In this document: positions 1 through 59,083 of the stretch, piece after piece
How positions within the stretch are numbered: the stretch's first letter is position 1
Layout: each line of letters starts with the position of its first letter
Source of the DNA: a virus
DNA length: 59,083 nt
Strand: one strand, 5' to 3'
IMG/VR virus record: IMGVR_UViG_3300042731_000588
Span: 1 to 59,083 of that record
The notes under the pieces: generated by a model
The model's input: only the letters and a program-made list of their open reading frames with translations
What the model was told of the DNA's origin: nothing
Databases searched by the model: none
Program-made: the position numbers and the translations under genes

Positions 1-4
1 GTGA

Positions 5-145
5 TTAATAGGTTAATTGATAATAGTTAATTCCGCCAATTGTCTTGGCTTTCTCGTAGCCTCTAGGACTAGTTCTGCGAGTTACTGAACCTTCGCTCGC
101 TTTGCTCTGATTTCGCTTCTTAAAAAGCATGATTTGAATTTTCAT
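5..145 (-). CDS. Small basic protein of 46 aa, function unknown
   Basis: This short reading frame runs from ATG at 145 to TAA at 5-7 and is rich in Lys, Arg and Ser. It resembles no family I recognise. It starts 18 bp after the stop of the upstream leftward gene and has an AT-rich leader, as do the other genes of this operon. If the two window ends join, it lies directly upstream of the MoxR-like ATPase gene with a normal gap. The coding call rests on position and spacing only. Confidence 0.5.
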   Translation of the reverse strand: MKIQIMLFKKRNQSKASEGSVTRRTSPRGYEKAKTIGGINYYQLTY

Positions 146-163
146 ATTGATAGTGATTTAGGG

Positions 164-397
164 TTAAGAATAAAGTACTTTGCTGATGTTTCGAACTTCC
201 TCTGAAGGTAGTTCGTCAAATGCATCTTGCATTTCGTTGAAGACTCGCTCGCATTGCTCGTCATAGACTCTGTACAATACATCGTCTCGTAGGTCTTCTG
301 CGTTAGTTCGTCTGTTGTCAAATTCGTTGTAGATGTAGGCTAATTCAAATGCCTCTTCTACTTGTGATTGGTACTCTGTGTTGATTGCTTTAATCAT
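164..397 (-). CDS. Small acidic protein of 77 aa, function unknown
   Basis: An acidic, probably helical protein rich in Glu, Asp and Arg, with no recognisable family. An in-frame ATG lies further upstream at 436, but I prefer the start at 397. The bases just before it (TTTTTTACACC-ATG) closely match the leader of the MoxR-like ATPase gene at 59061 (TTATTTACACT-ATG), which suggests a shared translation or transcription signal. It appears to be the first gene of the leftward early operon, opposite the rightward genes across the 437-949 intergenic region. Confidence 0.65.
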   Translation of the reverse strand: MIKAINTEYQSQVEEAFELAYIYNEFDNRRTNAEDLRDDVLYRVYDEQCERVFNEMQDAFDELPSEEVRNISKVLYS

Positions 398-677
398 GGT
401 GTAAAAAATTAAGTTAAACATGTTGTGCCTCTGCACTTGCAGTGACTTGAATAACCCTACAAAGGATTTCTGAATTGACCTAATGTTTCAGCAACTTTTT
501 TTAATGTGTTGCAATTAGACCAAGTATAGCAAAGGTTCCCATGAATTAGTGATAGTGTATAACGTTATGCCGAGCGGATATCGAGACACAAAACAGAAAA
601 AACGTCTCATCCCTTGCCAATACTGGTGTTAGAGGGGTTCATCACTGATTGAGTTAATCTATTACATTAACAAAAAA

Positions 678-763
678 CCTAGTGTTTATGCGGTCTCCGA
701 GCGTTTCTGTAATAGCATTTGACATTTAGTGCTGATGAGCGAGCCTTTTTAACCCTAGTGTTT
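678..763 (+). repeat. Two direct copies of CCTAGTGTTTA
   Basis: CCTAGTGTTTA occurs at 678-688 and 753-763, 75 bp apart, both preceded by an A or T run and AAC. They sit in the divergent regulatory region. They may be binding sites for a regulator or for packaging proteins. With only two copies the function is unknown. Confidence 0.5.
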
Positions 764-917
764 ACGTTTCCTCAAAGCCAATGCGAGCCCCACCCACTGC
801 TGAAAAGGCACTTTGTTTTTGCCGATTGTGCGGGTCGTTAGCGGTACATAACCCCACAGCCATACCAAGATATTTAGTAAATAGAAATATAACCTATCAA
901 CATTCATTAACTTTTAT

Positions 918-949
918 TATCTTTATACAATATCTCCAAACAACAACCA
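918..949 (+). promoter_or_regulatory. Putative -7-like element and CCAAACA leader of the first rightward gene
   Basis: TATCTTTA (918-925) resembles the Bacteroidota -7 box TAnnTTTG, with A in place of the last G. CCAAACA (936-942) ends 7 nt before the ATG at 950, where a Shine-Dalgarno sequence would normally be. The same leader word recurs before genes 6891, 9363 and 45067, and as CTAAACA before 22977. No -33 TTG is visible at a good distance, so the promoter part is tentative. Confidence 0.4.
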
Positions 950-1531
950 ATGCAAGCAATTAAACGAAGAGCTATCGTAGAGATAGACAAGCCTTATGAG
1001 AATGAGGTAGAGCTAGAGGGAGGAACAAAGCTGGTATACGACCACAGCTTTAACCCCACATTAAACGCCAGGATTTACGGGACAGTAGTAGCAGTAGCAC
1101 CCAGTCTGAGTTTCGCTAATGAACTAGAGATAGGGGACACCCTTTACTTCCACTACAACGTAGTAGAGGACTCACACATAGACGGAGACCTGTACAACGT
1201 AGAGGAGGACAGAATCTTTTGTTACGTAAGAGATGGAGTAATACACCCAGTGAATGATTGGGCAATGCTAGAGCCGTATGAAGAGCACAATGATATTGTC
1301 GAAGTAGAAGGCAAGAGAGTGCGTGCTAGAATGAAAGGGGACTTAGTTATCGGACTCCAGGAGAAAACCTCAGCAGAGTACGCTAAGGTGGCTCATATAG
1401 GGTCTAATGAGAAAGGACTTGAACAAGGGGATGTCGTAGTGATGGAACCACATTTTGAATTTAAGAACACTATAGAGGGCAAAGAATACTTCTGTTCTAA
1501 AGTAAAACACATCATCGGTCATGCTCAGTAA
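950..1531 (+). CDS. GroES/Cpn10-like protein with two similar halves
   Basis: The 193-residue product has the hallmark pattern of the GroES fold: G-T-V-V-A-V near residues 44-49, an E-I-G-D-T-L segment near 61-66, then acidic strands ending in a W-A-M-L-E-P segment near 105. A second, similar stretch follows at about 117-190 (G-D-L-V-I-G, then Q-G-D-V-V-V). Phage co-chaperonins such as T4 gp31 assist capsid protein folding with host GroEL, and a role with the capsid protein of this phage is inferred. It is the first gene of the rightward arm and overlaps the next by 11 bp. The similarity was judged by eye, so another small beta-barrel is possible. Confidence 0.55.
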   Translation: MQAIKRRAIVEIDKPYENEVELEGGTKLVYDHSFNPTLNARIYGTVVAVAPSLSFANELEIGDTLYFHYNVVEDSHIDGDLYNVEEDRIFCYVRDGVIHPVNDWAMLEPYEEHNDIVEVEGKRVRARMKGDLVIGLQEKTSAEYAKVAHIGSNEKGLEQGDVVVMEPHFEFKNTIEGKEYFCSKVKHIIGHAQ

Positions 1532-1985
1532 TAAGGACAAGTTGCGTTTAGCGTATAAGATATGCAACGCAGTATTTGAGCTAGACCTGAAGAAGCGTGA
1601 TAGAAAAAGAAACTATGTGTATGCCAGAGCCTGTTACTTTGTATTGGCACGTAAGTATACCTTCTGCTCGTTAGAAGAGATAGGAAGATTTATCGATAGG
1701 CATCATGCCACGGTAATACACTCGACCAAAGAGTTTAAATACATGTGCAAGTTCGATGCTAAGATTGCAGACTCGTATGCAGTCATTGAGCAGCGTTTCT
1801 TGGAGAAGATGGAGGATGAGGTAGTCGAGCAAGAAGAAAGTCCAACAGAAGTCCTTAAAATGCGTCTTAGCATACTTGAAGCAGAACTTAGGAAGTTGCG
1901 GATGGTAGAGAGAGAATATTTGAAGCTCACTAATAAGAAGGCAGTAGTCTACAATGAGCACATAGACAAATTAGTTTTATTATGA
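1521..1985 (+). CDS. DnaA domain IV-like DNA-binding protein with C-terminal coiled coil
   Basis: Residues about 28-75 match the DNA-binding domain IV of DnaA, including the signature around D-R-H-H-A-T-V-I-H-S (59-68; GGRDHSTV in DnaA). There is no AAA+ domain. Residues about 110-148 form a Glu/Leu/Arg-rich coiled coil. It lies between the GroES-like gene and the candidate small terminase, overlapping the former by 11 bp and the latter by 4 bp. An HTH plus oligomerising coiled coil also suits a small terminase subunit, so it could recognise either a packaging site or a replication origin. The DnaA-like domain is clear; the role is not. Confidence 0.7.
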   Translation: MLSNKDKLRLAYKICNAVFELDLKKRDRKRNYVYARACYFVLARKYTFCSLEEIGRFIDRHHATVIHSTKEFKYMCKFDAKIADSYAVIEQRFLEKMEDEVVEQEESPTEVLKMRLSILEAELRKLRMVEREYLKLTNKKAVVYNEHIDKLVLL

Positions 1986-2590
1986 TACTGGATAAGAAAT
2001 CTTTTGCTGGCTTATGCATCCCTGTATATGGGGAGAAGGATATCTTTAAGAAGTATGATAAGCTGATTAAGAAAGTATTTCCAGGATTGTATCAGGTACG
2101 TAGGGTAGATTTAAACTCACTGATATCTTACATCGTTTATATGTACGATATAAATAGCCCCATGCGTAAGTTCTTTTCAGACATCGATGAACGTAAGAAG
2201 GAGTGTGCTGTACTAGCAGGATATGATTTACAGAGCGATAGAAGGCGAATAAACAAGTTGTTCGACTTCACTGATAAGAATCTAACGGAGATGGTAACGC
2301 AGTTCCTAAAGTACCAGAACAATAAAGCATGGGCTATCTTGCAGTCCAACGAAGAGGTACTATGGCAGTACCATCAAGAGCTACTTAATCCGATTACTAA
2401 CTTCAAGCAGGACAAGGAGAAGTTACAAGCGTTGGAGATTAAGAGTAAACTAATGAATGAGTGTGACGCTATTATTAAACGAATCGAGATGTATGAAGAC
2501 AAAATATTTGGTGGAGACCAAAGGTTGGTAGCTCAGATTCAATCTGTGCCCACCAGCCCAGAATCAATAGCGTATGTACAAAAAGACTAA
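1982..2590 (+). CDS. Candidate small terminase subunit or packaging-associated protein
   Basis: A 202-residue, mostly helical protein with many Lys and Asp/Glu residues and a helical C-terminal half (about 110-180). It immediately precedes and overlaps (17 bp) the large terminase gene, the usual place for the small subunit. Similar proteins occur upstream of large terminases in Bacteroidota phages. No diagnostic motif is visible, so the assignment is by position. The DnaA-like protein just upstream is the competing candidate. Confidence 0.45.
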   Translation: MILDKKSFAGLCIPVYGEKDIFKKYDKLIKKVFPGLYQVRRVDLNSLISYIVYMYDINSPMRKFFSDIDERKKECAVLAGYDLQSDRRRINKLFDFTDKNLTEMVTQFLKYQNNKAWAILQSNEEVLWQYHQELLNPITNFKQDKEKLQALEIKSKLMNECDAIIKRIEMYEDKIFGGDQRLVAQIQSVPTSPESIAYVQKD

Positions 2591-4574
2591 AGGGACAGAA
2601 TACGAAGTCAATGGAATTATATGCAATGTACCCCCAGAGGGAATGGTCTACAACCACTACACAGGAGAACTTGAACATCGTGGAGTATACACTCGTTCCG
2701 TTATTCCCGAGCAACAATACTGGGAAAGATTGCCCCTTCCTGAAAATTATCAAGGAAGAAGAAAGGTAGAAAAGAATAAGCAGCAGAGAGACCCCACCCA
2801 TGCAGACCCTGAACTACAGGCATACCGAGTACAGGAGTGGGACAGAAGAGTAAACGGATTCTGGTTCTCAAACAATGGCAAGCCTACTTACTTAACAGGC
2901 ATGCACTATTTCTATTTAACACACTGGAGATTAGATACGGGATATCCTAGTTTTAGGATACCCGACATGGAGTTCTTTTATTTCCTAGAGTATTGTATTC
3001 AAGACCCACACTGTTTAGGAATGATAGAGTGTACGAAGCGTAGACAGGGAAAAACTGTGCGAGCAGGAGTTTTCCTGTATGATTATACGTCTCGAACCAA
3101 AAATGCTTTTGGTGGTATACAGTCTAAAACACTTGCGGATGCAAGGGACAATGTATTCTCTAAGGGAGTTATTATGCCGTTCAAGCAGTTGCCCGACTTT
3201 TTTATTCCTGTGTACGATACTGAGAAAGGTGTTACCCCTAAGTCAGAATTACGATTCTTCAAGCCGAACAAGCGAGGGCGAGTCCAGGAGGACTACGACC
3301 CACAAAGCGAGTTGGAGAGTGGAGTTACATTTAAGTCAAGCGAGGAGTTTGCATACGATGGTATGAAACTACATCGATACGTAGGGGACGAGGCTGGTAA
3401 GACGAAGGACATCGATGTATACTCAAGACATCAGGTAGTCTCGTTCTGTTTACAGTTGGATGGTGATATTATAGGTAAAGCGTTGTATACGACCACTGTC
3501 GAGGAAATGGAGAACGGAGGTGAAGCATTTAAAAGACTGTGGGATGCATCCGACCAAAACGAACGCAATGAAAACGGTAGAACGAAATCAGGGTTGTATC
3601 GTTATTTCTTGCCCGCATATAAAACCCTGTACTACGACAAGTATGGTTACCCCGACCAGGACAAAGCTAAGCAGTTCTATATTAACGAGCGAGAATCACT
3701 CGCTGAGGATTCGAGAGCTCAAGCTTCATACATCCGTAAGAACCCATTCTCGATTGAGGAAGCCTTCTGGAATGAAGGTGAATCATGTTTATTTGATGCT
3801 ATAAAGATTAATAATCAGCTGGAAAGTATATCGTGGTTACCTGAAAAAGAGTTCTTAGTGAGAGGTACTTTCCTGTGGGAGAACAATGTTAGAGATTCAA
3901 ATGTGATATTTGTAGTTGATAAAAAGGGTAAATTTTTATTGCATAAAGATTTAGACCTTAATCAAGTTTGGAATGCGGTTGAAACTATGGGTACAAAAAA
4001 GAAGCCCATAAATACAACTAAGTTTGTAGCAGGGGCTGACCCCTTTGACCATAACTTCACCGTAGACTCTAGACGTTCTGACGGTGCTGGATATGTGTAC
4101 AGAAAGTTTGATGCTACATCTGAACTCTCCGAAACATTTGTTTGCCAGTACTTACACAGACCGCAGACTTCAGACATATACTATGAAGATATGTTGAAGA
4201 TGTGTCACTTCTTTGGGTGTCAAATACTACCCGAAGATAACAAAGTCGGAATCATTAAATACTTCCAAGCGAGGGGGTATGAAAGATTTTTAATGAAACT
4301 ACCAGGCTCTAGGAAGTATGGTATCTCTGCTAATTCTAAAACGCATCAACAGATGGTAGAAGAATTAGAACTTTATGTGTATGAAAACATTGAGCGTGTC
4401 AGATATAAAGATTTGTTACAGGACTTGCTCAAGTTTGATATACGTAACACAACTAAGTTCGATGCTGCGATGGCTGCAGGTTGGACTTTGGTTGCAGCAG
4501 GAGGTAAAAAGTTTATGACTAAAAAACAAGAGACGACAAAACTTTACGACATAAAAGATATTTTCCCAATATAA
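2574..4574 (+). CDS. terL: Large terminase subunit (packaging ATPase/nuclease)
   Basis: The 666-residue protein drives DNA into the prohead and cuts it. The N-terminal ATPase carries a Walker A-like T-K-R-R-Q-G-K-T (residues 154-161) and a Walker B acidic pair in V-G-D-E-A-G (270-275). The C-terminal RNase H-like nuclease starts at about residue 480 with F-V-A-G-A-D-P-F-D, supplying a catalytic Asp. The R-R-x-G-K-T form of Walker A resembles crAss-like and marine flavobacterial phage terminases. The start overlaps the previous gene by 17 bp, and the portal gene begins one base after the stop. Confidence 0.92.
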   Translation: MYKKTKGTEYEVNGIICNVPPEGMVYNHYTGELEHRGVYTRSVIPEQQYWERLPLPENYQGRRKVEKNKQQRDPTHADPELQAYRVQEWDRRVNGFWFSNNGKPTYLTGMHYFYLTHWRLDTGYPSFRIPDMEFFYFLEYCIQDPHCLGMIECTKRRQGKTVRAGVFLYDYTSRTKNAFGGIQSKTLADARDNVFSKGVIMPFKQLPDFFIPVYDTEKGVTPKSELRFFKPNKRGRVQEDYDPQSELESGVTFKSSEEFAYDGMKLHRYVGDEAGKTKDIDVYSRHQVVSFCLQLDGDIIGKALYTTTVEEMENGGEAFKRLWDASDQNERNENGRTKSGLYRYFLPAYKTLYYDKYGYPDQDKAKQFYINERESLAEDSRAQASYIRKNPFSIEEAFWNEGESCLFDAIKINNQLESISWLPEKEFLVRGTFLWENNVRDSNVIFVVDKKGKFLLHKDLDLNQVWNAVETMGTKKKPINTTKFVAGADPFDHNFTVDSRRSDGAGYVYRKFDATSELSETFVCQYLHRPQTSDIYYEDMLKMCHFFGCQILPEDNKVGIIKYFQARGYERFLMKLPGSRKYGISANSKTHQQMVEELELYVYENIERVRYKDLLQDLLKFDIRNTTKFDAAMAAGWTLVAAGGKKFMTKKQETTKLYDIKDIFPI

Positions 4575-4575
4575 A

Positions 4576-6855
4576 ATGGCAAACTTTCCATCACACTTAA
4601 TCGAGACAAGACGTAAGGATAAGGCTTGGGTTTCCAAGTATATTCGAGCAGCTTGGCAAGATTTTCAAGAGAGCTACCCTGACGGCTTCTACAATGCAAA
4701 GGACAGGTATCATGAGACAAAGCTGTATATGCTTGGTAAACAACCAGTTACGAAGTATAAAAAAATGCTTGACCCTCAGAAGACAGCGAGCGGAGACGAG
4801 AGCTGGTTTAATATCGATTGGAATGTAATACCTATTATACCGAAGTTTAGAAGGATTGCCCTGGGAAGATTAAAGAAGTCCTCATACAATATTAATGCAA
4901 CTGCAGTAGATGCAATCGCACAAGACGATAAAGAAAAGTACTACGCTGATGCAGCTGCAAAGATTATGATGAAGAAGGAGTTCGAGAAACAAGGACTCGA
5001 CCCTGAAATGATAGGCATGAAAGATTCAGACCCACAAGATTTGGATGAATTAGAAATGCATCTTAACTATTCTTACAAGCACCAGATGGCTTCAGAGATG
5101 GAACAAGCTATCGACCTTGTACTTAACTTAAACAAGTTCAGCGACTTACGTGGAAGTATTATTGAAGATGTGCATGACTACGGGATTGCAGGATATAAAG
5201 AATACTTCGATAGTGCAGGTAGAATCAAAGTAAGAAGAGTAAACCCATCTAACTTAGTAACTAGCTATACTACAGATAAGAACTTCTCAGACATCCAATA
5301 CTGTGGTGAAGTAATAGAGATGACTATTACTGACCTTAAGCAGATGGCTGGAGACCAACTAACAGAGGCAGACTACGAACACTTATATAAGCAGTTCGAA
5401 GGAAAGAATAACAATACCCAAATCAAACACAGCCAATACGCTAAGAACTATGACGGTATGCGTATTAAGGTTCTAGACCTAGAGTTCTTTTCAGTGAACG
5501 ACATGGTATTAGAAGAGCGTATCAATAGAAAAGGTAATGTTGTTGTTGGTAGAACGGATAGAGCTAAGAAAGCTACAGAGAAAAAGAGATACTCAAGAAC
5601 CTCATACAAAGTAGTTTACAAAGGTATGTGGGTAGTAGATAGTGACATCTATTTCAATACAGGACTACAAACGAATATGAAGCGAGCTAAGAACTCGCTA
5701 TCTGAGACATCACTGTCTTATCACTTAGTTGCTCCAGATATTTATCAGATGGTTACTTACTCTCTGGGTGAACAAATGAAATCTATCGCTGACCAGATTC
5801 AGCTCGCATGGTATAAATTACAGAACGTAATGCTTCGTGCAAGACCTCGTGGTATTATGATTGAGATTGGTGCGTTAGAGAACGTACCCCTAGGTAAGGG
5901 TGGTAAAGCAATGAAACCTTTAGATATCATTGACCTATATAACCAAACGGGTAACCTGGTATTTAGAGCTGCAGATGATGAAGGAGTACAGGCTGGTTAT
6001 CGTCCTATCACGGAACTAAATAACGGTCTTGGTGACGAGGCTGCTAGATATTTTGATATCATCAATCGTAATGTGCAGTTACTCAGGGATATACTAGGAT
6101 TTAACGAAGTGTCTGACGCTTCTACTCCTGACCCACGTATGCTCAAGGGGGTTGCTTCACTCGCATCAGAGAGTACAAACAACGCACTCTCATACATCAA
6201 AGACGCAGAACGCTCGCTTACAGAAAGACTCGCATATAATATCTCACTACGTATCCAGGACGCTGCACAGCAAGGAACACTAAGTGGTTATGTGAAAGCT
6301 TTAGGTAGTAACAGTATGACGTTCTTCAAAGCGAGTAAGGATATCACATTACACGACTACGGAATTTTCTTACAAGACAAACCAGACGAGTACCAGAAAG
6401 AAAAGATGGCTAGACGTTTAGAGCAGGCTCTACAGTCTAATCAGATTACGATTGCTGACTCTTTAGCTATTGAGAATATAGATAATCTAAAACAGGCAGA
6501 AGAGGTACTCGCATTCAAGATTAAGCGAAATAAAGAAGAGCAACGAAAAGACGCTGAACGTCAACAGCAGATGAACGCTCAAGTTCAGATGCAGTCTTCA
6601 CAAGCAGCAGAACAAGCGAAGCAACAAACACTTCAAGTGGATGCTCAAGTTAGAGCTCAGTTAATCCAGATGGAGAAGCAGCTTGACTACAAGCTTCAAG
6701 AACAAAAATATCAGTACGAGATGCAGTTAGAACAGCTTCGAGTTACTGGTAGAATCGAACAAAGGAAGATAGAAGGAGAGTCTAGAGAGTATATTGCTGA
6801 TATCAAAAACATGAAAGATATAGGTAATATCCCTCAAGAAGAACAAACTTCTTAG
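4576..6855 (+). CDS. Portal protein
   Basis: The 759-residue product directly follows the large terminase and precedes scaffold and capsid genes. It has the portal layout: a helical N-terminal wing, a mixed stem/clip region, and a long helical C-terminal barrel (about 620-740) that here becomes a Gln/Glu/Lys-rich coiled coil. Size and order match portals of crAss-like and related podoviruses. The portal forms the dodecameric ring through which DNA enters and leaves the head. No catalytic motif is expected. Confidence 0.85.
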   Translation: MANFPSHLIETRRKDKAWVSKYIRAAWQDFQESYPDGFYNAKDRYHETKLYMLGKQPVTKYKKMLDPQKTASGDESWFNIDWNVIPIIPKFRRIALGRLKKSSYNINATAVDAIAQDDKEKYYADAAAKIMMKKEFEKQGLDPEMIGMKDSDPQDLDELEMHLNYSYKHQMASEMEQAIDLVLNLNKFSDLRGSIIEDVHDYGIAGYKEYFDSAGRIKVRRVNPSNLVTSYTTDKNFSDIQYCGEVIEMTITDLKQMAGDQLTEADYEHLYKQFEGKNNNTQIKHSQYAKNYDGMRIKVLDLEFFSVNDMVLEERINRKGNVVVGRTDRAKKATEKKRYSRTSYKVVYKGMWVVDSDIYFNTGLQTNMKRAKNSLSETSLSYHLVAPDIYQMVTYSLGEQMKSIADQIQLAWYKLQNVMLRARPRGIMIEIGALENVPLGKGGKAMKPLDIIDLYNQTGNLVFRAADDEGVQAGYRPITELNNGLGDEAARYFDIINRNVQLLRDILGFNEVSDASTPDPRMLKGVASLASESTNNALSYIKDAERSLTERLAYNISLRIQDAAQQGTLSGYVKALGSNSMTFFKASKDITLHDYGIFLQDKPDEYQKEKMARRLEQALQSNQITIADSLAIENIDNLKQAEEVLAFKIKRNKEEQRKDAERQQQMNAQVQMQSSQAAEQAKQQTLQVDAQVRAQLIQMEKQLDYKLQEQKYQYEMQLEQLRVTGRIEQRKIEGESREYIADIKNMKDIGNIPQEEQTS

Positions 6856-6857
6856 AA

Positions 6858-6890
6858 TACCTTTAATATTGTATCACCAAACACTACATT
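6858..6890 (+). promoter_or_regulatory. Putative promoter/leader of the scaffold gene
   Basis: TACCTTTA (6858-6865) resembles the -7 element TAnnTTTG, and CCAAACA (6877-6883) ends 7 nt before the ATG at 6891. The arrangement closely parallels the leader of gene 950, with similar spacing between the two elements. It may let scaffold and capsid be expressed above the upstream packaging genes. No convincing -33 element is visible. Confidence 0.35.
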
Positions 6891-7967
6891 ATGGAAGAAA
6901 TTAATATTGACAAACTCTTAGACAAAGATGCCGTTCAAGAGCAAAGCACAGATGAAGTATCTGTTCGCAACGAATCCGAAACTAGCAATGAAGTACAAGA
7001 AGAAAACATCGAAGAAACAACTGAAGTCGCTGCCGAAGAAGAAGTCAGCGAGCAAGCCGAAAACGAAGAAGTATCGGTAAATGAAACAGAAGTGACTGAA
7101 CCAGAGGTAGTTACCCCTAGTGCAGCACAGGACACAGATTACGGGATTGATGAAGAATACATCGACCTCGCACGTTCATTGAAAGAAGACGAGTACATAG
7201 CCAATGCGGTTAAGTACTACAAACAGAATAAGACACTGAAGCCATATTTAGAGGCATATCAGTTCGATTATAATGAGATAGATGATTTAGAGCTATTGAA
7301 GCTACAGTTCAACGGAGAGAATCCAGACCTAAGTGAAAGAGCTAAAACACGTCTATTCGAAAAAGAGGTACTTGGTAAGTACAGACTCAACGAAGATGAG
7401 ATTTATGACGATGATGAAGTGGAACTCGGAAAGGAGTTATTAAAGCGAGATGCTAGACGACTACGAGAGAAACTAATTGAACAGCAGAAATCTTTTATTC
7501 CAGAGAATGTTCCTCAAGGACCAACGCCTGAAGATATTGCAGCTGCAAAGCAGCAAGAGCTAAAGGTAGCAAAAGCAGGATTAAAGTCATACCTAGACGC
7601 TCAGTCTATTAAGATTGATACCGAAGATGGTGTTCCTTTAAATTATGCGATTGCACAACCAGACAGTCTAGTTGACTATGCAGTTAACACAGATAAGTTC
7701 TGGACTTCGTTCACTAATGATGGTGGCGAAATTAATTGGGACCTATGGGCTAAGACAATGGCTTTCATTCAAAACCCTGATGGATTTATCAATGAGCTTG
7801 TTAAGCACGGTAAATCTCTGGGACGCAAGTCTTTACAAGAAGAGATTAAAAACCCAGACCCTATCGTTACAAGAAAAGATTCAGCAGGTGATACTGTTGG
7901 AGATAATCCGTTTGACGACCCAGAAGGTTTCTTGAAATACGCAATAAAAAATAAAGTTCAACGCTAA
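6891..7967 (+). CDS. Putative scaffolding protein
   Basis: The 358-residue protein lies between portal and major capsid genes. The first 80 or so residues are very Glu/Val/Ser-rich, and the rest is charged and helical with many Lys, Glu and Asp. This composition and position are typical of scaffolding proteins, which guide head assembly and then leave. No protease active site is seen. The intergenic leader with CCAAACA suggests an independent translation signal. Confidence 0.65.
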   Translation: MEEINIDKLLDKDAVQEQSTDEVSVRNESETSNEVQEENIEETTEVAAEEEVSEQAENEEVSVNETEVTEPEVVTPSAAQDTDYGIDEEYIDLARSLKEDEYIANAVKYYKQNKTLKPYLEAYQFDYNEIDDLELLKLQFNGENPDLSERAKTRLFEKEVLGKYRLNEDEIYDDDEVELGKELLKRDARRLREKLIEQQKSFIPENVPQGPTPEDIAAAKQQELKVAKAGLKSYLDAQSIKIDTEDGVPLNYAIAQPDSLVDYAVNTDKFWTSFTNDGGEINWDLWAKTMAFIQNPDGFINELVKHGKSLGRKSLQEEIKNPDPIVTRKDSAGDTVGDNPFDDPEGFLKYAIKNKVQR

Positions 7968-7980
7968 TAACTAAAAGAAA

Positions 7981-9291
7981 ATGGCAACAAACGCTGGAGC
8001 AATTAACAGAAGCTACTTATCTTCTGTTAGCTTTTTAGACCAACGAGATATCCTAAAGCAGGTTCTCGATGTGGAAGACAATGAGTCTTTCCTAGACCTT
8101 ATGGACGTGATGGGACGTGCAAATCCATCAAGTCAAATTGAGTACAATCACTTTGTAAACTCAGACCTTTACGCAAAAGGAACTGTAGACAATGACCCAG
8201 CTGGGGCTGCTGCAGGTTCTACTATGACTGTATCACTTTCTGCTGGTTCAGTAACTCCACTAGTAGGTGAGTTAATGATGACTAAAGACCAAAAAGTAGC
8301 TATCGTTACTGCTATTGGTTCATCAGGAAACGACATCACTGTACGTGCAGTAGATACAATCGCTGAAACTGATATCGAATCAGGTGACACTGTAGTATTC
8401 TTCTCTAACGCTAACGCTGAAGGGACTGGAGCTAACTTAATGCGTAAGTCTAACCTTACTAAGATTTCTAACTCTGTACAAATCTTCAAAACTAAAACTA
8501 GCATCACTGATTTAGCTGCTGGTTCTAAAGTAGAAGTTGAGTACAAAGGGAAGCCTTACTACTTCATTAAGCAACAACACGATGCTTTCTTGAAGCACAG
8601 ACTTGACATTCAGTACGCTATGCTTTACGGAGCAGGTGGTACTACTACTGACGCTGATGGTAACACTATCCACCTTACTAAAGGTCTTCACCGTTACATC
8701 AACGATGGTGGTTCACTTCAGAATGCTGCTACTGCAGGTTCTATCGATGTAGATGACTTCTCAGCTCTATCTCGTAAACTAGACAAAGCTCGTGCTGGTT
8801 CTGAGTTTATGATTCTTGCTGGTGGTGAAATCGACAACGCTATCGATATCGGACTAGCTACATCTGACCCATTCAAGTCAGGTGGTGTACAGTATGGTAC
8901 TTTCAACGGTAGCTCAGAGCAAGCTGTTAAGCTTGGATTCGAGTCATTCCGATTCTTCGGACGTACTTTCCATAAGAAACGTTTACAAGCACTAGATAAC
9001 GGACAAGTAACTAATCCAGTTGACGCATTCAAGTTTGACGGATATGCTTACTTCATCCCATCTGGTAAAGTAAAAGTTGAGCATGGTGGAGGTCAGATTG
9101 ACCGTATCTCTACTCGTTACTTAGAGTTACATGACGGTACTACTACTCGTTACCGTGAGAAACTTCTAGGAGGTTTAGCACCAACTCCAACTTCTGAGAC
9201 TGATACTTTAGATGTAGTTTACACATCTATCGAAGGTCTTAGCGTAGTAGGTGTAGACCACTTCGGATGGTTATACTTAAACGAGGCATAA
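7981..9291 (+). CDS. Major capsid protein
   Basis: The 436-residue protein follows the scaffold gene, as major capsid proteins do, and is followed by a strong terminator. The sequence is regular, low in Cys, and rich in Ala, Gly, Thr and Asp. Residues about 75-145 are beta-rich with many Val/Thr/Gly and may be an inserted domain. Codon choice is more uniform than in neighbouring genes, consistent with high expression. An HK97-type fold is expected from the family context but cannot be proved by eye. Confidence 0.82.
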   Translation: MATNAGAINRSYLSSVSFLDQRDILKQVLDVEDNESFLDLMDVMGRANPSSQIEYNHFVNSDLYAKGTVDNDPAGAAAGSTMTVSLSAGSVTPLVGELMMTKDQKVAIVTAIGSSGNDITVRAVDTIAETDIESGDTVVFFSNANAEGTGANLMRKSNLTKISNSVQIFKTKTSITDLAAGSKVEVEYKGKPYYFIKQQHDAFLKHRLDIQYAMLYGAGGTTTDADGNTIHLTKGLHRYINDGGSLQNAATAGSIDVDDFSALSRKLDKARAGSEFMILAGGEIDNAIDIGLATSDPFKSGGVQYGTFNGSSEQAVKLGFESFRFFGRTFHKKRLQALDNGQVTNPVDAFKFDGYAYFIPSGKVKVEHGGGQIDRISTRYLELHDGTTTRYREKLLGGLAPTPTSETDTLDVVYTSIEGLSVVGVDHFGWLYLNEA

Positions 9292-9305
9292 TCACTCGTA
9301 AATAA

Positions 9306-9340
9306 AAGAGAGGAGTCCTTCGGGGCTCCCTCTTATTTTT
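9306..9340 (+). terminator. Rho-independent terminator after the major capsid gene
   Basis: A hairpin with a TTCG tetraloop (9319-9322) has arms AGAGAGGAGTCC and GGGCTCCCTCT, with one bulged A and a G-T pair. It is followed by TTATTTTTATT. It lies 15 bp after the capsid stop codon and would end most transcripts there, keeping capsid mRNA abundant relative to the tail genes. Confidence 0.9.
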
Positions 9341-9347
9341 ATTAATC

Positions 9348-9362
9348 CCAAACAAAACACAC
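9348..9362 (+). promoter_or_regulatory. CCAAACA leader of gene 9363
   Basis: CCAAACA (9348-9354) ends 8 nt before the ATG, inside a purely A/C-rich stretch that follows directly on the terminator tail. It belongs to the set of similar leaders before genes 950, 6891, 22977 and 45067. Confidence 0.4.
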
Positions 9363-10199
9363 ATGAAAGCGGAATTTTTTAATGACATTTCCCCTAAGCT
9401 TCAGAAGAAGCTAGGACGTAACGAAACCGTTACCTATCAGATTCTGAATATTAGACCAGATGAAGATAATCCTGGAGCGTTCTTAATGCCTTACTCGGTA
9501 AACGTTCCTTCTACAGACAGCGTATATGACCCAGAAAAAGAAGCTTGGGTTGATATCGCATTCATCAATCAAGTACGTGCAGATGGTAAAGCAATATTCG
9601 GAGACATCTCTTTTGAGAAGTCTAATGCTGGTACAATTACTCTAAAGGGTAGTGTGCCTAATCACCAGAAGATTTTTCAGTACTTAGAAATCAGTAACTA
9701 CAATCAATCAAATCCTAATAGAGCTACTAGTAGAGCAGCTTTATATAGAAAGATTGACGCTAAGTCTGACGCAGAACAAGATAGAAAAGAAAGACTTGTT
9801 TACCTTAATGCTTTAAACAGAGCAGCTCAACTAACTGAAGAAGAGGTTAGATTCGTAGCTTCTAGTTTAGGAATTAAGCTAAAAGGAACTCAGGTTGAGA
9901 TTCGAAACAAAGTAGAAACTTTTGCTGAAGATTATCCAGACGATTTCTTAGCTATCCTAGAACAGCAAACAAACAGAACAGAGTCACTTATTCGTGAAGC
10001 TGTTGACCTCGGAATACTATCTCATAATGGTAGAAGTGGTAAATTTGTTTGGACAGATTCCGAAGAAGAAATTTTTGTTTATAAAAAGAAAGTTGGTACG
10101 AAAGCATTTTATGAGTTCGCTGAGTACTTACAAACCGAGGATGCAGAACAACTGCAAGCCATCGAAACTGCAGTCAACGCAAGAAGAGACAACCCGTAG
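9363..10199 (+). CDS. Structural or morphogenesis protein, function unknown
   Basis: A 278-residue charged protein placed between the capsid gene and the giant fibre. The first 130 residues look mixed alpha/beta, and the remainder is helical with many Glu, Lys and Arg. It is not a family I can name. Position suggests a head-associated or assembly protein. It starts after the capsid terminator with its own A/C-rich leader, and its stop is followed by a stable hairpin (10214-10259). Confidence 0.6.
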   Translation: MKAEFFNDISPKLQKKLGRNETVTYQILNIRPDEDNPGAFLMPYSVNVPSTDSVYDPEKEAWVDIAFINQVRADGKAIFGDISFEKSNAGTITLKGSVPNHQKIFQYLEISNYNQSNPNRATSRAALYRKIDAKSDAEQDRKERLVYLNALNRAAQLTEEEVRFVASSLGIKLKGTQVEIRNKVETFAEDYPDDFLAILEQQTNRTESLIREAVDLGILSHNGRSGKFVWTDSEEEIFVYKKKVGTKAFYEFAEYLQTEDAEQLQAIETAVNARRDNP

Positions 10200-10202
10200 T
10201 GT

Positions 10203-10259
10203 GGTTGTTTGGAGCGGTTTAGGGGGTTGTAGTTATTATTGCAACTCCCTTTAAACCGT
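10203..10259 (+). ncRNA. Stable hairpin with a 5' flank complementary to other phage transcripts
   Basis: Between genes 9363-10199 and 10264 is a hairpin pairing 10214-10229 with 10242-10259: 16 pairs, one G-T, a 2-nt bulge and a 12-nt loop. No T run follows, so it is not a classic terminator. The flank and first arm contain GTTGTTTGGAGCGGTTTAG (10204-10222), which recurs exactly at 48867-48885. There it is antisense to the primase-helicase mRNA. Parts of it (11 nt) are also complementary to the leaders at 934-944 and 45054-45064. It ends only a few bases before the fibre ATG, so it could also control fibre translation. Calling it an RNA is an inference. Confidence 0.4.
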
Positions 10260-10263
10260 ATAT

Positions 10264-13200
10264 ATGGCTGCTAATTTTGAAGTAAAATTTATCGTAGACA
10301 GAGTATCTGCTAACTACAAGATACAAATCACTGATACGTCTACGGATTTCACGCTTGTAAAAGCAAACACCAAAATAACTTTTCCAGATGGTTATGTTCT
10401 AGAGAACACTGACTTATCTAATCCAGACATATCTAGTGCGGGAGGGAATGTCCAGAAGAACCTTAGACTAGATGTAAACAACAAGCCTGTAACTGGTGAT
10501 TATAAAATCAATTTTACAGGATATGATGCGAGTGATAATGAGTACAGCTCGCAGAAACAATTCAACTTTACTTTTAGCGAACCATCAATTCTTATCCAGG
10601 ATTTATCTGACTCAGGAATACCTGTAGTTAAATTTAAGGATATCACATCATGGACTCAAGCAAACTTTACTGCTAGTGCAACTACCAGAGAGTTTAATGT
10701 AGACTATCCGTCTACCTCTGCTGTTGATGGTCAATCAAAAACAGAATCAAATACAAACCTTTCTACTCCTTTAGAGATAGATATGGTAAACAGCCTTAAT
10801 TATTATGAAGGTGTTTACGATGTTACTCTTGCTTTAGATATTACTTATACTCATACTAACGGTTATTTATCTGTTCAGTATAAGAAAAACTCTACTCAAG
10901 ACTTTCGAATAAAAAGAACCCCTAGCCAAAGTGACTTACTAAATAAAATCAATCAATACAAAGAGAATATTGATGAGTATAAAGTCACTAGTCCAGATGT
11001 GTATGCTAGATATGCTGAGGAGTATGATAACGTACTCGCACTGTACTCGCATGCTGTATCTCGATATAAGTTGGGGATTGGAGATGGAGCACAAGACTCT
11101 ATAGAAGAGCTATTAGATTTAATAAACGACCAATCAGGACACGTATATCGCTCTACACCTATTACAGCATTCTCTATAGACGAGAATGACTTTGGAGCTA
11201 ATGCACTTATCACTAAGCTTAAATCAGAGGTAGGAACCTTTGACGAAGATGGAAACTTACAAACAATAGCTAAAGCATTTGCGGATGAAGTGTTCGAGGT
11301 AGAGGCAACAGACTTCAAAGCAGAAGCGAGTAAACTATCAACGCTACTCGCACAGTTTGGAACCTACGACCCTAGTACAGATACATTCTCATTCTTAGCT
11401 ACTGCGGATTACTTTGAACAAGTAAAGACGTATGCTGACGACAACTCAGCTTCAGCAGTTGCCTTAGATGTTCTGTTTGCTCAGTTCGGCACATACGATG
11501 CAGAGACAGAGACTTTCACGTTTAGCAGTACGGCAGATTATTTTAACGAAGTAAAAACATACGCAGACAATGATAAGGCTTCGGCAACAGCTCTTAGCAC
11601 CTTAACTTCTCAGTTTGGTACTTATGACCCCGCTTCAGATACATTTACTTTTAGCAGCACGTCTGACTACTTTAATGAAGTAAAGACGTATGCTGATAAT
11701 GATAAAGCTTCTGCACAGGCATTAAACACGCTTACCTCTCAGTTTGGTAGTTATGACCCAAACACAAACACATTTACCTTTAATAATACTGCTGATTATT
11801 TTGAAGAGGTTAAAACTTATGCGGATGAAAATTCAGCAGCTGCAAACAAAGTGTCTTCTATAGGCTCTTCATTTGGTAGCTTTGATGGTGACACTTTCAA
11901 TTTTAGTGAGGCAAAGATTACTCAAGAACTTAATACGTATACAGGATTAGATTTTTCTAACAGTCAGTACTTTATTGATATAGAGGCAGACATAGAATCT
12001 AAACCAATCGTTTTAAGACAAGATGCTGAGCCTGCCGTTACTTACGCTCCTGGCTCTTTATGGTATGATACTAATGACGATAATAAAGTATATGTTCTTG
12101 TAGACGGAGACCCAAAGGTATGGACGCTTACAGACGACTCTAGAATAGGAGCAACAGCAACTCACTTAACTACACTTACCTCAGCATTTGGTTCTTACGA
12201 TGCTGAGACTGGTTTTGAAATAGACACTACTGCTAATTACTTTGCAGAAGTAAAATCTTATGCAGACACTGATTCAGCAGCAGCTACAAAGATTGAGAAT
12301 CTAGGAGCTGAGTTAGTAACGTTCGATTCTAATGGAAATGTAACAGGAGTTGTGCTTAGTTCTAGCTTTAAGTCAGCTGTGGATAGTTTTGTTTCGGATG
12401 AAAACAATTCATCGTTAGCAACTAAAGTTGAAGGAATAAGAGTTGACTTAGAAGGTACGGATGGTAATGGAGGTTTAACAGCGAGCGTTTCAAGTAACTC
12501 TTCAGCTATTGTAGCTAAACCAGATGTATTTAGGCAAGACGATGCACCAGCAGTAACAGAGGCTGTAGGGTCTTTATGGTTTGATACTAATGATAATAAT
12601 AAAGCTTACGTTCTTGTAGCTGGAACTCCTAATGTGTGGACAGAAACAAGAGACCAGGGATTAATTTCAGACATCTCTGATAAGCCGTTTATATTTAGAC
12701 AAGATGACGAGCCTGCTACTTCGAATCCTGAAGGTTCTCTTTGGTATGACACTAACGATGGTAATAAACTATACGTTTTAATATCTACTACTTGGACTTT
12801 AACTCAGGATTCTGATATTGCTACAGCTCAATCTACAGCAGATGGAAGACCTAAAGTCTTCAGACAAGCTGAAGCTCCAAACACTACTGAACCAGAGTTT
12901 TCTGTATGGTATGATACGGATGACAACAATTTATCATACGTACTCATAGGTGATGGAGGAGACCCAGAGACTTTTACTTGGACAGAAACAGTAGATGGTA
13001 GAGTAACAGATTTACTCGCATTCGCAGAAGCAAGATACTCGCTCAATGTAGATGCCAATGGTGTAGTTACGGGATTGGAGTTATACTCAGCAAGCGGACC
13101 AAATACTACGGTATCAACCTTTAAGGTAACAGCAGATAAATTTATCATTAGAGAGTCTTCTACAGACTTTGTGCCATTCACTTTAGATGGTAGTCAGTTA

Positions 13201-16200
13201 AAGTTAGATGTGCCTTTAAATGGAGTCTCAGGTAGCTTCAGCGGTTCATTAACAGCAGCTACTGGTACATTCTCTGGAAATGTAGATGGAAATATAGATG
13301 GAACATCTGCATCTACAGTTAAGTCTAATGCAGCTGACGGAGCAACTGCAAAGGGAGTTACTGATAATTTAACTAGCGTAGTTGAAATCACAAGCAGTGA
13401 CATTGCTATTGTAAATACAGACGAGACTAAAGCATTTGATGATGCAGGTACTCCATTCTACGTAGATAGTAGTGGTGACTTTAGTTTAGGAGATAAGCTT
13501 AAATACGATAACTCTGAGAATCTTCTTACAATCAGTGGTGCTGTAACTATAGAGTCAGTATCTGGACTAACTAAGTCAGATGTAGGATTAGGAAACGTAG
13601 ATAATGATTCTACCGAAACTATACTTGGAGGCAACTTAACAGGTACAGTAAATAATGTTGCTGTCGATACCGTAACTACAGGAGCTGCTGCTGGTTCAGC
13701 TGCAAAAGGAGTTACAGACAATCTAACTTCAGTAGTGGCTATTACCTCTTCGGATATAGCGATTGTATTAGAAAATGAAACTAAGACATTCAATGACGAT
13801 GGTACTCCATTCTATGTTGACAACGCAGGTCAATTCAGTTTAGGAGACAAACTATCATACGACCCTACTACAAATACATTAAGTATTACAGGGGCAGTTA
13901 CTATTGAGTCGGTTTCTGGACTAGATAAATCGGATGTCGGATTAAGTAATGTAGATAATAATTCTACAGCTACTATACTTGCAGGAAATTTAACGGGCAC
14001 AGTAGATGGAACTGCTGCTGGAACAGTGAAGTCAGGAGCAGCTGACGGTGCGAGTGCTAAGGCAGAAACTGATAAACTAACCTCTGTTGTTAGTCTTACT
14101 AACTCAGATATAGCTATTGTTAATTCAGGAGAAACAAAAGCATTTGATGATGCAGGGACTCCTTTTTATGTAGATAACACAGGAGACTTTAGCTTAGGAG
14201 ATAAGCTTAAGTATGACAACTCTGAAAACCTACTAACCATTAGTGGAGCGGTAACTATCGAGTCAGTATCAGGACTTACTAAATCGGATGTAGGATTGTC
14301 AAACGTAGATAACACCTCCACAGCAGATATACTTGATGGAACCGCAGGTGACTTTACAGGAGATGTTACAGGAACAGTAGATGGTACTTCTGCAAGCACC
14401 GTTAAAACGGGTGCAGCAGACGGAGCAACCGCTAAAGGAGTTACAGATAATTTAGAGTCTAACGTTACACTTACTAGTACTAAGATATATCAAGGTACTG
14501 GTACTTTTAACAACTCTAATACTGGATTCTACCTAGACAATACAGGTCAGTTTAGCTTAAAAGACAAACTTTCTTTTGACGGAACCACTCTCTCAGTAGA
14601 TGGAGAGATAACCTCTACCTCTGGTAATATAGGGGGTTGGGAAATCAACTCAACAGAACTAAAATCACCAGCAGTAAGTAATGTAAATAGACTCAAGTTC
14701 TCTCCTACATCAGGATTCATAGTAAATGATGATGATAACAATACAGCTCTATTGGTAAATTACGGAGCTCTATCTAGCCTATCATCTACCACTACAGGTG
14801 TAACTTTTGCAGATGTATCAAATGCAGAGGTAGCTTCTTGGGATGAAACAGTTCAAGCAGGTAACACATTAATTAAAATACCCGCTTCTAACGAACGTTA
14901 TATATACAGCTCAAACTATTTAACAGCTTCTTTTGTTAATGACCCTCACGGAGGTTCCTACTCTTACGAGATATCAGTTGATGCTATATCTGGAGCTGTT
15001 GCTACTTTAACAGGCACTAGCGGTTATCTAAAGGCAACTTTAGCACTACATATACAGATAGCTACAGACACTAGTTTTAGCAATGTAATTAAAGACGTGG
15101 AGCTTTACAGAACAGATGTTACTGGAGCAACCACGATTACATTCTCAGGAGTATCAAATAAGGCAGTTTCGTTCTCTATATCAGATAGTGTTACCGATGT
15201 ATACTTAAGATTTTATTGGTATAGAATGTATGCTGTTGCTTACAACGACAGTATTACTTGGTCTCCAAAAACATTCAATGTATCAAGTGCAAATGCTAAT
15301 GACGATTTAGTATTCTTAACATATAACGGAACAACCGAATTAACAAACGAGGGGGTTCAAATTATTAATGACCCAACCACATACTTTAAAGTAGACAGGT
15401 CAAACTTTACTTCTGGTAATCCATACGTAGATATTGGTGGTGACGTTAAGGTTGATGGTGACTTAGAAGTTACAGGAAGTATTAATATCGTAGGTGATAT
15501 TGAAAACTCAGATGTTAGTGTGTCTAACCTAGCAGAAAGATTAGGTGAAATAAACACAGACATAACTGTTGGTGCTTCATCATCTGTAGATGTAACCTTC
15601 CCAGGAAACGTAACCTTTCAAGGTACAGTAACTGGAGGTGATGTTACTGTTTCTAATCTTGAAACAAGACTTGGAGAGATTGATAGCAATATCAATATCG
15701 GTCACTCAGCAGGTGTAACAATCACTATGCGAGAGAATTTAGTGGTTACTGGAGACTTAACGGTTCAAGGAAACACAACTACAGAAAATTCTACTCAGTT
15801 ACATATTTCCGATTCACTCATCCACTTAGCGGATGGTAATGAGAATAGTGATTCGATAGATATTGGATTTGTAGGTCACTACAGTCCAGATGGAGGAACT
15901 ACCAAACAACACGCTGGTATATTTAGAGATGCCGATAATGGTGAGTGGTATATATTTGACGAGTATGTAGATGCTAATCTAGATAGCGAATCCAACCCTA
16001 CAAATGTTGTAGATAGAACTGATTCAACGTTTAGTTTGGGGGTTGTAAATGTAGACTCCTTAAAAACAACTAGTAGTTCTACTATAGCAGGATTCACTTC
16101 TTCAGGAAACATCAAAGTAAATGATAATGTTAGAATAGATATTGGTACTGGAAGCGATTTAAGACTTTTACATAACGGAACAGGCTCTTATATTGATAAT

Positions 16201-19200
16201 TACACAGGTAACCTTACTATACGAAACCTTGCAGATAATCAAGATGTATACATTTCAAGCGATAATGGTAGTGGCGGAACAACGCAATACTTTAGAGCTA
16301 AAGGAGATGACGGTTCGGTTTACTTATTCCACTATGGTAACAAAAAGTTTGAAACCACAAGCTCAGGAGTTTCTATAACAGGAACACTTACAGCAACATC
16401 ACTTGTTAAAAGTGGTGGTACATCAAGTCAGTTTTTGAAAGCGGACGGTTCTGTAGATTCAAATACTTATTTAACAAGTAGTATTTCTTCTAATATATAC
16501 TTTTCTGATAATGCTAAAGCTTTATATGGTGCTGGTAATGATTTAGAAATATATCATAGTGGCACCCATTCTTTTATTCGCCAAGTAGGTACTGGAAATT
16601 TATACATAGACCAAGCAACAGACGATAAGAACATAATATTCAGAAATGATGATGGTAGTGGCGGATTAACTAATTACTTCCAAATAAATGGTGATGATGA
16701 AAAAAATATATTTTACAAAGAGGTACAGATAAATAAAGGCTTAACTGTAGATAACATAGACGGTGAGGGTGTAGGTTATGTTCAAATAGGTACAGTAGAT
16801 AACGATGCAGGAAACGGATATGTTAGAGGTAATATTTTATTTGGTAGAGATGTTGACCAAGTTACTTGGGATAGCACTAATGATGAATGGACATTTTTAG
16901 CAGGAGGTAGTAGTGATTTTTCTATGATTCTTCATGACGCGGGTGGATTAAGAATTTTTACCGCAGATGGTATTTCTACAACCACAACATATACAAATAC
17001 CGAATTTAGGGATGCATTTCAGGCTTTAACTATAGGTCAAGCAGGTAATGTCAATGTATTTAGGGGTGATTTACAAGTGGGTGGTACTACTGTCATTGAT
17101 TCAAACAGAAATCTTACTGCACAAACAGGTACTTTTAATAATGGAGGTCATGTAAAGAAAACAGGAACTTCACAGACCGCCGTGTTTACGATTGAGCAAT
17201 TAGCAGACGTAGGCTCATCTTTAGACTTACTTATTAAAAATTCTTACGACAGAGATGTAGGTATTAAGCTAGAAACAGCAGGTGGCTCTCATTATATATG
17301 GCAAGACTCTAACGGAGATGATTCTTTAATTATTTCAGCAGCTGGTAATAACAGAACGAATGATGCCACAATAATATTCGAACAGAGTCACGATGTAACC
17401 ATACCTAATGGAGACTTAGATGTTGCATCAGGAAGCGTTACTGCTAATTCTATTATTAAAGATGGCGGTACATCAAGTCAGTTCCTAAAGGCAGATGGTT
17501 CAGTAGATAGTAACACTTACGCTTTATCTAGTCATAATCATGATGACAGATACTACACAGAAACTGAATCTGATACTAGATATGGTAGAAAAGTATTTGG
17601 TACTAATTGGGGTGATACACCTGAAGCAAGATATATAAAAATTGAAGTGCCATTCATTTCAGGAAGTGGTGGTTCAGACATGTATTTCTTTGATGTATAT
17701 GGTTATAGAGATTATGGTCAATTAGATAGTCAGTTACATTATAGAGTTTATCTACACGCAAGAAGTAACGGCACTACTAGCAACTCCTTTAATATGGATG
17801 TTAAGGGTGTTAATGTAGCTGCCAACGAAGAATTTAAATTCGCTTATAAAGTAGTAGCATCTTCACCAACTGAAGTATATATAAATGTACTAGAGGATTA
17901 TTCAGGTATTCAAATCAATAGCATACCATTAAATGAAGGTATATTAAATAACATTGATGACCTTACTATTAGTTCTTCTGATACTGCACCTACTGGAACA
18001 ACAAGTATTATTCCTGCTGTTTATTTATCTACTACTGATTCTGTAGACGCTCAAACTTTAGATAATTTAGATTCAAGTCAATTCTTAAGAAGTGACGCTA
18101 ATGATACTGCCTCGGGAGATATAACATTTACAGGAGGTGTAACAATTACAGGGTCTACAGGAGATACTTATGACAGTCAATTAGTAATATCTGAGGATTC
18201 GCCAACTATCAAGTTAAATGACACTTCTACAGGTCATGATGATTTTTGGATTCATGTAAATAGTAATAATTTCTATATTTTAAAAGATGTAGATAATGAT
18301 GATACTTTTGAGACTCCACACCCCTTACAATTAGAGGCAGATACAAATATTGGATACTTGTTTGGAAATAGAATCTTTGCTGATAACTATCATCCTAACG
18401 CTGACAAATGGACTAATGCAAGAACATTAAGTCTCACAGGAGATGTAACAGGTAGTGTGTCATGGGATGGTTCTGCAAATGCTTCAATTACAGCTACAGT
18501 TGCAAACGATAGCCATACTCACGATGGGAGATATTATACGGAAACAGAAAGTGATAACAAATTCGCTCCTGTAAAAAGAGGTTCTGTAACTGTAACGAAA
18601 GATACTTATACGAGAGTTGCTCGTGTAGAGGGTAACAACCTATCCTCTGCAATTAGAATGACAGTTAATGGTACTACAGGAAGTGTTGTAGTGAATTGTC
18701 TTTCTGACATATCTGTAAACCACTCTGCAGACATTATAGTTTACTCTCAAGCTGGTAACTATACTACTTTAGATATCAGAATTATAAGCAACAATAACGA
18801 AGATTTTGATATCTATTTAAGCTATACAGGTGGTGCGAGTCAAGGAACGAGCTTTACTGCTGCGATAGAGATATTCCCTCTGAATAACGAAACAATCACT
18901 TTTAGCCCTACAGCTACTGTGTATTCAGGAGCTACATTTAATCATGCAGCTACTGCTGGTCAGATTAAGTGGGGACAATCAGGACAATCCCCTAATATTT
19001 ACTTAGGAGCTAACAAGGTATTCCACGAAGGAAATGATGGTGTAGGTTCTAATTTAAATGCAGATATGCTTGATGGTTTACACGCAAGCTCTTTTGTAAG
19101 AACCGACCAGTCAAGTACAATATCTGGAAATTTAACCGCTACAAATATGTATGTAGGCGGATACATTTACCATAATGGAGATACCAATACTTACATTCGG

Positions 19201-21474
19201 TTTGTAGGTGGAGATGATTTCCAAATCGTATCTGGAGGTAGGCAAGTACTTCGCATGGATGAAGGAACTGACCCTGACAAACTTGTGTTAGGGGATAGTT
19301 CTACATATACATACACCGATGGACGTATAGGTGTTAACACTTCAACCCCAACACAAGACCTTCATGTAGTAGGTAGTGCGTTGTTTGGAGAATCATCAGA
19401 TGTTACTGAAGCTGCTCCAGTAAAAATCAGAACGAGCAGTGATGGATTTATTGGTATGGTTCGTACAGGTGTTAGAACATGGGCACATAGAATAGGTTCT
19501 AATGGACACTACTACTTAAGAAATGTAGATGGTACTTATAACGTGCTTAATATTACTGATGATAATAAGGTGGGGATTGGTAAAGAACCTTCTTACCAAT
19601 TAGACGTAGCAGCTAGTATTAGAGCTGGAGATAATTTATATGTTGGAACAGGAGGCGGATATTTCTACAATGACTCAGGTTCAAGGGTTAGAATCAACCA
19701 AGACTTCTATACTAATAACAGTAATACTTACCTATATGCAACTAACCTTTATTTAGGTGCAAGTTCAGGAGATAATGTACAAGTTAGAGGTAATAGAATG
19801 TATGGTAATAATTGGGAGATTGATACTGATGGTTCAGCAGGATTTGGTACAACTTCAGCAGGGGCACAAGTACATATTGTAGATAATACTTTCCCACAAC
19901 TTAGAGTTAATGACGATACAGGTGGAGGAGAGGCAGGTATGCGTCTTCGTTCTTGGAATGGAACAATAGGACTTCACTCTGATATATTCTCTAAAGTAGG
20001 AAGCTCTAACGAAACTGGTTATCTAGGATTTAGAGTTCCTTGGAATGGTTATCAAAAACTAAGACTACATTCAAACGGTAGTTTAAGCTTAGGTATTCCT
20101 GGCAACGGACAAAACAACGGAGGTAGATACCTTTCTTTCGAAGGTAACACAGATGCTTCTGGAGAAGGCTCAGGAAGATTATTCTTTACAGAACACAACT
20201 CTACTACCGCTTCAATGGATAACTACGGTATGTCTATTGGATATCGTGGTGGAGGTACTACAGTAACTACAGCAGGAGGAAACTCTTGGACAGGACTATC
20301 TCAGATAGGTAATGGACAATGGGGTATGTGGGGTCATGATAATAGCACTGCAGGAGCTCTTATTATGTACGGTGATAGAGCAGGAACATTTGTTGATTTT
20401 GCAGGAAACAATATTCAAGGCATAAACAATGCTTATGTAGCAAACGCAATATACCACACAGGAGACACTAATACTTATCTACAGTTCCATAATAACGACC
20501 AATTTAGAGTAGTTATTGCAGGAGGGGAAGTTACTGAATGGGGTGCTAACTATATGAAGATGAGTGATAATGATGTCATTCGTTTAGGTTCAGGCTCTGA
20601 TTTTAGAATGTGGCATGATGGGACAAATACTGTGTTCAGAAATTATAATCATGCTCAGGGAAATATATATTGGCAAGGAGAAGACACAGAAGGTACTAAC
20701 CATGGCTTATTGTACATGATAAACAATGTGTCTCGACCTTATTTAAGGTTATTTGAAAATGGTACTGAAAGGCTTAGAACTATAGACGGTGGAGTAACAG
20801 TTTATGGTAGAATGCAGCTTGATGATTCTAATACTAAACTTTTAAAAGGTAGTGGTAACTCTCTTAATATAACTACAAACTCAGGTAATGTAGAGATAGG
20901 ACCGATGAATACTTCGTATTGTCATCTTCAAACAGATAGAGGGAAATTTTATTTTAATAAACAAATCACAGTAAATAGTGGAATTGTTGAGTCATACGAT
21001 GAAGATTTACAATTAAGAAGAGCAGGTAGTGCAGATAGAATACAAGTTGCAAGTACATCTATAAGGTTCTTCTTAGATAGTGCTGAGGATATGAGATTAG
21101 AGAATGATGGCGACCTTCATGTAGAAGGAGATGTTATTGCATACTCTTCAACTATTTCAGATATTAGATTAAAAGATGAAGTAAAAACAATAGACAATGC
21201 ACTCGGTAAAATAAAATCTTTACGAGGAGTTGAATATGTTTGGAATAAAGGTCACAGAGAAGGACAGAAGGATTTAGGTCTTATTGCTCAAGAAGTAGAA
21301 CAAGTGCTTCCTGAGATTGTAAGAGAGAAGAAAATGCCTTTAATGGATGACAGCGATAAAGTATACAAGACTGTAGATTACGAGAAAATAGTTGGTGTGC
21401 TTATTGAAGCAGTTAAAGAACAACAAGAACAGATTGATGAACTTAAATCAAGATTAAATGGCGGTTCCAACTAG
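10264..21474 (+). CDS. Giant tail fibre/spike with C-terminal S74 chaperone domain
   Basis: The 3736-residue protein is the likely host-contact fibre. The N-terminal part has immunoglobulin-like beta structure. Repeat families follow at about residues 355-530 (a roughly 42-residue unit, F-G-T-Y-D ... V-K-T-Y-A-D), 580-920 (four units with S-L-W-Y-D-T-N-D) and 1020-1440 (four units with S-D-V-G-L ... N-V-D-N). A long stretch of fibre-type beta repeats comes next, with twice-used G-G-T-S-S-Q-F-L-K-A-D-G-S. The last 105 residues, from about 3630 (S-D-I-R-L-K-D ... L-G-L-I-A-Q-E-V), are the peptidase S74 chaperone, which trimerises the fibre and cleaves itself off. The final residues are a coiled coil. 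It overlaps the next gene by 17 bp. Confidence 0.9.
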   Translation: MAANFEVKFIVDRVSANYKIQITDTSTDFTLVKANTKITFPDGYVLENTDLSNPDISSAGGNVQKNLRLDVNNKPVTGDYKINFTGYDASDNEYSSQKQFNFTFSEPSILIQDLSDSGIPVVKFKDITSWTQANFTASATTREFNVDYPSTSAVDGQSKTESNTNLSTPLEIDMVNSLNYYEGVYDVTLALDITYTHTNGYLSVQYKKNSTQDFRIKRTPSQSDLLNKINQYKENIDEYKVTSPDVYARYAEEYDNVLALYSHAVSRYKLGIGDGAQDSIEELLDLINDQSGHVYRSTPITAFSIDENDFGANALITKLKSEVGTFDEDGNLQTIAKAFADEVFEVEATDFKAEASKLSTLLAQFGTYDPSTDTFSFLATADYFEQVKTYADDNSASAVALDVLFAQFGTYDAETETFTFSSTADYFNEVKTYADNDKASATALSTLTSQFGTYDPASDTFTFSSTSDYFNEVKTYADNDKASAQALNTLTSQFGSYDPNTNTFTFNNTADYFEEVKTYADENSAAANKVSSIGSSFGSFDGDTFNFSEAKITQELNTYTGLDFSNSQYFIDIEADIESKPIVLRQDAEPAVTYAPGSLWYDTNDDNKVYVLVDGDPKVWTLTDDSRIGATATHLTTLTSAFGSYDAETGFEIDTTANYFAEVKSYADTDSAAATKIENLGAELVTFDSNGNVTGVVLSSSFKSAVDSFVSDENNSSLATKVEGIRVDLEGTDGNGGLTASVSSNSSAIVAKPDVFRQDDAPAVTEAVGSLWFDTNDNNKAYVLVAGTPNVWTETRDQGLISDISDKPFIFRQDDEPATSNPEGSLWYDTNDGNKLYVLISTTWTLTQDSDIATAQSTADGRPKVFRQAEAPNTTEPEFSVWYDTDDNNLSYVLIGDGGDPETFTWTETVDGRVTDLLAFAEARYSLNVDANGVVTGLELYSASGPNTTVSTFKVTADKFIIRESSTDFVPFTLDGSQLKLDVPLNGVSGSFSGSLTAATGTFSGNVDGNIDGTSASTVKSNAADGATAKGVTDNLTSVVEITSSDIAIVNTDETKAFDDAGTPFYVDSSGDFSLGDKLKYDNSENLLTISGAVTIESVSGLTKSDVGLGNVDNDSTETILGGNLTGTVNNVAVDTVTTGAAAGSAAKGVTDNLTSVVAITSSDIAIVLENETKTFNDDGTPFYVDNAGQFSLGDKLSYDPTTNTLSITGAVTIESVSGLDKSDVGLSNVDNNSTATILAGNLTGTVDGTAAGTVKSGAADGASAKAETDKLTSVVSLTNSDIAIVNSGETKAFDDAGTPFYVDNTGDFSLGDKLKYDNSENLLTISGAVTIESVSGLTKSDVGLSNVDNTSTADILDGTAGDFTGDVTGTVDGTSASTVKTGAADGATAKGVTDNLESNVTLTSTKIYQGTGTFNNSNTGFYLDNTGQFSLKDKLSFDGTTLSVDGEITSTSGNIGGWEINSTELKSPAVSNVNRLKFSPTSGFIVNDDDNNTALLVNYGALSSLSSTTTGVTFADVSNAEVASWDETVQAGNTLIKIPASNERYIYSSNYLTASFVNDPHGGSYSYEISVDAISGAVATLTGTSGYLKATLALHIQIATDTSFSNVIKDVELYRTDVTGATTITFSGVSNKAVSFSISDSVTDVYLRFYWYRMYAVAYNDSITWSPKTFNVSSANANDDLVFLTYNGTTELTNEGVQIINDPTTYFKVDRSNFTSGNPYVDIGGDVKVDGDLEVTGSINIVGDIENSDVSVSNLAERLGEINTDITVGASSSVDVTFPGNVTFQGTVTGGDVTVSNLETRLGEIDSNINIGHSAGVTITMRENLVVTGDLTVQGNTTTENSTQLHISDSLIHLADGNENSDSIDIGFVGHYSPDGGTTKQHAGIFRDADNGEWYIFDEYVDANLDSESNPTNVVDRTDSTFSLGVVNVDSLKTTSSSTIAGFTSSGNIKVNDNVRIDIGTGSDLRLLHNGTGSYIDNYTGNLTIRNLADNQDVYISSDNGSGGTTQYFRAKGDDGSVYLFHYGNKKFETTSSGVSITGTLTATSLVKSGGTSSQFLKADGSVDSNTYLTSSISSNIYFSDNAKALYGAGNDLEIYHSGTHSFIRQVGTGNLYIDQATDDKNIIFRNDDGSGGLTNYFQINGDDEKNIFYKEVQINKGLTVDNIDGEGVGYVQIGTVDNDAGNGYVRGNILFGRDVDQVTWDSTNDEWTFLAGGSSDFSMILHDAGGLRIFTADGISTTTTYTNTEFRDAFQALTIGQAGNVNVFRGDLQVGGTTVIDSNRNLTAQTGTFNNGGHVKKTGTSQTAVFTIEQLADVGSSLDLLIKNSYDRDVGIKLETAGGSHYIWQDSNGDDSLIISAAGNNRTNDATIIFEQSHDVTIPNGDLDVASGSVTANSIIKDGGTSSQFLKADGSVDSNTYALSSHNHDDRYYTETESDTRYGRKVFGTNWGDTPEARYIKIEVPFISGSGGSDMYFFDVYGYRDYGQLDSQLHYRVYLHARSNGTTSNSFNMDVKGVNVAANEEFKFAYKVVASSPTEVYINVLEDYSGIQINSIPLNEGILNNIDDLTISSSDTAPTGTTSIIPAVYLSTTDSVDAQTLDNLDSSQFLRSDANDTASGDITFTGGVTITGSTGDTYDSQLVISEDSPTIKLNDTSTGHDDFWIHVNSNNFYILKDVDNDDTFETPHPLQLEADTNIGYLFGNRIFADNYHPNADKWTNARTLSLTGDVTGSVSWDGSANASITATVANDSHTHDGRYYTETESDNKFAPVKRGSVTVTKDTYTRVARVEGNNLSSAIRMTVNGTTGSVVVNCLSDISVNHSADIIVYSQAGNYTTLDIRIISNNNEDFDIYLSYTGGASQGTSFTAAIEIFPLNNETITFSPTATVYSGATFNHAATAGQIKWGQSGQSPNIYLGANKVFHEGNDGVGSNLNADMLDGLHASSFVRTDQSSTISGNLTATNMYVGGYIYHNGDTNTYIRFVGGDDFQIVSGGRQVLRMDEGTDPDKLVLGDSSTYTYTDGRIGVNTSTPTQDLHVVGSALFGESSDVTEAAPVKIRTSSDGFIGMVRTGVRTWAHRIGSNGHYYLRNVDGTYNVLNITDDNKVGIGKEPSYQLDVAASIRAGDNLYVGTGGGYFYNDSGSRVRINQDFYTNNSNTYLYATNLYLGASSGDNVQVRGNRMYGNNWEIDTDGSAGFGTTSAGAQVHIVDNTFPQLRVNDDTGGGEAGMRLRSWNGTIGLHSDIFSKVGSSNETGYLGFRVPWNGYQKLRLHSNGSLSLGIPGNGQNNGGRYLSFEGNTDASGEGSGRLFFTEHNSTTASMDNYGMSIGYRGGGTTVTTAGGNSWTGLSQIGNGQWGMWGHDNSTAGALIMYGDRAGTFVDFAGNNIQGINNAYVANAIYHTGDTNTYLQFHNNDQFRVVIAGGEVTEWGANYMKMSDNDVIRLGSGSDFRMWHDGTNTVFRNYNHAQGNIYWQGEDTEGTNHGLLYMINNVSRPYLRLFENGTERLRTIDGGVTVYGRMQLDDSNTKLLKGSGNSLNITTNSGNVEIGPMNTSYCHLQTDRGKFYFNKQITVNSGIVESYDEDLQLRRAGSADRIQVASTSIRFFLDSAEDMRLENDGDLHVEGDVIAYSSTISDIRLKDEVKTIDNALGKIKSLRGVEYVWNKGHREGQKDLGLIAQEVEQVLPEIVREKKMPLMDDSDKVYKTVDYEKIVGVLIEAVKEQQEQIDELKSRLNGGSN
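11335..12300 (+). repeat. Coding tandem repeat, about 125-bp unit, in the tail fibre
   Basis: At least four consecutive units of about 42 codons share F-G-T/S-Y-D, a Phe/Ser/Thr strand, A/S-D-Y-F and V-K-T-Y-A-D, from about 11335 to 11850. A further diverged unit lies at about 12160-12300. Short DNA stretches are nearly identical between neighbouring units. This is internal gene duplication, likely building a repetitive shaft. Confidence 0.75.
12005..13000 (+). repeat. Four dispersed fibre repeats with an S-L-W-Y-D-T-N-D core
   Basis: Four copies of a roughly 40-codon unit (R-Q-D ... S-L-W-Y-D-T-N-D ... Y-V-L) occur at about 12010, 12530, 12700 and 12860. They alternate with other fibre sequence. 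The Trp/Tyr/Asp-rich core may be a small carbohydrate- or glycan-contacting module, although that is a guess. Confidence 0.7.
13310..14590 (+). repeat. Coding tandem repeat, about 350-bp unit, in the tail fibre
   Basis: Three full and one partial copy of a unit of about 110-120 codons, beginning with K-G-V-T-D-N-L and ending in S-D-V-G-L ... N-V-D-N, lie head to tail. Stretches such as those near 13440-13560 and 14140-14270 are almost the same at the DNA level, which indicates recent duplication or recombination. Confidence 0.75.
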
Positions 21475-22198
21475 TGGACAAATATCAATGCGAGGTGTCG
21501 CTAAGGAGCGTAGATATAATGACGTAGGTGTTAATGGTTATGTTAGTGGTTCTACCGTTAACCTAACCAACATATCTATGTATGACTTAATGCGTGGAGG
21601 AAACGCTAATGGTAGTGATTATAACTTCTGTCCACCTATGGATAATGTATTTCAGGTCAATGGGTTTAATGTAGTAGCTCCTTACGACCCAAACTTAGAG
21701 CAAGGCAGTGGATATACTGCTACTCCTTATGCGATGTCTGAGTTTAGAGGTCATGTAGGTAACAGGGAATTAGGCTGTATGAAGCTTAACTTTAATACAG
21801 CTTGTTTTACAGGCACAGCTATTAGTGCTTCAGCAGCAGGTCAGAGTTTCAGATGGGAGTTTGACCTTGATTATACTCCAAAAGGTACAGGGGCTATTAT
21901 CTATATGTCTATTAATCAGTCTTGGGCAGGACTAAGCACTAGTTCAGATACAACTGGAGGTAGCGGAAGTACAGCAATTAATTTTACTGCTTCTTCAGGC
22001 AGCACAATAAGATACTTAAATGTAGAAACTAACAGCACTACAAGCAGCAGGTCGTTGACCTTTAGCGTATATATTAGTGGTAGCTGTTATTCAAGCGATA
22101 ATCTTTTACATACTGTTACTGTCACTCAAGCTGCTGGTTCAGGCGGTGGCGGAGGCGGTGGCGGTCTGCCAACAGAAGGTGGAGGCGGTAGTCAATAG
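21458..22198 (+). CDS. Tail protein with BACON-like domain and glycine-rich C terminus
   Basis: The 246-residue protein begins with P-T-S-G-Q-I-S-M, a start common in distal tail proteins. Residues about 115-225 resemble the BACON domain: a Trp in the first strands, then S-S-R-S-L-T-F-S-V and a final V-T-V-T-Q-A-A. BACON domains are beta-sandwiches typical of Bacteroidota proteins and known from crAss-like phages, where glycan or mucin contact is suspected. The last 20 residues are mainly Gly. It overlaps the fibre gene by 17 bp, which supports a role at the tail tip. Confidence 0.65.
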   Translation: MAVPTSGQISMRGVAKERRYNDVGVNGYVSGSTVNLTNISMYDLMRGGNANGSDYNFCPPMDNVFQVNGFNVVAPYDPNLEQGSGYTATPYAMSEFRGHVGNRELGCMKLNFNTACFTGTAISASAAGQSFRWEFDLDYTPKGTGAIIYMSINQSWAGLSTSSDTTGGSGSTAINFTASSGSTIRYLNVETNSTTSSRSLTFSVYISGSCYSSDNLLHTVTVTQAAGSGGGGGGGGLPTEGGGGSQ

Positions 22199-22220
22199 TA
22201 GACTTTTAAAATAAATAATC

Positions 22221-22619
22221 ATGTCAACATCTAAAAAATCAAACCCAGCTCTTTGGAAAAGAATAGTAGCCAGTGTAAAGTCTGGAAGCAAGGGAGGACG
22301 TGCAGGTCAATGGTCTGCAAGAAAGGCTCAGCTTGCCGTGCAGCGATACAAGAAAGCAGGAGGAAAATACAAGGGAGCAAAGAGCTCTAGTAACTCTTTA
22401 AGTAAATGGACTAAACAAGATTGGGGCTACGTATCACCAAAGGATGCTCAGAAACCAAGAGCACAACGTGGAAGATACTTGCCTAAGTCTGTAAGGTCAT
22501 CTATGTCATCAAGTCAAAAACAAGAAGCGAATAGACGTAAGCGAGCTGCGAGTAAAGCAGGAAAGCAGAAAGCGAGCTACCAGAAGTCTGTTGCTAAAAA
22601 AGTAAGAAAAGCGAAATGA
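22221..22619 (+). CDS. Small basic protein, DUF5872-like
   Basis: A 132-residue protein very rich in Lys, Arg, Ser, Ala and Gln. The segment around P-A-L-W-K-R-I-V ... G-Q-W-S-A-R-K-A-Q-L-A-V (10-40) and the S-L-S-K-W-T-K-Q-D-W stretch (about 59-68) resemble the DUF5872 family of giant viruses and marine phages. The charge suggests nucleic-acid binding, perhaps inside the head. It overlaps the next basic gene by 4 bp (ATGA), so the two are probably made together. Confidence 0.6.
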   Translation: MSTSKKSNPALWKRIVASVKSGSKGGRAGQWSARKAQLAVQRYKKAGGKYKGAKSSSNSLSKWTKQDWGYVSPKDAQKPRAQRGRYLPKSVRSSMSSSQKQEANRRKRAASKAGKQKASYQKSVAKKVRKAK

Positions 22620-22939
22620 AAGATTCAGAAAAAAAGAAACTAGCTAAGTACGGACTAAAAGGTCTTAACAAACCAAAGCGAACTCCATCACATCCCACTA
22701 AGAAGGGGATTGTTGCAGTACGAGACGGAGACAAGATAAAAGTTATCCGATTCGGAGCACAAGGTATGGGTCATAACTATAGTCCAGAAGCACGTAAATC
22801 TTTCAAAGCAAGACACGCTTCTAATATCAAAAAAGGTAAGACTAGTGCAGCCTACTGGGCTGATAAATTCTTTTGGGCTGGTAAAGGGGGATTGAAGAAG
22901 AGTCCACCGAAGAGCCAGAAACACAAGAAAGGAATGTAA
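22616..22939 (+). CDS. Small basic protein, putative virion nucleic-acid-binding protein
   Basis: A 107-residue Lys-rich protein with a central I-R-F-G-A-Q-G-M (44-51) and a later S-F-K-A-R-H-A ... W-A-D-K-F-F-W segment (62-88). This pattern occurs in small proteins of unknown function in marine phages. It forms a pair with the preceding basic gene. A role in DNA condensation or packaging is inferred from charge only. Confidence 0.55.
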   Translation: MKDSEKKKLAKYGLKGLNKPKRTPSHPTKKGIVAVRDGDKIKVIRFGAQGMGHNYSPEARKSFKARHASNIKKGKTSAAYWADKFFWAGKGGLKKSPPKSQKHKKGM

Positions 22940-22946
22940 ATAATAG

Positions 22947-22976
22947 TATATTTACCAAATCTAAACAATACACATT
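22947..22976 (+). promoter_or_regulatory. Putative -7-like element and CTAAACA leader of gene 22977
   Basis: TATATTTA (22947-22954) and CTAAACA (22961-22967) precede the ATG by 22 and 9 nt. They resemble the leaders before genes 950 and 6891. No -33 box was found. Confidence 0.3.
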
Positions 22977-23363
22977 ATGTTCACAGAAAAGAAAATGAAA
23001 CTCGTTGAGGTTCAGACACTAGCAAACGCTATCGGAACTTTCAACCAAACAGCAGAAGAGCAAGGCGGTGTATCCGCTAAACTTGCTTACAAAATGGCTA
23101 GACTAGCTGCAGAAGTTAGTAAGCCATTAGAAACGTTAGAAGAGCAACGTAACGCTCTATTTAAAAAGTATGGTGAGGAGAAGGATGGGCAGGTTACCAT
23201 TCCTGAGAAGAACGTTAAGAAGTTCCAGAAAGAAATGACGGAGCTTTTTGATACTGAGGAAGATATCAAAGTCCTCTCCGAGAAAATCAAAGTAGACGAG
23301 TTTGAGGGTCTTAAATTAAAACCTTCATTCATGTTTACTTTTAGCGAATATCTAGAAGACTAA
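22977..23363 (+). CDS. Small helical protein, DUF1617-like
   Basis: The 128-residue product is helical and charged. It has a central L-E-E-Q-R-N-A-L-F-K-K-Y-G-E segment (57-70) and a C-terminal K-P-S-F-M-F-T-F (114-121), reminiscent of small phage proteins of the DUF1617 type. It could be a chaperone for a tail or connector protein. I chose the ATG at 22977 because its leader matches that of gene 6891; a second ATG at 22995 is possible. The stop overlaps the next start by one base. Confidence 0.5.
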   Translation: MFTEKKMKLVEVQTLANAIGTFNQTAEEQGGVSAKLAYKMARLAAEVSKPLETLEEQRNALFKKYGEEKDGQVTIPEKNVKKFQKEMTELFDTEEDIKVLSEKIKVDEFEGLKLKPSFMFTFSEYLED

Positions 23364-24064
23364 TGATTCCAATTACAGATGTACATGAGTTTATACGGGG
23401 AACGCTTAAAAAGAACTATGGTGCTTTTGTTTCTCCTGGTGATATTGACCGTGCCGTAAACAGAGCACAGTACGACTTATTCGACCAACTTGTAGATAAC
23501 TACAGAAAGTCTAAGGAGTTCGAGTATGACCACTTATTCTTATCTAGAGAAACTATAACTCTATCATCTGTAAACAATGGTGTAAAGGTCCTACCGTCAG
23601 ACTACTCATCTGCGGTAGGATTCTATTTTAAAGACAGTAGCAATAATCTTCACGAAGGAGAGTTGTTGAAGTGGGATGAATTTCTAGATAGAAAGAGTTC
23701 TGCTATTGCACCTCCTACAGTAGAGACATCATCTACAGACGACACTATAAGACCCATCGCTACTATATTTTGGGATGGTCTAGAGAAGATTGAGTTTGCT
23801 CCAAGACCTACTGATGAAACATACACATTTATACTTGTGTATTTTAGAGAGCCTCAAGATGCAGAATTTGTATATACTGAATCTAATGGGGTAATCACAG
23901 CTGCACCTTTTGGTGCACAAACAAACCTACAATGGGATAAGAGACAATTCTCAGACATTGTAACGAGAGCTTTAATGTATCTAGGCTTCCCTATTAAAGA
24001 TGGTCAAGCCATCCAATTAGAGGCGGTTAGAGATTCAAATCAACTAAGAGATGGCAACAACTAA
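23363..24064 (+). CDS. Head-tail connector or tail ring protein (first of three)
   Basis: A 233-residue protein opening a run of three similar-sized genes that overlap by 14-20 bp and precede the nozzle-like genes. In crAss-like phages several ring/adaptor proteins occupy this place and build the short tail between portal and nozzle. The helical N terminus (V-H-E-F-I-R-G-T-L ... A-V-N-R-A-Q-Y-D-L-F) followed by a beta-rich part fits such adaptors. The assignment depends on gene order. Confidence 0.55.
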   Translation: MIPITDVHEFIRGTLKKNYGAFVSPGDIDRAVNRAQYDLFDQLVDNYRKSKEFEYDHLFLSRETITLSSVNNGVKVLPSDYSSAVGFYFKDSSNNLHEGELLKWDEFLDRKSSAIAPPTVETSSTDDTIRPIATIFWDGLEKIEFAPRPTDETYTFILVYFREPQDAEFVYTESNGVITAAPFGAQTNLQWDKRQFSDIVTRALMYLGFPIKDGQAIQLEAVRDSNQLRDGNN

Positions 24065-24743
24065 GAAGAAGTTAGCAGAACTCATACAACGTATATACGC
24101 TCGTTACTCTGATAAGGAGAACATAAATCGTTCGCTTGATACAAGAGAAGTTAAAATTCTCATCGAACAAGCGATGAATAAAGTTTTGAAAGCTCAGACT
24201 TTTGAAAGATTTACAGATGGGTATATTGATATTCCAAGATGTAATCTTGTTAAATATCAACTTAATGCACAATCAGAAAGTTCTAAAAATAGAGCTTACG
24301 TAGACTTACCTACACTACCTATATCACTTCCAATGGATATGGGTGTATGGCAAGTTAATTTAGGAACTACGCCTTGGAGTCCTTACATCCCCATCTCTTC
24401 TCAAGATTGGCAAGTCATGGGGGTTGAATATACAGGAGAAACACAAACAGGAGGTATAAATACATCTTACTTAGAACAACAGACAGGGTATTACGTGCAG
24501 GGTAGAAGAATTTACTTTACTAACAATATAACAGGAATAGGAGAAGGTGGTGCTCAAATTCAAGTAGCGACTTTAGTAGATGTTCACTTGTTAGTTAGTG
24601 ACTTGTCTGAATTAGGAGATAATGGTATACTACCATTAAGCCCAGAATATGAATCAGATGTGATTCAAGAAGTTCTTAGAATGATTGGAATAGGACAGGT
24701 ATCACAAGCAGAAATAGCAGCAAATGAAGACCGTAACACTTAA
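24051..24743 (+). CDS. Head-tail connector or tail ring protein (second of three)
   Basis: This 230-residue protein has a helical N terminus, a beta-rich middle with many Tyr, Gln, Thr and Gly, and a helical tail (S-D-V-I-Q-E-V-L-R-M-I-G). Same-strand overlaps of 14 bp upstream and 20 bp downstream indicate coupled translation with its neighbours. A role in the short tail or connector is inferred from context. Confidence 0.55.
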   Translation: MATTKKKLAELIQRIYARYSDKENINRSLDTREVKILIEQAMNKVLKAQTFERFTDGYIDIPRCNLVKYQLNAQSESSKNRAYVDLPTLPISLPMDMGVWQVNLGTTPWSPYIPISSQDWQVMGVEYTGETQTGGINTSYLEQQTGYYVQGRRIYFTNNITGIGEGGAQIQVATLVDVHLLVSDLSELGDNGILPLSPEYESDVIQEVLRMIGIGQVSQAEIAANEDRNT

Positions 24744-25527
24744 TCATATAGTTAGAAATACATTAATGGATATGCAGTTTCCACTGCATTACTACGTGCG
24801 TTTTCTGCACTATGGTATTCAATGTTTAGAGGAATTAAACTACGACTTTCCTTTAGGGGAAACTGGTAGTGTTTCTGCTAACTATGCAGGTGCTACTGCT
24901 AGTAACGTAAAGTCTGTGGAATTAGACGTAACAGACTACATGAGAGCGATTCTCCCAGGAGATTGTGTTGACATTGTAGATGTGTCTGCTAAGTACGGAG
25001 AACATGTCTTACCGCTTCGCTTAGACCCTTCTTTAAATATCATTCAGAAATACGATGGGCAAGGCAATAAAGTAGCATACGCAGACCAGGACAACATTAC
25101 TTACGACTTAGACTTAGTATATACTACTACATCACATTTTGGACACGTAAACGAATATGGTGAGCACGTAGGTAGAGCTTACGGGATTGCAGGACAGCAA
25201 TCACAATCATACAATGTAGATAGTGATTCTGGAGAGTTAGTATTTAATAACGCAATGGAAGTTAATAAAGTAACTCTTACTTATATTACTGATGGCGTAT
25301 CAACTACAGAAGCTAACGTAGTACACCCATACGCTCAGGATGTAATTAAGAAGTATATTATATATCAAAAACACTATCATACCAACGCATCTTTTAACAA
25401 GGTTGGTTTAGCAAAACAAGACTACGTAAATGCTAAGAGGAGATTGCGAGCTCGCTTGAACTCGCTTACTTATGCAGACATCATAGCCTCACTAAGAACA
25501 GGTATTCACGGTTCAATCAAAAACTAA
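24724..25527 (+). CDS. Tail ring protein (third of three)
   Basis: The 267-residue product has the pattern of ring proteins in crAss-like phages: an N-terminal helical segment, a central beta domain containing Y-G-E-H-V-L-P-L-R-L, and a C-terminal helix with N-A-K-R-R-L-R-A-R-L-N-S-L-T (about 235-248). It precedes the nozzle-like protein. Confidence in the structural role is good; the exact ring is not known. Confidence 0.6.
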   Translation: MKTVTLNHIVRNTLMDMQFPLHYYVRFLHYGIQCLEELNYDFPLGETGSVSANYAGATASNVKSVELDVTDYMRAILPGDCVDIVDVSAKYGEHVLPLRLDPSLNIIQKYDGQGNKVAYADQDNITYDLDLVYTTTSHFGHVNEYGEHVGRAYGIAGQQSQSYNVDSDSGELVFNNAMEVNKVTLTYITDGVSTTEANVVHPYAQDVIKKYIIYQKHYHTNASFNKVGLAKQDYVNAKRRLRARLNSLTYADIIASLRTGIHGSIKN

Positions 25528-25533
25528 AATGTT

Positions 25534-27423
25534 ATGCCGAAGAATACACTTAGAGCTACAGGGGGTTTAAATAAAGATGTAGACAAATATCTTTTACCAA
25601 AAGGAGATTACATTGACGCTAACAATATCGTATTAGATACGTCTGCTAGTGGGGGTGCTGGTTCTCTAAAAACAATGGAGGCAATAAAAACAGTAAAGAG
25701 TTTTGCCTCTGGTCTTACCAATCCCGTAGTGAAAGCTGCAGTAGTAGATAATCTAGGGGTGTTGTACATATTAGTAAAAGGAGACACCTATGCTAAGATA
25801 TTCGAATACACAGAGGGAGATACTACTTTTACAGAAAAAGTAAAGTACACGCACGATGTGACTACAGACTTCACCCCAGACCTTAAAAAGGTTGGGGATG
25901 TTTTAGTTTGGAACTATCACGACAACGGAACTCCGTTATCATGGTATACAGAAAGAGATGTGGTTACTATATCAGATATTGCAGACTTAACGCTTATCAA
26001 GAAGCCACCTACATTCAACTTTGTATTTGAAGTTGAAAACGTGGGTGTAGCCCCTACTGACTTATCTCTTAATACAACATCATTCTCAGAATCACTCGCA
26101 TCAGGAGGCACTATAGCTACGGTTACAGCTACAGATACTGCTGGAGAGACTAGTCTATCATTTACATTAGAATCAATATTAGATGCTAATGGTACTGACG
26201 CTTCTTCTAGATTCACGTTAGTAGATTCAAGCACATCAGACACTACAGCGGTGCTTCAGTCAGCAGATACATTTAGTTATAATAATACAGCAGATAGAAG
26301 CTTTACAGCTGTATTTAAGGTAGTAGATTCTAGTAACCTCTCTTATTCAGAGGAGTTTACTTTAACTCTTACTGGAGCTACTCCTACAATATCAGCTTCC
26401 GCATACACTTTATCTATTGATGATGATGAGGCTGTTGGGTTTGATACGGGGATTGATATAACAGCAACCTCTGGAACATCTGACCCTGCTAACACAGAAG
26501 GATTAGTATTTACATCTAGTAACTCACAGTTCGAAGTTGATTCTAATGGAAACCTAGTTACAGCTACAGCTCTTACAGCTGGCTCATATAGTTTGACTAT
26601 CACTGTAACTAACGCTGCTGGAAATACAGCAACGACAAATACAATAGCTGTTACAGTAAATTCTGTAGCACCTCAGAACTCAGCTCCAGTTGCTAATGAC
26701 GTAACGTCTTTTGCTGAGCCAACAGGCACAGAAGTAAATCACAGAGTGAACTTCATTTATAGCGTTACAGATGCAGATGGAGATGACTTAACTTATAGTG
26801 CTACACTTCCTTCAGAGTATGGGGGTAGTATTAGTATAGAAAACTCGGTTGATAGATTACTTTATACTCCACCACAGGATGCGAGTGTAACGAGTATTTC
26901 TGCGAGTAATCCAATAACTTACACTGCAAACGATGGTACTGTTGATTCTAATACAGCTAACATATCAGGTATACTTACGACTCGTCCAATAGTTGTTAGA
27001 GACACTGTAGCTCCTGGTACTTGGACGTGGACTATTAATAAGATGTACTTAGATACTTCTGATACATCAAACCCTACGGGATTGTCGCTAGCCACCTATA
27101 CAGGGGATATTAGTAATAAAAATGTATACGGTAAGAGATTCCCAGTAAACACTGCTGCGAGTGGTTCTACCTATCTTTATATTGTATTTACACTATCTAA
27201 GTTTAGTAGTCAGAGCGATGAAGAAATAAGTATAACTCTAGGTTCGGTAGGTTCTAAAATAACTAATGCATCTATAGTTAGCTCAGGAAGTACTACTTTC
27301 AGTAGCTTTACTATTAGTGCTCAGTTTAAAATCAAATGCCAGTTAAGTACAGTTGTTCAACCTGCATGGAGTGCGGTAGCATTAGATTCATTCATTAACG
27401 TTAACCCTCAATCAAGCTCATAA
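25534..27423 (+). CDS. N-terminal part of a split nozzle-like tail protein with cadherin-like repeats
   Basis: Residues 1-165 resemble the start of crAss-like nozzle/stabilisation proteins (G-G-L-N-K-D-V-D-K-Y-L-L-P-K-G-D-Y-I-D-A-N-N). From about 168 the protein changes to Ser/Thr/Asp-rich beta repeats of cadherin or immunoglobulin type (D-L-S-L-N-T-T-S-F-S-E-S, then similar units to about 470), with a further beta domain at the end. The next gene begins one base after the stop and appears to continue the nozzle protein. The surface-type repeats may help adhesion. Confidence 0.6.
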   Translation: MPKNTLRATGGLNKDVDKYLLPKGDYIDANNIVLDTSASGGAGSLKTMEAIKTVKSFASGLTNPVVKAAVVDNLGVLYILVKGDTYAKIFEYTEGDTTFTEKVKYTHDVTTDFTPDLKKVGDVLVWNYHDNGTPLSWYTERDVVTISDIADLTLIKKPPTFNFVFEVENVGVAPTDLSLNTTSFSESLASGGTIATVTATDTAGETSLSFTLESILDANGTDASSRFTLVDSSTSDTTAVLQSADTFSYNNTADRSFTAVFKVVDSSNLSYSEEFTLTLTGATPTISASAYTLSIDDDEAVGFDTGIDITATSGTSDPANTEGLVFTSSNSQFEVDSNGNLVTATALTAGSYSLTITVTNAAGNTATTNTIAVTVNSVAPQNSAPVANDVTSFAEPTGTEVNHRVNFIYSVTDADGDDLTYSATLPSEYGGSISIENSVDRLLYTPPQDASVTSISASNPITYTANDGTVDSNTANISGILTTRPIVVRDTVAPGTWTWTINKMYLDTSDTSNPTGLSLATYTGDISNKNVYGKRFPVNTAASGSTYLYIVFTLSKFSSQSDEEISITLGSVGSKITNASIVSSGSTTFSSFTISAQFKIKCQLSTVVQPAWSAVALDSFINVNPQSSS

Positions 27424-27424
27424 C

Positions 27425-29941
27425 ATGGCATTAGATAAGGAGATATTTAAGGAAAATGGTATTCAGTTCGTAGGCAGATATGTTTATGATTCTGGAGAAG
27501 TATCTGCTATCGGTCCTATATCTAAAGTTATAGAGGCTAAAGAGTATATCGTTAATAACGCTCACCTTAATAGTCCAGCTAAATATAGAATTACAGTAGG
27601 TTCTTCACACCCAACCTATGCTAAGTATCTAGACATATATGCTAGAGTAGGTAATGAAGGTGTGTTTAGAAGATGTGCTACGCTAGACGTTAGTAAACAA
27701 ACGTTCTTTACTTTTTCAGGAGAATTGTTTGAAGCGTTACCATCAGAAGAGTCAACGAAGTTGTTTGATACTATTCCACTAGAAACTAAAACAATAGAGG
27801 TTGCTAACAACAGAGTCTTTTTAGCTAACAATAAAGACGACTTTGATAACGACCCTCATAATATGTTTATCCAGATTGACGACTCTGACACTCAGCTTAC
27901 AGGGTCTATTCAAACTGATAATCCACAATCTTATCTAAACTATTCAGACCTTTCTTACGCAAGAGTTAGTGGGTATGGAATTAAAGCTTTTACAAATGCA
28001 TCTCAGTATAAGATAGGAATTGCTTTTTATGATGAATACCTAAGAACTAGAGGTGTTGAAGTTTATAAGGATTTTGAGACAGGTAATTTTGATTATCCTA
28101 TAAATCCAAAAGTCACCTTAAAAAGAATGGGTGATACTCCTAGCTGGGCTAAGTACTATCAAGTAGTAATGACTAAGAATCTTACTAAAGATTTCTCATA
28201 CGAAGGATATGCTTCTCATTACTTCTGGAAAATTAAGAACGGTACTGAAGAAGACATGAGATATATTAGAGATACGTATCGAGGAGATATACTGTATTTA
28301 GTCCTTGATATATCTGGTATGATTCAATCTGGATTCACGTATACCTATCAGGCAGGAGATAGAATAAATTTAAATCTATCATCTACTAGCTCTAGTAAGG
28401 TTATTAGAAACATGAAGGTTGTCGGACAATCAGACAATTTTATATATGTAGAATGGACCGCTGGAGAAAGCTTTGAAACTAGTGCTTACGGAGTTACTTA
28501 TGACACCAGAAACTCATTAAATGCAGGAGATGATGTAGAGGTTTGGAGAATGTTCTTTGAAATTTATTCTCCTCGCTCGCTTGAAGACACTCAAATTTTC
28601 TATGAAACTGGTGAGCTTAGAAGTATAGATACAGATTTCCCTTCCTTAAATCAACCAGTGGTTTTTGACATAAACAGTAATCCTATAGAGGGAGATATGA
28701 CGTTTATTAATGTCGCTATGAGAACTTACAGTATCAATAGCACTCACTCTGACGACCATATATTAGCTCAAAACCTTGAGCATAATGTAAAAGTATTGAT
28801 TCGTAAAGTAAACGGAACAACTAGAAATTCTAATTGGGACAGAAATCTCGGTAAAGTATTAGTTGAATATGACAATCAATCAAGAAACCGAAACGAATCT
28901 AAAATAAAATATGGAGGTAAATATATCCAGGGGACAAACATTAACCCCATTTCGTCATTCTCGTTTGTTCAAGAAGCTGAAGTGCCGTATGAGAACGGAG
29001 CAATCACATCGCTTAAGAGAGCAAGTAAAGTCGAGTCGGACGGGGATATAATGCTTGCAATATGCGAGCGAGAAACAGCCTCGCTTTATATTGGTGAAGC
29101 AGTTCTTTCTGGAACAACAGGAGACGGATTTGTTTCTAGTATTCAAAGCGTCATTGGTACAGTAAGAAATCTAAAAGGCGGATTTGGCTCAAGCCATAGA
29201 CGCTCTATAGTCCAGTACGCAGGTAACATATACTTCTGGGATAACAACAAGAAGAAGGTAATGCGATACGGAGCAGACGGACTAACTCCTATATCAGACT
29301 ACTTTATGAAGTCATACTTCTTAGATAAGTCAGGGGATTGTCTAGGATTCTACGACCCATACTACGACACTTACCATATACAGTTTGACTCAGATACTAA
29401 GTCTGTAGGTTTCCATGAAGGACGTAACAGATGGATATCATTCTACGATATCACATCTCAAGCAGCAGAAACCAGAGAAGAGAATATGCTACTATTTAAG
29501 ACTTCGGGTAGCAATGTAGAATACTACGAGTCATTACAATCAGATTACACAGAGTTCTTTGGAACAGAGAAAGACGCAGACATTACTTACGTGATGAACA
29601 CACAACTGCCAGAAGTTCTGAAGAACATCAAGATATATACGAACATGGATATCTATGACTATAATAACGCTAACGATGTTAAGTCGGAGCTTATTAGAGT
29701 GGATATCGATAACGAGAACGGACAAAGCACTGAGCTGGTAGAAGCAAACTACTTTGCAGAGGAGCGAGTTCTTTACTCGCATATTTTAAGAGACTCAGGT
29801 TCTACTGGGGGATTGGTTTCAGGAGACCACGTTACAGGTTCTATAACAGATGTCAAGCTAACACTAAGAAACAATGACATACAAACTAGACTGAACAACG
29901 TCATCATTGAAACTGACCTATCCTCTGGACACCTCTCTTAA
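27425..29941 (+). CDS. Nozzle/stabilisation-like tail protein (main part)
   Basis: The 838-residue protein begins with features of the middle of crAss-like nozzle proteins (Q-F-V-G-R-Y-V-Y-D-S-G-E-V-S-A-I-G-P). It has the typical Y-T-Y-Q-A-G-D-R-I-N segment near residue 300 and a beta-propeller-like C-terminal region with repeated Y-D-P-Y-Y-D-T-Y. It would form the end of the short tail together with product 25534. It is followed by a 77-bp gap holding an inverted repeat. Confidence 0.65.
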   Translation: MALDKEIFKENGIQFVGRYVYDSGEVSAIGPISKVIEAKEYIVNNAHLNSPAKYRITVGSSHPTYAKYLDIYARVGNEGVFRRCATLDVSKQTFFTFSGELFEALPSEESTKLFDTIPLETKTIEVANNRVFLANNKDDFDNDPHNMFIQIDDSDTQLTGSIQTDNPQSYLNYSDLSYARVSGYGIKAFTNASQYKIGIAFYDEYLRTRGVEVYKDFETGNFDYPINPKVTLKRMGDTPSWAKYYQVVMTKNLTKDFSYEGYASHYFWKIKNGTEEDMRYIRDTYRGDILYLVLDISGMIQSGFTYTYQAGDRINLNLSSTSSSKVIRNMKVVGQSDNFIYVEWTAGESFETSAYGVTYDTRNSLNAGDDVEVWRMFFEIYSPRSLEDTQIFYETGELRSIDTDFPSLNQPVVFDINSNPIEGDMTFINVAMRTYSINSTHSDDHILAQNLEHNVKVLIRKVNGTTRNSNWDRNLGKVLVEYDNQSRNRNESKIKYGGKYIQGTNINPISSFSFVQEAEVPYENGAITSLKRASKVESDGDIMLAICERETASLYIGEAVLSGTTGDGFVSSIQSVIGTVRNLKGGFGSSHRRSIVQYAGNIYFWDNNKKKVMRYGADGLTPISDYFMKSYFLDKSGDCLGFYDPYYDTYHIQFDSDTKSVGFHEGRNRWISFYDITSQAAETREENMLLFKTSGSNVEYYESLQSDYTEFFGTEKDADITYVMNTQLPEVLKNIKIYTNMDIYDYNNANDVKSELIRVDIDNENGQSTELVEANYFAEERVLYSHILRDSGSTGGLVSGDHVTGSITDVKLTLRNNDIQTRLNNVIIETDLSSGHLS

Positions 29942-29974
29942 CAAATAAATCGTATAAATTTGTAAGGAACCATA

Positions 29975-30000
29975 GATATTTAGTAACTTATACTAATATC
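29975..30000. repeat. AT-rich inverted repeat upstream of the ejection-protein genes
   Basis: GATATTTAGTA (29975-29985) and TACTAATATC (29991-30000) pair with one bulged T and a 5-nt loop. They lie in the 77-bp gap before gene 30019. Just upstream, TAAATTTG (about 29955-29962) matches the -7 consensus TAnnTTTG, but there is no clear -33 TTG. The repeat may be an operator or a weak transcript end. Confidence 0.35.
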
Positions 30001-30018
30001 TTGTAATATCATAAAACT

Positions 30019-31077
30019 ATGGCAATACCCTTAGCTTTACTTGGCGGAGCAGTTGGTGCGATAGGAAGTATGTTCTCAGCAGGTAAGAAGCGTAAAGCTT
30101 TGAAACAGCAACAGAGAGCATTAGCTTCTCAACGTGCTTCAGCTATGGCTGAGCAACGAAGAATACAAGAACAATTTCAGCAAGGCATATCAGGAGTACG
30201 TTCAGACCTAGAAGGTTTACGTGTACTTGGAGAAGGAGACTTAGCTCAATTAGAGTTTGGTGCAGCTCGAGGAATGTATGGTGGATTAGCTGGAGAAGCG
30301 AGAGAACAACAATCAGCCCTACTCGCAGCAGCCCAGGAATACGGTGCAGGACTTACAGGAACAGCACAAGATATATCAGCTAGAGAAATGGGCAGAGCAG
30401 AAACCAGAGCTGCATTAGCAGCGGATGGTAGAGTTGCGGGTGAAGAACTCGCACGTGATGCTGCTCGTCAAGCAACAGCAGAAGCTATTGCTCAACAACG
30501 TAGGGTTGGTGGTGGTAGCTCAGCATTACTATCTGCAATCAGTCAAGCACAAGGACAAGAGATGGCAGCTCAGAGACAACTATCTCAACAGTTCGGAGGA
30601 GTTAGAGAGCAGAGAGCTATGCAAGCACAGAGAGGATTAATGATGGCTGAACAAGCTGCAGGAGCTAGAGAGCTTAGTGCACTACAAGCAGGTGGTCAAG
30701 CTGTATTACAAGCAGGACAATTAGGAGGACAACAAGTATTGTCCGCATTAGGTGCTCAGGCTGGTGCTGAAGGACAATTTACAGAAGCTGAGGTTCAAGC
30801 TCAGAGAGCAGCCCAAATGGCTTCATACGAAAGCGAGCGAGACAGAGCATTACGACTCGCAGACTTAGGTCTTACAGAAGCTGGTCAGTTAGCTCAGTTC
30901 CAATTAGGAGCACAGCAACTAGGATTAGATTTCCAATCTCAACAGAATCAAGCACAACTAGCTAGACAATCTACAAGTATTCTAGGTGCAGGTCTAGGTG
31001 CTATAGGCGGGGGATTGATGGCAGCAGGACAATTCGGTCAAAACCAGTTAACCACAAAAGATTTATTCGGAGGATAA
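30019..31077 (+). CDS. Internal virion (DNA ejection) protein, Ala/Gln-rich
   Basis: The 352-residue protein starts with a hydrophobic Gly-rich segment (residues about 3-21, A-L-L-G-G-A-V-G-A-I-G) and continues as a long Ala/Gln/Arg/Glu-rich helical region. A second Gly-rich hydrophobic patch lies near 320-340. This matches small ejection proteins of podoviruses, which leave the head with the DNA and help cross the envelope. The two larger ejection proteins follow directly. Confidence 0.65.
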   Translation: MAIPLALLGGAVGAIGSMFSAGKKRKALKQQQRALASQRASAMAEQRRIQEQFQQGISGVRSDLEGLRVLGEGDLAQLEFGAARGMYGGLAGEAREQQSALLAAAQEYGAGLTGTAQDISAREMGRAETRAALAADGRVAGEELARDAARQATAEAIAQQRRVGGGSSALLSAISQAQGQEMAAQRQLSQQFGGVREQRAMQAQRGLMMAEQAAGARELSALQAGGQAVLQAGQLGGQQVLSALGAQAGAEGQFTEAEVQAQRAAQMASYESERDRALRLADLGLTEAGQLAQFQLGAQQLGLDFQSQQNQAQLARQSTSILGAGLGAIGGGLMAAGQFGQNQLTTKDLFGG

Positions 31078-31078
31078 G

Positions 31079-32557
31079 ATGGCTGTTAGATATCAATCAC
31101 AAATAGACTACGGTCAAGTAGGTAGAAGTATAGAACAAGACTTACAGAGAGCACAGCAATTTGTTGTAGCTGGAGTTGAGACCTATATGGATAAGAGACT
31201 TCAAGAACAGAAGTTTGCTAACACCGTATTAGAAAATATTGAGTCACTTAAAGAAGAAGGTGACTTAGCTCATCAAGGAGTTATTGCTGGAAAAGTAGAC
31301 GAGTTATACAACAAGGCTAAAGAAAGCATTTACAAATACCGCACTACAAAGAAGGGTAAAGTAAAGTTTGATGGATTCGATTTTGACCCAGAGACTTTAA
31401 GAGAGATTAAGAACCAGGCAAGAAACATTAAGAATGCTGCTCTACGAAGCGAGCAACTTAGAGGTGCTTACGACCAAGGTCTTAAAATTATAGCTACTGA
31501 CCCAACAGTAATTAATAAGACTCAAGCTATTGACCAGTTAACTAACGCATTTAAAAATCCAGAGATTCTTTTCAAGGGTGACAGCATCAATGCTGACAAC
31601 CCTTCTATTCTTTTTAATAGAATCGTAGAGAATAACGTAGATGTTAGAAGTGCCGTTACAGCTACTGCAGGTCAATTAGCAGGAGGTAGAACAACTGATG
31701 TAGGTTATACTACAGCTGATGGTAAATCAGAAGTTATCCAGTACAACGTGGATTACTACACTCCACAGTTTGATAAATCTGGAAAGGTTACAGGATTCAC
31801 TGCTAACGATGAAGCACTTGACAGATTAGCTCAGCAAGTATATGCCTCAAGGGAGGGGATTGCAGGAAGAACTACTTTACCAGAAGTAAGAAAGGAAATA
31901 GAAAATATGCTAAGTCCTTTAAGCAAGCTTAGAATGGTAGAGCAGAAGATGGAACTTCCTAAACCTACTGAAGCAGATACTAAGAGACTATTAGAAGCTA
32001 ACAGATATCAAGACACCGTGCAAGCATTCCAGGGCGTAGGAAGCGTTATAAACAAGGGAGAGTACCCAAGTGCACAAGACTACGCTCGCATCAGTAGAAG
32101 TGCTGGTAAAGAAGCTCTGAAGAACGTAGAGTTTGTTAATCTTCCTGATATCAAACAAGAGTACGAGCAAGGCTCAGAGAATATTCTTGAGGTATTAAGA
32201 GAGATGGATAACAAAGAAGTTAATAAACTAATTACTCAATACGAAGAGTCTGGTGAAACCGCTCAAGTAACTACAGGACTTGAAACGCTTATTGAAGGAG
32301 CTAGAGATATACTAGGTAAGAAATCAAATTACGAAGATGACTTCGCTAGTATTGACGATGCTTACTCAGCTATACAGCCACTACAACAATATGTAACTAA
32401 GGACTTTGGAATCCTTGTTAAGGATAAGCGAGGCAAGGATACTAAACGTATTTTTGTTGAGAGCTCAGATGACCTAACCGCATTTAGCTCAACGGTATTT
32501 GATGTACCACTAACATTCTCGACTGAAGGTCAAAAACAAACTATACCTGGTTTCTAA
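31079..32557 (+). CDS. Internal virion or cargo protein
   Basis: A 492-residue helical, charged protein starting one base after the preceding gene stops and ending just before the 3011-residue protein. No known domain is visible. The gene trio order (small Ala/Gln-rich, medium helical, giant) matches the ejection or cargo proteins of podoviruses, so a place inside the head is likely. Confidence 0.55.
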   Translation: MAVRYQSQIDYGQVGRSIEQDLQRAQQFVVAGVETYMDKRLQEQKFANTVLENIESLKEEGDLAHQGVIAGKVDELYNKAKESIYKYRTTKKGKVKFDGFDFDPETLREIKNQARNIKNAALRSEQLRGAYDQGLKIIATDPTVINKTQAIDQLTNAFKNPEILFKGDSINADNPSILFNRIVENNVDVRSAVTATAGQLAGGRTTDVGYTTADGKSEVIQYNVDYYTPQFDKSGKVTGFTANDEALDRLAQQVYASREGIAGRTTLPEVRKEIENMLSPLSKLRMVEQKMELPKPTEADTKRLLEANRYQDTVQAFQGVGSVINKGEYPSAQDYARISRSAGKEALKNVEFVNLPDIKQEYEQGSENILEVLREMDNKEVNKLITQYEESGETAQVTTGLETLIEGARDILGKKSNYEDDFASIDDAYSAIQPLQQYVTKDFGILVKDKRGKDTKRIFVESSDDLTAFSSTVFDVPLTFSTEGQKQTIPGF

Positions 32558-32559
32558 TT

Positions 32560-35500
32560 ATGGATAGACTAGAATCACTATACGGAGCCCTAAGTGCTAA
32601 ATACGACTTAGGTTCATTTGACGAATTTAAAACTAAACTAGAAGACCCTGAAAAGAGAAAGGCTCTATACGAGTTTGCGTCTAATGATTTCGAGCTTGGT
32701 GATTTCGATTCATTCTCCCTTAAGATAGAGGATTCTTTTAAAAAAAAAGAAGATGGGGAATCGTTATCGCAGGAAGATACTTCGGTTGGTGACGACCTTA
32801 TGGGCTTCTATGAGAAGTCCTCTGCAGATGCTTTCAAAGACTACAGAAAGAAAACGATTGACAAGTACTCTGAAGTAATAAAGAAAGACCCAACGTTCTC
32901 TGCTATTGCAGACAATATAAATGCTAGTTTAAAAAGAAGATACAATAGACTAGTAGATTCTTACCTATACAATCCTTCGTTTGATAGAAACAATCCCGAA
33001 GCTATTGCTCAAGCTAATAAAGAAATTGAGCAACAGTTTAAGGAGATGCGTAAAAACGCATTCAACGAAAACGAAGAATACAAAGCCTTACTAGATAAGT
33101 ATGATGCTGAACTCAAGGATGTAATCACTAGTGAGTATCAAGCTAGACTGAGAGATGAAGGCAGAGATATAGCGGATGTTCAAAAAGAAGCCTCCTTAAA
33201 ATCGATGTCATCTACCATTCATCCATTTATGGGGATACTATCTTCAACAGCAAAAGGAGAAGGTATAATATCTGCATTTGGAGATGCTATAGTATATAAG
33301 ATACCTCAAGCATTTCAAGCTTACGACTTAGCAGATGATTCTCAACGTTACAATAAGCTTTCTAACTCACTAAAAGAGTTAGAAGATATGGATGCTAATC
33401 AACCTGTATATCTTTCTGAGAAAGGTAACTATATGAAAGTTACTCAGAAGGAGGGGATTGACATACCTCAAGAATCTAACTTTGGAACATTAATGACTGC
33501 ATCAGAAGCAGCGAGTGTTGTTAGAGATATGTCTGATGTTAAACTTAAAGAAATATCTCCAAAGCTAGAATCAGCACTAGAACTTAATGAGTTTGTAAAT
33601 AGAATCAGTCAGACTAAAGGTCTTACAGAGGATATGAGTTTTGGTAATATTATGAGAAATATTGCCGAGCAAGTTCCTAATATGGCGGTTGCTGTAGTAG
33701 CACCAGTTATCGGAACAACAATCCTTGAAGCTGGAAATACTTACATAGAACAAATCATTGAGATAGCTAGACAAGAAAAAGGAGACGATTACACAACTCA
33801 AGATGTTCTAGATATTGTGGAGCGAGGTGATGACGGTGCAGCACTCTCACAATCTTCTGGTGTAATATCAGGAGGGTTAGATGTTATTGGTCTTGCAGGT
33901 ATTACCTCTGTTATTTTAACTCCAGTCAAAAGCCTTGGTAAGCAAATTCTGAAACAAGGAATCAAAGAGGGAATCAAGAAGATAGGTAAAACTAAAGCAG
34001 CTGAAATTGGTTTAGGTATTGCTAAGTCTGGATTCTGGGAAGGAGTTACTGAAGGATTACAGGGTGCTAATATGCAGTTCTCTAAAATAGAAACTGTAGA
34101 GCGAGCAACTGGAACTCGCTTAGACTTCGATTGGAAACCTGTGATGGAAGAAGCCTTGATGGGTGGAATTATGGGTGGTGTATTTGGTGGAGTGGGCACT
34201 ACATTTAATGTGCTTACTGACAATAATACTACGGGGTTGCCAGAAGATGACATAACCCTAGCTGCAGTATCAGAAGATAAAACATACTTTGACGGCAGTG
34301 AAGCAATTACTAGAAAACAAGCAACTCAAAGAGTAAAGAGAGCCACTACTTTAAAAGAGCTAGAGAAAGTGCGAGTAAAAAATGATGAAGCACTTACCGC
34401 TCAGATAGAAGCTAAGCGAGCTGAGTTAGAAGCAGCAGCTCCAGAAGTAACTGTAGAAACAGAAGCTCAGGTAGCTCCAGAAGCTATCATAGAAACTGAA
34501 GATACTTTTACACATCAGACAAGAAGTGAGGAGGCTATCCGTAATTGGGCTAACTCAGGTCAGTTAGTAGGTAAGAATGAAGATATAGCTACATTTGATG
34601 AGAGAGTTCCTAAGACTCTTACTGAGAAAGCTGATAAGCAAGGATTCAATAGACAATCCCCTAACTTCCAAAGAGGTGGATTGTATTCTGGAAAAGTTAA
34701 TGAAGGGGTTAAGTTTGTTATAACAGCAAAGGGAGATGAAAACTTTATACCTAGCAGACAATTCTTAAACGTTGAGAGCTTTGAACAATCCGAGGGGATT
34801 GGAACACTAAAACCAGACAGTAGAAATATAGACAACTTTGACCTTTACAAGGTTAATGAAGACGGGACACTTACTAAGCAGGAATGGTCTCAATACAAAA
34901 CAACAGAGGAAGCAGCTCCTGAAGTTGCTCCAGAGGTAGCTCCAGAAGTAATGACTGCGGAGGATAAGCCCGTAGAAAAAGCTAAGCCAACTAAGACTCC
35001 AGAGATGGAGGAGTTAGAAAGCGAGATAGCTCAGATAGAATCAGATATCGAAACCTACGAGATTGAAGTAGAGAATACTCAAGAGGAGATTGATATAGAG
35101 AAGGGTAACCTGAAAGAAGCGATAGCAGATATTGATGCGAGAATCAAAGAGGTGCGAGCGAGTAAGAAAACTGCAGCAGCTAAGCGAGATGCAATCGAAG
35201 AACTAAAAGCTGAGAAGCAAGACATCAAAGATGATAATGCTTCTCTAATACAAGGTTATAAAGAAGACATCAAGAACGCTAAGCGTGAAGCTAAGAAAGC
35301 AGCTAACCGAGCTAAGAGGCTATCTACTAAGCTAGAAGGACTAGCACCAGTTCAACCAACAGCTGAACCTGTAGCTGAATCAACTAAGAAAGTAGTAGGT
35401 ACTATAGAGGTAGAAGAAGATGAGGTAGCTTACAGTCCAATCAAACAAACCTTAGTAAATGAAATACAAGCTTTAGATAATCAACTCAAAGCTAAGTTTA

Positions 35501-38500
35501 TAACTAACGAGGAGTATAATAAAGAAGTAACTACTTCGCTAGATACTTATCAAAGAGAGTTAGATAAGATTTTTGAAGAAGGAGAGCCTACTGCACCAGA
35601 TGCTATCATAACAGCTGAAGATACTCAGGCAGATATGTTAGAATTTGAGAAGCAATCCCCTAAGCTTAAGTTTGCTAGAAAACTACTTAGAGCTACAAGA
35701 AATTTTAGAGGCACTACAGACTTTATTGACTCGCCTATGCGAGTTGTGTTTTATAAAACTGCAGCTCAATTAAAAGAACTAGAAACCCTAGTTGAAGGAA
35801 GAACAGAAGAAGTGCCAGGTGGTTATTATGATATAGACTCTAATACCATAATACTTAGTGAAGAGACTGCTCCAGAAAGAGTTCTGGTTCACGAGTTTGT
35901 TCATCCAATAGCTAAAAGAATTTTAATTAACAACACAGAGCTCGCAAACAAACTTGAGCAAGAAGCCTTGCAAATACCAGGTATTAAAAAGTTTGTGAGT
36001 CAATATTTAGGTGAAGAGGATGTTAAAAACGTAATGCAGGAGGAAGCTGTTGTTGATGCTATAGCTAGAGCAGCACTTAAATCTTTAAAAGAAAAGAGAA
36101 CAATACCTCAGCGAATCAAAGACTTCTTCATGAGAATCCTTGATGCTTTAGGATTAGACAAGGGGATTGTAATCGGAGATAATAAATCTAACTTAGAAGA
36201 CTTTATTAAGAATATAAGTGAAGCATTCGCTACAGGAAGACAAATAAGAGACGTAGGTGTAGTAGCTAGGATAGACATAAAAGGTGTGCCTATCAATAAG
36301 ATTAAGGTAAGAAACAGGACAGAGATTATAGATAATGTTCCAATTATTGAACTATCAAGTATAGCAGGCAACACAATGGAGCCGATAGTCTATGACAACT
36401 TACGCACTGGAGATGTAGAGTATACTAACCCTATCACTAGAAATAAGACTGTTAAGAAAGACCTTATGGGAGGGGTACTACATCCATTCCTGAGACCTGT
36501 AAATGAAGCAGGAATCGTAGCAGCGTTTGCTGGTTTAGGTAAGGCAGTAGGTGTACTTAAGAAGATAAACTCAAACAACATTCAAAAGCTTGGATTGTTC
36601 TTGTCATCTAAAGAATCTTCTCTGTATGCAAACAGAGAGATTCGAGATATGATATTCGGAGAAGAGGGCATAGTAGAAGATATATTAAAATCTTTTGATG
36701 TCAATCAGTTTATGTCTGATTTATCAGATGCATTGTTATACACAGGAAAAAACCCAATATACGCTAAGTTCCAATCAGATGTAAAAGCAATGACTTCTCT
36801 TCAGGAGCTTACTGATTATGTTTCTGGTATGGACTTTGCAACGTACAGACAATTCTTCTTACTAGTATTCCCAGATGTTACAGGTACTCCACGTAAGAGT
36901 GTTATGCAGAACACTTATGGTATGCCTACTCGAGGACAACTCGTATCGCTCGCATCGGAAGACATAACTACCGAGGCTAAGGAAGGAGACTTAGTAACTG
37001 TAGTTACTCCAGGCAAAGTGCTGTTTGTAAATGAAGCAGAGTTTGGTAAAGTAAGTCGTCAAACTATTTCTCAGCTTGAAGAGATAGGAGTAGAGGTAAG
37101 AAAAATGCCTAAGGCTGCAGAGCATAAAGCTTATCCTTTTGCTATTAGCGGTAAGGCTGATGGTGTTGTTGAAGCGTTTGTAAACGCAAGAGATATACTT
37201 CCTAGTATTCCTTTAGACGCAACTAACGTGTACTACTATGCGGAGCGTAGAGGAGCTGATGTAGTAGAAGAAGTTACTTTGGAAGGAGTCGAAGCTAGAC
37301 CTTTCGTTGAAGATGATGTTACTCAATCAAGAGTAACTGCTGCACCTATACGTGTATTCCCAGAGTTCTTCGCTGAAAAATACAAAGGCAATAACCCTAC
37401 CGTAAAAGATATCATTGATATTAAGAACGGAAAAATATTTAAAACCTACAGAAAGAAATTTATTGATGCAGCTAAGATGTTTAATCTTACCGTATCTAAT
37501 CTTACAACCAATATTGGTATATGGGAAGGTGCTCTTGAATACTCTAACAACCTAGATGTAAAAGGTAATGCTGGAGATATTCGAGCCTTCGCTGCTTATA
37601 TGGGATTGGTAGCTGAACCACAAGAAGCTACTATAGTATCTAGAGTCAAAGAAGGCGGAGAATCTACATCAATAGATATAGTATTTAAGAACGAGAAAGA
37701 CGCTGTTAAAGCTGTTACTGATTTAAGAGCTGAAGGTGTTATTGGATTGTCTTATGATACTGATAGAAGAATAATTACTATCTTCGCTCAAGACGGAGAC
37801 GTACAAAGAGTAAAATCATTTTATGAAACCTACAAATCAAAAATCCAATCTACAGAGTTCTACGAAGCCGATGTCGACTTCATCTCAGAAGGAGACTATG
37901 AAACAATTCTTAGAGAGTATCGGAGCAAAGAACAAAACCAAGGAGCTGGAAGGAAAGACCTTCGTGACGCAATCACCGAAGTATTAGGTCAATCCCCTAT
38001 TCGTCCTTTCGGACAATCTCTTGCTCAAATTAAGCACACGAAAGCTACAAGGCAGAACATCATACGTCCTGCTGAATCAATTCAACAAGAATTTAAGAAA
38101 CGACTAACTCCAAGAAGAGTTGGTTCTATGTATTATGGTAAGTTAGGAATACTAACTACTGTAGATATTAATGAGCTTGGGGGATTGATAAACCCCAACA
38201 CAGGTGCTACTATAGGCTTAGACTTAGTTAAGGAATATAACAAGGTAGTGCCAGAGCTAGTTAGACAAGTAATGCCGTTGCCTAAGCAACTAGAGCCTGC
38301 ACTTCAATTAGCAGAGAAAATCAGAGAAGCTCTAGATTTTACTACTCACGACAAGGTAGTAGAATACGCTCGCATATTACTCGCATCTATAGATGAAGAC
38401 CCAGCTGGATACACATCTGACCAAGAAGCAATCGATGCAATACGTGATGCGTTTATTGAGTTTGACGTACAAGAGTTTACTGAAACTGATTTAGAGTTTG

Positions 38501-41500
38501 TTAAAGAAAACATATCTGAGATTAGAGGATACGCTTCAGAAGTATACTTGAGCGGACTGAAGAACACTAAGTTCTCAGACCGAATGACAGGAACTAAATA
38601 CGAAGGAAGAGAAGCTCTAGTTAAGAATGATATTGTGCGTTCTGCTACAGAGATATTACTACAACAAAGAGATGAGCTCGCTGCTGCAGGATATAAGAAG
38701 ATTAGTGTAGAACAACTAGACCTTACAGATACTCACATGGAGGCTATCGCTGAGAAGCTAGACGGAGGTGAGGACTTTGTAAAGATTCTTAAATCAAACA
38801 GAAAGTCTATAACTAACATGGCTCGAAACGACCTACGAAACAAGAATGTTGTTTCTGGTTTAGTAGAATCATCTAAGAGATACTTCCAGAGAGGTATCCC
38901 AAGAAAATATATTCAGGGAGATATTTATGCGAGTGAGAAAGTTCTAGACAAGATACTAGCTATCATCAAGCCTAAGTTCTCTGAGACTGAGATAAAAGTC
39001 CTGGAGGATTACATGGAGTACAGCGAGGTGCGTAGACTTTTCCAAACAATACAATCATTACAGCACGGATACCTACCGCCAATGGCTTACGGCATCATTA
39101 GAAAGTTTGAGGCTGCAGTAAATGCTGTTGAGTTAGCAGATAAGGTTGGAAACATGAGCATCATGGTAGATGCGAATGGGAGACTTATCAAAGAGCGAGT
39201 AGCTGTTCGTGAAGCGAGAGAGCTTACTACTCCATCAGAAGAACTAACTAAGTCTGAGATGGATGCTCTTCAAAAGAGAACCACTACTGGTGCTATGCCT
39301 TTCTTCAAGCGTCAAGTAGATAAGGTTATTCCTATTCTATACAATCAGATATCAAAATCATTCTCAGTTATCGAGTCTCAGAGAGAGATAGATATTGCTA
39401 AGTACAATGAGAAGTTTGCGAAGGTAAAACCTATTGCAAGATTCGAAGGTACACAGTATACTAATTCAGACGTGAACATGCTTGGGCACATGTACCTTAT
39501 TGAGAAGCAGTACTTATCTAACCCAGGTTCTAATAAAGTCCCTAAACTATATGAGTCTTTAATTGCTTCAATCAAGAACAAGAACAACGTAGAGAATAAT
39601 AGATACTTAGAATTATTTGAAGACTTTAAGCTAGAAAACAATACACTTGATATCCAGAAAGTAGAACGCTTCTTAAAATTCATGGGAGCAATGACGGGTG
39701 CTACTAAAGAATCTGGGATGGGGATTATAGACTTTGTATCTAAAAGAATGCGAGACAGTAGAGACAGAGTTAGACACCTACAAGAGTTCCAAAACAAAAC
39801 ACAAGTAGAAGTATTTGATAACTATATATATGTAGCTACGAAAGAGAATGCTAATACAGGAGAAGTGAAAGCAGATATGATTGAGTCGTTACTCAATACA
39901 GATAGTGCTAACACTCTAGGTTTTGCCAAGACAAGTATTAGTCGTCAGTCATACCGAAATACAGATGGTACTTTAAGAAAACTACAGGGTGGTAGAGAGC
40001 CTGTGTTTGATTTAATGTTTGCTGCTAACTACGCAACTAACGAAGTACTATCAGCATATCACTTAGGGGAAGAGTTTAGAAACATACAAGCTCAACTAAA
40101 CATACTCGCTAAGCTTGGAGATGCCGAGACTCAAGTACTCGCAGTGGCACTTAAGAATGATATCAGACAACGTATCATTAATAGCTTTGAGTACAAGATG
40201 GATAGACCAACCAATATGGCAGAGAGGTTTATCCAGAAGATGTTAGCAGGTACGTATACTACATACCTCGCATCAGCGAGAAGGTTTATAGAATTATTCT
40301 CAAACGCTGCTTTAGTTTCGATAGCTAGTCCTACAGTAGCTAGAGCTATGGTTCTTAATTCTAAAGAGAACATAGGTAATGCTACAATGAATGAGACAAG
40401 AACTATCATGGATAAGATAGGCTCTGCTCACAGAGAGCGTTTCAATAAGACAGGTAAAGCTTTCTACTCTGCGGAGGGGATTGGGGCTGAAAGAATCACT
40501 GGAGCAAAACAAACTCCTAGTATATGGGATAAGGTTAGGAAGAAAGACGGTGAGTTCAGAGAGGCATACGTAGCATTTAAGAATGCTATGAATAGACTTG
40601 GTGAAATACAAACAGGCATCAAGAACTTTGGAGATAAGATTGTTAGAATGTCCGATACCAAGATTGGAGCGGTAGCATGGAACGCAATCTTCAAGGAAAG
40701 ATTCCAGGAGATAACTGGAATTGAGTATAGCTCAGCAATGCTTACAGACGCAGACTTGTTTATTCAGAATAGACTCGCAATGAAAGAAGCGGGTAACTAC
40801 GCTGATGTATTCCTTAAAGAAAGTTTTGCAGGTGGAGCTTTTGATATGAATCAAAAAGCTCTTAGAAATAAAGGTACTATGAAGTACTTACAGAATATGT
40901 TCAGAACCTTCAGAACGTTCTACTACGAATCAAACCGTAATGCAGTAAGAAGTTTGCTTGATGGTCGTTTCGGTATTGAAGGTGGAACGATGACTAAAGA
41001 AGAAGCTGCTAGAAGATTAGCGGGTGCGAGTGCAGCGAGTATTATCTATGCAGTTGGAACTAGTCACCTAATGAGCCTGCTATGGCAGCAATTATTCTTA
41101 GGTGTTGGACTCGCAGATGAGGAAGAGGAAAGAGAGTGGACGACTGCAGCTAAGCAAGCGGTTGCTGAATTTGTTTTATTATCAAGTATAGGTAGAGCAC
41201 CTGCTATCGGATATGGTTTAGTGTCTGGTGCGGTGAGAGGAACTATTAGATATATGGACCAAGAAGACTTAACTGTGCTAGAAGGATTGAATAAATTCGC
41301 ACAGAGATTATCTGGTTCTAACTTCCTACTTAGACAGACAGTTCCTATTATTGGAGAACCCGTAATGCTTGCTAAGAAATCTGTTGAAACTGCATTAGAT
41401 GCAGCTCAAGGTGAATTAGAAAAAGAAGATGCACAAGAACTATTCTTAGAAATCTTAAAGACAGCAGTCATCTATCAAGGTATTCCTTTCTCTGGAGACA

Positions 41501-41595
41501 TCATGTCTGGCTTATATACACTTCAACGTATGAACGAAGAAGAAAAGAAACCTAAGAAAAGAAAGAAGCCTAAGTTTAAAAGCGTAATAGACTAA
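32560..41595 (+). CDS. Giant internal virion protein with HExxH metalloprotease motif
   Basis: The 3011-residue product opens with the Y-D-L-G-S-F-D-E-F motif frequent in giant phage virion proteins. Hydrophobic segments lie near residues 375-395 and 440-458. A small domain at about 690-780 begins G-L-Y-S-G-K-V, a long coiled coil spans about 811-927, and H-E-F-V-H at 1111-1115 is a zinc metallopeptidase motif. The C-terminal 400 residues, with a hydrophobic stretch in S-I-I-Y-A-V-G-T-S-H-L-M-S-L-L-W, resemble the LPD38-type region of large polyvalent proteins. It is probably ejected into the host, where the protease may act on host targets. Individual domains beyond HExxH were judged by eye. 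Confidence 0.7.
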   Translation: MDRLESLYGALSAKYDLGSFDEFKTKLEDPEKRKALYEFASNDFELGDFDSFSLKIEDSFKKKEDGESLSQEDTSVGDDLMGFYEKSSADAFKDYRKKTIDKYSEVIKKDPTFSAIADNINASLKRRYNRLVDSYLYNPSFDRNNPEAIAQANKEIEQQFKEMRKNAFNENEEYKALLDKYDAELKDVITSEYQARLRDEGRDIADVQKEASLKSMSSTIHPFMGILSSTAKGEGIISAFGDAIVYKIPQAFQAYDLADDSQRYNKLSNSLKELEDMDANQPVYLSEKGNYMKVTQKEGIDIPQESNFGTLMTASEAASVVRDMSDVKLKEISPKLESALELNEFVNRISQTKGLTEDMSFGNIMRNIAEQVPNMAVAVVAPVIGTTILEAGNTYIEQIIEIARQEKGDDYTTQDVLDIVERGDDGAALSQSSGVISGGLDVIGLAGITSVILTPVKSLGKQILKQGIKEGIKKIGKTKAAEIGLGIAKSGFWEGVTEGLQGANMQFSKIETVERATGTRLDFDWKPVMEEALMGGIMGGVFGGVGTTFNVLTDNNTTGLPEDDITLAAVSEDKTYFDGSEAITRKQATQRVKRATTLKELEKVRVKNDEALTAQIEAKRAELEAAAPEVTVETEAQVAPEAIIETEDTFTHQTRSEEAIRNWANSGQLVGKNEDIATFDERVPKTLTEKADKQGFNRQSPNFQRGGLYSGKVNEGVKFVITAKGDENFIPSRQFLNVESFEQSEGIGTLKPDSRNIDNFDLYKVNEDGTLTKQEWSQYKTTEEAAPEVAPEVAPEVMTAEDKPVEKAKPTKTPEMEELESEIAQIESDIETYEIEVENTQEEIDIEKGNLKEAIADIDARIKEVRASKKTAAAKRDAIEELKAEKQDIKDDNASLIQGYKEDIKNAKREAKKAANRAKRLSTKLEGLAPVQPTAEPVAESTKKVVGTIEVEEDEVAYSPIKQTLVNEIQALDNQLKAKFITNEEYNKEVTTSLDTYQRELDKIFEEGEPTAPDAIITAEDTQADMLEFEKQSPKLKFARKLLRATRNFRGTTDFIDSPMRVVFYKTAAQLKELETLVEGRTEEVPGGYYDIDSNTIILSEETAPERVLVHEFVHPIAKRILINNTELANKLEQEALQIPGIKKFVSQYLGEEDVKNVMQEEAVVDAIARAALKSLKEKRTIPQRIKDFFMRILDALGLDKGIVIGDNKSNLEDFIKNISEAFATGRQIRDVGVVARIDIKGVPINKIKVRNRTEIIDNVPIIELSSIAGNTMEPIVYDNLRTGDVEYTNPITRNKTVKKDLMGGVLHPFLRPVNEAGIVAAFAGLGKAVGVLKKINSNNIQKLGLFLSSKESSLYANREIRDMIFGEEGIVEDILKSFDVNQFMSDLSDALLYTGKNPIYAKFQSDVKAMTSLQELTDYVSGMDFATYRQFFLLVFPDVTGTPRKSVMQNTYGMPTRGQLVSLASEDITTEAKEGDLVTVVTPGKVLFVNEAEFGKVSRQTISQLEEIGVEVRKMPKAAEHKAYPFAISGKADGVVEAFVNARDILPSIPLDATNVYYYAERRGADVVEEVTLEGVEARPFVEDDVTQSRVTAAPIRVFPEFFAEKYKGNNPTVKDIIDIKNGKIFKTYRKKFIDAAKMFNLTVSNLTTNIGIWEGALEYSNNLDVKGNAGDIRAFAAYMGLVAEPQEATIVSRVKEGGESTSIDIVFKNEKDAVKAVTDLRAEGVIGLSYDTDRRIITIFAQDGDVQRVKSFYETYKSKIQSTEFYEADVDFISEGDYETILREYRSKEQNQGAGRKDLRDAITEVLGQSPIRPFGQSLAQIKHTKATRQNIIRPAESIQQEFKKRLTPRRVGSMYYGKLGILTTVDINELGGLINPNTGATIGLDLVKEYNKVVPELVRQVMPLPKQLEPALQLAEKIREALDFTTHDKVVEYARILLASIDEDPAGYTSDQEAIDAIRDAFIEFDVQEFTETDLEFVKENISEIRGYASEVYLSGLKNTKFSDRMTGTKYEGREALVKNDIVRSATEILLQQRDELAAAGYKKISVEQLDLTDTHMEAIAEKLDGGEDFVKILKSNRKSITNMARNDLRNKNVVSGLVESSKRYFQRGIPRKYIQGDIYASEKVLDKILAIIKPKFSETEIKVLEDYMEYSEVRRLFQTIQSLQHGYLPPMAYGIIRKFEAAVNAVELADKVGNMSIMVDANGRLIKERVAVREARELTTPSEELTKSEMDALQKRTTTGAMPFFKRQVDKVIPILYNQISKSFSVIESQREIDIAKYNEKFAKVKPIARFEGTQYTNSDVNMLGHMYLIEKQYLSNPGSNKVPKLYESLIASIKNKNNVENNRYLELFEDFKLENNTLDIQKVERFLKFMGAMTGATKESGMGIIDFVSKRMRDSRDRVRHLQEFQNKTQVEVFDNYIYVATKENANTGEVKADMIESLLNTDSANTLGFAKTSISRQSYRNTDGTLRKLQGGREPVFDLMFAANYATNEVLSAYHLGEEFRNIQAQLNILAKLGDAETQVLAVALKNDIRQRIINSFEYKMDRPTNMAERFIQKMLAGTYTTYLASARRFIELFSNAALVSIASPTVARAMVLNSKENIGNATMNETRTIMDKIGSAHRERFNKTGKAFYSAEGIGAERITGAKQTPSIWDKVRKKDGEFREAYVAFKNAMNRLGEIQTGIKNFGDKIVRMSDTKIGAVAWNAIFKERFQEITGIEYSSAMLTDADLFIQNRLAMKEAGNYADVFLKESFAGGAFDMNQKALRNKGTMKYLQNMFRTFRTFYYESNRNAVRSLLDGRFGIEGGTMTKEEAARRLAGASAASIIYAVGTSHLMSLLWQQLFLGVGLADEEEEREWTTAAKQAVAEFVLLSSIGRAPAIGYGLVSGAVRGTIRYMDQEDLTVLEGLNKFAQRLSGSNFLLRQTVPIIGEPVMLAKKSVETALDAAQGELEKEDAQELFLEILKTAVIYQGIPFSGDIMSGLYTLQRMNEEEKKPKKRKKPKFKSVID

Positions 41596-41596
41596 G

Positions 41597-42061
41597 ATGA
41601 AACTATCAAAGAATCTATCGTTATCAGAAGTGGTTAAATCTAATACTGCTACTCGCTTGGGGATTGACAATACCCCTAACGAAAAGATAATAGCTAACCT
41701 AAAGCAAACAGCAGAGTGTATCTTCCAACCTATACGAGAATACTTTGAGTGTCCAATCTATATCTCATCAGGATACAGGTCTCCTGGTTTGAACCGTGCA
41801 ATCGGTGGAAGCGAGACAAGCGAGCATTGTTTTGGATTCGCTTTAGACCTCGACCAAGACAACCGAAACTCACCCATTACTAACGCTATGATATTCAATA
41901 TGATTAAGAAATATCTAGAGTTTAACCAGCTAATATGGGAGTTCGGAGACGACACTAATCCTGACTGGGTGCATGTAAGTTACCAGAAGGGAAATAACAA
42001 AAACAAGGTGTTGCGAGCAGTGCGAGTAGATGGTAAGACCTCGTACCTGCCGTTCGAATAA
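41597..42061 (+). CDS. Endolysin, M15-family peptidoglycan peptidase
   Basis: The 154-residue protein has the M15 zinc-peptidase core: S-S-G-Y-R-S-P-G-L-N (57-66), H77 and D84 as zinc ligands in S-E-H-C-F-G-F-A-L-D-L-D, and H126 in D-W-V-H-V-S-Y. Such enzymes cut peptide bonds in the cell wall (D-Ala-D-Ala carboxypeptidase or L-Ala-D-Glu peptidase types). There is no signal peptide, so it needs the holin, as expected of the first gene of a lysis cassette ending at 44960. It starts one base after the giant virion gene. Confidence 0.85.
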   Translation: MKLSKNLSLSEVVKSNTATRLGIDNTPNEKIIANLKQTAECIFQPIREYFECPIYISSGYRSPGLNRAIGGSETSEHCFGFALDLDQDNRNSPITNAMIFNMIKKYLEFNQLIWEFGDDTNPDWVHVSYQKGNNKNKVLRAVRVDGKTSYLPFE

Positions 42062-42101
42062 ATACGACTACAACTACATATCTTTATAAAAAATAAACGG
42101 T

Positions 42102-42536
42102 ATGTCAGATAGAAACAACACTATCAAGCTAAATAAAAAGTACGGCTCTAGATTTACCCCAGAGAAAAATCTAAAGACTGCTGCTGATTGGAAGAAGTAT
42201 AACGATGCAATCATTGCTAGAGAGAAAGCAAAACAAAAGCCAAGAGTAGAAACTCTTAGCCCTGTTACTGTTGCTTCTGATTCGAAGAAAATAGAAACAA
42301 GACCTAGGGCTAAACGTCTTAATGCAATCAAGAAAGATGTTGCTGTTAGTCCTATCGCTGCTCCTGTAGCTGGTAAAATTACTAAGCGAGCTACTACTAA
42401 AACCGCTAAACAAAAGAAAGCTGCTCAAAAAGGAGCTAACATTAGAAAGAAAGGTATGGATGCTTTGAAAGCAGGTAAGCTACGTAAAGCTAAGAGATTG
42501 TCTAGAAGATATCAGAACCAAAAAAAGAAGATGTAG
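42102..42536 (+). CDS. Very basic Lys/Ala-rich protein, function unknown
   Basis: A 144-residue protein dominated by Lys, Arg and Ala, especially after residue 85 (runs of K-K, R-K and T-T-K). It could bind nucleic acid or an acidic polymer. TATCTTTA (42079-42086) lies 16 nt before the start and resembles the element before gene 950. No family is recognised. It sits between endolysin and membrane genes. Confidence 0.55.
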   Translation: MSDRNNTIKLNKKYGSRFTPEKNLKTAADWKKYNDAIIAREKAKQKPRVETLSPVTVASDSKKIETRPRAKRLNAIKKDVAVSPIAAPVAGKITKRATTKTAKQKKAAQKGANIRKKGMDALKAGKLRKAKRLSRRYQNQKKKM

Positions 42537-42537
42537 T

Positions 42538-42798
42538 ATGAATGCAAAGAAATTAAAGATGGCACAAGATGCCTTCAGTGAAATGATGAAGGAAGCCAAG
42601 CCAGATGCGAAGGCTTTCCAAGATGATTTTAATCAGCTCGCTAAGAAGATTACAATGCTTGAGCCATACATTGCTAACAAGAAAGAGATAAGCTCTTACA
42701 TGGCTTCTAAGATGGAGCAGGCACTAGATAATATTTCTATTGTATATTCGATGTGTAAGAACGACCACGAAATGAACTATACATCTTATGAAGGTTAG
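42538..42798 (+). CDS. Small helical protein of 86 aa, function unknown
   Basis: A charged helical protein rich in Lys, Met, Ala and Asp with no recognised motif and no membrane segment. It starts one base after the basic gene and overlaps the small membrane gene 42788 by 11 bp, so it is part of the same coupled series. Confidence 0.5.
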   Translation: MNAKKLKMAQDAFSEMMKEAKPDAKAFQDDFNQLAKKITMLEPYIANKKEISSYMASKMEQALDNISIVYSMCKNDHEMNYTSYEG

Positions 42799-42916
42799 AA
42801 GCTTTTTAAACAAGGGGATGGTTGCCCTAGGAATCAGCTATATTTTTATGTCAAATACCTTGGTACTCGAACTACTTTTTGTTACATTAGAGTTCGACTT
42901 TACCAAGAATGCCTAA
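42788..42916 (+). CDS. Small membrane protein of 42 aa
   Basis: ATG at 42788 to TAA at 42914 encodes a short protein with a basic N terminus (M-K-V-R-S-F-L-N-K) and one hydrophobic helix from about residue 11 to 37. It overlaps the preceding gene by 11 bp and the following one by 8 bp, filling what would otherwise be a gap. This tight nesting in a lysis region supports it as real. It may be a holin, antiholin or similar membrane factor. Confidence 0.6.
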   Translation: MKVRSFLNKGMVALGISYIFMSNTLVLELLFVTLEFDFTKNA

Positions 42917-43169
42917 GAAACAATCCAGACAGCCTTCCACTTACTTTCATCCTAAATACCACGAGGCTATATCTTGGTGCTTCGCTAATGAAATCAAGAT
43001 AACACTACAGCCTACACAGTCTGGTCCATATCCACCTTGCCATATTGTAATACACAACGGACAGACCAATAACATCTCTCCCGAAGCGTACCCTCAAGAC
43101 GGTAGACTACACGACAAGGTGACTCAGCTTTATATTTACTATTGGGAGAAGTACTCTGGTCAAGAGTAA
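42909..43169 (+). CDS. Small protein of 86 aa, function unknown
   Basis: A soluble-looking protein with scattered Tyr, His, Pro and Gln and two Cys residues. The N terminus is basic, and no family is recognised. It overlaps the small membrane gene by 8 bp. Confidence 0.5.
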   Translation: MPKKQSRQPSTYFHPKYHEAISWCFANEIKITLQPTQSGPYPPCHIVIHNGQTNNISPEAYPQDGRLHDKVTQLYIYYWEKYSGQE

Positions 43170-43197
43170 GTTACTCGCATATCCATATCTTTGACGT

Positions 43198-43308
43198 ATG
43201 GAGAAGCATCCAATATTTGATACAGTAGAGTTCAAGGAACTTCCTTGGTGCAAACGTTTGTGGATTCGCATCAAGGTTGCATTCATTGAAACAATCTCAA
43301 TGCTATGA
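43198..43308 (+). CDS. Small basic protein of 36 aa
   Basis: ATG at 43198 to TGA at 43306 encodes 36 residues with an amphipathic basic C-terminal part (W-C-K-R-L-W-I-R-I-K-V-A-F-I). It overlaps the next gene by 4 bp (ATGA), the classical sign of coupled translation. TATCTTTG, a perfect match to the -7 consensus, lies a few bases before the start, too close for a usual leader. The gene is supported by arrangement only. Confidence 0.5.
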   Translation: MEKHPIFDTVEFKELPWCKRLWIRIKVAFIETISML

Positions 43309-43688
43309 GAAGTAAAGGAATTAAAAGATTTAAAGAAATTTTCTGGTTCTCAGATAGTGAACCTAATGAAGTTCTAATCGCATTCTGCCACATACTATGC
43401 TTACCTGCAGCACTAATCTCTGAGTTCGACACGCCATCTGTGTTATTTATACTTGGTGCTATCGGAGCAGGAAGCTTTCAGTTATGGTCTGTTCTCTGGA
43501 ACGGAACTCTCAAGATGAGATTACTCGCAGTACAGATTGCTGCACTAATTGCGGTGATGACGGTTATCAATCTAAGCGTTGAAGGGTTAATGGTAGGTTC
43601 AAGAACGGGATGGGTAATCATTATGTTGTTTGCTTTTTGGAATGCAACAAGAGTGTTTAACGAAAAATTACAAAAAGATGGATGGTAG
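43305..43688 (+). CDS. Membrane protein with about four transmembrane helices
   Basis: The 127-residue product has hydrophobic segments near residues 22-40, 46-62, 71-90 and 100-116. Such multi-helix proteins in lysis cassettes often act as holins or antiholins; a 3TM holin-like protein is also encoded at 44520. It overlaps its neighbours on both sides (4 and 11 bp). The exact role cannot be read from the sequence. Confidence 0.6.
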   Translation: MRSKGIKRFKEIFWFSDSEPNEVLIAFCHILCLPAALISEFDTPSVLFILGAIGAGSFQLWSVLWNGTLKMRLLAVQIAALIAVMTVINLSVEGLMVGSRTGWVIIMLFAFWNATRVFNEKLQKDGW

Positions 43689-43992
43689 TGTAGTACAAAT
43701 CATATTAACTATCATAGGTGTTTTAGGTTCTGGTGCTATATGGAAGTACATGGAGACACGTATTAAAACCAAATCACAAGATAGGAAAGACGAACTTAAG
43801 AACTCAGACAGCGTGCAATACAGAGACGATTTAAAACATAGAGTACGAAATCTCGAAGCATTACTCTCACAGAACGGTGAAGAGAAGGATGAATTACGAG
43901 AGCAAGTATTACAACTAACAGCAGAAGTACATGCGTTGAGAGTCAAGGTTGATTTTCTTGAGAAGGAGAATGAACGACTTAAAAATAAATGA
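43678..43992 (+). CDS. Membrane-anchored coiled-coil protein, spanin-like
   Basis: With the start at 43678 the product is 104 residues: one N-terminal transmembrane helix (5-23) and a long coiled coil (45-104) in the periplasm if oriented N-in. This is the form of inner-membrane spanins (Rz-like), which help disrupt the outer membrane at lysis. An in-frame ATG at 43630 would add 16 polar residues and overlap the previous gene by far more, so I reject it. It precedes a second similar protein and a lipoprotein. Confidence 0.6.
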   Translation: MDGSVVQIILTIIGVLGSGAIWKYMETRIKTKSQDRKDELKNSDSVQYRDDLKHRVRNLEALLSQNGEEKDELREQVLQLTAEVHALRVKVDFLEKENERLKNK

Positions 43993-44270
43993 CAGCACCA
44001 AAGATAAACGATGATAGCTCGCTTTCGATTAATATTAAATGGCTTATACAAATCATTATATTGGTCGGGTCTGCTGTTTACATCTATCTCGGACTTGAGA
44101 ACAGAGTTAAGGAGGCAGAAGACGAAATAAGTAGCTTACGTTTTAATCAGAACAACTATGTCTTCCCAGATATAAGAACCTTAGAAAACGAGGTGCTAGA
44201 ATTTAAACTAGAAAGAGAGCGAGTCCGTAAGGATATAGCTCGACTTAAAGAGTTAATAAAAGAAAAATGA
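43989..44270 (+). CDS. Second membrane-anchored coiled-coil protein, spanin-like
   Basis: A 93-residue protein with a transmembrane helix near 17-35 (I-K-W-L-I-Q-I-I-I-L-V-G-S-A-V-Y-I-Y-L) and a C-terminal coiled coil (about 60-93). It is linked by ATGA overlaps to the previous gene and to the lipoprotein gene that follows. Either coiled-coil protein could be the inner-membrane spanin partner of the lipoprotein. Confidence 0.6.
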   Translation: MTAPKINDDSSLSINIKWLIQIIILVGSAVYIYLGLENRVKEAEDEISSLRFNQNNYVFPDIRTLENEVLEFKLERERVRKDIARLKELIKEK

Positions 44271-44527
44271 AAAAACTAACCCTTCTAATCTTCGTAGCAC
44301 TCGCATCATGTGCGAGCAGTCACGTAGTTAAGACTGAAGATATCACGGACAGAACGGAGTGGCTTGAATCAACAGATGATAATCCAATCATCAATGTAAT
44401 TCAGAAGCAATACTCTAACAACGATATTGAAATAGTCATCAAAAAAAAACTAACGACTGATTATGTTACCATAAGGTTAAGAGGTGGAAAGAAACTAATC
44501 TCCAAAACAACTGAACCAAATGGCTAA
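44267..44527 (+). CDS. Small lipoprotein, candidate outer-membrane spanin
   Basis: The 86-residue product starts with a signal peptide (K-K-L-T-L-L-I-F-V-A-L-A-S-C) with the lipobox L-A-S-C; Cys15 would be the lipidated N terminus. The mature part is short and polar. A lipoprotein directly after membrane-anchored coiled-coil proteins is the two-component spanin arrangement (Rz/Rz1), needed to fuse or disrupt the outer membrane of a Gram-negative host. Confidence 0.7.
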   Translation: MKKLTLLIFVALASCASSHVVKTEDITDRTEWLESTDDNPIINVIQKQYSNNDIEIVIKKKLTTDYVTIRLRGGKKLISKTTEPNG

Positions 44528-44960
44528 GAAGAAGTTTAAAGACACTGCAGTAGGTAAGTTCTTTATGAGGAAATTACCAGAGCTTGCAGGTGCTGCCCTT
44601 ACAGGAGGTCCATTAGAGGCTCTTAAAACGATTATCGACTCTGATAGCACTATCACCCCAGAAGAGAAAGAAAAGCTACACAACGACCTTATAGAGGCTT
44701 ATAAAGCAGAGGTGGCTGATAGAGACTCAGCACGTGGAAGAGAAGTAGAGCTTGCTAAAACAGGTAAGTTTGACTTCTTATTTAACTTGACGGGTATTGT
44801 AGGACTTACTGCGTTCGGTGTAGTAGTATGGGCTATCCTTACACTAGAGATTCCAGAATCTAACAAGGAGCTTTTTTACCACATGGTCGGTATCGTAGAA
44901 GGTGTAGTGCTTAGTATCTTCGGTTACTACTTCGGTACTTCTATGAAGGATAACAAATAA
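44520..44960 (+). CDS. Holin, GTA-type 3TM holin-like
   Basis: The 146-residue protein has a conserved-looking E-V-A-D-R-D-S-A-R-G-R-E-V (about 68-80), typical of GTA-type holins. Hydrophobic helices follow near residues 86-107 and 117-136, with a weaker one near 16-32. It would form pores that let the M15 endolysin reach the cell wall. It overlaps the lipoprotein gene by 8 bp and is followed by a strong hairpin. Confidence 0.72.
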   Translation: MAKKKFKDTAVGKFFMRKLPELAGAALTGGPLEALKTIIDSDSTITPEEKEKLHNDLIEAYKAEVADRDSARGREVELAKTGKFDFLFNLTGIVGLTAFGVVVWAILTLEIPESNKELFYHMVGIVEGVVLSIFGYYFGTSMKDNK

Positions 44961-44962
44961 AA

Positions 44963-44993
44963 AAACCGACAGAGTTTAGGGCTCTATCGGTTT
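44963..44993. terminator. Hairpin terminator after the holin gene, possibly bidirectional
   Basis: AAACCGACAGAG (44963-44974) and CTCTATCGGTTT (44982-44993) form a 12-bp stem with one mismatch and a 7-nt loop. On the plus strand it is followed by TTTAG. On the minus strand it is followed by TTTTTTT-ATTTG, so it can also end leftward transcripts. It closes the lysis cassette. Confidence 0.8.
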
Positions 44994-45053
44994 AGTGTTA
45001 ACCTAACTATTACCGTTTATGAAAACAATATGAGACAAACATACACATAAATT

Positions 45054-45066
45054 TCCAAACAACCAA
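45054..45066 (+). promoter_or_regulatory. CCAAACA leader of gene 45067
   Basis: TCCAAACAACC (45054-45064) lies directly before the ATG at 45067. CCAAACA is the leader word seen before genes 950, 6891 and 9363. All 11 bases are complementary to 10203-10213 in the hairpin region before the tail fibre. Confidence 0.4.
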
Positions 45067-45219
45067 ATGAAAAGCTGGACATTATCAATCGGACTATACC
45101 CAGGAATACTTTTAGGGTTGAGAACTTACTACACTAGCATATCCTCAATGCATGTTTTATACTTACCTTTAGTAGAACTGTGTTTAGAAGTGTTCGAATC
45201 GGATGAAGAACTTGAGTAA
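45067..45219 (+). CDS. Small protein of 50 aa, possible membrane association
   Basis: ATG at 45067 to TAA at 45217 encodes 50 residues: a moderately hydrophobic N-terminal two thirds (L-S-I-G-L-Y-P-G-I-L-L-G-L and later M-H-V-L-Y-L-P-L-V) and an acidic end. It has a CCAAACA leader and overlaps the next gene by 17 bp. It fills the gap after the holin terminator and is probably genuine. Confidence 0.6.
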   Translation: MKSWTLSIGLYPGILLGLRTYYTSISSMHVLYLPLVELCLEVFESDEELE

Positions 45220-45487
45220 GAAGGATTTACTTATTAAGATAGCGGAGAGTCGGAGTAATAACTATCCGCAAGAACCAATAGTATTACTAGATGGATTCGA
45301 GAAAGCTTTCTTGGGTGTATGTAAGGATAGGGGATTGTTTCAAAGAGCAATCTATGACTATTGGAAATGTATAGAAGTACTCGTACATGATGACGAGATA
45401 GAGTTTGATGATGCCCTTGATTGGATGGAAGTGTGGGAAGAGGAAGACTTAGGAGAAGGTGGACCTATCTTTATGAAAACGGTTTAG
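45203..45487 (+). CDS. Small conserved phage protein of 94 aa
   Basis: The sequence D-G-F-E-K-A-F-L-G-V ... A-I-Y-D-Y-W-K-C-I-E-V-L followed by an acidic W-M-E-V-W-E-E-E and ending G-G-P-I-F resembles a family of small proteins widespread in phages, of unknown function. It is the last rightward gene. It overlaps the first convergent leftward gene by 17 bp with no terminator between them. Confidence 0.65.
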   Translation: MKNLSKKDLLIKIAESRSNNYPQEPIVLLDGFEKAFLGVCKDRGLFQRAIYDYWKCIEVLVHDDEIEFDDALDWMEVWEEEDLGEGGPIFMKTV

Positions 45488-45764
45488 TCTCCAGTAGACG
45501 GAACTGGTGTATGATTCTAAGCACTCGCTTAAATTTTTTCTTATCTCCAAAATGCAAGTGACACTCACGACACAGACCCATCAAGTTATCGATGTGGTCT
45601 TTCTCATCTGAACCACCCATACCTCTAGCGTCAATATGATGTACATCTACTGCAGGATTCTCGCATATCTCGCATGGAACAAACTCGCCACAGTCTCCTC
45701 CGAAGTGACGCATATAAACTCTAGTGTGATTCTTCAAAACAAATCTTTTATAGGTATTAAACAT
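45471..45764 (-). CDS. HNH endonuclease
   Basis: The 97-residue product has the HNH core: C-E-I-C (31-34), V-D-V-H-H-I-D (39-45), an Asn at about 60 and C-R-E-C-H (65-69). HNH enzymes of this size nick or cut DNA and often assist packaging or homing. It is the last leftward gene and overlaps the next nuclease upstream by 31 bp, so it is made with the recombination genes rather than with the terminase. Confidence 0.85.
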   Translation of the reverse strand: MFNTYKRFVLKNHTRVYMRHFGGDCGEFVPCEICENPAVDVHHIDARGMGGSDEKDHIDNLMGLCRECHLHFGDKKKFKRVLRIIHQFRLLETKPFS

Positions 45765-46120
45765 CCGAGACTAGTGTTGGAGTCTCCGCCTTTCTTTGGG
45801 GGATTGGTCTTCAACCAATTCCTACATACATCTTTAATCTTATCTACTTTAAAGAATAAGATATCTTGTATAGCATCTACAGTAAAAGAATCTCTAGGTG
45901 TATTCTCTTTGAGTATGATGTATGCCCAGAACTTAGCTTGAGTTGTAGCTAGTCCACTCGCTTTACCTCTGCTCTGGTATTCAATATAAACATTTCCCGT
46001 TCTCGCTGCTATCCAGTCGGTCTTTACTTCGATAGTTGTACCTGCGAGTAAGCGAGCGATAATGTTTTCTCCTTCCTGCCCCAGCTTCAGGTCATACTTG
46101 AAATCGTTATTGTGCTCCAT
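45734..46120 (-). CDS. PD-(D/E)XK-type nuclease, phage family
   Basis: The 128-residue protein matches a phage nuclease family: G-Q-E-G-E-N-I-I (14-21), then I-E-V-K-T-D (30-35), T-G-N-V-Y-I-E-Y (41-48) and S-G-L-A-T-T-Q-A (55-62). E31 and K33 form the active-site E-x-K pair. It sits within a set of four adjacent nucleases and overlaps both neighbours. It may process recombination intermediates or degrade host DNA. Confidence 0.7.
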   Translation of the reverse strand: MEHNNDFKYDLKLGQEGENIIARLLAGTTIEVKTDWIAARTGNVYIEYQSRGKASGLATTQAKFWAYIILKENTPRDSFTVDAIQDILFFKVDKIKDVCRNWLKTNPPKKGGDSNTSLGCLIPIKDLF

Positions 46121-46508
46121 CGAGTATAGACCTTAGTGTGTTCGGAGACCAAGGATACTTAGCTTGCTCACCTGTATTAAAAGTAATCTGAGATTTAGAA
46201 GGCATGTTGCTCTTCCATTCAAAACGTACCTCTCTAGTACTTGTTACAACAAAGGCATAAATATCAAATGCTTCTGCTTCGTACTTGCCATTAGGCTTTC
46301 GTATATCGAAGATGTAACAATGCTTTCTTCTGGAGTTAAACGTTTCAGTGGACTTTACTTGAACAGTGTAAGCGTTCGTTGTTTGTCTGTCGTAGACAAT
46401 GAAGTCTGCGTTGGTTGCGTGGGTTGTGGGTGTGAAGACAATGAACCCCTCGCTACTGATACGTGACATAGCGAGAAGTTCTGACTCAGCTGATTGGTGT
46501 AGTTTCAT
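46107..46508 (-). CDS. PD-(D/E)XK-type endonuclease, different family
   Basis: A 133-residue protein with an early acidic helix (A-E-S-E-L-L-A-M-S-R, 7-16), D35 in N-A-D-F-I-V-Y-D and the Q-V-K-S-T catalytic strand (50-54). This follows the pattern of the PDDEXK_5/group I intron-type endonuclease family. It overlaps the next nuclease by 14 bp. Substrate is unknown. Confidence 0.65.
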   Translation of the reverse strand: MKLHQSAESELLAMSRISSEGFIVFTPTTHATNADFIVYDRQTTNAYTVQVKSTETFNSRRKHCYIFDIRKPNGKYEAEAFDIYAFVVTSTREVRFEWKSNMPSKSQITFNTGEQAKYPWSPNTLRSILDGAQ

Positions 46509-46851
46509 TGGTTATGGTTGCTCTGTAGGTTTTCTTAGACAGCTCTTGGCTGAACCTTATAGTTAAGGACTCGCAGTATTTAGGAGAGTCATCAACAATC
46601 CAACACTCTTTCTTCATAGTATCTTCCAGCAACTTAATCATGGTAATCGTATTGGATGGGTCTAATCTAGAGTTATACTCTAAAAGGATTGAATACTTCT
46701 CGAAGGTTTTCTTTGGGAAAACATCTAGTAAAGATTTAAATGTTTTGAACCATTCATCTTTCTGTTTCTTACGGTACGACCAATGTTTACTAGAGTACCA
46801 TTCATTCAGAGAGATGTGACCTTCCCAAGTTATTTCAATCGTGTTCGTCAT
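46486..46851 (-). CDS. RusA-like Holliday junction resolvase
   Basis: The 121-residue product fits the RusA family: S-L-N-E-W-Y (14-19), then R-L-D-P-S-N (62-67), Lys73, Asp77 and V-D-D (86-88), matching the acidic catalytic residues and Lys of RusA. RusA resolves four-way junctions formed during recombination. I chose ATG 46851, giving a 17-bp overlap with the upstream gene, over ATG 46899, which would overlap it by 65 bp. Confidence 0.65.
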   Translation of the reverse strand: MTNTIEITWEGHISLNEWYSSKHWSYRKKQKDEWFKTFKSLLDVFPKKTFEKYSILLEYNSRLDPSNTITMIKLLEDTMKKECWIVDDSPKYCESLTIRFSQELSKKTYRATITNETTPIS

Positions 46852-47149
46852 TCCAAAGTTCCTCTTTGGAGAAGGTATCGTTTCTATCCCTGCGAGCAAT
46901 CATAAGTAGTATAATGTATCCTGCTAGGTCTAGTAATGAGTCTTCGGTTGCAGCATCAATCCCCTTGTTCTTAATACGTGCGAGCTTGTCGTCCATTCGA
47001 GCTCGCAAGTTATCTTCAGCAGTTCCTCTGGAGAAGATATTAAGGGGCTTCAAAGCTGAATCCCCATAACTCTTGTTCTTCCGAAGAAGCATATCTACTA
47101 TCTCCTTTCCTACTAAAGTAATCTTTTGTGCGTTGGTAATTTTTGACAT
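46835..47149 (-). CDS. Nucleotide modification-associated (Nmad1/DUF1599-like) protein
   Basis: The 104-residue, all-helical protein has the pattern L-L-R-K-N-K-S-Y-G-D-S-A, then M-D-D-K-L-A-R-I and E-D-S-L-L-D-L-A-G-Y, seen in the DUF1599/Nmad1 family associated with nucleotide metabolism or modification. Start 47149 leaves 19 bp after the upstream gene; the earlier ATG at 47179 would overlap it. No modifying enzyme is visible nearby, so the partner is unknown. Confidence 0.6.
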   Translation of the reverse strand: MSKITNAQKITLVGKEIVDMLLRKNKSYGDSALKPLNIFSRGTAEDNLRARMDDKLARIKNKGIDAATEDSLLDLAGYIILLMIARRDRNDTFSKEELWNDEHD

Positions 47150-47168
47150 TGTATATATTGTTAAAAAG

Positions 47169-47450
47169 TTATAGTGCAATTTTTTCTAATCCGTATCTCT
47201 TATAATTGATAGAGATAGTGTCTACTCTCACTCCAAAAGCATCTGCTGCTTCTTGTAGAGAGGTGTATATTCTTCCACTCTCAGTATGTTTAAACCTACT
47301 GCGATGACTACCTAGTTCTTTGAACTGTTGTTTGTAGTCTCCATTGTAAACAGACTCAAGCATTGTCTGTGCGTATGCTCTGTGTCTTTCATTCTTGGTA
47401 GTCTTAATCCAATGGGTGTAGTGGTTGATAAGGTGTTCTCTGTAACTCAT
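47169..47450 (-). CDS. Small DNA-binding protein with NUMOD1-like HTH
   Basis: A 93-residue protein whose C-terminal third (R-I-Y-T-S-L-Q-E-A-A-D-A-F-G-V, about 60-74) resembles the NUMOD1 helix-turn-helix module often fused to HNH or GIY-YIG nucleases. Here it stands alone, with a basic N terminus. It overlaps the primase-helicase gene by 4 bp. A DNA-binding or regulatory role is inferred. Confidence 0.55.
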   Translation of the reverse strand: MSYREHLINHYTHWIKTTKNERHRAYAQTMLESVYNGDYKQQFKELGSHRSRFKHTESGRIYTSLQEAADAFGVRVDTISINYKRYGLEKIAL

Positions 47451-49096
47451 AGTTGTACGGGTATATATTGTCCTGTTGTTTTGTTGTAAACGTAGCTCGC
47501 ATGACCAACTTTACCTACCCATGCGAATCTAACTTTCTTGATGTGCACTTCTATCTCGTCTGTCTGAAAGTTTCTCCAGACTACCATTCCGTTGTCTGCC
47601 TTGTTGTACCAATTCGCACTACCCGATATTGAGTAGAGGTTTGGAACTATAAAGTTCCCCGTTCTAGGGTCGGTCTGAATCTTAGTAGGGTGTGCTACAA
47701 AGAAAACGTGCACTTGATACTCTCTTGCGAAATAAACCACCTTAGAGAGTACTTCGGAGATGTAGTTAGTCTCTGACATTCCGTGCTCCATACTCGCTTC
47801 TATGTAGTTATATGGGTCAATAACTAATCCATTGATACCATACATACCTACTAGTTCTTTTGCCTTGGCTAGTATTCCATCAATCGTTAGTTCATTTTCT
47901 AATACATTAAAGAACTTAAACCGCTCATCAATATCTAGAGCAGCGGACTTCAATTCGTTTTTAGATATGCTTGATTGACGAAAGTCTTTACCAAGAACTT
48001 TCTTCATTAGCTTGATGATGTGGATATAACAAGGTTGATTCTCGAAAGAGATAACTCCGAACTTCCAATCACGTGTTACCTTGCCTCGTTTGAATGCGAG
48101 GTTGACGAGTACTTGGTCAAGGAACTCGCTCTTACCAGAACTAGGAACTCCCGTGACTACAGTGAATTGCCCTGGAAGAAAGGAGAGTAACTTATCTAAG
48201 TCACCTAAACCTACGGTGTCTCCACCTTTCTGACCTTCTTGAAACGTTCTCCAAAGGTCATGCTTCCAATCATCAATAGTTAGTACTCCCTCTACAGGAT
48301 AGGAGATTGCCTTCTCTATAATCTCAACGACTCTTTCTTTGCCGTACTTCATGAGTACTTCATTGAAGTCCTTAGTGTCTGTTGGGTATTCGACTCGCTT
48401 ACAGCGATGTCGACCTAAACGTCTGGATAATTCGTCACTATATTCTGAACCTTTTGAATCAGAATCCATAGCGATTATAAAGCGTTTAACGTCCTTTAAT
48501 TTAGAATATGAGTTGTCTACCCACTCAAGTCCATTAGCTCCGTTAGGAACGCTTATAACGTTTTCTATACCTGCTTCGACTACGGATAAACAATCCATCT
48601 CACCTTCTACTACAACGCAAACTTTATCTGCCTCTACTGAATCGATGTTGTAAGCTACGAGAGTACCGCCTTTCTTAAGGCGAAACTTTTTCTCGGTTAT
48701 CTTTCTGTACTTGATGTTTACTAACTGCCCATCTAAGTAGTAGTTGAAATGAATTTCCTTACGAAATTCTTTCAAGCCTAACGTGCGAGCAGTAGATTCG
48801 CTTATGCCTCGGGATTGTAGAAACTTAACTGCCTCTACTGAAAGGTCATTAGCTTGTTCTGTAATAGTTGTTTGGAGCGGTTTAGATATAGTTTTAACGA
48901 TAGGTTCAATAGTATCTTCTTGTTCTCTGCCCTTGGTATTACAATAGTGGCAGAACCAACTCTTATCGTTTACGTTTACTGATAGACTCTTATCGTTCTT
49001 ATCTGTTCTTTTGTGATTACAATTAGGGCACTTCATTTTTATTTGCCCTGTGGTTTTATGTGCAGGTATGTTCTGCGAAATAGTTTGCCAATTCAT
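47447..49096 (-). CDS. Primase-helicase, T7 gp4-like
   Basis: The 549-residue protein combines a zinc finger (C23, C26, C49, C52), a TOPRIM primase domain (V-V-E-G-E-M-D at 162-168 and D-S-D-S at 211-214) and a DnaB/RecA-type helicase (G-V-P-S-S-G-K-S at 316-323). It would unwind DNA and prime the lagging strand. No phage DNA polymerase is encoded, so it probably works with the host polymerase. Codons 71-77 contain the 19-nt word complementary to 10204-10222. Its start follows the iteron/palindrome region. Confidence 0.9.
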   Translation of the reverse strand: MNWQTISQNIPAHKTTGQIKMKCPNCNHKRTDKNDKSLSVNVNDKSWFCHYCNTKGREQEDTIEPIVKTISKPLQTTITEQANDLSVEAVKFLQSRGISESTARTLGLKEFRKEIHFNYYLDGQLVNIKYRKITEKKFRLKKGGTLVAYNIDSVEADKVCVVVEGEMDCLSVVEAGIENVISVPNGANGLEWVDNSYSKLKDVKRFIIAMDSDSKGSEYSDELSRRLGRHRCKRVEYPTDTKDFNEVLMKYGKERVVEIIEKAISYPVEGVLTIDDWKHDLWRTFQEGQKGGDTVGLGDLDKLLSFLPGQFTVVTGVPSSGKSEFLDQVLVNLAFKRGKVTRDWKFGVISFENQPCYIHIIKLMKKVLGKDFRQSSISKNELKSAALDIDERFKFFNVLENELTIDGILAKAKELVGMYGINGLVIDPYNYIEASMEHGMSETNYISEVLSKVVYFAREYQVHVFFVAHPTKIQTDPRTGNFIVPNLYSISGSANWYNKADNGMVVWRNFQTDEIEVHIKKVRFAWVGKVGHASYVYNKTTGQYIPVQL

Positions 49097-49140
49097 TTTC
49101 TGAAAAAAACATTTGGTTGGTAATAATTTATTTAGTTTTT

Positions 49141-49186
49141 TATACTTAATACGTATACTAAATACGTATAGTAATACGTACTATAC
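49141..49186. repeat. Iteron-like tandem repeats, AATACGTAT
   Basis: Three copies of AATACGTA begin at 49148, 49161 and 49173, with a period of 12-13 bp; the first two are AATACGTATACTA and AATACGTATAGTA. The core TACGTA is itself palindromic. They lie upstream of the primase-helicase gene, next to an AT-rich run and a long palindrome. The layout suggests an initiator-binding array (origin) or an operator. Confidence 0.75.
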
Positions 49187-49215
49187 GTTATATACTGAGG
49201 GTATATAACGTATAG
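49181..49215. repeat. Perfect 15-bp palindrome with 5-nt loop
   Basis: CTATACGTTATATAC (49181-49195) and GTATATAACGTATAG (49201-49215) are exact inverted repeats around TGAGG. There is no T run on either side, so it is unlikely to be a simple terminator. It may be extruded as a cruciform, bind a dimeric regulator, or form the core of an origin together with the adjacent repeats. Confidence 0.85.
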
Positions 49216-49227
49216 ACGTAAACTAAT

Positions 49228-49557
49228 TTAGAACGGAGCGTCACTAATATCAAAAGAAGATATCTGTTCGTCACTTCTCTGCTGATAGTTTGTTTGTTGT
49301 GCTTGTGGTTGAGGTTTTGGTGCACCATCCTCCGTGTTAACCCATACGTTGTGAGTGTAACCGTATTGGTCTACTTCTCTGCGAGTACCAACATTGATGT
49401 CAAGGTATTGTCTACCAGACTTATGGTCTGTCTTTAGTAAGTTCTGAAACTTGTCTACGTAAAGACGTGTGTAAACGATATCATACTTATCGTTCTTCTT
49501 ACCACTAGCAATGTAGTTCTTTGTGTAGGTCTTGTTGTTGTTTGAATAATTACTCAT
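49228..49557 (-). CDS. Putative single-stranded DNA-binding protein with acidic tail
   Basis: The 109-residue protein ends in I-S-S-F-D-I-S-D-A-P-F, resembling the acidic D-x-x-P-F tip of SSB proteins, which recruits replication partners. A Gln/Pro-rich linker (about 80-95) precedes it, and residues 20-70 are beta-rich and could form an OB fold. It sits just upstream of the origin-like repeats and primase gene. It is unlike standard SSB in sequence, so the call is tentative. Confidence 0.55.
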   Translation of the reverse strand: MSNYSNNNKTYTKNYIASGKKNDKYDIVYTRLYVDKFQNLLKTDHKSGRQYLDINVGTRREVDQYGYTHNVWVNTEDGAPKPQPQAQQTNYQQRSDEQISSFDISDAPF

Positions 49558-49906
49558 CTGATTTAGAATTAAAAATTAATAATTGATTTTCGGTTATAAT
49601 ATTTATTTTATAGCAGACGTTGTTAGTGTAGAACATTCCCGTTCGCTTATTGATTTTGCTTCTGGTTCTGTATCGTACACTTACGTAGTCTCCTTCGTTT
49701 AATTTACTCGCATCTGATATGACTTCTTTGTCGTAGCAATAGAACTCTAGCTTGTATGGCTTCGCTTCAAGCGAGCCTTCGTAAATATCTACTACTATTT
49801 TCAGACACTTGTAGTGTTCTGTTTTAATTACATCACTTATAGAGTGGACTTGTCCTACTCTTTCGATAGCCTTGATTATAGTTTTCGGTCTATGTAGCTC
49901 TTGCAT
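49550..49906 (-). CDS. DUF3127-like OB-fold protein, probable ssDNA-binding
   Basis: A 118-residue beta-rich protein whose middle and end (E-G-D-Y-V-S-V-R-Y-R-T-R-S-K ... F-Y-T-N-N-V-C-Y-K-I) resemble DUF3127, an OB-fold family of Bacteroidota and their phages. It lies between a small helical gene and the SSB-like gene, overlapping the latter by 8 bp. A role in handling single-stranded DNA is inferred. Confidence 0.55.
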   Translation of the reverse strand: MQELHRPKTIIKAIERVGQVHSISDVIKTEHYKCLKIVVDIYEGSLEAKPYKLEFYCYDKEVISDASKLNEGDYVSVRYRTRSKINKRTGMFYTNNVCYKINIITENQLLIFNSKSDE

Positions 49907-50229
49907 ATTTCAATCTTTCTTAAAAGCTTAACATCGTTTTTATGGATACCAATACAGAGTCTGTTACTAAACTCCTTGAACTTCTTATCGGTCAAATCAA
50001 AATGCAATATCATTAGTTCGATAGGTACATTGAAATTGTAACACAAAAAGAAGATGACCAAGTGAGGCATAGTCTTTACTCCTTCGATGGATTTGGATGC
50101 AACAAAAGAATCTTCGGGGGTTGGGTCAAGAACAAAGTTCTTCTTAACCGATGAGAGTATCAACTCAAATGTATGTACCTCTCTTTTATCAAAGTCTTCT
50201 CTGTTACTTCTTCCCAATACCATCGTCAT
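49876..50229 (-). CDS. Small protein with degenerate DnaA domain IV-like helices
   Basis: The 117-residue protein has helical residues about 55-112 that loosely follow the layout of DnaA domain IV (H-L-V-I-F-F-L-C-Y-N ... L-T-D-K-K-F-K-E-F-S-N-R), but the H-x-T-V signature is absent. A related, well-preserved domain is encoded at 1521. It overlaps both neighbours. The similarity is weak and may be fortuitous. Confidence 0.4.
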   Translation of the reverse strand: MTMVLGRSNREDFDKREVHTFELILSSVKKNFVLDPTPEDSFVASKSIEGVKTMPHLVIFFLCYNFNVPIELMILHFDLTDKKFKEFSNRLCIGIHKNDVKLLRKIEICKSYIDRKL

Positions 50230-50410
50230 TCTGTATTGTCTCTAAAAACGCTTGCACCGATTCCTTTGTAAACATAAGTGGCTTACGATTAGGTAATGGT
50301 TTTAAAACTCCTTGGTCTCTATATATCTTCAACTGATACTTAGACCATCCTAGTGACTCGCACAACTCATCGTGTGTGTAAATCAACTTCTCTACAGCTC
50401 TTTCGCTCAT
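50204..50410 (-). CDS. MerR/excisionase-like HTH protein
   Basis: The 68-residue protein has the HTH_17 layout: Y-T-H-D-E-L-C-E-S-L-G-W-S-K-Y-Q-L (11-27), then R-D-Q-G-V-L-K-P-L (31-39) and a final helix (T-K-E-S-V-Q-A-F-L). Such proteins act as excisionases or small regulators. Because a tyrosine recombinase is encoded in the same arm, it could control excision or transcription. It overlaps the YqaJ gene by 4 bp. Confidence 0.65.
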   Translation of the reverse strand: MSERAVEKLIYTHDELCESLGWSKYQLKIYRDQGVLKPLPNRKPLMFTKESVQAFLETIQNDDGIGKK

Positions 50411-51486
50411 TTCACTTTTATAATTAATCTATTGTTATACTTAATAACTCCACCATCATCTGGCAAATCTATTTGAGATACCTCAAGTTTGTTTAGGAAC
50501 TCTCTCGCTTTGTTACCATACTTAGTTTTCTCTCGCTTAAGAGTACCCATCTGCTTGTTTATCTCGCTATACTTACGTGCTACTTCTAACATTTCCTCCG
50601 TGCCTAAAGCACGAGAGGTAACATCTAGTTTGTCCAAATAATTTTTATTGATGTACTGCTGATAGTTATCAGAGTCATCGGCTTCGGGTCTTATCTCATC
50701 AAGACCTCGCTTCATTTGTGACTCGCTTGAAGAATTACGGATAATATCATCTCCCTCCTGCAGTAGCAGGTTGAACTCGTATGCTCTAGTCAACATCTCG
50801 TTAACGATGTCCTCGTTGTATTCGATGTGATATGCGTGCAAGTCCATTCCCGCAACGAGAGAAAAGATATAAGCATCGATGTCTGGATTCATTTCCATAT
50901 ACTGAACCATGTATGCGAGTACTTGATAAATGTAACCGATAGGTAACCCCTTAGTTCCATCAGCCTCATTACCCCACTTGTCGTATACGTGCTTGTTCAT
51001 TGTCTTAATCTCGATGATAGACTCGGGGATTGGAATCTTCCCCTGGACCTCAACTAAATCAACAACTTCTTCCTCGCTCGCATCAATACTAATACCATCC
51101 ACGTTAGCAAACATGAAAGGGATGTTCTCGTTCTGAATTGTGTAGTCAAAAGCAATGTGGTTTCTAACCTTTTTGCCATCAGCAAAATTAGATAGGTAAC
51201 TATTTGCATTATCTACATCGTAGTATTGAGATGACTCTCTTACGATGTTCTCCATTCTGTTTCCCCAAAAGACCGCCTTGTTATGAGTAAGATTGGCTTT
51301 ATCTATTAAGCCTAACTTTTGGTCGAACAACATGGGTAGTGATGCGTACTCGTTTACTCCCATGATTACAGACATATCAGAACCACCTAGTGCTAACCCA
51401 AAACTGTTTCTGATTTCTAGCCATTCATCGTAGCTAAGGTCTCTGTATGGTACAAGAGTATAGCTACCTATCTTTATTTTCTTCAT
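50407..51486 (-). CDS. YqaJ-like exonuclease (phage recombinase)
   Basis: The 359-residue protein matches the lambda exonuclease/YqaJ fold: G-G-S-D-M-S-V-I-M-G (34-43), D130 in A-N-V-D-G-I-S, E159 and K161 in I-I-E-I-K-T, and Gln188. It would resect double-strand ends to give single strands for annealing. The ERF-like gene directly upstream (4-bp overlap) provides the partner annealing protein. Confidence 0.8.
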   Translation of the reverse strand: MKKIKIGSYTLVPYRDLSYDEWLEIRNSFGLALGGSDMSVIMGVNEYASLPMLFDQKLGLIDKANLTHNKAVFWGNRMENIVRESSQYYDVDNANSYLSNFADGKKVRNHIAFDYTIQNENIPFMFANVDGISIDASEEEVVDLVEVQGKIPIPESIIEIKTMNKHVYDKWGNEADGTKGLPIGYIYQVLAYMVQYMEMNPDIDAYIFSLVAGMDLHAYHIEYNEDIVNEMLTRAYEFNLLLQEGDDIIRNSSSESQMKRGLDEIRPEADDSDNYQQYINKNYLDKLDVTSRALGTEEMLEVARKYSEINKQMGTLKREKTKYGNKAREFLNKLEVSQIDLPDDGGVIKYNNRLIIKVK

Positions 51487-51896
51487 TGCTTTCTCGTGAC
51501 TGCTTGTTGTGGATTGAACTTAACGCTAGATGGTTTCTGTTGTTGTTGCTGAGACATAGCATTCAATACTTCCTCTGCACTCGCAACAGATGTGTCAACT
51601 CCAATCCCCAGATTAGAAAGAACTCTTCCCCATGCTGAGGTCTCGCAGTTCTCAATGTATGATGTCTTATTAATCATACTCGCATTACGAAACTCTTGAG
51701 CATGAGCGTCTGCTCTCACTACTCCATCGGTGTCCTCCACCCAAGCGTGTACTACCACAACTTCTTCGTTCAAGGTTTTAATCTCTGAACGTAGTGTCCA
51801 ATTCTTGTACTCTTCTGCGGTGCGGAAGTGTTTAATCTTCTCTTGCACCATAACATAAGGTTTCCCCTTTATGTTAACTGTTTTTAGTTTTGCCAT
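51483..51896 (-). CDS. ERF-like single-strand annealing protein
   Basis: The 137-residue protein contains the typical Y-I-E-N-C-E-T-S-A-W-G-R-V-L-S-N-L-G-I-G segment (about 80-99) followed by S-V-A-S-A-E-E-V, as in ERF/Sak-type annealing proteins and relatives. The C terminus is Gln-rich and disordered. Paired with the YqaJ exonuclease, it would perform Red-type recombination. Confidence 0.65.
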   Translation of the reverse strand: MAKLKTVNIKGKPYVMVQEKIKHFRTAEEYKNWTLRSEIKTLNEEVVVVHAWVEDTDGVVRADAHAQEFRNASMINKTSYIENCETSAWGRVLSNLGIGVDTSVASAEEVLNAMSQQQQQKPSSVKFNPQQAVTRKQ

Positions 51897-52146
51897 AAAT
51901 AACTTCTTCTAGATATTTTGATTCAATGATTTCTTCTAGCACACTATCCCATGCTACGAATACCTTGATTGTATACCCATCGGGTAAAAGTTTGGAGCGG
52001 ATTTTATACTTCTGAATTAGGTCATTTCTTTCTTTGAAGATATGCTCTTTCAGTTGTTCGAAACTAACCAAGACGTTCTTGTCGGTAAGAACTCCTAGGT
52101 CTAGATTCAGATTCCATTTTGCTATTCGTATTGTATGGTTTGCCAT
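51874..52146 (-). CDS. Small protein of 90 aa, function unknown
   Basis: A mixed alpha/beta protein with no recognised motif, first of the recombination/replication run. It overlaps the ERF-like gene by 23 bp. Its mRNA contains CCGCTCCAAAC (51990-52000), complementary to the hairpin flank at 10207-10217. A promoter may lie in the 81-bp gap upstream, where AAGTTAAAAC occurs twice. Confidence 0.5.
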   Translation of the reverse strand: MANHTIRIAKWNLNLDLGVLTDKNVLVSFEQLKEHIFKERNDLIQKYKIRSKLLPDGYTIKVFVAWDSVLEEIIESKYLEEVIYGKTKNS

Positions 52147-52167
52147 TGGTTTTAGGATGCTTATAGC

Positions 52168-52217
52168 AAGTTAAAACATTTAGCAACATCTAGAAGGTTT
52201 TGTTAATAAGTTAAAAC
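52168..52217. repeat. Direct repeat AAGTTAAAAC, 40 bp apart
   Basis: AAGTTAAAAC occurs at 52168-52177 and 52208-52217 in the gap between the recombinase gene and gene 51874. It could be a pair of operator sites or recombinase arm sites. Only two copies are present. Confidence 0.5.
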
Positions 52218-52227
52218 TACTCGCAAT

Positions 52228-53250
52228 TTATTCAAAGATGGAAGCGTAGATATCGTACTGCGATTCCTTGTGGATGTCACTCACCTTTGCATATCTGTTG
52301 GATAAAGTAAGGATGTTGTTGTGTCCACTGAAACTCATCACAGTTTCTAAGTCGATACCATTCTCAATCATCTGCGTAATGAAGGTTGCTCGCACCTTGT
52401 GTGGTGTAATCATCTCGTAGAGTTTAACCTTCTTAGCTTTTACATATCCGTTAGCCATGGGGGTTGTCTTGGTAACGTTCATGTGATAGTCCTCCATAGT
52501 CATAAGGAAGTCCTTAAAGTTATTACGCATAGTACCATCTGTATAACCACGTAGTATTAAGTCGCTATCTGTTTCCATAGACAACAAGATGTTTACTATG
52601 TCGTTCGGTAGCTTAATAGTAACGGGGGCAGACTTGGTCTTTCTGTTTTGATAGGTTAGATAACTAGGATGCGAGTAGTTCCCGAAAGAAATATTCTTTG
52701 AGTATCTGAGCTCCATCAAATCACGTAGCCTCGCAGAAGTGTAGGCACAAAGAAGAAATGTAAGAGCTCCGAGTTGTTGTTGTTTTGTGTACTCATCGCT
52801 CGAACAAACATCCTTTGCGTGTTTCACTGTTTTCTTGAACAGCTCCGTGTTAATCACGGTGGGTATTCCTCTGCTCGCTTTGTACCTAAAGAACTTTTTA
52901 CCTGTCTTTACTCCGAACTCGTCTTCAATGCGAACGAGTACGTGTTTCATGAAGTCAAGTCTGTGCTTGAGAGCGTTCTCGCTAAGGTGTCTTGACTCTT
53001 TCTTGATTCTGATTGCGAGCCGTTCCCATTTAGAGTTACGCTCTTGATACTTCTGTCTGTCTTTCATCGCATCTAATCCAGACAAATCGTAATCGTAGAT
53101 GTTGATGTCTTTACTTGAGAGTATCTCAATCAAGTTTTTCGAGATGCTTCTGTACGTCTTGTTAGTCATCTCGCTTCTGATTTTGCCACGAGTCGTAGAG
53201 TATTCTGACTCTGCGAACTCGTTGATACAAGTGGAAAGTAATTTTTTCAT
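52228..53250 (-). CDS. Tyrosine recombinase/integrase
   Basis: The 340-residue protein has the full catalytic set: R174 in T-S-A-R-L-R-D-L, H284 and R287 in T-P-H-K-V-R-A-T-F, H310 in F-S-G-H, and Y320 in S-N-R-Y. An N-terminal helical core-binding domain spans about 1-125. It could integrate the phage or resolve genome multimers. It has its own promoter (53286-53317) and lies after a terminator, so it is transcribed separately. No repressor and no clear attachment site were found. Confidence 0.9.
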   Translation of the reverse strand: MKKLLSTCINEFAESEYSTTRGKIRSEMTNKTYRSISKNLIEILSSKDINIYDYDLSGLDAMKDRQKYQERNSKWERLAIRIKKESRHLSENALKHRLDFMKHVLVRIEDEFGVKTGKKFFRYKASRGIPTVINTELFKKTVKHAKDVCSSDEYTKQQQLGALTFLLCAYTSARLRDLMELRYSKNISFGNYSHPSYLTYQNRKTKSAPVTIKLPNDIVNILLSMETDSDLILRGYTDGTMRNNFKDFLMTMEDYHMNVTKTTPMANGYVKAKKVKLYEMITPHKVRATFITQMIENGIDLETVMSFSGHNNILTLSNRYAKVSDIHKESQYDIYASIFE

Positions 53251-53285
53251 TCCGTCTTTTATTTAGGGTTAATAATTAATACCCT

Positions 53286-53317
53286 CAAATATATTCAAAT
53301 GTTTTGCAATGTGTCAA
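53286..53317 (-). promoter_or_regulatory. Bacteroidota-type promoter of the recombinase gene
   Basis: On the minus strand TTGACA (53312-53317) is followed by TATATTTG (53286-53293), an exact match to TAnnTTTG, with 18 bp between the two elements. This is the best promoter in the window and sits about 35 bp upstream of the recombinase ATG. Confidence 0.75.
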
Positions 53318-53483
53318 GAACTTCTTGCAACTTTTATCAACTTGTGTGAGTAAGTTTTCTAAACGAAATAGCTTTTCGTCTGGAACTTTTCAGGATACCT
53401 GATAGATTTATGCGAGTCACTCGCTATGAATGAAAAAAAATTTTGCTGCAGCTGCTGGTTCGTCCCATCCAAAAATCTTTGCA

Positions 53484-53521
53484 TAAAAAAAAGGGACGCT
53501 GAAATTAATCAACGTCCCTTT
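53484..53521 (-). terminator. Terminator of the leftward operon that starts with the MoxR-like gene
   Basis: AAAGGGACG and CGTCCCTTT form a perfect 9-bp stem with a 14-nt loop. On the minus strand it is followed by an eight-T run. It lies after gene 53542 and before the recombinase promoter, so it separates the early small-gene operon from the recombinase. Confidence 0.9.
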
Positions 53522-53541
53522 CTTCTGTAGTTTCTACTCGC

Positions 53542-53757
53542 TTAGAATAGCTTTCGCCTTTGCTTTGCGTAGTAGTTCTGTAGATTGTAGTACCTATCCC
53601 AAGTTACCTCGTCTGTGGTGTAGGTCTGTCCTTTCTTTGTACTCTGACTCGTCAAGAAGTTCTCGATATAGTTCTTTGCGTACTCTAATTGGATTACGTT
53701 TTCACAACTCGCTATGACTCTGATAGCCTTTGTGTACTTGTCTAGTTTTGCTTTCAT
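53542..53757 (-). CDS. Small helical protein of 71 aa, function unknown
   Basis: Start 53757 lies one base after the stop of the upstream gene and gives a 71-residue Lys/Tyr-rich helical protein (K-A-K-L-D-K-Y-T-K-A-I-R). A longer start at 53808 would overlap the neighbour by 50 bp. No family recognised. It is the last gene before the terminator. Confidence 0.55.
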   Translation of the reverse strand: MKAKLDKYTKAIRVIASCENVIQLEYAKNYIENFLTSQSTKKGQTYTTDEVTWDRYYNLQNYYAKQRRKLF

Positions 53758-53758
53758 G

Positions 53759-53962
53759 TTACTTAATGTTTTGTAAGTACGAGTCGATTTCCATTTTCTG
53801 ATTCTCATACTTGGTTATTAATGATAGGATACTCTTTCTAAAAGAACTGCTTTGATTCTCGAGTAATTCCTGCTTAAGCATTTTGATTCGCCAATAGCAA
53901 ACCTCTGATTTGTACTTCAAGTAATCGCCTTGATTCTTGAAGTCTTTAATTGTTTTTGACAT
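53759..53962 (-). CDS. Small coiled-coil-like protein of 67 aa
   Basis: A Lys/Glu/Ser-rich helical protein. The start at 53962 gives a 17-bp overlap with the upstream gene; ATG 53974 is also possible and adds four residues. No recognised family. Confidence 0.5.
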   Translation of the reverse strand: MSKTIKDFKNQGDYLKYKSEVCYWRIKMLKQELLENQSSSFRKSILSLITKYENQKMEIDSYLQNIK

Positions 53963-54113
53963 AAGTAAATTCATTTAAGTTTCTTGTGACTTCAACCTCG
54001 TCAAGGTACTCGTCTATCTGTTTACGTAGATGTGTTGGAATAGTCACTTCTTCCACTGCTCCATCTGACCAAATCAATTTTAATAGACAACCTTTAACAA
54101 GTAGTTCGTGCAT
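53946..54113 (-). CDS. Small protein of 55 aa, function unknown
   Basis: ATG at 54113 to TAA at 53946 encodes a 55-residue mixed protein with an acidic C-terminal half (Y-L-D-E-V-E-V-T). It overlaps the next gene by 17 bp and follows the small membrane gene by 17 bp. It is supported by tight packing with its neighbours. Confidence 0.55.
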   Translation of the reverse strand: MHELLVKGCLLKLIWSDGAVEEVTIPTHLRKQIDEYLDEVEVTRNLNEFTYVKNN

Positions 54114-54130
54114 AGCTTAGGGGATTGAGA

Positions 54131-54241
54131 TTAAACAAACAACCAATATACATAATAAAGAACTAAGCCTATGTAAGCGAGACCTAGAACGGCAACCGCA
54201 TAAACGACTGCCGTAGCTAGATAGAGTAAAAACTTCTTCAT
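54131..54241 (-). CDS. Small membrane protein of 36 aa
   Basis: ATG at 54241 overlaps the previous stop by one base (TAATG). The product is one hydrophobic helix (residues about 5-33) after M-K-K. Such tiny early membrane proteins of phages often act on host transport, superinfection or signalling, but no function can be named. Confidence 0.6.
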   Translation of the reverse strand: MKKFLLYLATAVVYAVAVLGLAYIGLVLYYVYWLFV

Positions 54242-54759
54242 TACATATCGTCTTTACATACATCGCATACGTTCATATCTCCGTAGATAACATGATAGTC
54301 TATCGTCTTGGTATCGCATCGCTCGCACCTCACGTAGTCATCGTTGTAGCACTCTTCACAAACAAGTTCTGAACCATGCTCAACTTCTAGGGCTTCATGA
54401 GTTAGTCTATGGCAATGCGAGCAAGTGTACTCGCCAAACACTCCATGCAATGCTTTCAAGTGTGTGCCTTCGTTTTCGTCTTTAACCCACGCTTGATACT
54501 GCTCGAAGTCTTGTTTCAACTGCTCGAACTCCTTAGTCATCTCTTCCAACTTATCGGCATTCAACTTCAACTTGTATTCAAGCATAGTAGTTACCTCACG
54601 ATAGTAGTGTTCGACTTTGTCATAGACCTCGTTGAAGTCTTGCTGACTCGCATCGTCATATCTAGTATCACCATTAGGTTCTACGATTAGTGTTCCATTG
54701 ATTTGTGCATCCGCTAGGTCTGCAATAAACTCCATTTCTTGTGGCAATAATTGTCTCAT
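54241..54759 (-). CDS. Zinc-ribbon protein with N-terminal coiled coil
   Basis: The 172-residue protein has a helical/coiled-coil N-terminal part (about 45-100, E-x-x-L-K-Q-D-F-E-Q) and a Cys-rich C terminus with four C-x-x-C pairs (C-S-H-C, C-E-E-C, C-E-R-C, C-D-V-C, about 112-169) plus His residues, giving two or more zinc-binding knuckles of treble-clef or LIM type. It is probably a protein- or nucleic-acid-binding adaptor in the early operon. The partner is unknown. Confidence 0.65.
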   Translation of the reverse strand: MRQLLPQEMEFIADLADAQINGTLIVEPNGDTRYDDASQQDFNEVYDKVEHYYREVTTMLEYKLKLNADKLEEMTKEFEQLKQDFEQYQAWVKDENEGTHLKALHGVFGEYTCSHCHRLTHEALEVEHGSELVCEECYNDDYVRCERCDTKTIDYHVIYGDMNVCDVCKDDM

Positions 54760-54761
54760 AA

Positions 54762-55031
54762 CTATTCTTCTGTTTTATCTGCGTACTCGCACGCTTGGTT
54801 ATATAAATTTCTATCTACGTTTTCGACAAAGTCGACAAAGCTATTGAACCACTCTAATACTTGAGTTAGTTTCTCTGATTCGTTAGCTATCTCAATAGCC
54901 TCATCAATGTTGTCTATTGATGCTTGTATCTCTGCACCATCTGATGCTAGATGGATTTCCCATCTGCCATCTTGTAACATCTCGAAGTCCTCCTTGAGAA
55001 CTCGCAAGATTTGTAGTAGTCTTTCATTCAT
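54762..55031 (-). CDS. Small acidic helical protein of 89 aa
   Basis: An acidic, Glu/Asp/Asn-rich helical protein with an AT-rich leader (TTATTATG at the start). No family recognised. It is followed two bases later by the zinc-ribbon gene. Confidence 0.55.
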   Translation of the reverse strand: MNERLLQILRVLKEDFEMLQDGRWEIHLASDGAEIQASIDNIDEAIEIANESEKLTQVLEWFNSFVDFVENVDRNLYNQACEYADKTEE

Positions 55032-55055
55032 AATAATTTACTTTTTAATTAGTGA

Positions 55056-55388
55056 TTAATCCCAATATCCTATTGGCTCATAGTTCGGTTCGAAATTGAA
55101 AAACTTTAGAGCATCCTCTACGTTTTTAACTCGCTCATAATGCATTCCATTTGTCAACTTCCACGCATAAATTAACAACCCATCATCGGGGTCATTAACG
55201 ATAGTGAAAGTACACTCCATGATTCGTCTGCCTTGTGAATGAAGATTGAACTTCGGTAGGTAGAATGGTTTGTCATGACCCACTGCTTGTGGGAATGCGT
55301 TTGCAAACACTTCTTTGTTTCTGTTTGCGTAACTGAATTGGTTTGCGATAGTCATGCTATCTAGTCGGATTCTTTCTGACTTGTTCAT
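55056..55388 (-). CDS. Protein of 110 aa, function unknown
   Basis: A mixed, soluble protein with many aromatic residues (F-Y-L-P-K-F-N-L, L-L-I-Y-A-W-K-L) and a Y-W-D C terminus. It overlaps the upstream small membrane gene by 4 bp. I do not recognise the family. Confidence 0.55.
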   Translation of the reverse strand: MNKSERIRLDSMTIANQFSYANRNKEVFANAFPQAVGHDKPFYLPKFNLHSQGRRIMECTFTIVNDPDDGLLIYAWKLTNGMHYERVKNVEDALKFFNFEPNYEPIGYWD

Positions 55389-55513
55389 AATAATTGATTT
55401 AAAAGATTAATAATAAATAGGGTTAACGCTATCATTCCGATAGCAAACACAACTTGATAGCTATGTTCATTTCGTCTAGGGTTTCTCCCTTGATTGCTTC
55501 TGTATTGTCTCAT
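55385..55513 (-). CDS. Small membrane protein of 42 aa
   Basis: ATG at 55513 to TGA at 55385 encodes a basic Arg/Asn/Gln-rich N terminus (1-19) and one hydrophobic helix (21-38, V-V-F-A-I-G-M-I-A-L-T-L-F-I-I-N). It overlaps genes on both sides (3-4 bp each), a strong sign of real, coupled translation, and fills a gap of 120 bp. Confidence 0.65.
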   Translation of the reverse strand: MRQYRSNQGRNPRRNEHSYQVVFAIGMIALTLFIINLLNQLL

Positions 55514-55692
55514 AGTATTTCGATTTCTATTTCACGTACTGATTCTGATTCATTGAACTCGGCTATCGTCTGATAGTCGGTGTCAAAGTATTCGTTATGT
55601 TCTTTGATGAGTTTTCGTACATCACCGAAGTCCATCCCGTAGATTGATACACTCGCATCATCTGTCTCATGGTAGTTAAATAATATCATCAT
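55510..55692 (-). CDS. Small acidic protein of 60 aa
   Basis: An acidic protein, linked by a 4-bp overlap (ATGA) to the preceding gene and by overlap to the small membrane gene. It has no recognised motif. Confidence 0.5.
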   Translation of the reverse strand: MMILFNYHETDDASVSIYGMDFGDVRKLIKEHNEYFDTDYQTIAEFNESESVREIEIEIL

Positions 55693-55868
55693 AGGAACTC
55701 GGATATAAAGATTAGTCTTGTTTTTTCTAGACCATGAGATACGCTATCAAATACTAGTTCTTCATCGTAGTACTCAATTCTGTATTCATCGTATTCGTAA
55801 CGAAAGAACTCAACGTCCGTTTCGTCATCCATAGTAGCTATGATTCTTTTTAAGTCTTTTACTTTCAT
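55689..55868 (-). CDS. Small acidic protein of 59 aa
   Basis: I prefer ATG 55868 (M-K-V-K-D-L-K-R-I-I-A) over ATG 55928, which would overlap the VWA gene. The product is acidic and Tyr-rich with D-E-T-D-V-E-F-F. A short hairpin (CTCCGC / GCGGGG, loop of 9) lies in the gap between the VWA gene and this start. No family recognised. Confidence 0.5.
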   Translation of the reverse strand: MKVKDLKRIIATMDDETDVEFFRYEYDEYRIEYYDEELVFDSVSHGLEKTRLIFISEFL

Positions 55869-55914
55869 GTGATTGAATTTGTGCCCCGCATAAAAACAGC
55901 GGAGCTGATTATAC

Positions 55915-57876
55915 TTATGCGAGTACACTCGCTACTTTAGTTCGCACTACCTGTGAAAACTTCTTGACTACCTGTTTTCTTAGCACTGCTGAATCTAGAT
56001 TGTTTCGGTAGATGTCATCGAACGATGCCTCTGCCCACTCGTCAAAGAACTGATTGCCTCGACTTCCGTAGTCGGTACCCACTCCGATTTGAATCGGAAA
56101 GAAGTTCTTCGATTTAGCGTAGCGAACTGAATATTTCAAATAGTCTCTATCGCTTGGCTCACCATCCGAGATGCAAACGAGAATGCATGGCTCTTGAGTA
56201 TGCGAGCGAACATGGTCAACTAGACTAACGATTTGGTGTCCATCGTCATTGGCTCCACCTGCGACCATACCTCCAAAACGCTTTCTAAACTCGCCTTTCA
56301 GTTTTGGCGAGTAGAACTCCTCGGTGCGATGGTCTGAACCTAAACTTCTAAGACCATACATCCAAAGGTCAACGTTTGGCGAGTTACGAAACGTCTGATA
56401 GAATAACATAGCGAAGTCTCTCGCTATCTCTATCTTCTCGTCACCCATTGAACCCGATTGGTCAATGAGGATTACAAGATTGAGTTTCTCTTGAGTCATG
56501 CGAGGCTTGCGAGCGAATACGTCTTGTCTTCCGATGTGTGCCCCGACTACGTTTTTGATACGACCACTTCGCTGATTTCGAACGATACGATTGCGAGTCT
56601 CGAACTGCAATGCCATCGCTTGCTTAAGCGTACCCATCAAAGGCTTTATAGCGTTATGGTGTTCCTCGAATTTCTCGCTTGGTAAGTATCTGCTATACCC
56701 ATCGTCAACGATTGGCTTGCAAATATGACCTTCGCACTTCACGAATGAACCACGCTCTGTGATTTCATCGAAATTGTGATTCTTAGATAACTCTGCGAAG
56801 TTTCTCGCATCGTCATCGCTTCGAGCGTCTAGAGTCTCGTTAAGGCTATTACCTCTACCGAATGGATTGAATTGAGTCTCTTTCGCTTCCTCCATTTGCT
56901 CTCTCGATTCTATGATGGTTTTCTCTAACTCTTCGATTTCTTTTTGAGCGTTCTCATGGATTTCGTTCTGCTCCGCATACGAGTCTGCCTCGCTCATCTC
57001 CGTATCTCTATCATCACGAACTTTCCATCTCTTGTCGCTCGCATCTGACATCTTCTTCTCTGCTTCCTTAGCTTTCTCTTTAGCCTCTTGTGAAACTTGC
57101 TCTGCTGACTTGCCATCTCCCATTGGTAAAACCTTGATGATATCTAGGCTTGCTTGTAGGATGTGCTCGTAGTCTTTCTTAGCAGTTAGTCTCGTCTTGT
57201 TGTAGAGCGTATCGATTCGCTCGCATACGAACTCGTAGAAGTCTTGCTGAGCATCGATAAGTTCTTGCGGTATTGACGATGGATAGCGAACGATGTATAG
57301 CAGTAGTACTAGAGCGTTCTGAATTTCACCTTGGGGATTGAAGTCAACCACCTTAGAGAAGTAACGTCTCTTTACTAAAGCTAAATCATCTGCAACCCCT
57401 CCGAACTTCTTGATTAGATTAGTCTCGATACGCTCGTCTTCTAGGATGTTTGCGATGTCTAAGAAGACTTGAGTATTGGTAAGATTCACCTCATCACGTG
57501 TAAGGCTCTTCTCCCATCGTTTCTTGGCTTGTTGGCAAGTGTACATGATGTGTGCTAGTTCATGGCTTGCTAAGCCTTTAGCGATGTCTACTTTCTGCTC
57601 GAGCGTAAAGTTATTATCGTGGATGTAGTCAAGACCTACCCAAATGCTTTTTAAGTCCGTATACGAGCCGTTCGCATCGAAGTTAATAGGCACTCTTGGA
57701 TAGCCTAGAGAAACGGCTCTGTGTCGCATCTGTGAATAAATGAGTTTCAATGCCTCATCTACCCCTCCGATAGACTTGCCTCTTAGTACAAATTCTGTGG
57801 TTCCTTTTGACCACTTGATAGACTTCTTGTTTCTAGTTATGAAGTCTCTACTTCTGTTGTTGATTACGTCTTTCAT
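55915..57876 (-). CDS. VWA-domain protein with HExxH metallopeptidase-like motif (CobT-like)
   Basis: The 653-residue protein contains H-E-L-A-H (105-109) with a downstream N-I-L-E-D-E-R-I-E (143-151), the pattern of zinc metallopeptidase-like domains fused to VWA. A charged helical region follows (about 250-335). The C-terminal VWA domain has the MIDAS motif D-Q-S-G-S (472-476). Such proteins work with MoxR/CobS-type AAA+ ATPases, and one is encoded directly upstream (21-bp gap). Together they could act as a metal-dependent remodelling or chaperone machine. Target unknown. Confidence 0.8.
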   Translation of the reverse strand: MKDVINNRSRDFITRNKKSIKWSKGTTEFVLRGKSIGGVDEALKLIYSQMRHRAVSLGYPRVPINFDANGSYTDLKSIWVGLDYIHDNNFTLEQKVDIAKGLASHELAHIMYTCQQAKKRWEKSLTRDEVNLTNTQVFLDIANILEDERIETNLIKKFGGVADDLALVKRRYFSKVVDFNPQGEIQNALVLLLYIVRYPSSIPQELIDAQQDFYEFVCERIDTLYNKTRLTAKKDYEHILQASLDIIKVLPMGDGKSAEQVSQEAKEKAKEAEKKMSDASDKRWKVRDDRDTEMSEADSYAEQNEIHENAQKEIEELEKTIIESREQMEEAKETQFNPFGRGNSLNETLDARSDDDARNFAELSKNHNFDEITERGSFVKCEGHICKPIVDDGYSRYLPSEKFEEHHNAIKPLMGTLKQAMALQFETRNRIVRNQRSGRIKNVVGAHIGRQDVFARKPRMTQEKLNLVILIDQSGSMGDEKIEIARDFAMLFYQTFRNSPNVDLWMYGLRSLGSDHRTEEFYSPKLKGEFRKRFGGMVAGGANDDGHQIVSLVDHVRSHTQEPCILVCISDGEPSDRDYLKYSVRYAKSKNFFPIQIGVGTDYGSRGNQFFDEWAEASFDDIYRNNLDSAVLRKQVVKKFSQVVRTKVASVLA

Positions 57877-57897
57877 CTCGTAAAATATTTAGGTTAA

Positions 57898-59061
57898 TTA
57901 TTGAGTTCTGATTAAGTCACGAATAGACATCTGCTCATCGATTTGGAACCCTCCGATAAATGCATTTTCTAATGCATCCTCGAGCGAGAACCCGAACGCT
58001 ATCTGCTCGCTCGCTATGAATAGTTCCCGAAGTGACACTGAACGAGTCAAGTCTCCACTAGAGGCTTGTTGACGTATCGTCTTAGCGATACCCGTAATGC
58101 GAGTAGCATCTGCCTTGCTGATACCATCACGTCTCGTTAGGATGTCAACTTCTACGTCTTGTGGTGCATAGTCGATGTTAATCACATAGAAACGATTCCT
58201 AAATGCCTCATCCATCACTTGAGTACCCGTAAAGTTCGCTCCCTCATTTGCCGTAGCAATTAGGAACGCCTCGCATGGTACGTCTTCACCATGGGGATTG
58301 ATAAGGACTCGTCTATGGTCTAATAAAGGGAACAAGATGTTATTTGCTCCTACTGGTGAACGAGACACTTCGTCTAGTAGAACTATCTGCTCTTGTGCTA
58401 TAGCCTCGCTAAACTTAGATGGCTCAAATGAAGTATTGCCGTCTTTCAGTTCACGTTTACCAATGAATCCCTCGCTCGCATCTTCCATTGCCGAGCAGTC
58501 AACCGAATAAACTCCTAGACCTAACCTTGAGCCAATGACTCGTACTAGGTCTGTTTTACCCGTTCCACTCGCTCCCGTTAAAAGGATTGGCTTGTTGGTC
58601 TTAAAGGCAAATAAAATCTGCTTCCATACCTCGTCTGATACGTAGTAGCCGTCATGCTCTACGCTTGGCTTAGCGTACTTCTGAATAGCCTCTTGGATGT
58701 TGCTCGCATCAATTACACTAGAGCCTCGTCTTGGCTTGTCTGCTGATAGCTGAACGTTATCCATTGCCGAGCGTATCTCTGCTTGGATGATATCCCGTAG
58801 GGATGACACATCAAACGTAGGTGTAGCCGTAGGCTTTAGTGCTTTAGGCTTGCTCGCTTTGACTTGGGGATTGGTATCTATCTGCCCTAATGAATTACCA
58901 TCATGGTCATAGACACTAATGCCATTACGTAGTAGCTTCTTTACTCCCTCTTTCATAGAGATGCGAGTAGTAAATAAACCATGTGCCTCTAAGGCACTTT
59001 TGATTGAGTCATGTTGAACTCTTGAACCATTGATTTCGGTGTAAATAATAATTGCTTTCAT
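57898..59061 (-). CDS. MoxR/CobS-like AAA+ ATPase
   Basis: The 387-residue protein has Walker A G-A-S-G-T-G-K-T (163-170), Walker B V-L-L-D-E (227-231), sensor 1 A-T-A-N (269-272) and arginine residues in D-E-A-F-R-N-R-F (284-291). An N-terminal region of about 130 residues precedes the AAA core. It is paired with the VWA/HExxH gene, as in MoxR-VWA systems. Its leader closely matches that of gene 164-397. If the window is circular, genes 397-164 and 145-5 lie just upstream in the same operon. Confidence 0.85.
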   Translation of the reverse strand: MKAIIIYTEINGSRVQHDSIKSALEAHGLFTTRISMKEGVKKLLRNGISVYDHDGNSLGQIDTNPQVKASKPKALKPTATPTFDVSSLRDIIQAEIRSAMDNVQLSADKPRRGSSVIDASNIQEAIQKYAKPSVEHDGYYVSDEVWKQILFAFKTNKPILLTGASGTGKTDLVRVIGSRLGLGVYSVDCSAMEDASEGFIGKRELKDGNTSFEPSKFSEAIAQEQIVLLDEVSRSPVGANNILFPLLDHRRVLINPHGEDVPCEAFLIATANEGANFTGTQVMDEAFRNRFYVINIDYAPQDVEVDILTRRDGISKADATRITGIAKTIRQQASSGDLTRSVSLRELFIASEQIAFGFSLEDALENAFIGGFQIDEQMSIRDLIRTQ

Positions 59062-59083
59062 AGTGTAAATAATTAAGTGATTA

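Follow-up and report, generated by a model that had tools for sequence, protein, structure and literature searches.

A strand-polar DNA word, SGGGRTTG, recurs throughout a viral record of 59,083 nucleotides (IMG/VR record IMGVR_UViG_3300042731_000588; the whole stretch analysed, hereafter the window). Because its enrichment exceeds both chance and protein coding, the DNA itself is read by some enzyme. The word is selected across a clade of phages and is biased, genome-wide, to the coding strand of the terminase gene, with the other orientation also enriched. We tentatively favour the reading that SGGGRTTG is a Chi-like polar signal acting on an end-processing nuclease of the host or of the phage.

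Results

The window carries a phage gene set that includes terminase, portal, head protein, primase-helicase, RusA-like resolvase, YqaJ exonuclease and tyrosine integrase. The portal and terminase are 23–35% identical to proteins of Flavobacterium, Cellulophaga, Tenacibaculum and Maribacter phages, which makes these phages its nearest known relatives; they infect Bacteroidota, and the host of the window phage therefore probably belongs to that phylum too. Genes are directed rightward up to ~45.5 kb and leftward beyond, and the GC skew switches sign together with gene direction. The large terminase gene (2574..4574, +; phrog_6681, E 1.6e-89) has the word-carrying strand as its coding strand. 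A YqaJ/lambda-exonuclease-type recombination nuclease (50407..51486, −; phrog_434; PF09588, E 3.4e-15) is a candidate reader of the word. It is adjoined by a small conserved protein (51483..51896, −), which had no significant match in the PDB and which, judging from its position and an ETSAxGRxLxxLGIG-like stretch, is possibly the annealing partner of the exonuclease. The window also contains two giant genes (10264-21474, 3736 aa, containing repeats of 129 and 354 nt; 32560-41595, 3011 aa) and a phage-encoded MoxR-type AAA ATPase beside a VWA-domain protein (55915-59061, −).

An earlier note on this DNA had reported the octamer GGGGATTG 22 times on the plus strand and six times on the minus strand, and had put the chance expectation at roughly 0.5 per strand. 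The counts and all its coordinates were exact, and an order-2 Markov model gave expectations of 0.30 (+) and 0.22 (−), nowhere near the observed numbers. The octamer ranks first among the over-represented octamers of the window, with an enrichment of ~70-fold on the plus strand. In 40 order-2 simulated genomes, octamers with an expectation below 1 never exceeded seven copies, and GGGGATTG itself never exceeded one.

The plus-strand copies lie at 11073..11080, 19572..19579, 22705..22712, 22887..22894, 26448..26455, 29333..29340, 29808..29815, 31010..31017, 31855..31862, 33453..33460, 34794..34801, 36162..36169, 38180..38187, 40476..40483, 41659..41666, 45330..45337, 45799..45806, 51025..51032, 54120..54127, 57333..57340, 58293..58300 and 58866..58873; the one at 54120 is intergenic, and those at 45799, 51025, 57333, 58293 and 58866 belong to the leftward arm. 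The minus-strand copies are at 18985..18992 (reading CAATCCCC on the plus strand), 34654..34661, 35653..35660, 37990..37997, 46957..46964 and 51602..51609.

A full explanation by protein sequence, which would have refuted the earlier note's reading, does not hold. Genes contain 21 (+) and 6 (−) copies, as against 0.33 and 0.22 in synonymous-codon shuffles that preserve proteins and codon usage. The sites occupy all three frames, in sense and antisense coding, with one site between genes, and the peptides encoded at them are Gly-Ile, Gly-Leu, Gly-Asp, Gln-Ser-Pro, Asn-Pro and Ile-Pro. Their flanks have no common sequence, so the octamer does not belong to any longer repeat. A literature search for GGGGATTG returned only primers and unrelated uses.

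Almost all one-mismatch neighbours of GGGGATTG are not enriched, whereas CGGGATTG (6 on plus, 2 on minus) and GGGGGTTG (7 on plus, none on minus) are strongly enriched and polar; therefore, the selected word is the degenerate SGGGRTTG and not GGGGATTG alone. CGGGATTG occurs at 5181..5188, 7142..7149, 13070..13077, 25182..25189, 27077..27084 and 48810..48817 on the plus strand, and at 25719..25726 and 32991..32998 on the minus strand. GGGGGTTG is found at 6147..6154, 10222..10229, 14632..14639, 16038..16045, 24419..24426, 50116..50123 and 52459..52466, all on plus, and CGGGGTTG once, at 34232..34239 (+). Taken over the whole window, SGGGRTTG amounts to 36 plus- and 8 minus-strand sites (P=0.001 for the strand bias, given the share expected on each strand), and within genes to 34 and 8, as compared with 0.93 and 0.68 in the protein-preserving synonymous-codon shuffles. 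The minus-strand orientation is itself enriched about tenfold (8 vs ~0.7–0.8, P about 2e-6).

The earlier assertion that the bias follows the DNA strand rather than gene direction is borne out by the leftward arm, where SGGGRTTG is found 9 times on plus and 2 times on minus (P=0.03). It had also been stated that the first 11 kb contains none; this holds for the exact octamer but not for the word, as variants sit at 5181, 6147, 7142 and 10222. A gradient from the terminase end, which the empty first 11 kb would have implied, was rejected, since it disappears once the variants are counted. The plus-strand sites show no departure from uniformity around the circularised genome (KS P=0.90), and their spacing (mean 1.6 kb, CV 0.68) is more even than random with a P of 0.009, a result that is only suggestive, being one among several spacing tests.

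Six further contigs of the clade (G408, G409, G410, G001, G002 and G411) all carry SGGGRTTG, and in all six the polarity is the same relative to the terminase or other aligned genes. G408 is ~99% identical to the window and has every site within its coverage in common with it. G409 is 94% identical to the window, and at the nucleotide level G410 is about 79% and G001, G002 and G411 about 60–68% identical to it; in these divergent relatives (about 60–79%) most sites are at different positions, with G001 sharing 3 of 11 alignable sites and G410 2 of 5. Common to G001, G002 and G411 are the sites at 41659 and 25719, the one at 7142 is common to G001 and G002, 45330 to G410, 45799 to G409, and 48810 to both G409 and G410; the site at 51025 is GGGGGTTG in G410. 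In the relatives, CGGGATTG is as frequent as GGGGATTG, and G001 has roughly half the number of sites. Word and polarity persist while positions turn over, so it is the word and not the position that is conserved, a signature of selection acting on the word.

Outside the clade, the more distant relatives (Cellulophaga, Flavobacterium and Tenacibaculum phages) have 0 or 1 copy. A paired-word scan of viral contigs, which returned mostly chance pairs, found no other phage group with the word, and scans for the exonuclease and for the integrase matched only the near-identical G408. The contig G422, with 9 SGGGATTG in 80 kb, was set aside as not clearly enriched.

Strand-polar words other than SGGGRTTG occur in further phages. 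The octamer CACTATCA is strand-polar in Cellulophaga phage Calle_1 (L005/L364), phi38:1 (L363) and G421 (L365-L368), with ratios of 18:1, 13:1 and 9:0; in Calle_1 and phi38:1 it often lies just upstream of early genes, preceded by A-rich DNA, and is possibly a regulatory motif. In the phage contig G420 (L369-L371), nine polar copies of CAAGTCCG are clustered within 10 kb (15949-25850).

The window shows extreme, simultaneous avoidance of many palindromes, far below the synonymous-codon expectation. There is no GATC, CCGG, GGCC or GCGC and a single CGCG, where shuffling synonymous codons in the genes gives expectations of 189, 36, 25, 49 and 39, respectively; GAATTC and CATATG are likewise lacking. 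Relatives avoid overlapping yet different sets. CATG, for example, is missing from G410 (L138, 1-10479; 0 vs 36 expected) and present 115 times in the window, and therefore the avoided palindromes differ between close relatives. A second enriched word, GCGAG/CTCGC, has 88/104 copies in the window against about 25 each. It is ~4–5-fold enriched in genes, in all frames and about equally on both strands (non-polar), is densest at 40–59 kb, and its enrichment is limited to the window's subclade (G408, G409 and G410, not G001/G002/G411).

No host carrying the word emerged from the genome collections. Prophages of the clade were not found there, and terminase-based prophage searches returned only relatives of 24–44% identity, without dense words. 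Among ~900 Bacteroidia genomes counted, none had SGGGRTTG at Chi-like density or enrichment. The highest densities reached about one per 8 kb, mostly in GC-rich genomes where checked, and the composition-corrected observed/expected ratios of the checked top genomes, which are rough figures from small samples of each genome, were mostly 1–2 and at most about 3.6. Several Flavobacteriales genomes stood far above a reversed-pattern control; they were rejected as hosts, as their counts fit their composition (57–60% GC), and this control misleads in GC-rich genomes. The G220 chromosome (7.5 Mb, 674 copies) was likewise rejected, showing no enrichment over Markov in the sampled part. As a separate observation, terminases of the Bacteroidota-phage type occur in MAGs labelled Saccharibacteria, Taylorbacteria, Woesearchaeota, Euryarchaeota, Pacearchaeota and Aenigmatarchaeota (L097, L099, L101, L105, L110, L111 and L114), one of them in a record titled chromosome (CP070801.1), which reflects either misbinning or unusual hosts.

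Discussion

That SGGGRTTG is a functional polar DNA word, as the earlier note held, is well supported by an enrichment that proteins and codon usage do not explain, by the clade-wide retention of word and polarity at shifted positions, and by the common degeneracy. Among the functions that note had offered, Chi is the best analogy, though not proven, a methylation signal is unlikely, and a role in packaging or in marking replication direction is a possibility. Any mechanism has to satisfy three constraints, namely a polarity fixed to the strand regardless of transcription, an enriched minor orientation, and degeneracy, and a Chi-like signal would explain all three. In such a scheme, terminase or restriction cuts would give a helicase-nuclease or exonuclease an end from which to enter the phage DNA; on meeting SGGGRTTG in the productive orientation the enzyme would stop degrading, and the DNA would then be passed to recombination, so that the phage genome survives. 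The word would be a true Chi if a host RecBCD/AddAB-type enzyme reads it; alternatively, the reader could be the YqaJ-type exonuclease that the phage itself encodes. Which enzyme reads the word, in which direction it moves and what the phage gains are all inferences. The lambda cos/Chi rule is the basis for the expected orientation of such a word relative to the terminase cut, and the observed position on the terL coding strand is what this rule would predict for an enzyme that enters at the end left behind by terminase and moves from there in the direction of terL.

Phages with a recombinase and without a RecBCD inhibitor over-represent Chi, with a median observed/expected of 2.5 (PMC3784561), and the window phage has the YqaJ exonuclease and no recognised RecBCD inhibitor. 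In addition, the loss of five palindromes suggests that the phage often meets restriction cuts and that end protection would pay. The Chi-like reading gains circumstantial support from this, because a phage under restriction pressure would profit from such protection.

There are counterpoints. A Chi word should mark the host, yet none of the ~900 Bacteroidia genomes has it at Chi-like density or enrichment; the absence of the word from the distant relatives on Cellulophaga, Flavobacterium and Tenacibaculum, and from other phage groups scanned, also speaks against the Chi-like model. It is conceivable, though somewhat doubtful, that SGGGRTTG serves some uncharacterised lineage of Bacteroidota as its Chi-type signal, or else is a self-Chi read by the phage-encoded YqaJ exonuclease, the latter avoiding the problem of the missing host word. 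Pausing of this exonuclease at SGGGRTTG would be, for now, pure conjecture. A literature search found no published Chi for Bacteroidota, and to our knowledge either a Bacteroidota-lineage Chi or a phage-exonuclease self-Chi would be the first of its kind. If such a reading is true, the phage genomes alone reveal the word.

Instead, a phage nicking system might cut one and the same strand at every copy of the word, producing programmed single-strand interruptions of the kind present in Pseudomonas phage tf, T5 and phiKMV-like phages, but we regard this as unlikely. Phage tf has 14 nicks in TACTRTGMC, all on one strand (PMC3517423), and the strand-polar motif is common to 60 related phages (PMC11780129). 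Like SGGGRTTG, the tf motif is clade-specific and slightly degenerate, keeps its polarity irrespective of gene direction, and has a favoured variant that shifts between relatives. A one-strand nick motif would thus explain the fixed polarity and the degeneracy but not the enriched minor orientation (8 of 44 sites are on minus, where tf has 0 on the other strand), which argues against a strict tf/T5-type system; so do the few positions shared with G001 and G410, where tf relatives have similar positions, and the lack of a recognised nicking enzyme among the window genes. Start sites for lagging-strand primer synthesis, used by the phage primase-helicase in unidirectional (rolling-circle) replication, are a poorer candidate still. 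The phage does encode its own primase-helicase, the fairly even plus-strand spacing is near Okazaki-fragment length, and the G-run with its short box on the 3' side is reminiscent of T7 primase sites. However, known primase sites are 3–5 bases long, G001 makes do with roughly half the number, this model leaves the minus-strand enrichment unexplained, and the spacing result is one of several.

Equally improbable is that a temperate phage, integrating in a fixed orientation, has adopted a chromosome-polarity signal of its host (KOPS or another of the AIMS). The density of the word, one per 1.6 kb on plus, is far above that of known KOPS, no chromosome of the ~900 Bacteroidia is enriched, and the collections held no prophage of the clade. 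In favour are the tyrosine integrase, the G-rich word, the single genome-wide polarity that would fit a fixed prophage orientation, and the abundance of KOPS in Salmonella and E. coli prophages in the permissive orientation, as stated in PMC5993296. A restriction or methylation target is unlikely: phages avoid such sites rather than accumulate them, and this one shows extreme palindrome avoidance while enriching the word. That SGGGRTTG has no function and simply results from coding, codon use, composition or inherited repeats is hardly credible: many of the 28 GGGGATTG sites do encode Gly-Ile in the same frame, but the shuffles leave about one copy per strand in genes (0.9/0.7), all frames are used, the flanks are unrelated and site positions change from one relative to the next.

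What phage polar words do, the tf and T5 nick motifs among them, has been an open question for decades, and this clade offers a precise, strongly selected and testable word with relatives at several distances.

Comparison with known systems

The KOPS/AIMS octamers are polar, G-rich words of replicons, as is SGGGRTTG, but they are chromosomal, and we found no chromosome in which SGGGRTTG is enriched. The motifs of tf, Rembedalsseter and relatives (TACTRTGMC), of T5 and of phiKMV-like phages are similarly polar and clade-specific with little regard to gene direction; they differ in that the tf motif keeps to one strand and to similar positions in relatives, whereas SGGGRTTG has 18% of its sites on the opposite strand and most of its positions change. 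Lambda exonuclease belongs to the same YqaJ Pfam family as the phage exonuclease. It pauses strand-specifically at GGCGATTCT, with the core GGCGA (PMC7496540), a sequence-dependent exonuclease stop with a G-run-GATT look similar to that of the phage word. The corresponding core in the phage word is GGGGA, and GGCGATTCT is not known as a repeated genome-wide word.

Chi of lambdoid phages and Enterobacteriaceae, read by RecBCD, has a different sequence, the phage density is far above that typical of Chi, and no host genome enriched in SGGGRTTG was found. Nevertheless, known Chi variants are G-rich, degenerate octamers (PMC8022716), as is SGGGRTTG; in bacteria both orientations of Chi are enriched and one is favoured over the whole replicon, the same pattern as here; and both words are over-represented in phages that have a recombinase and lack an inhibitor.
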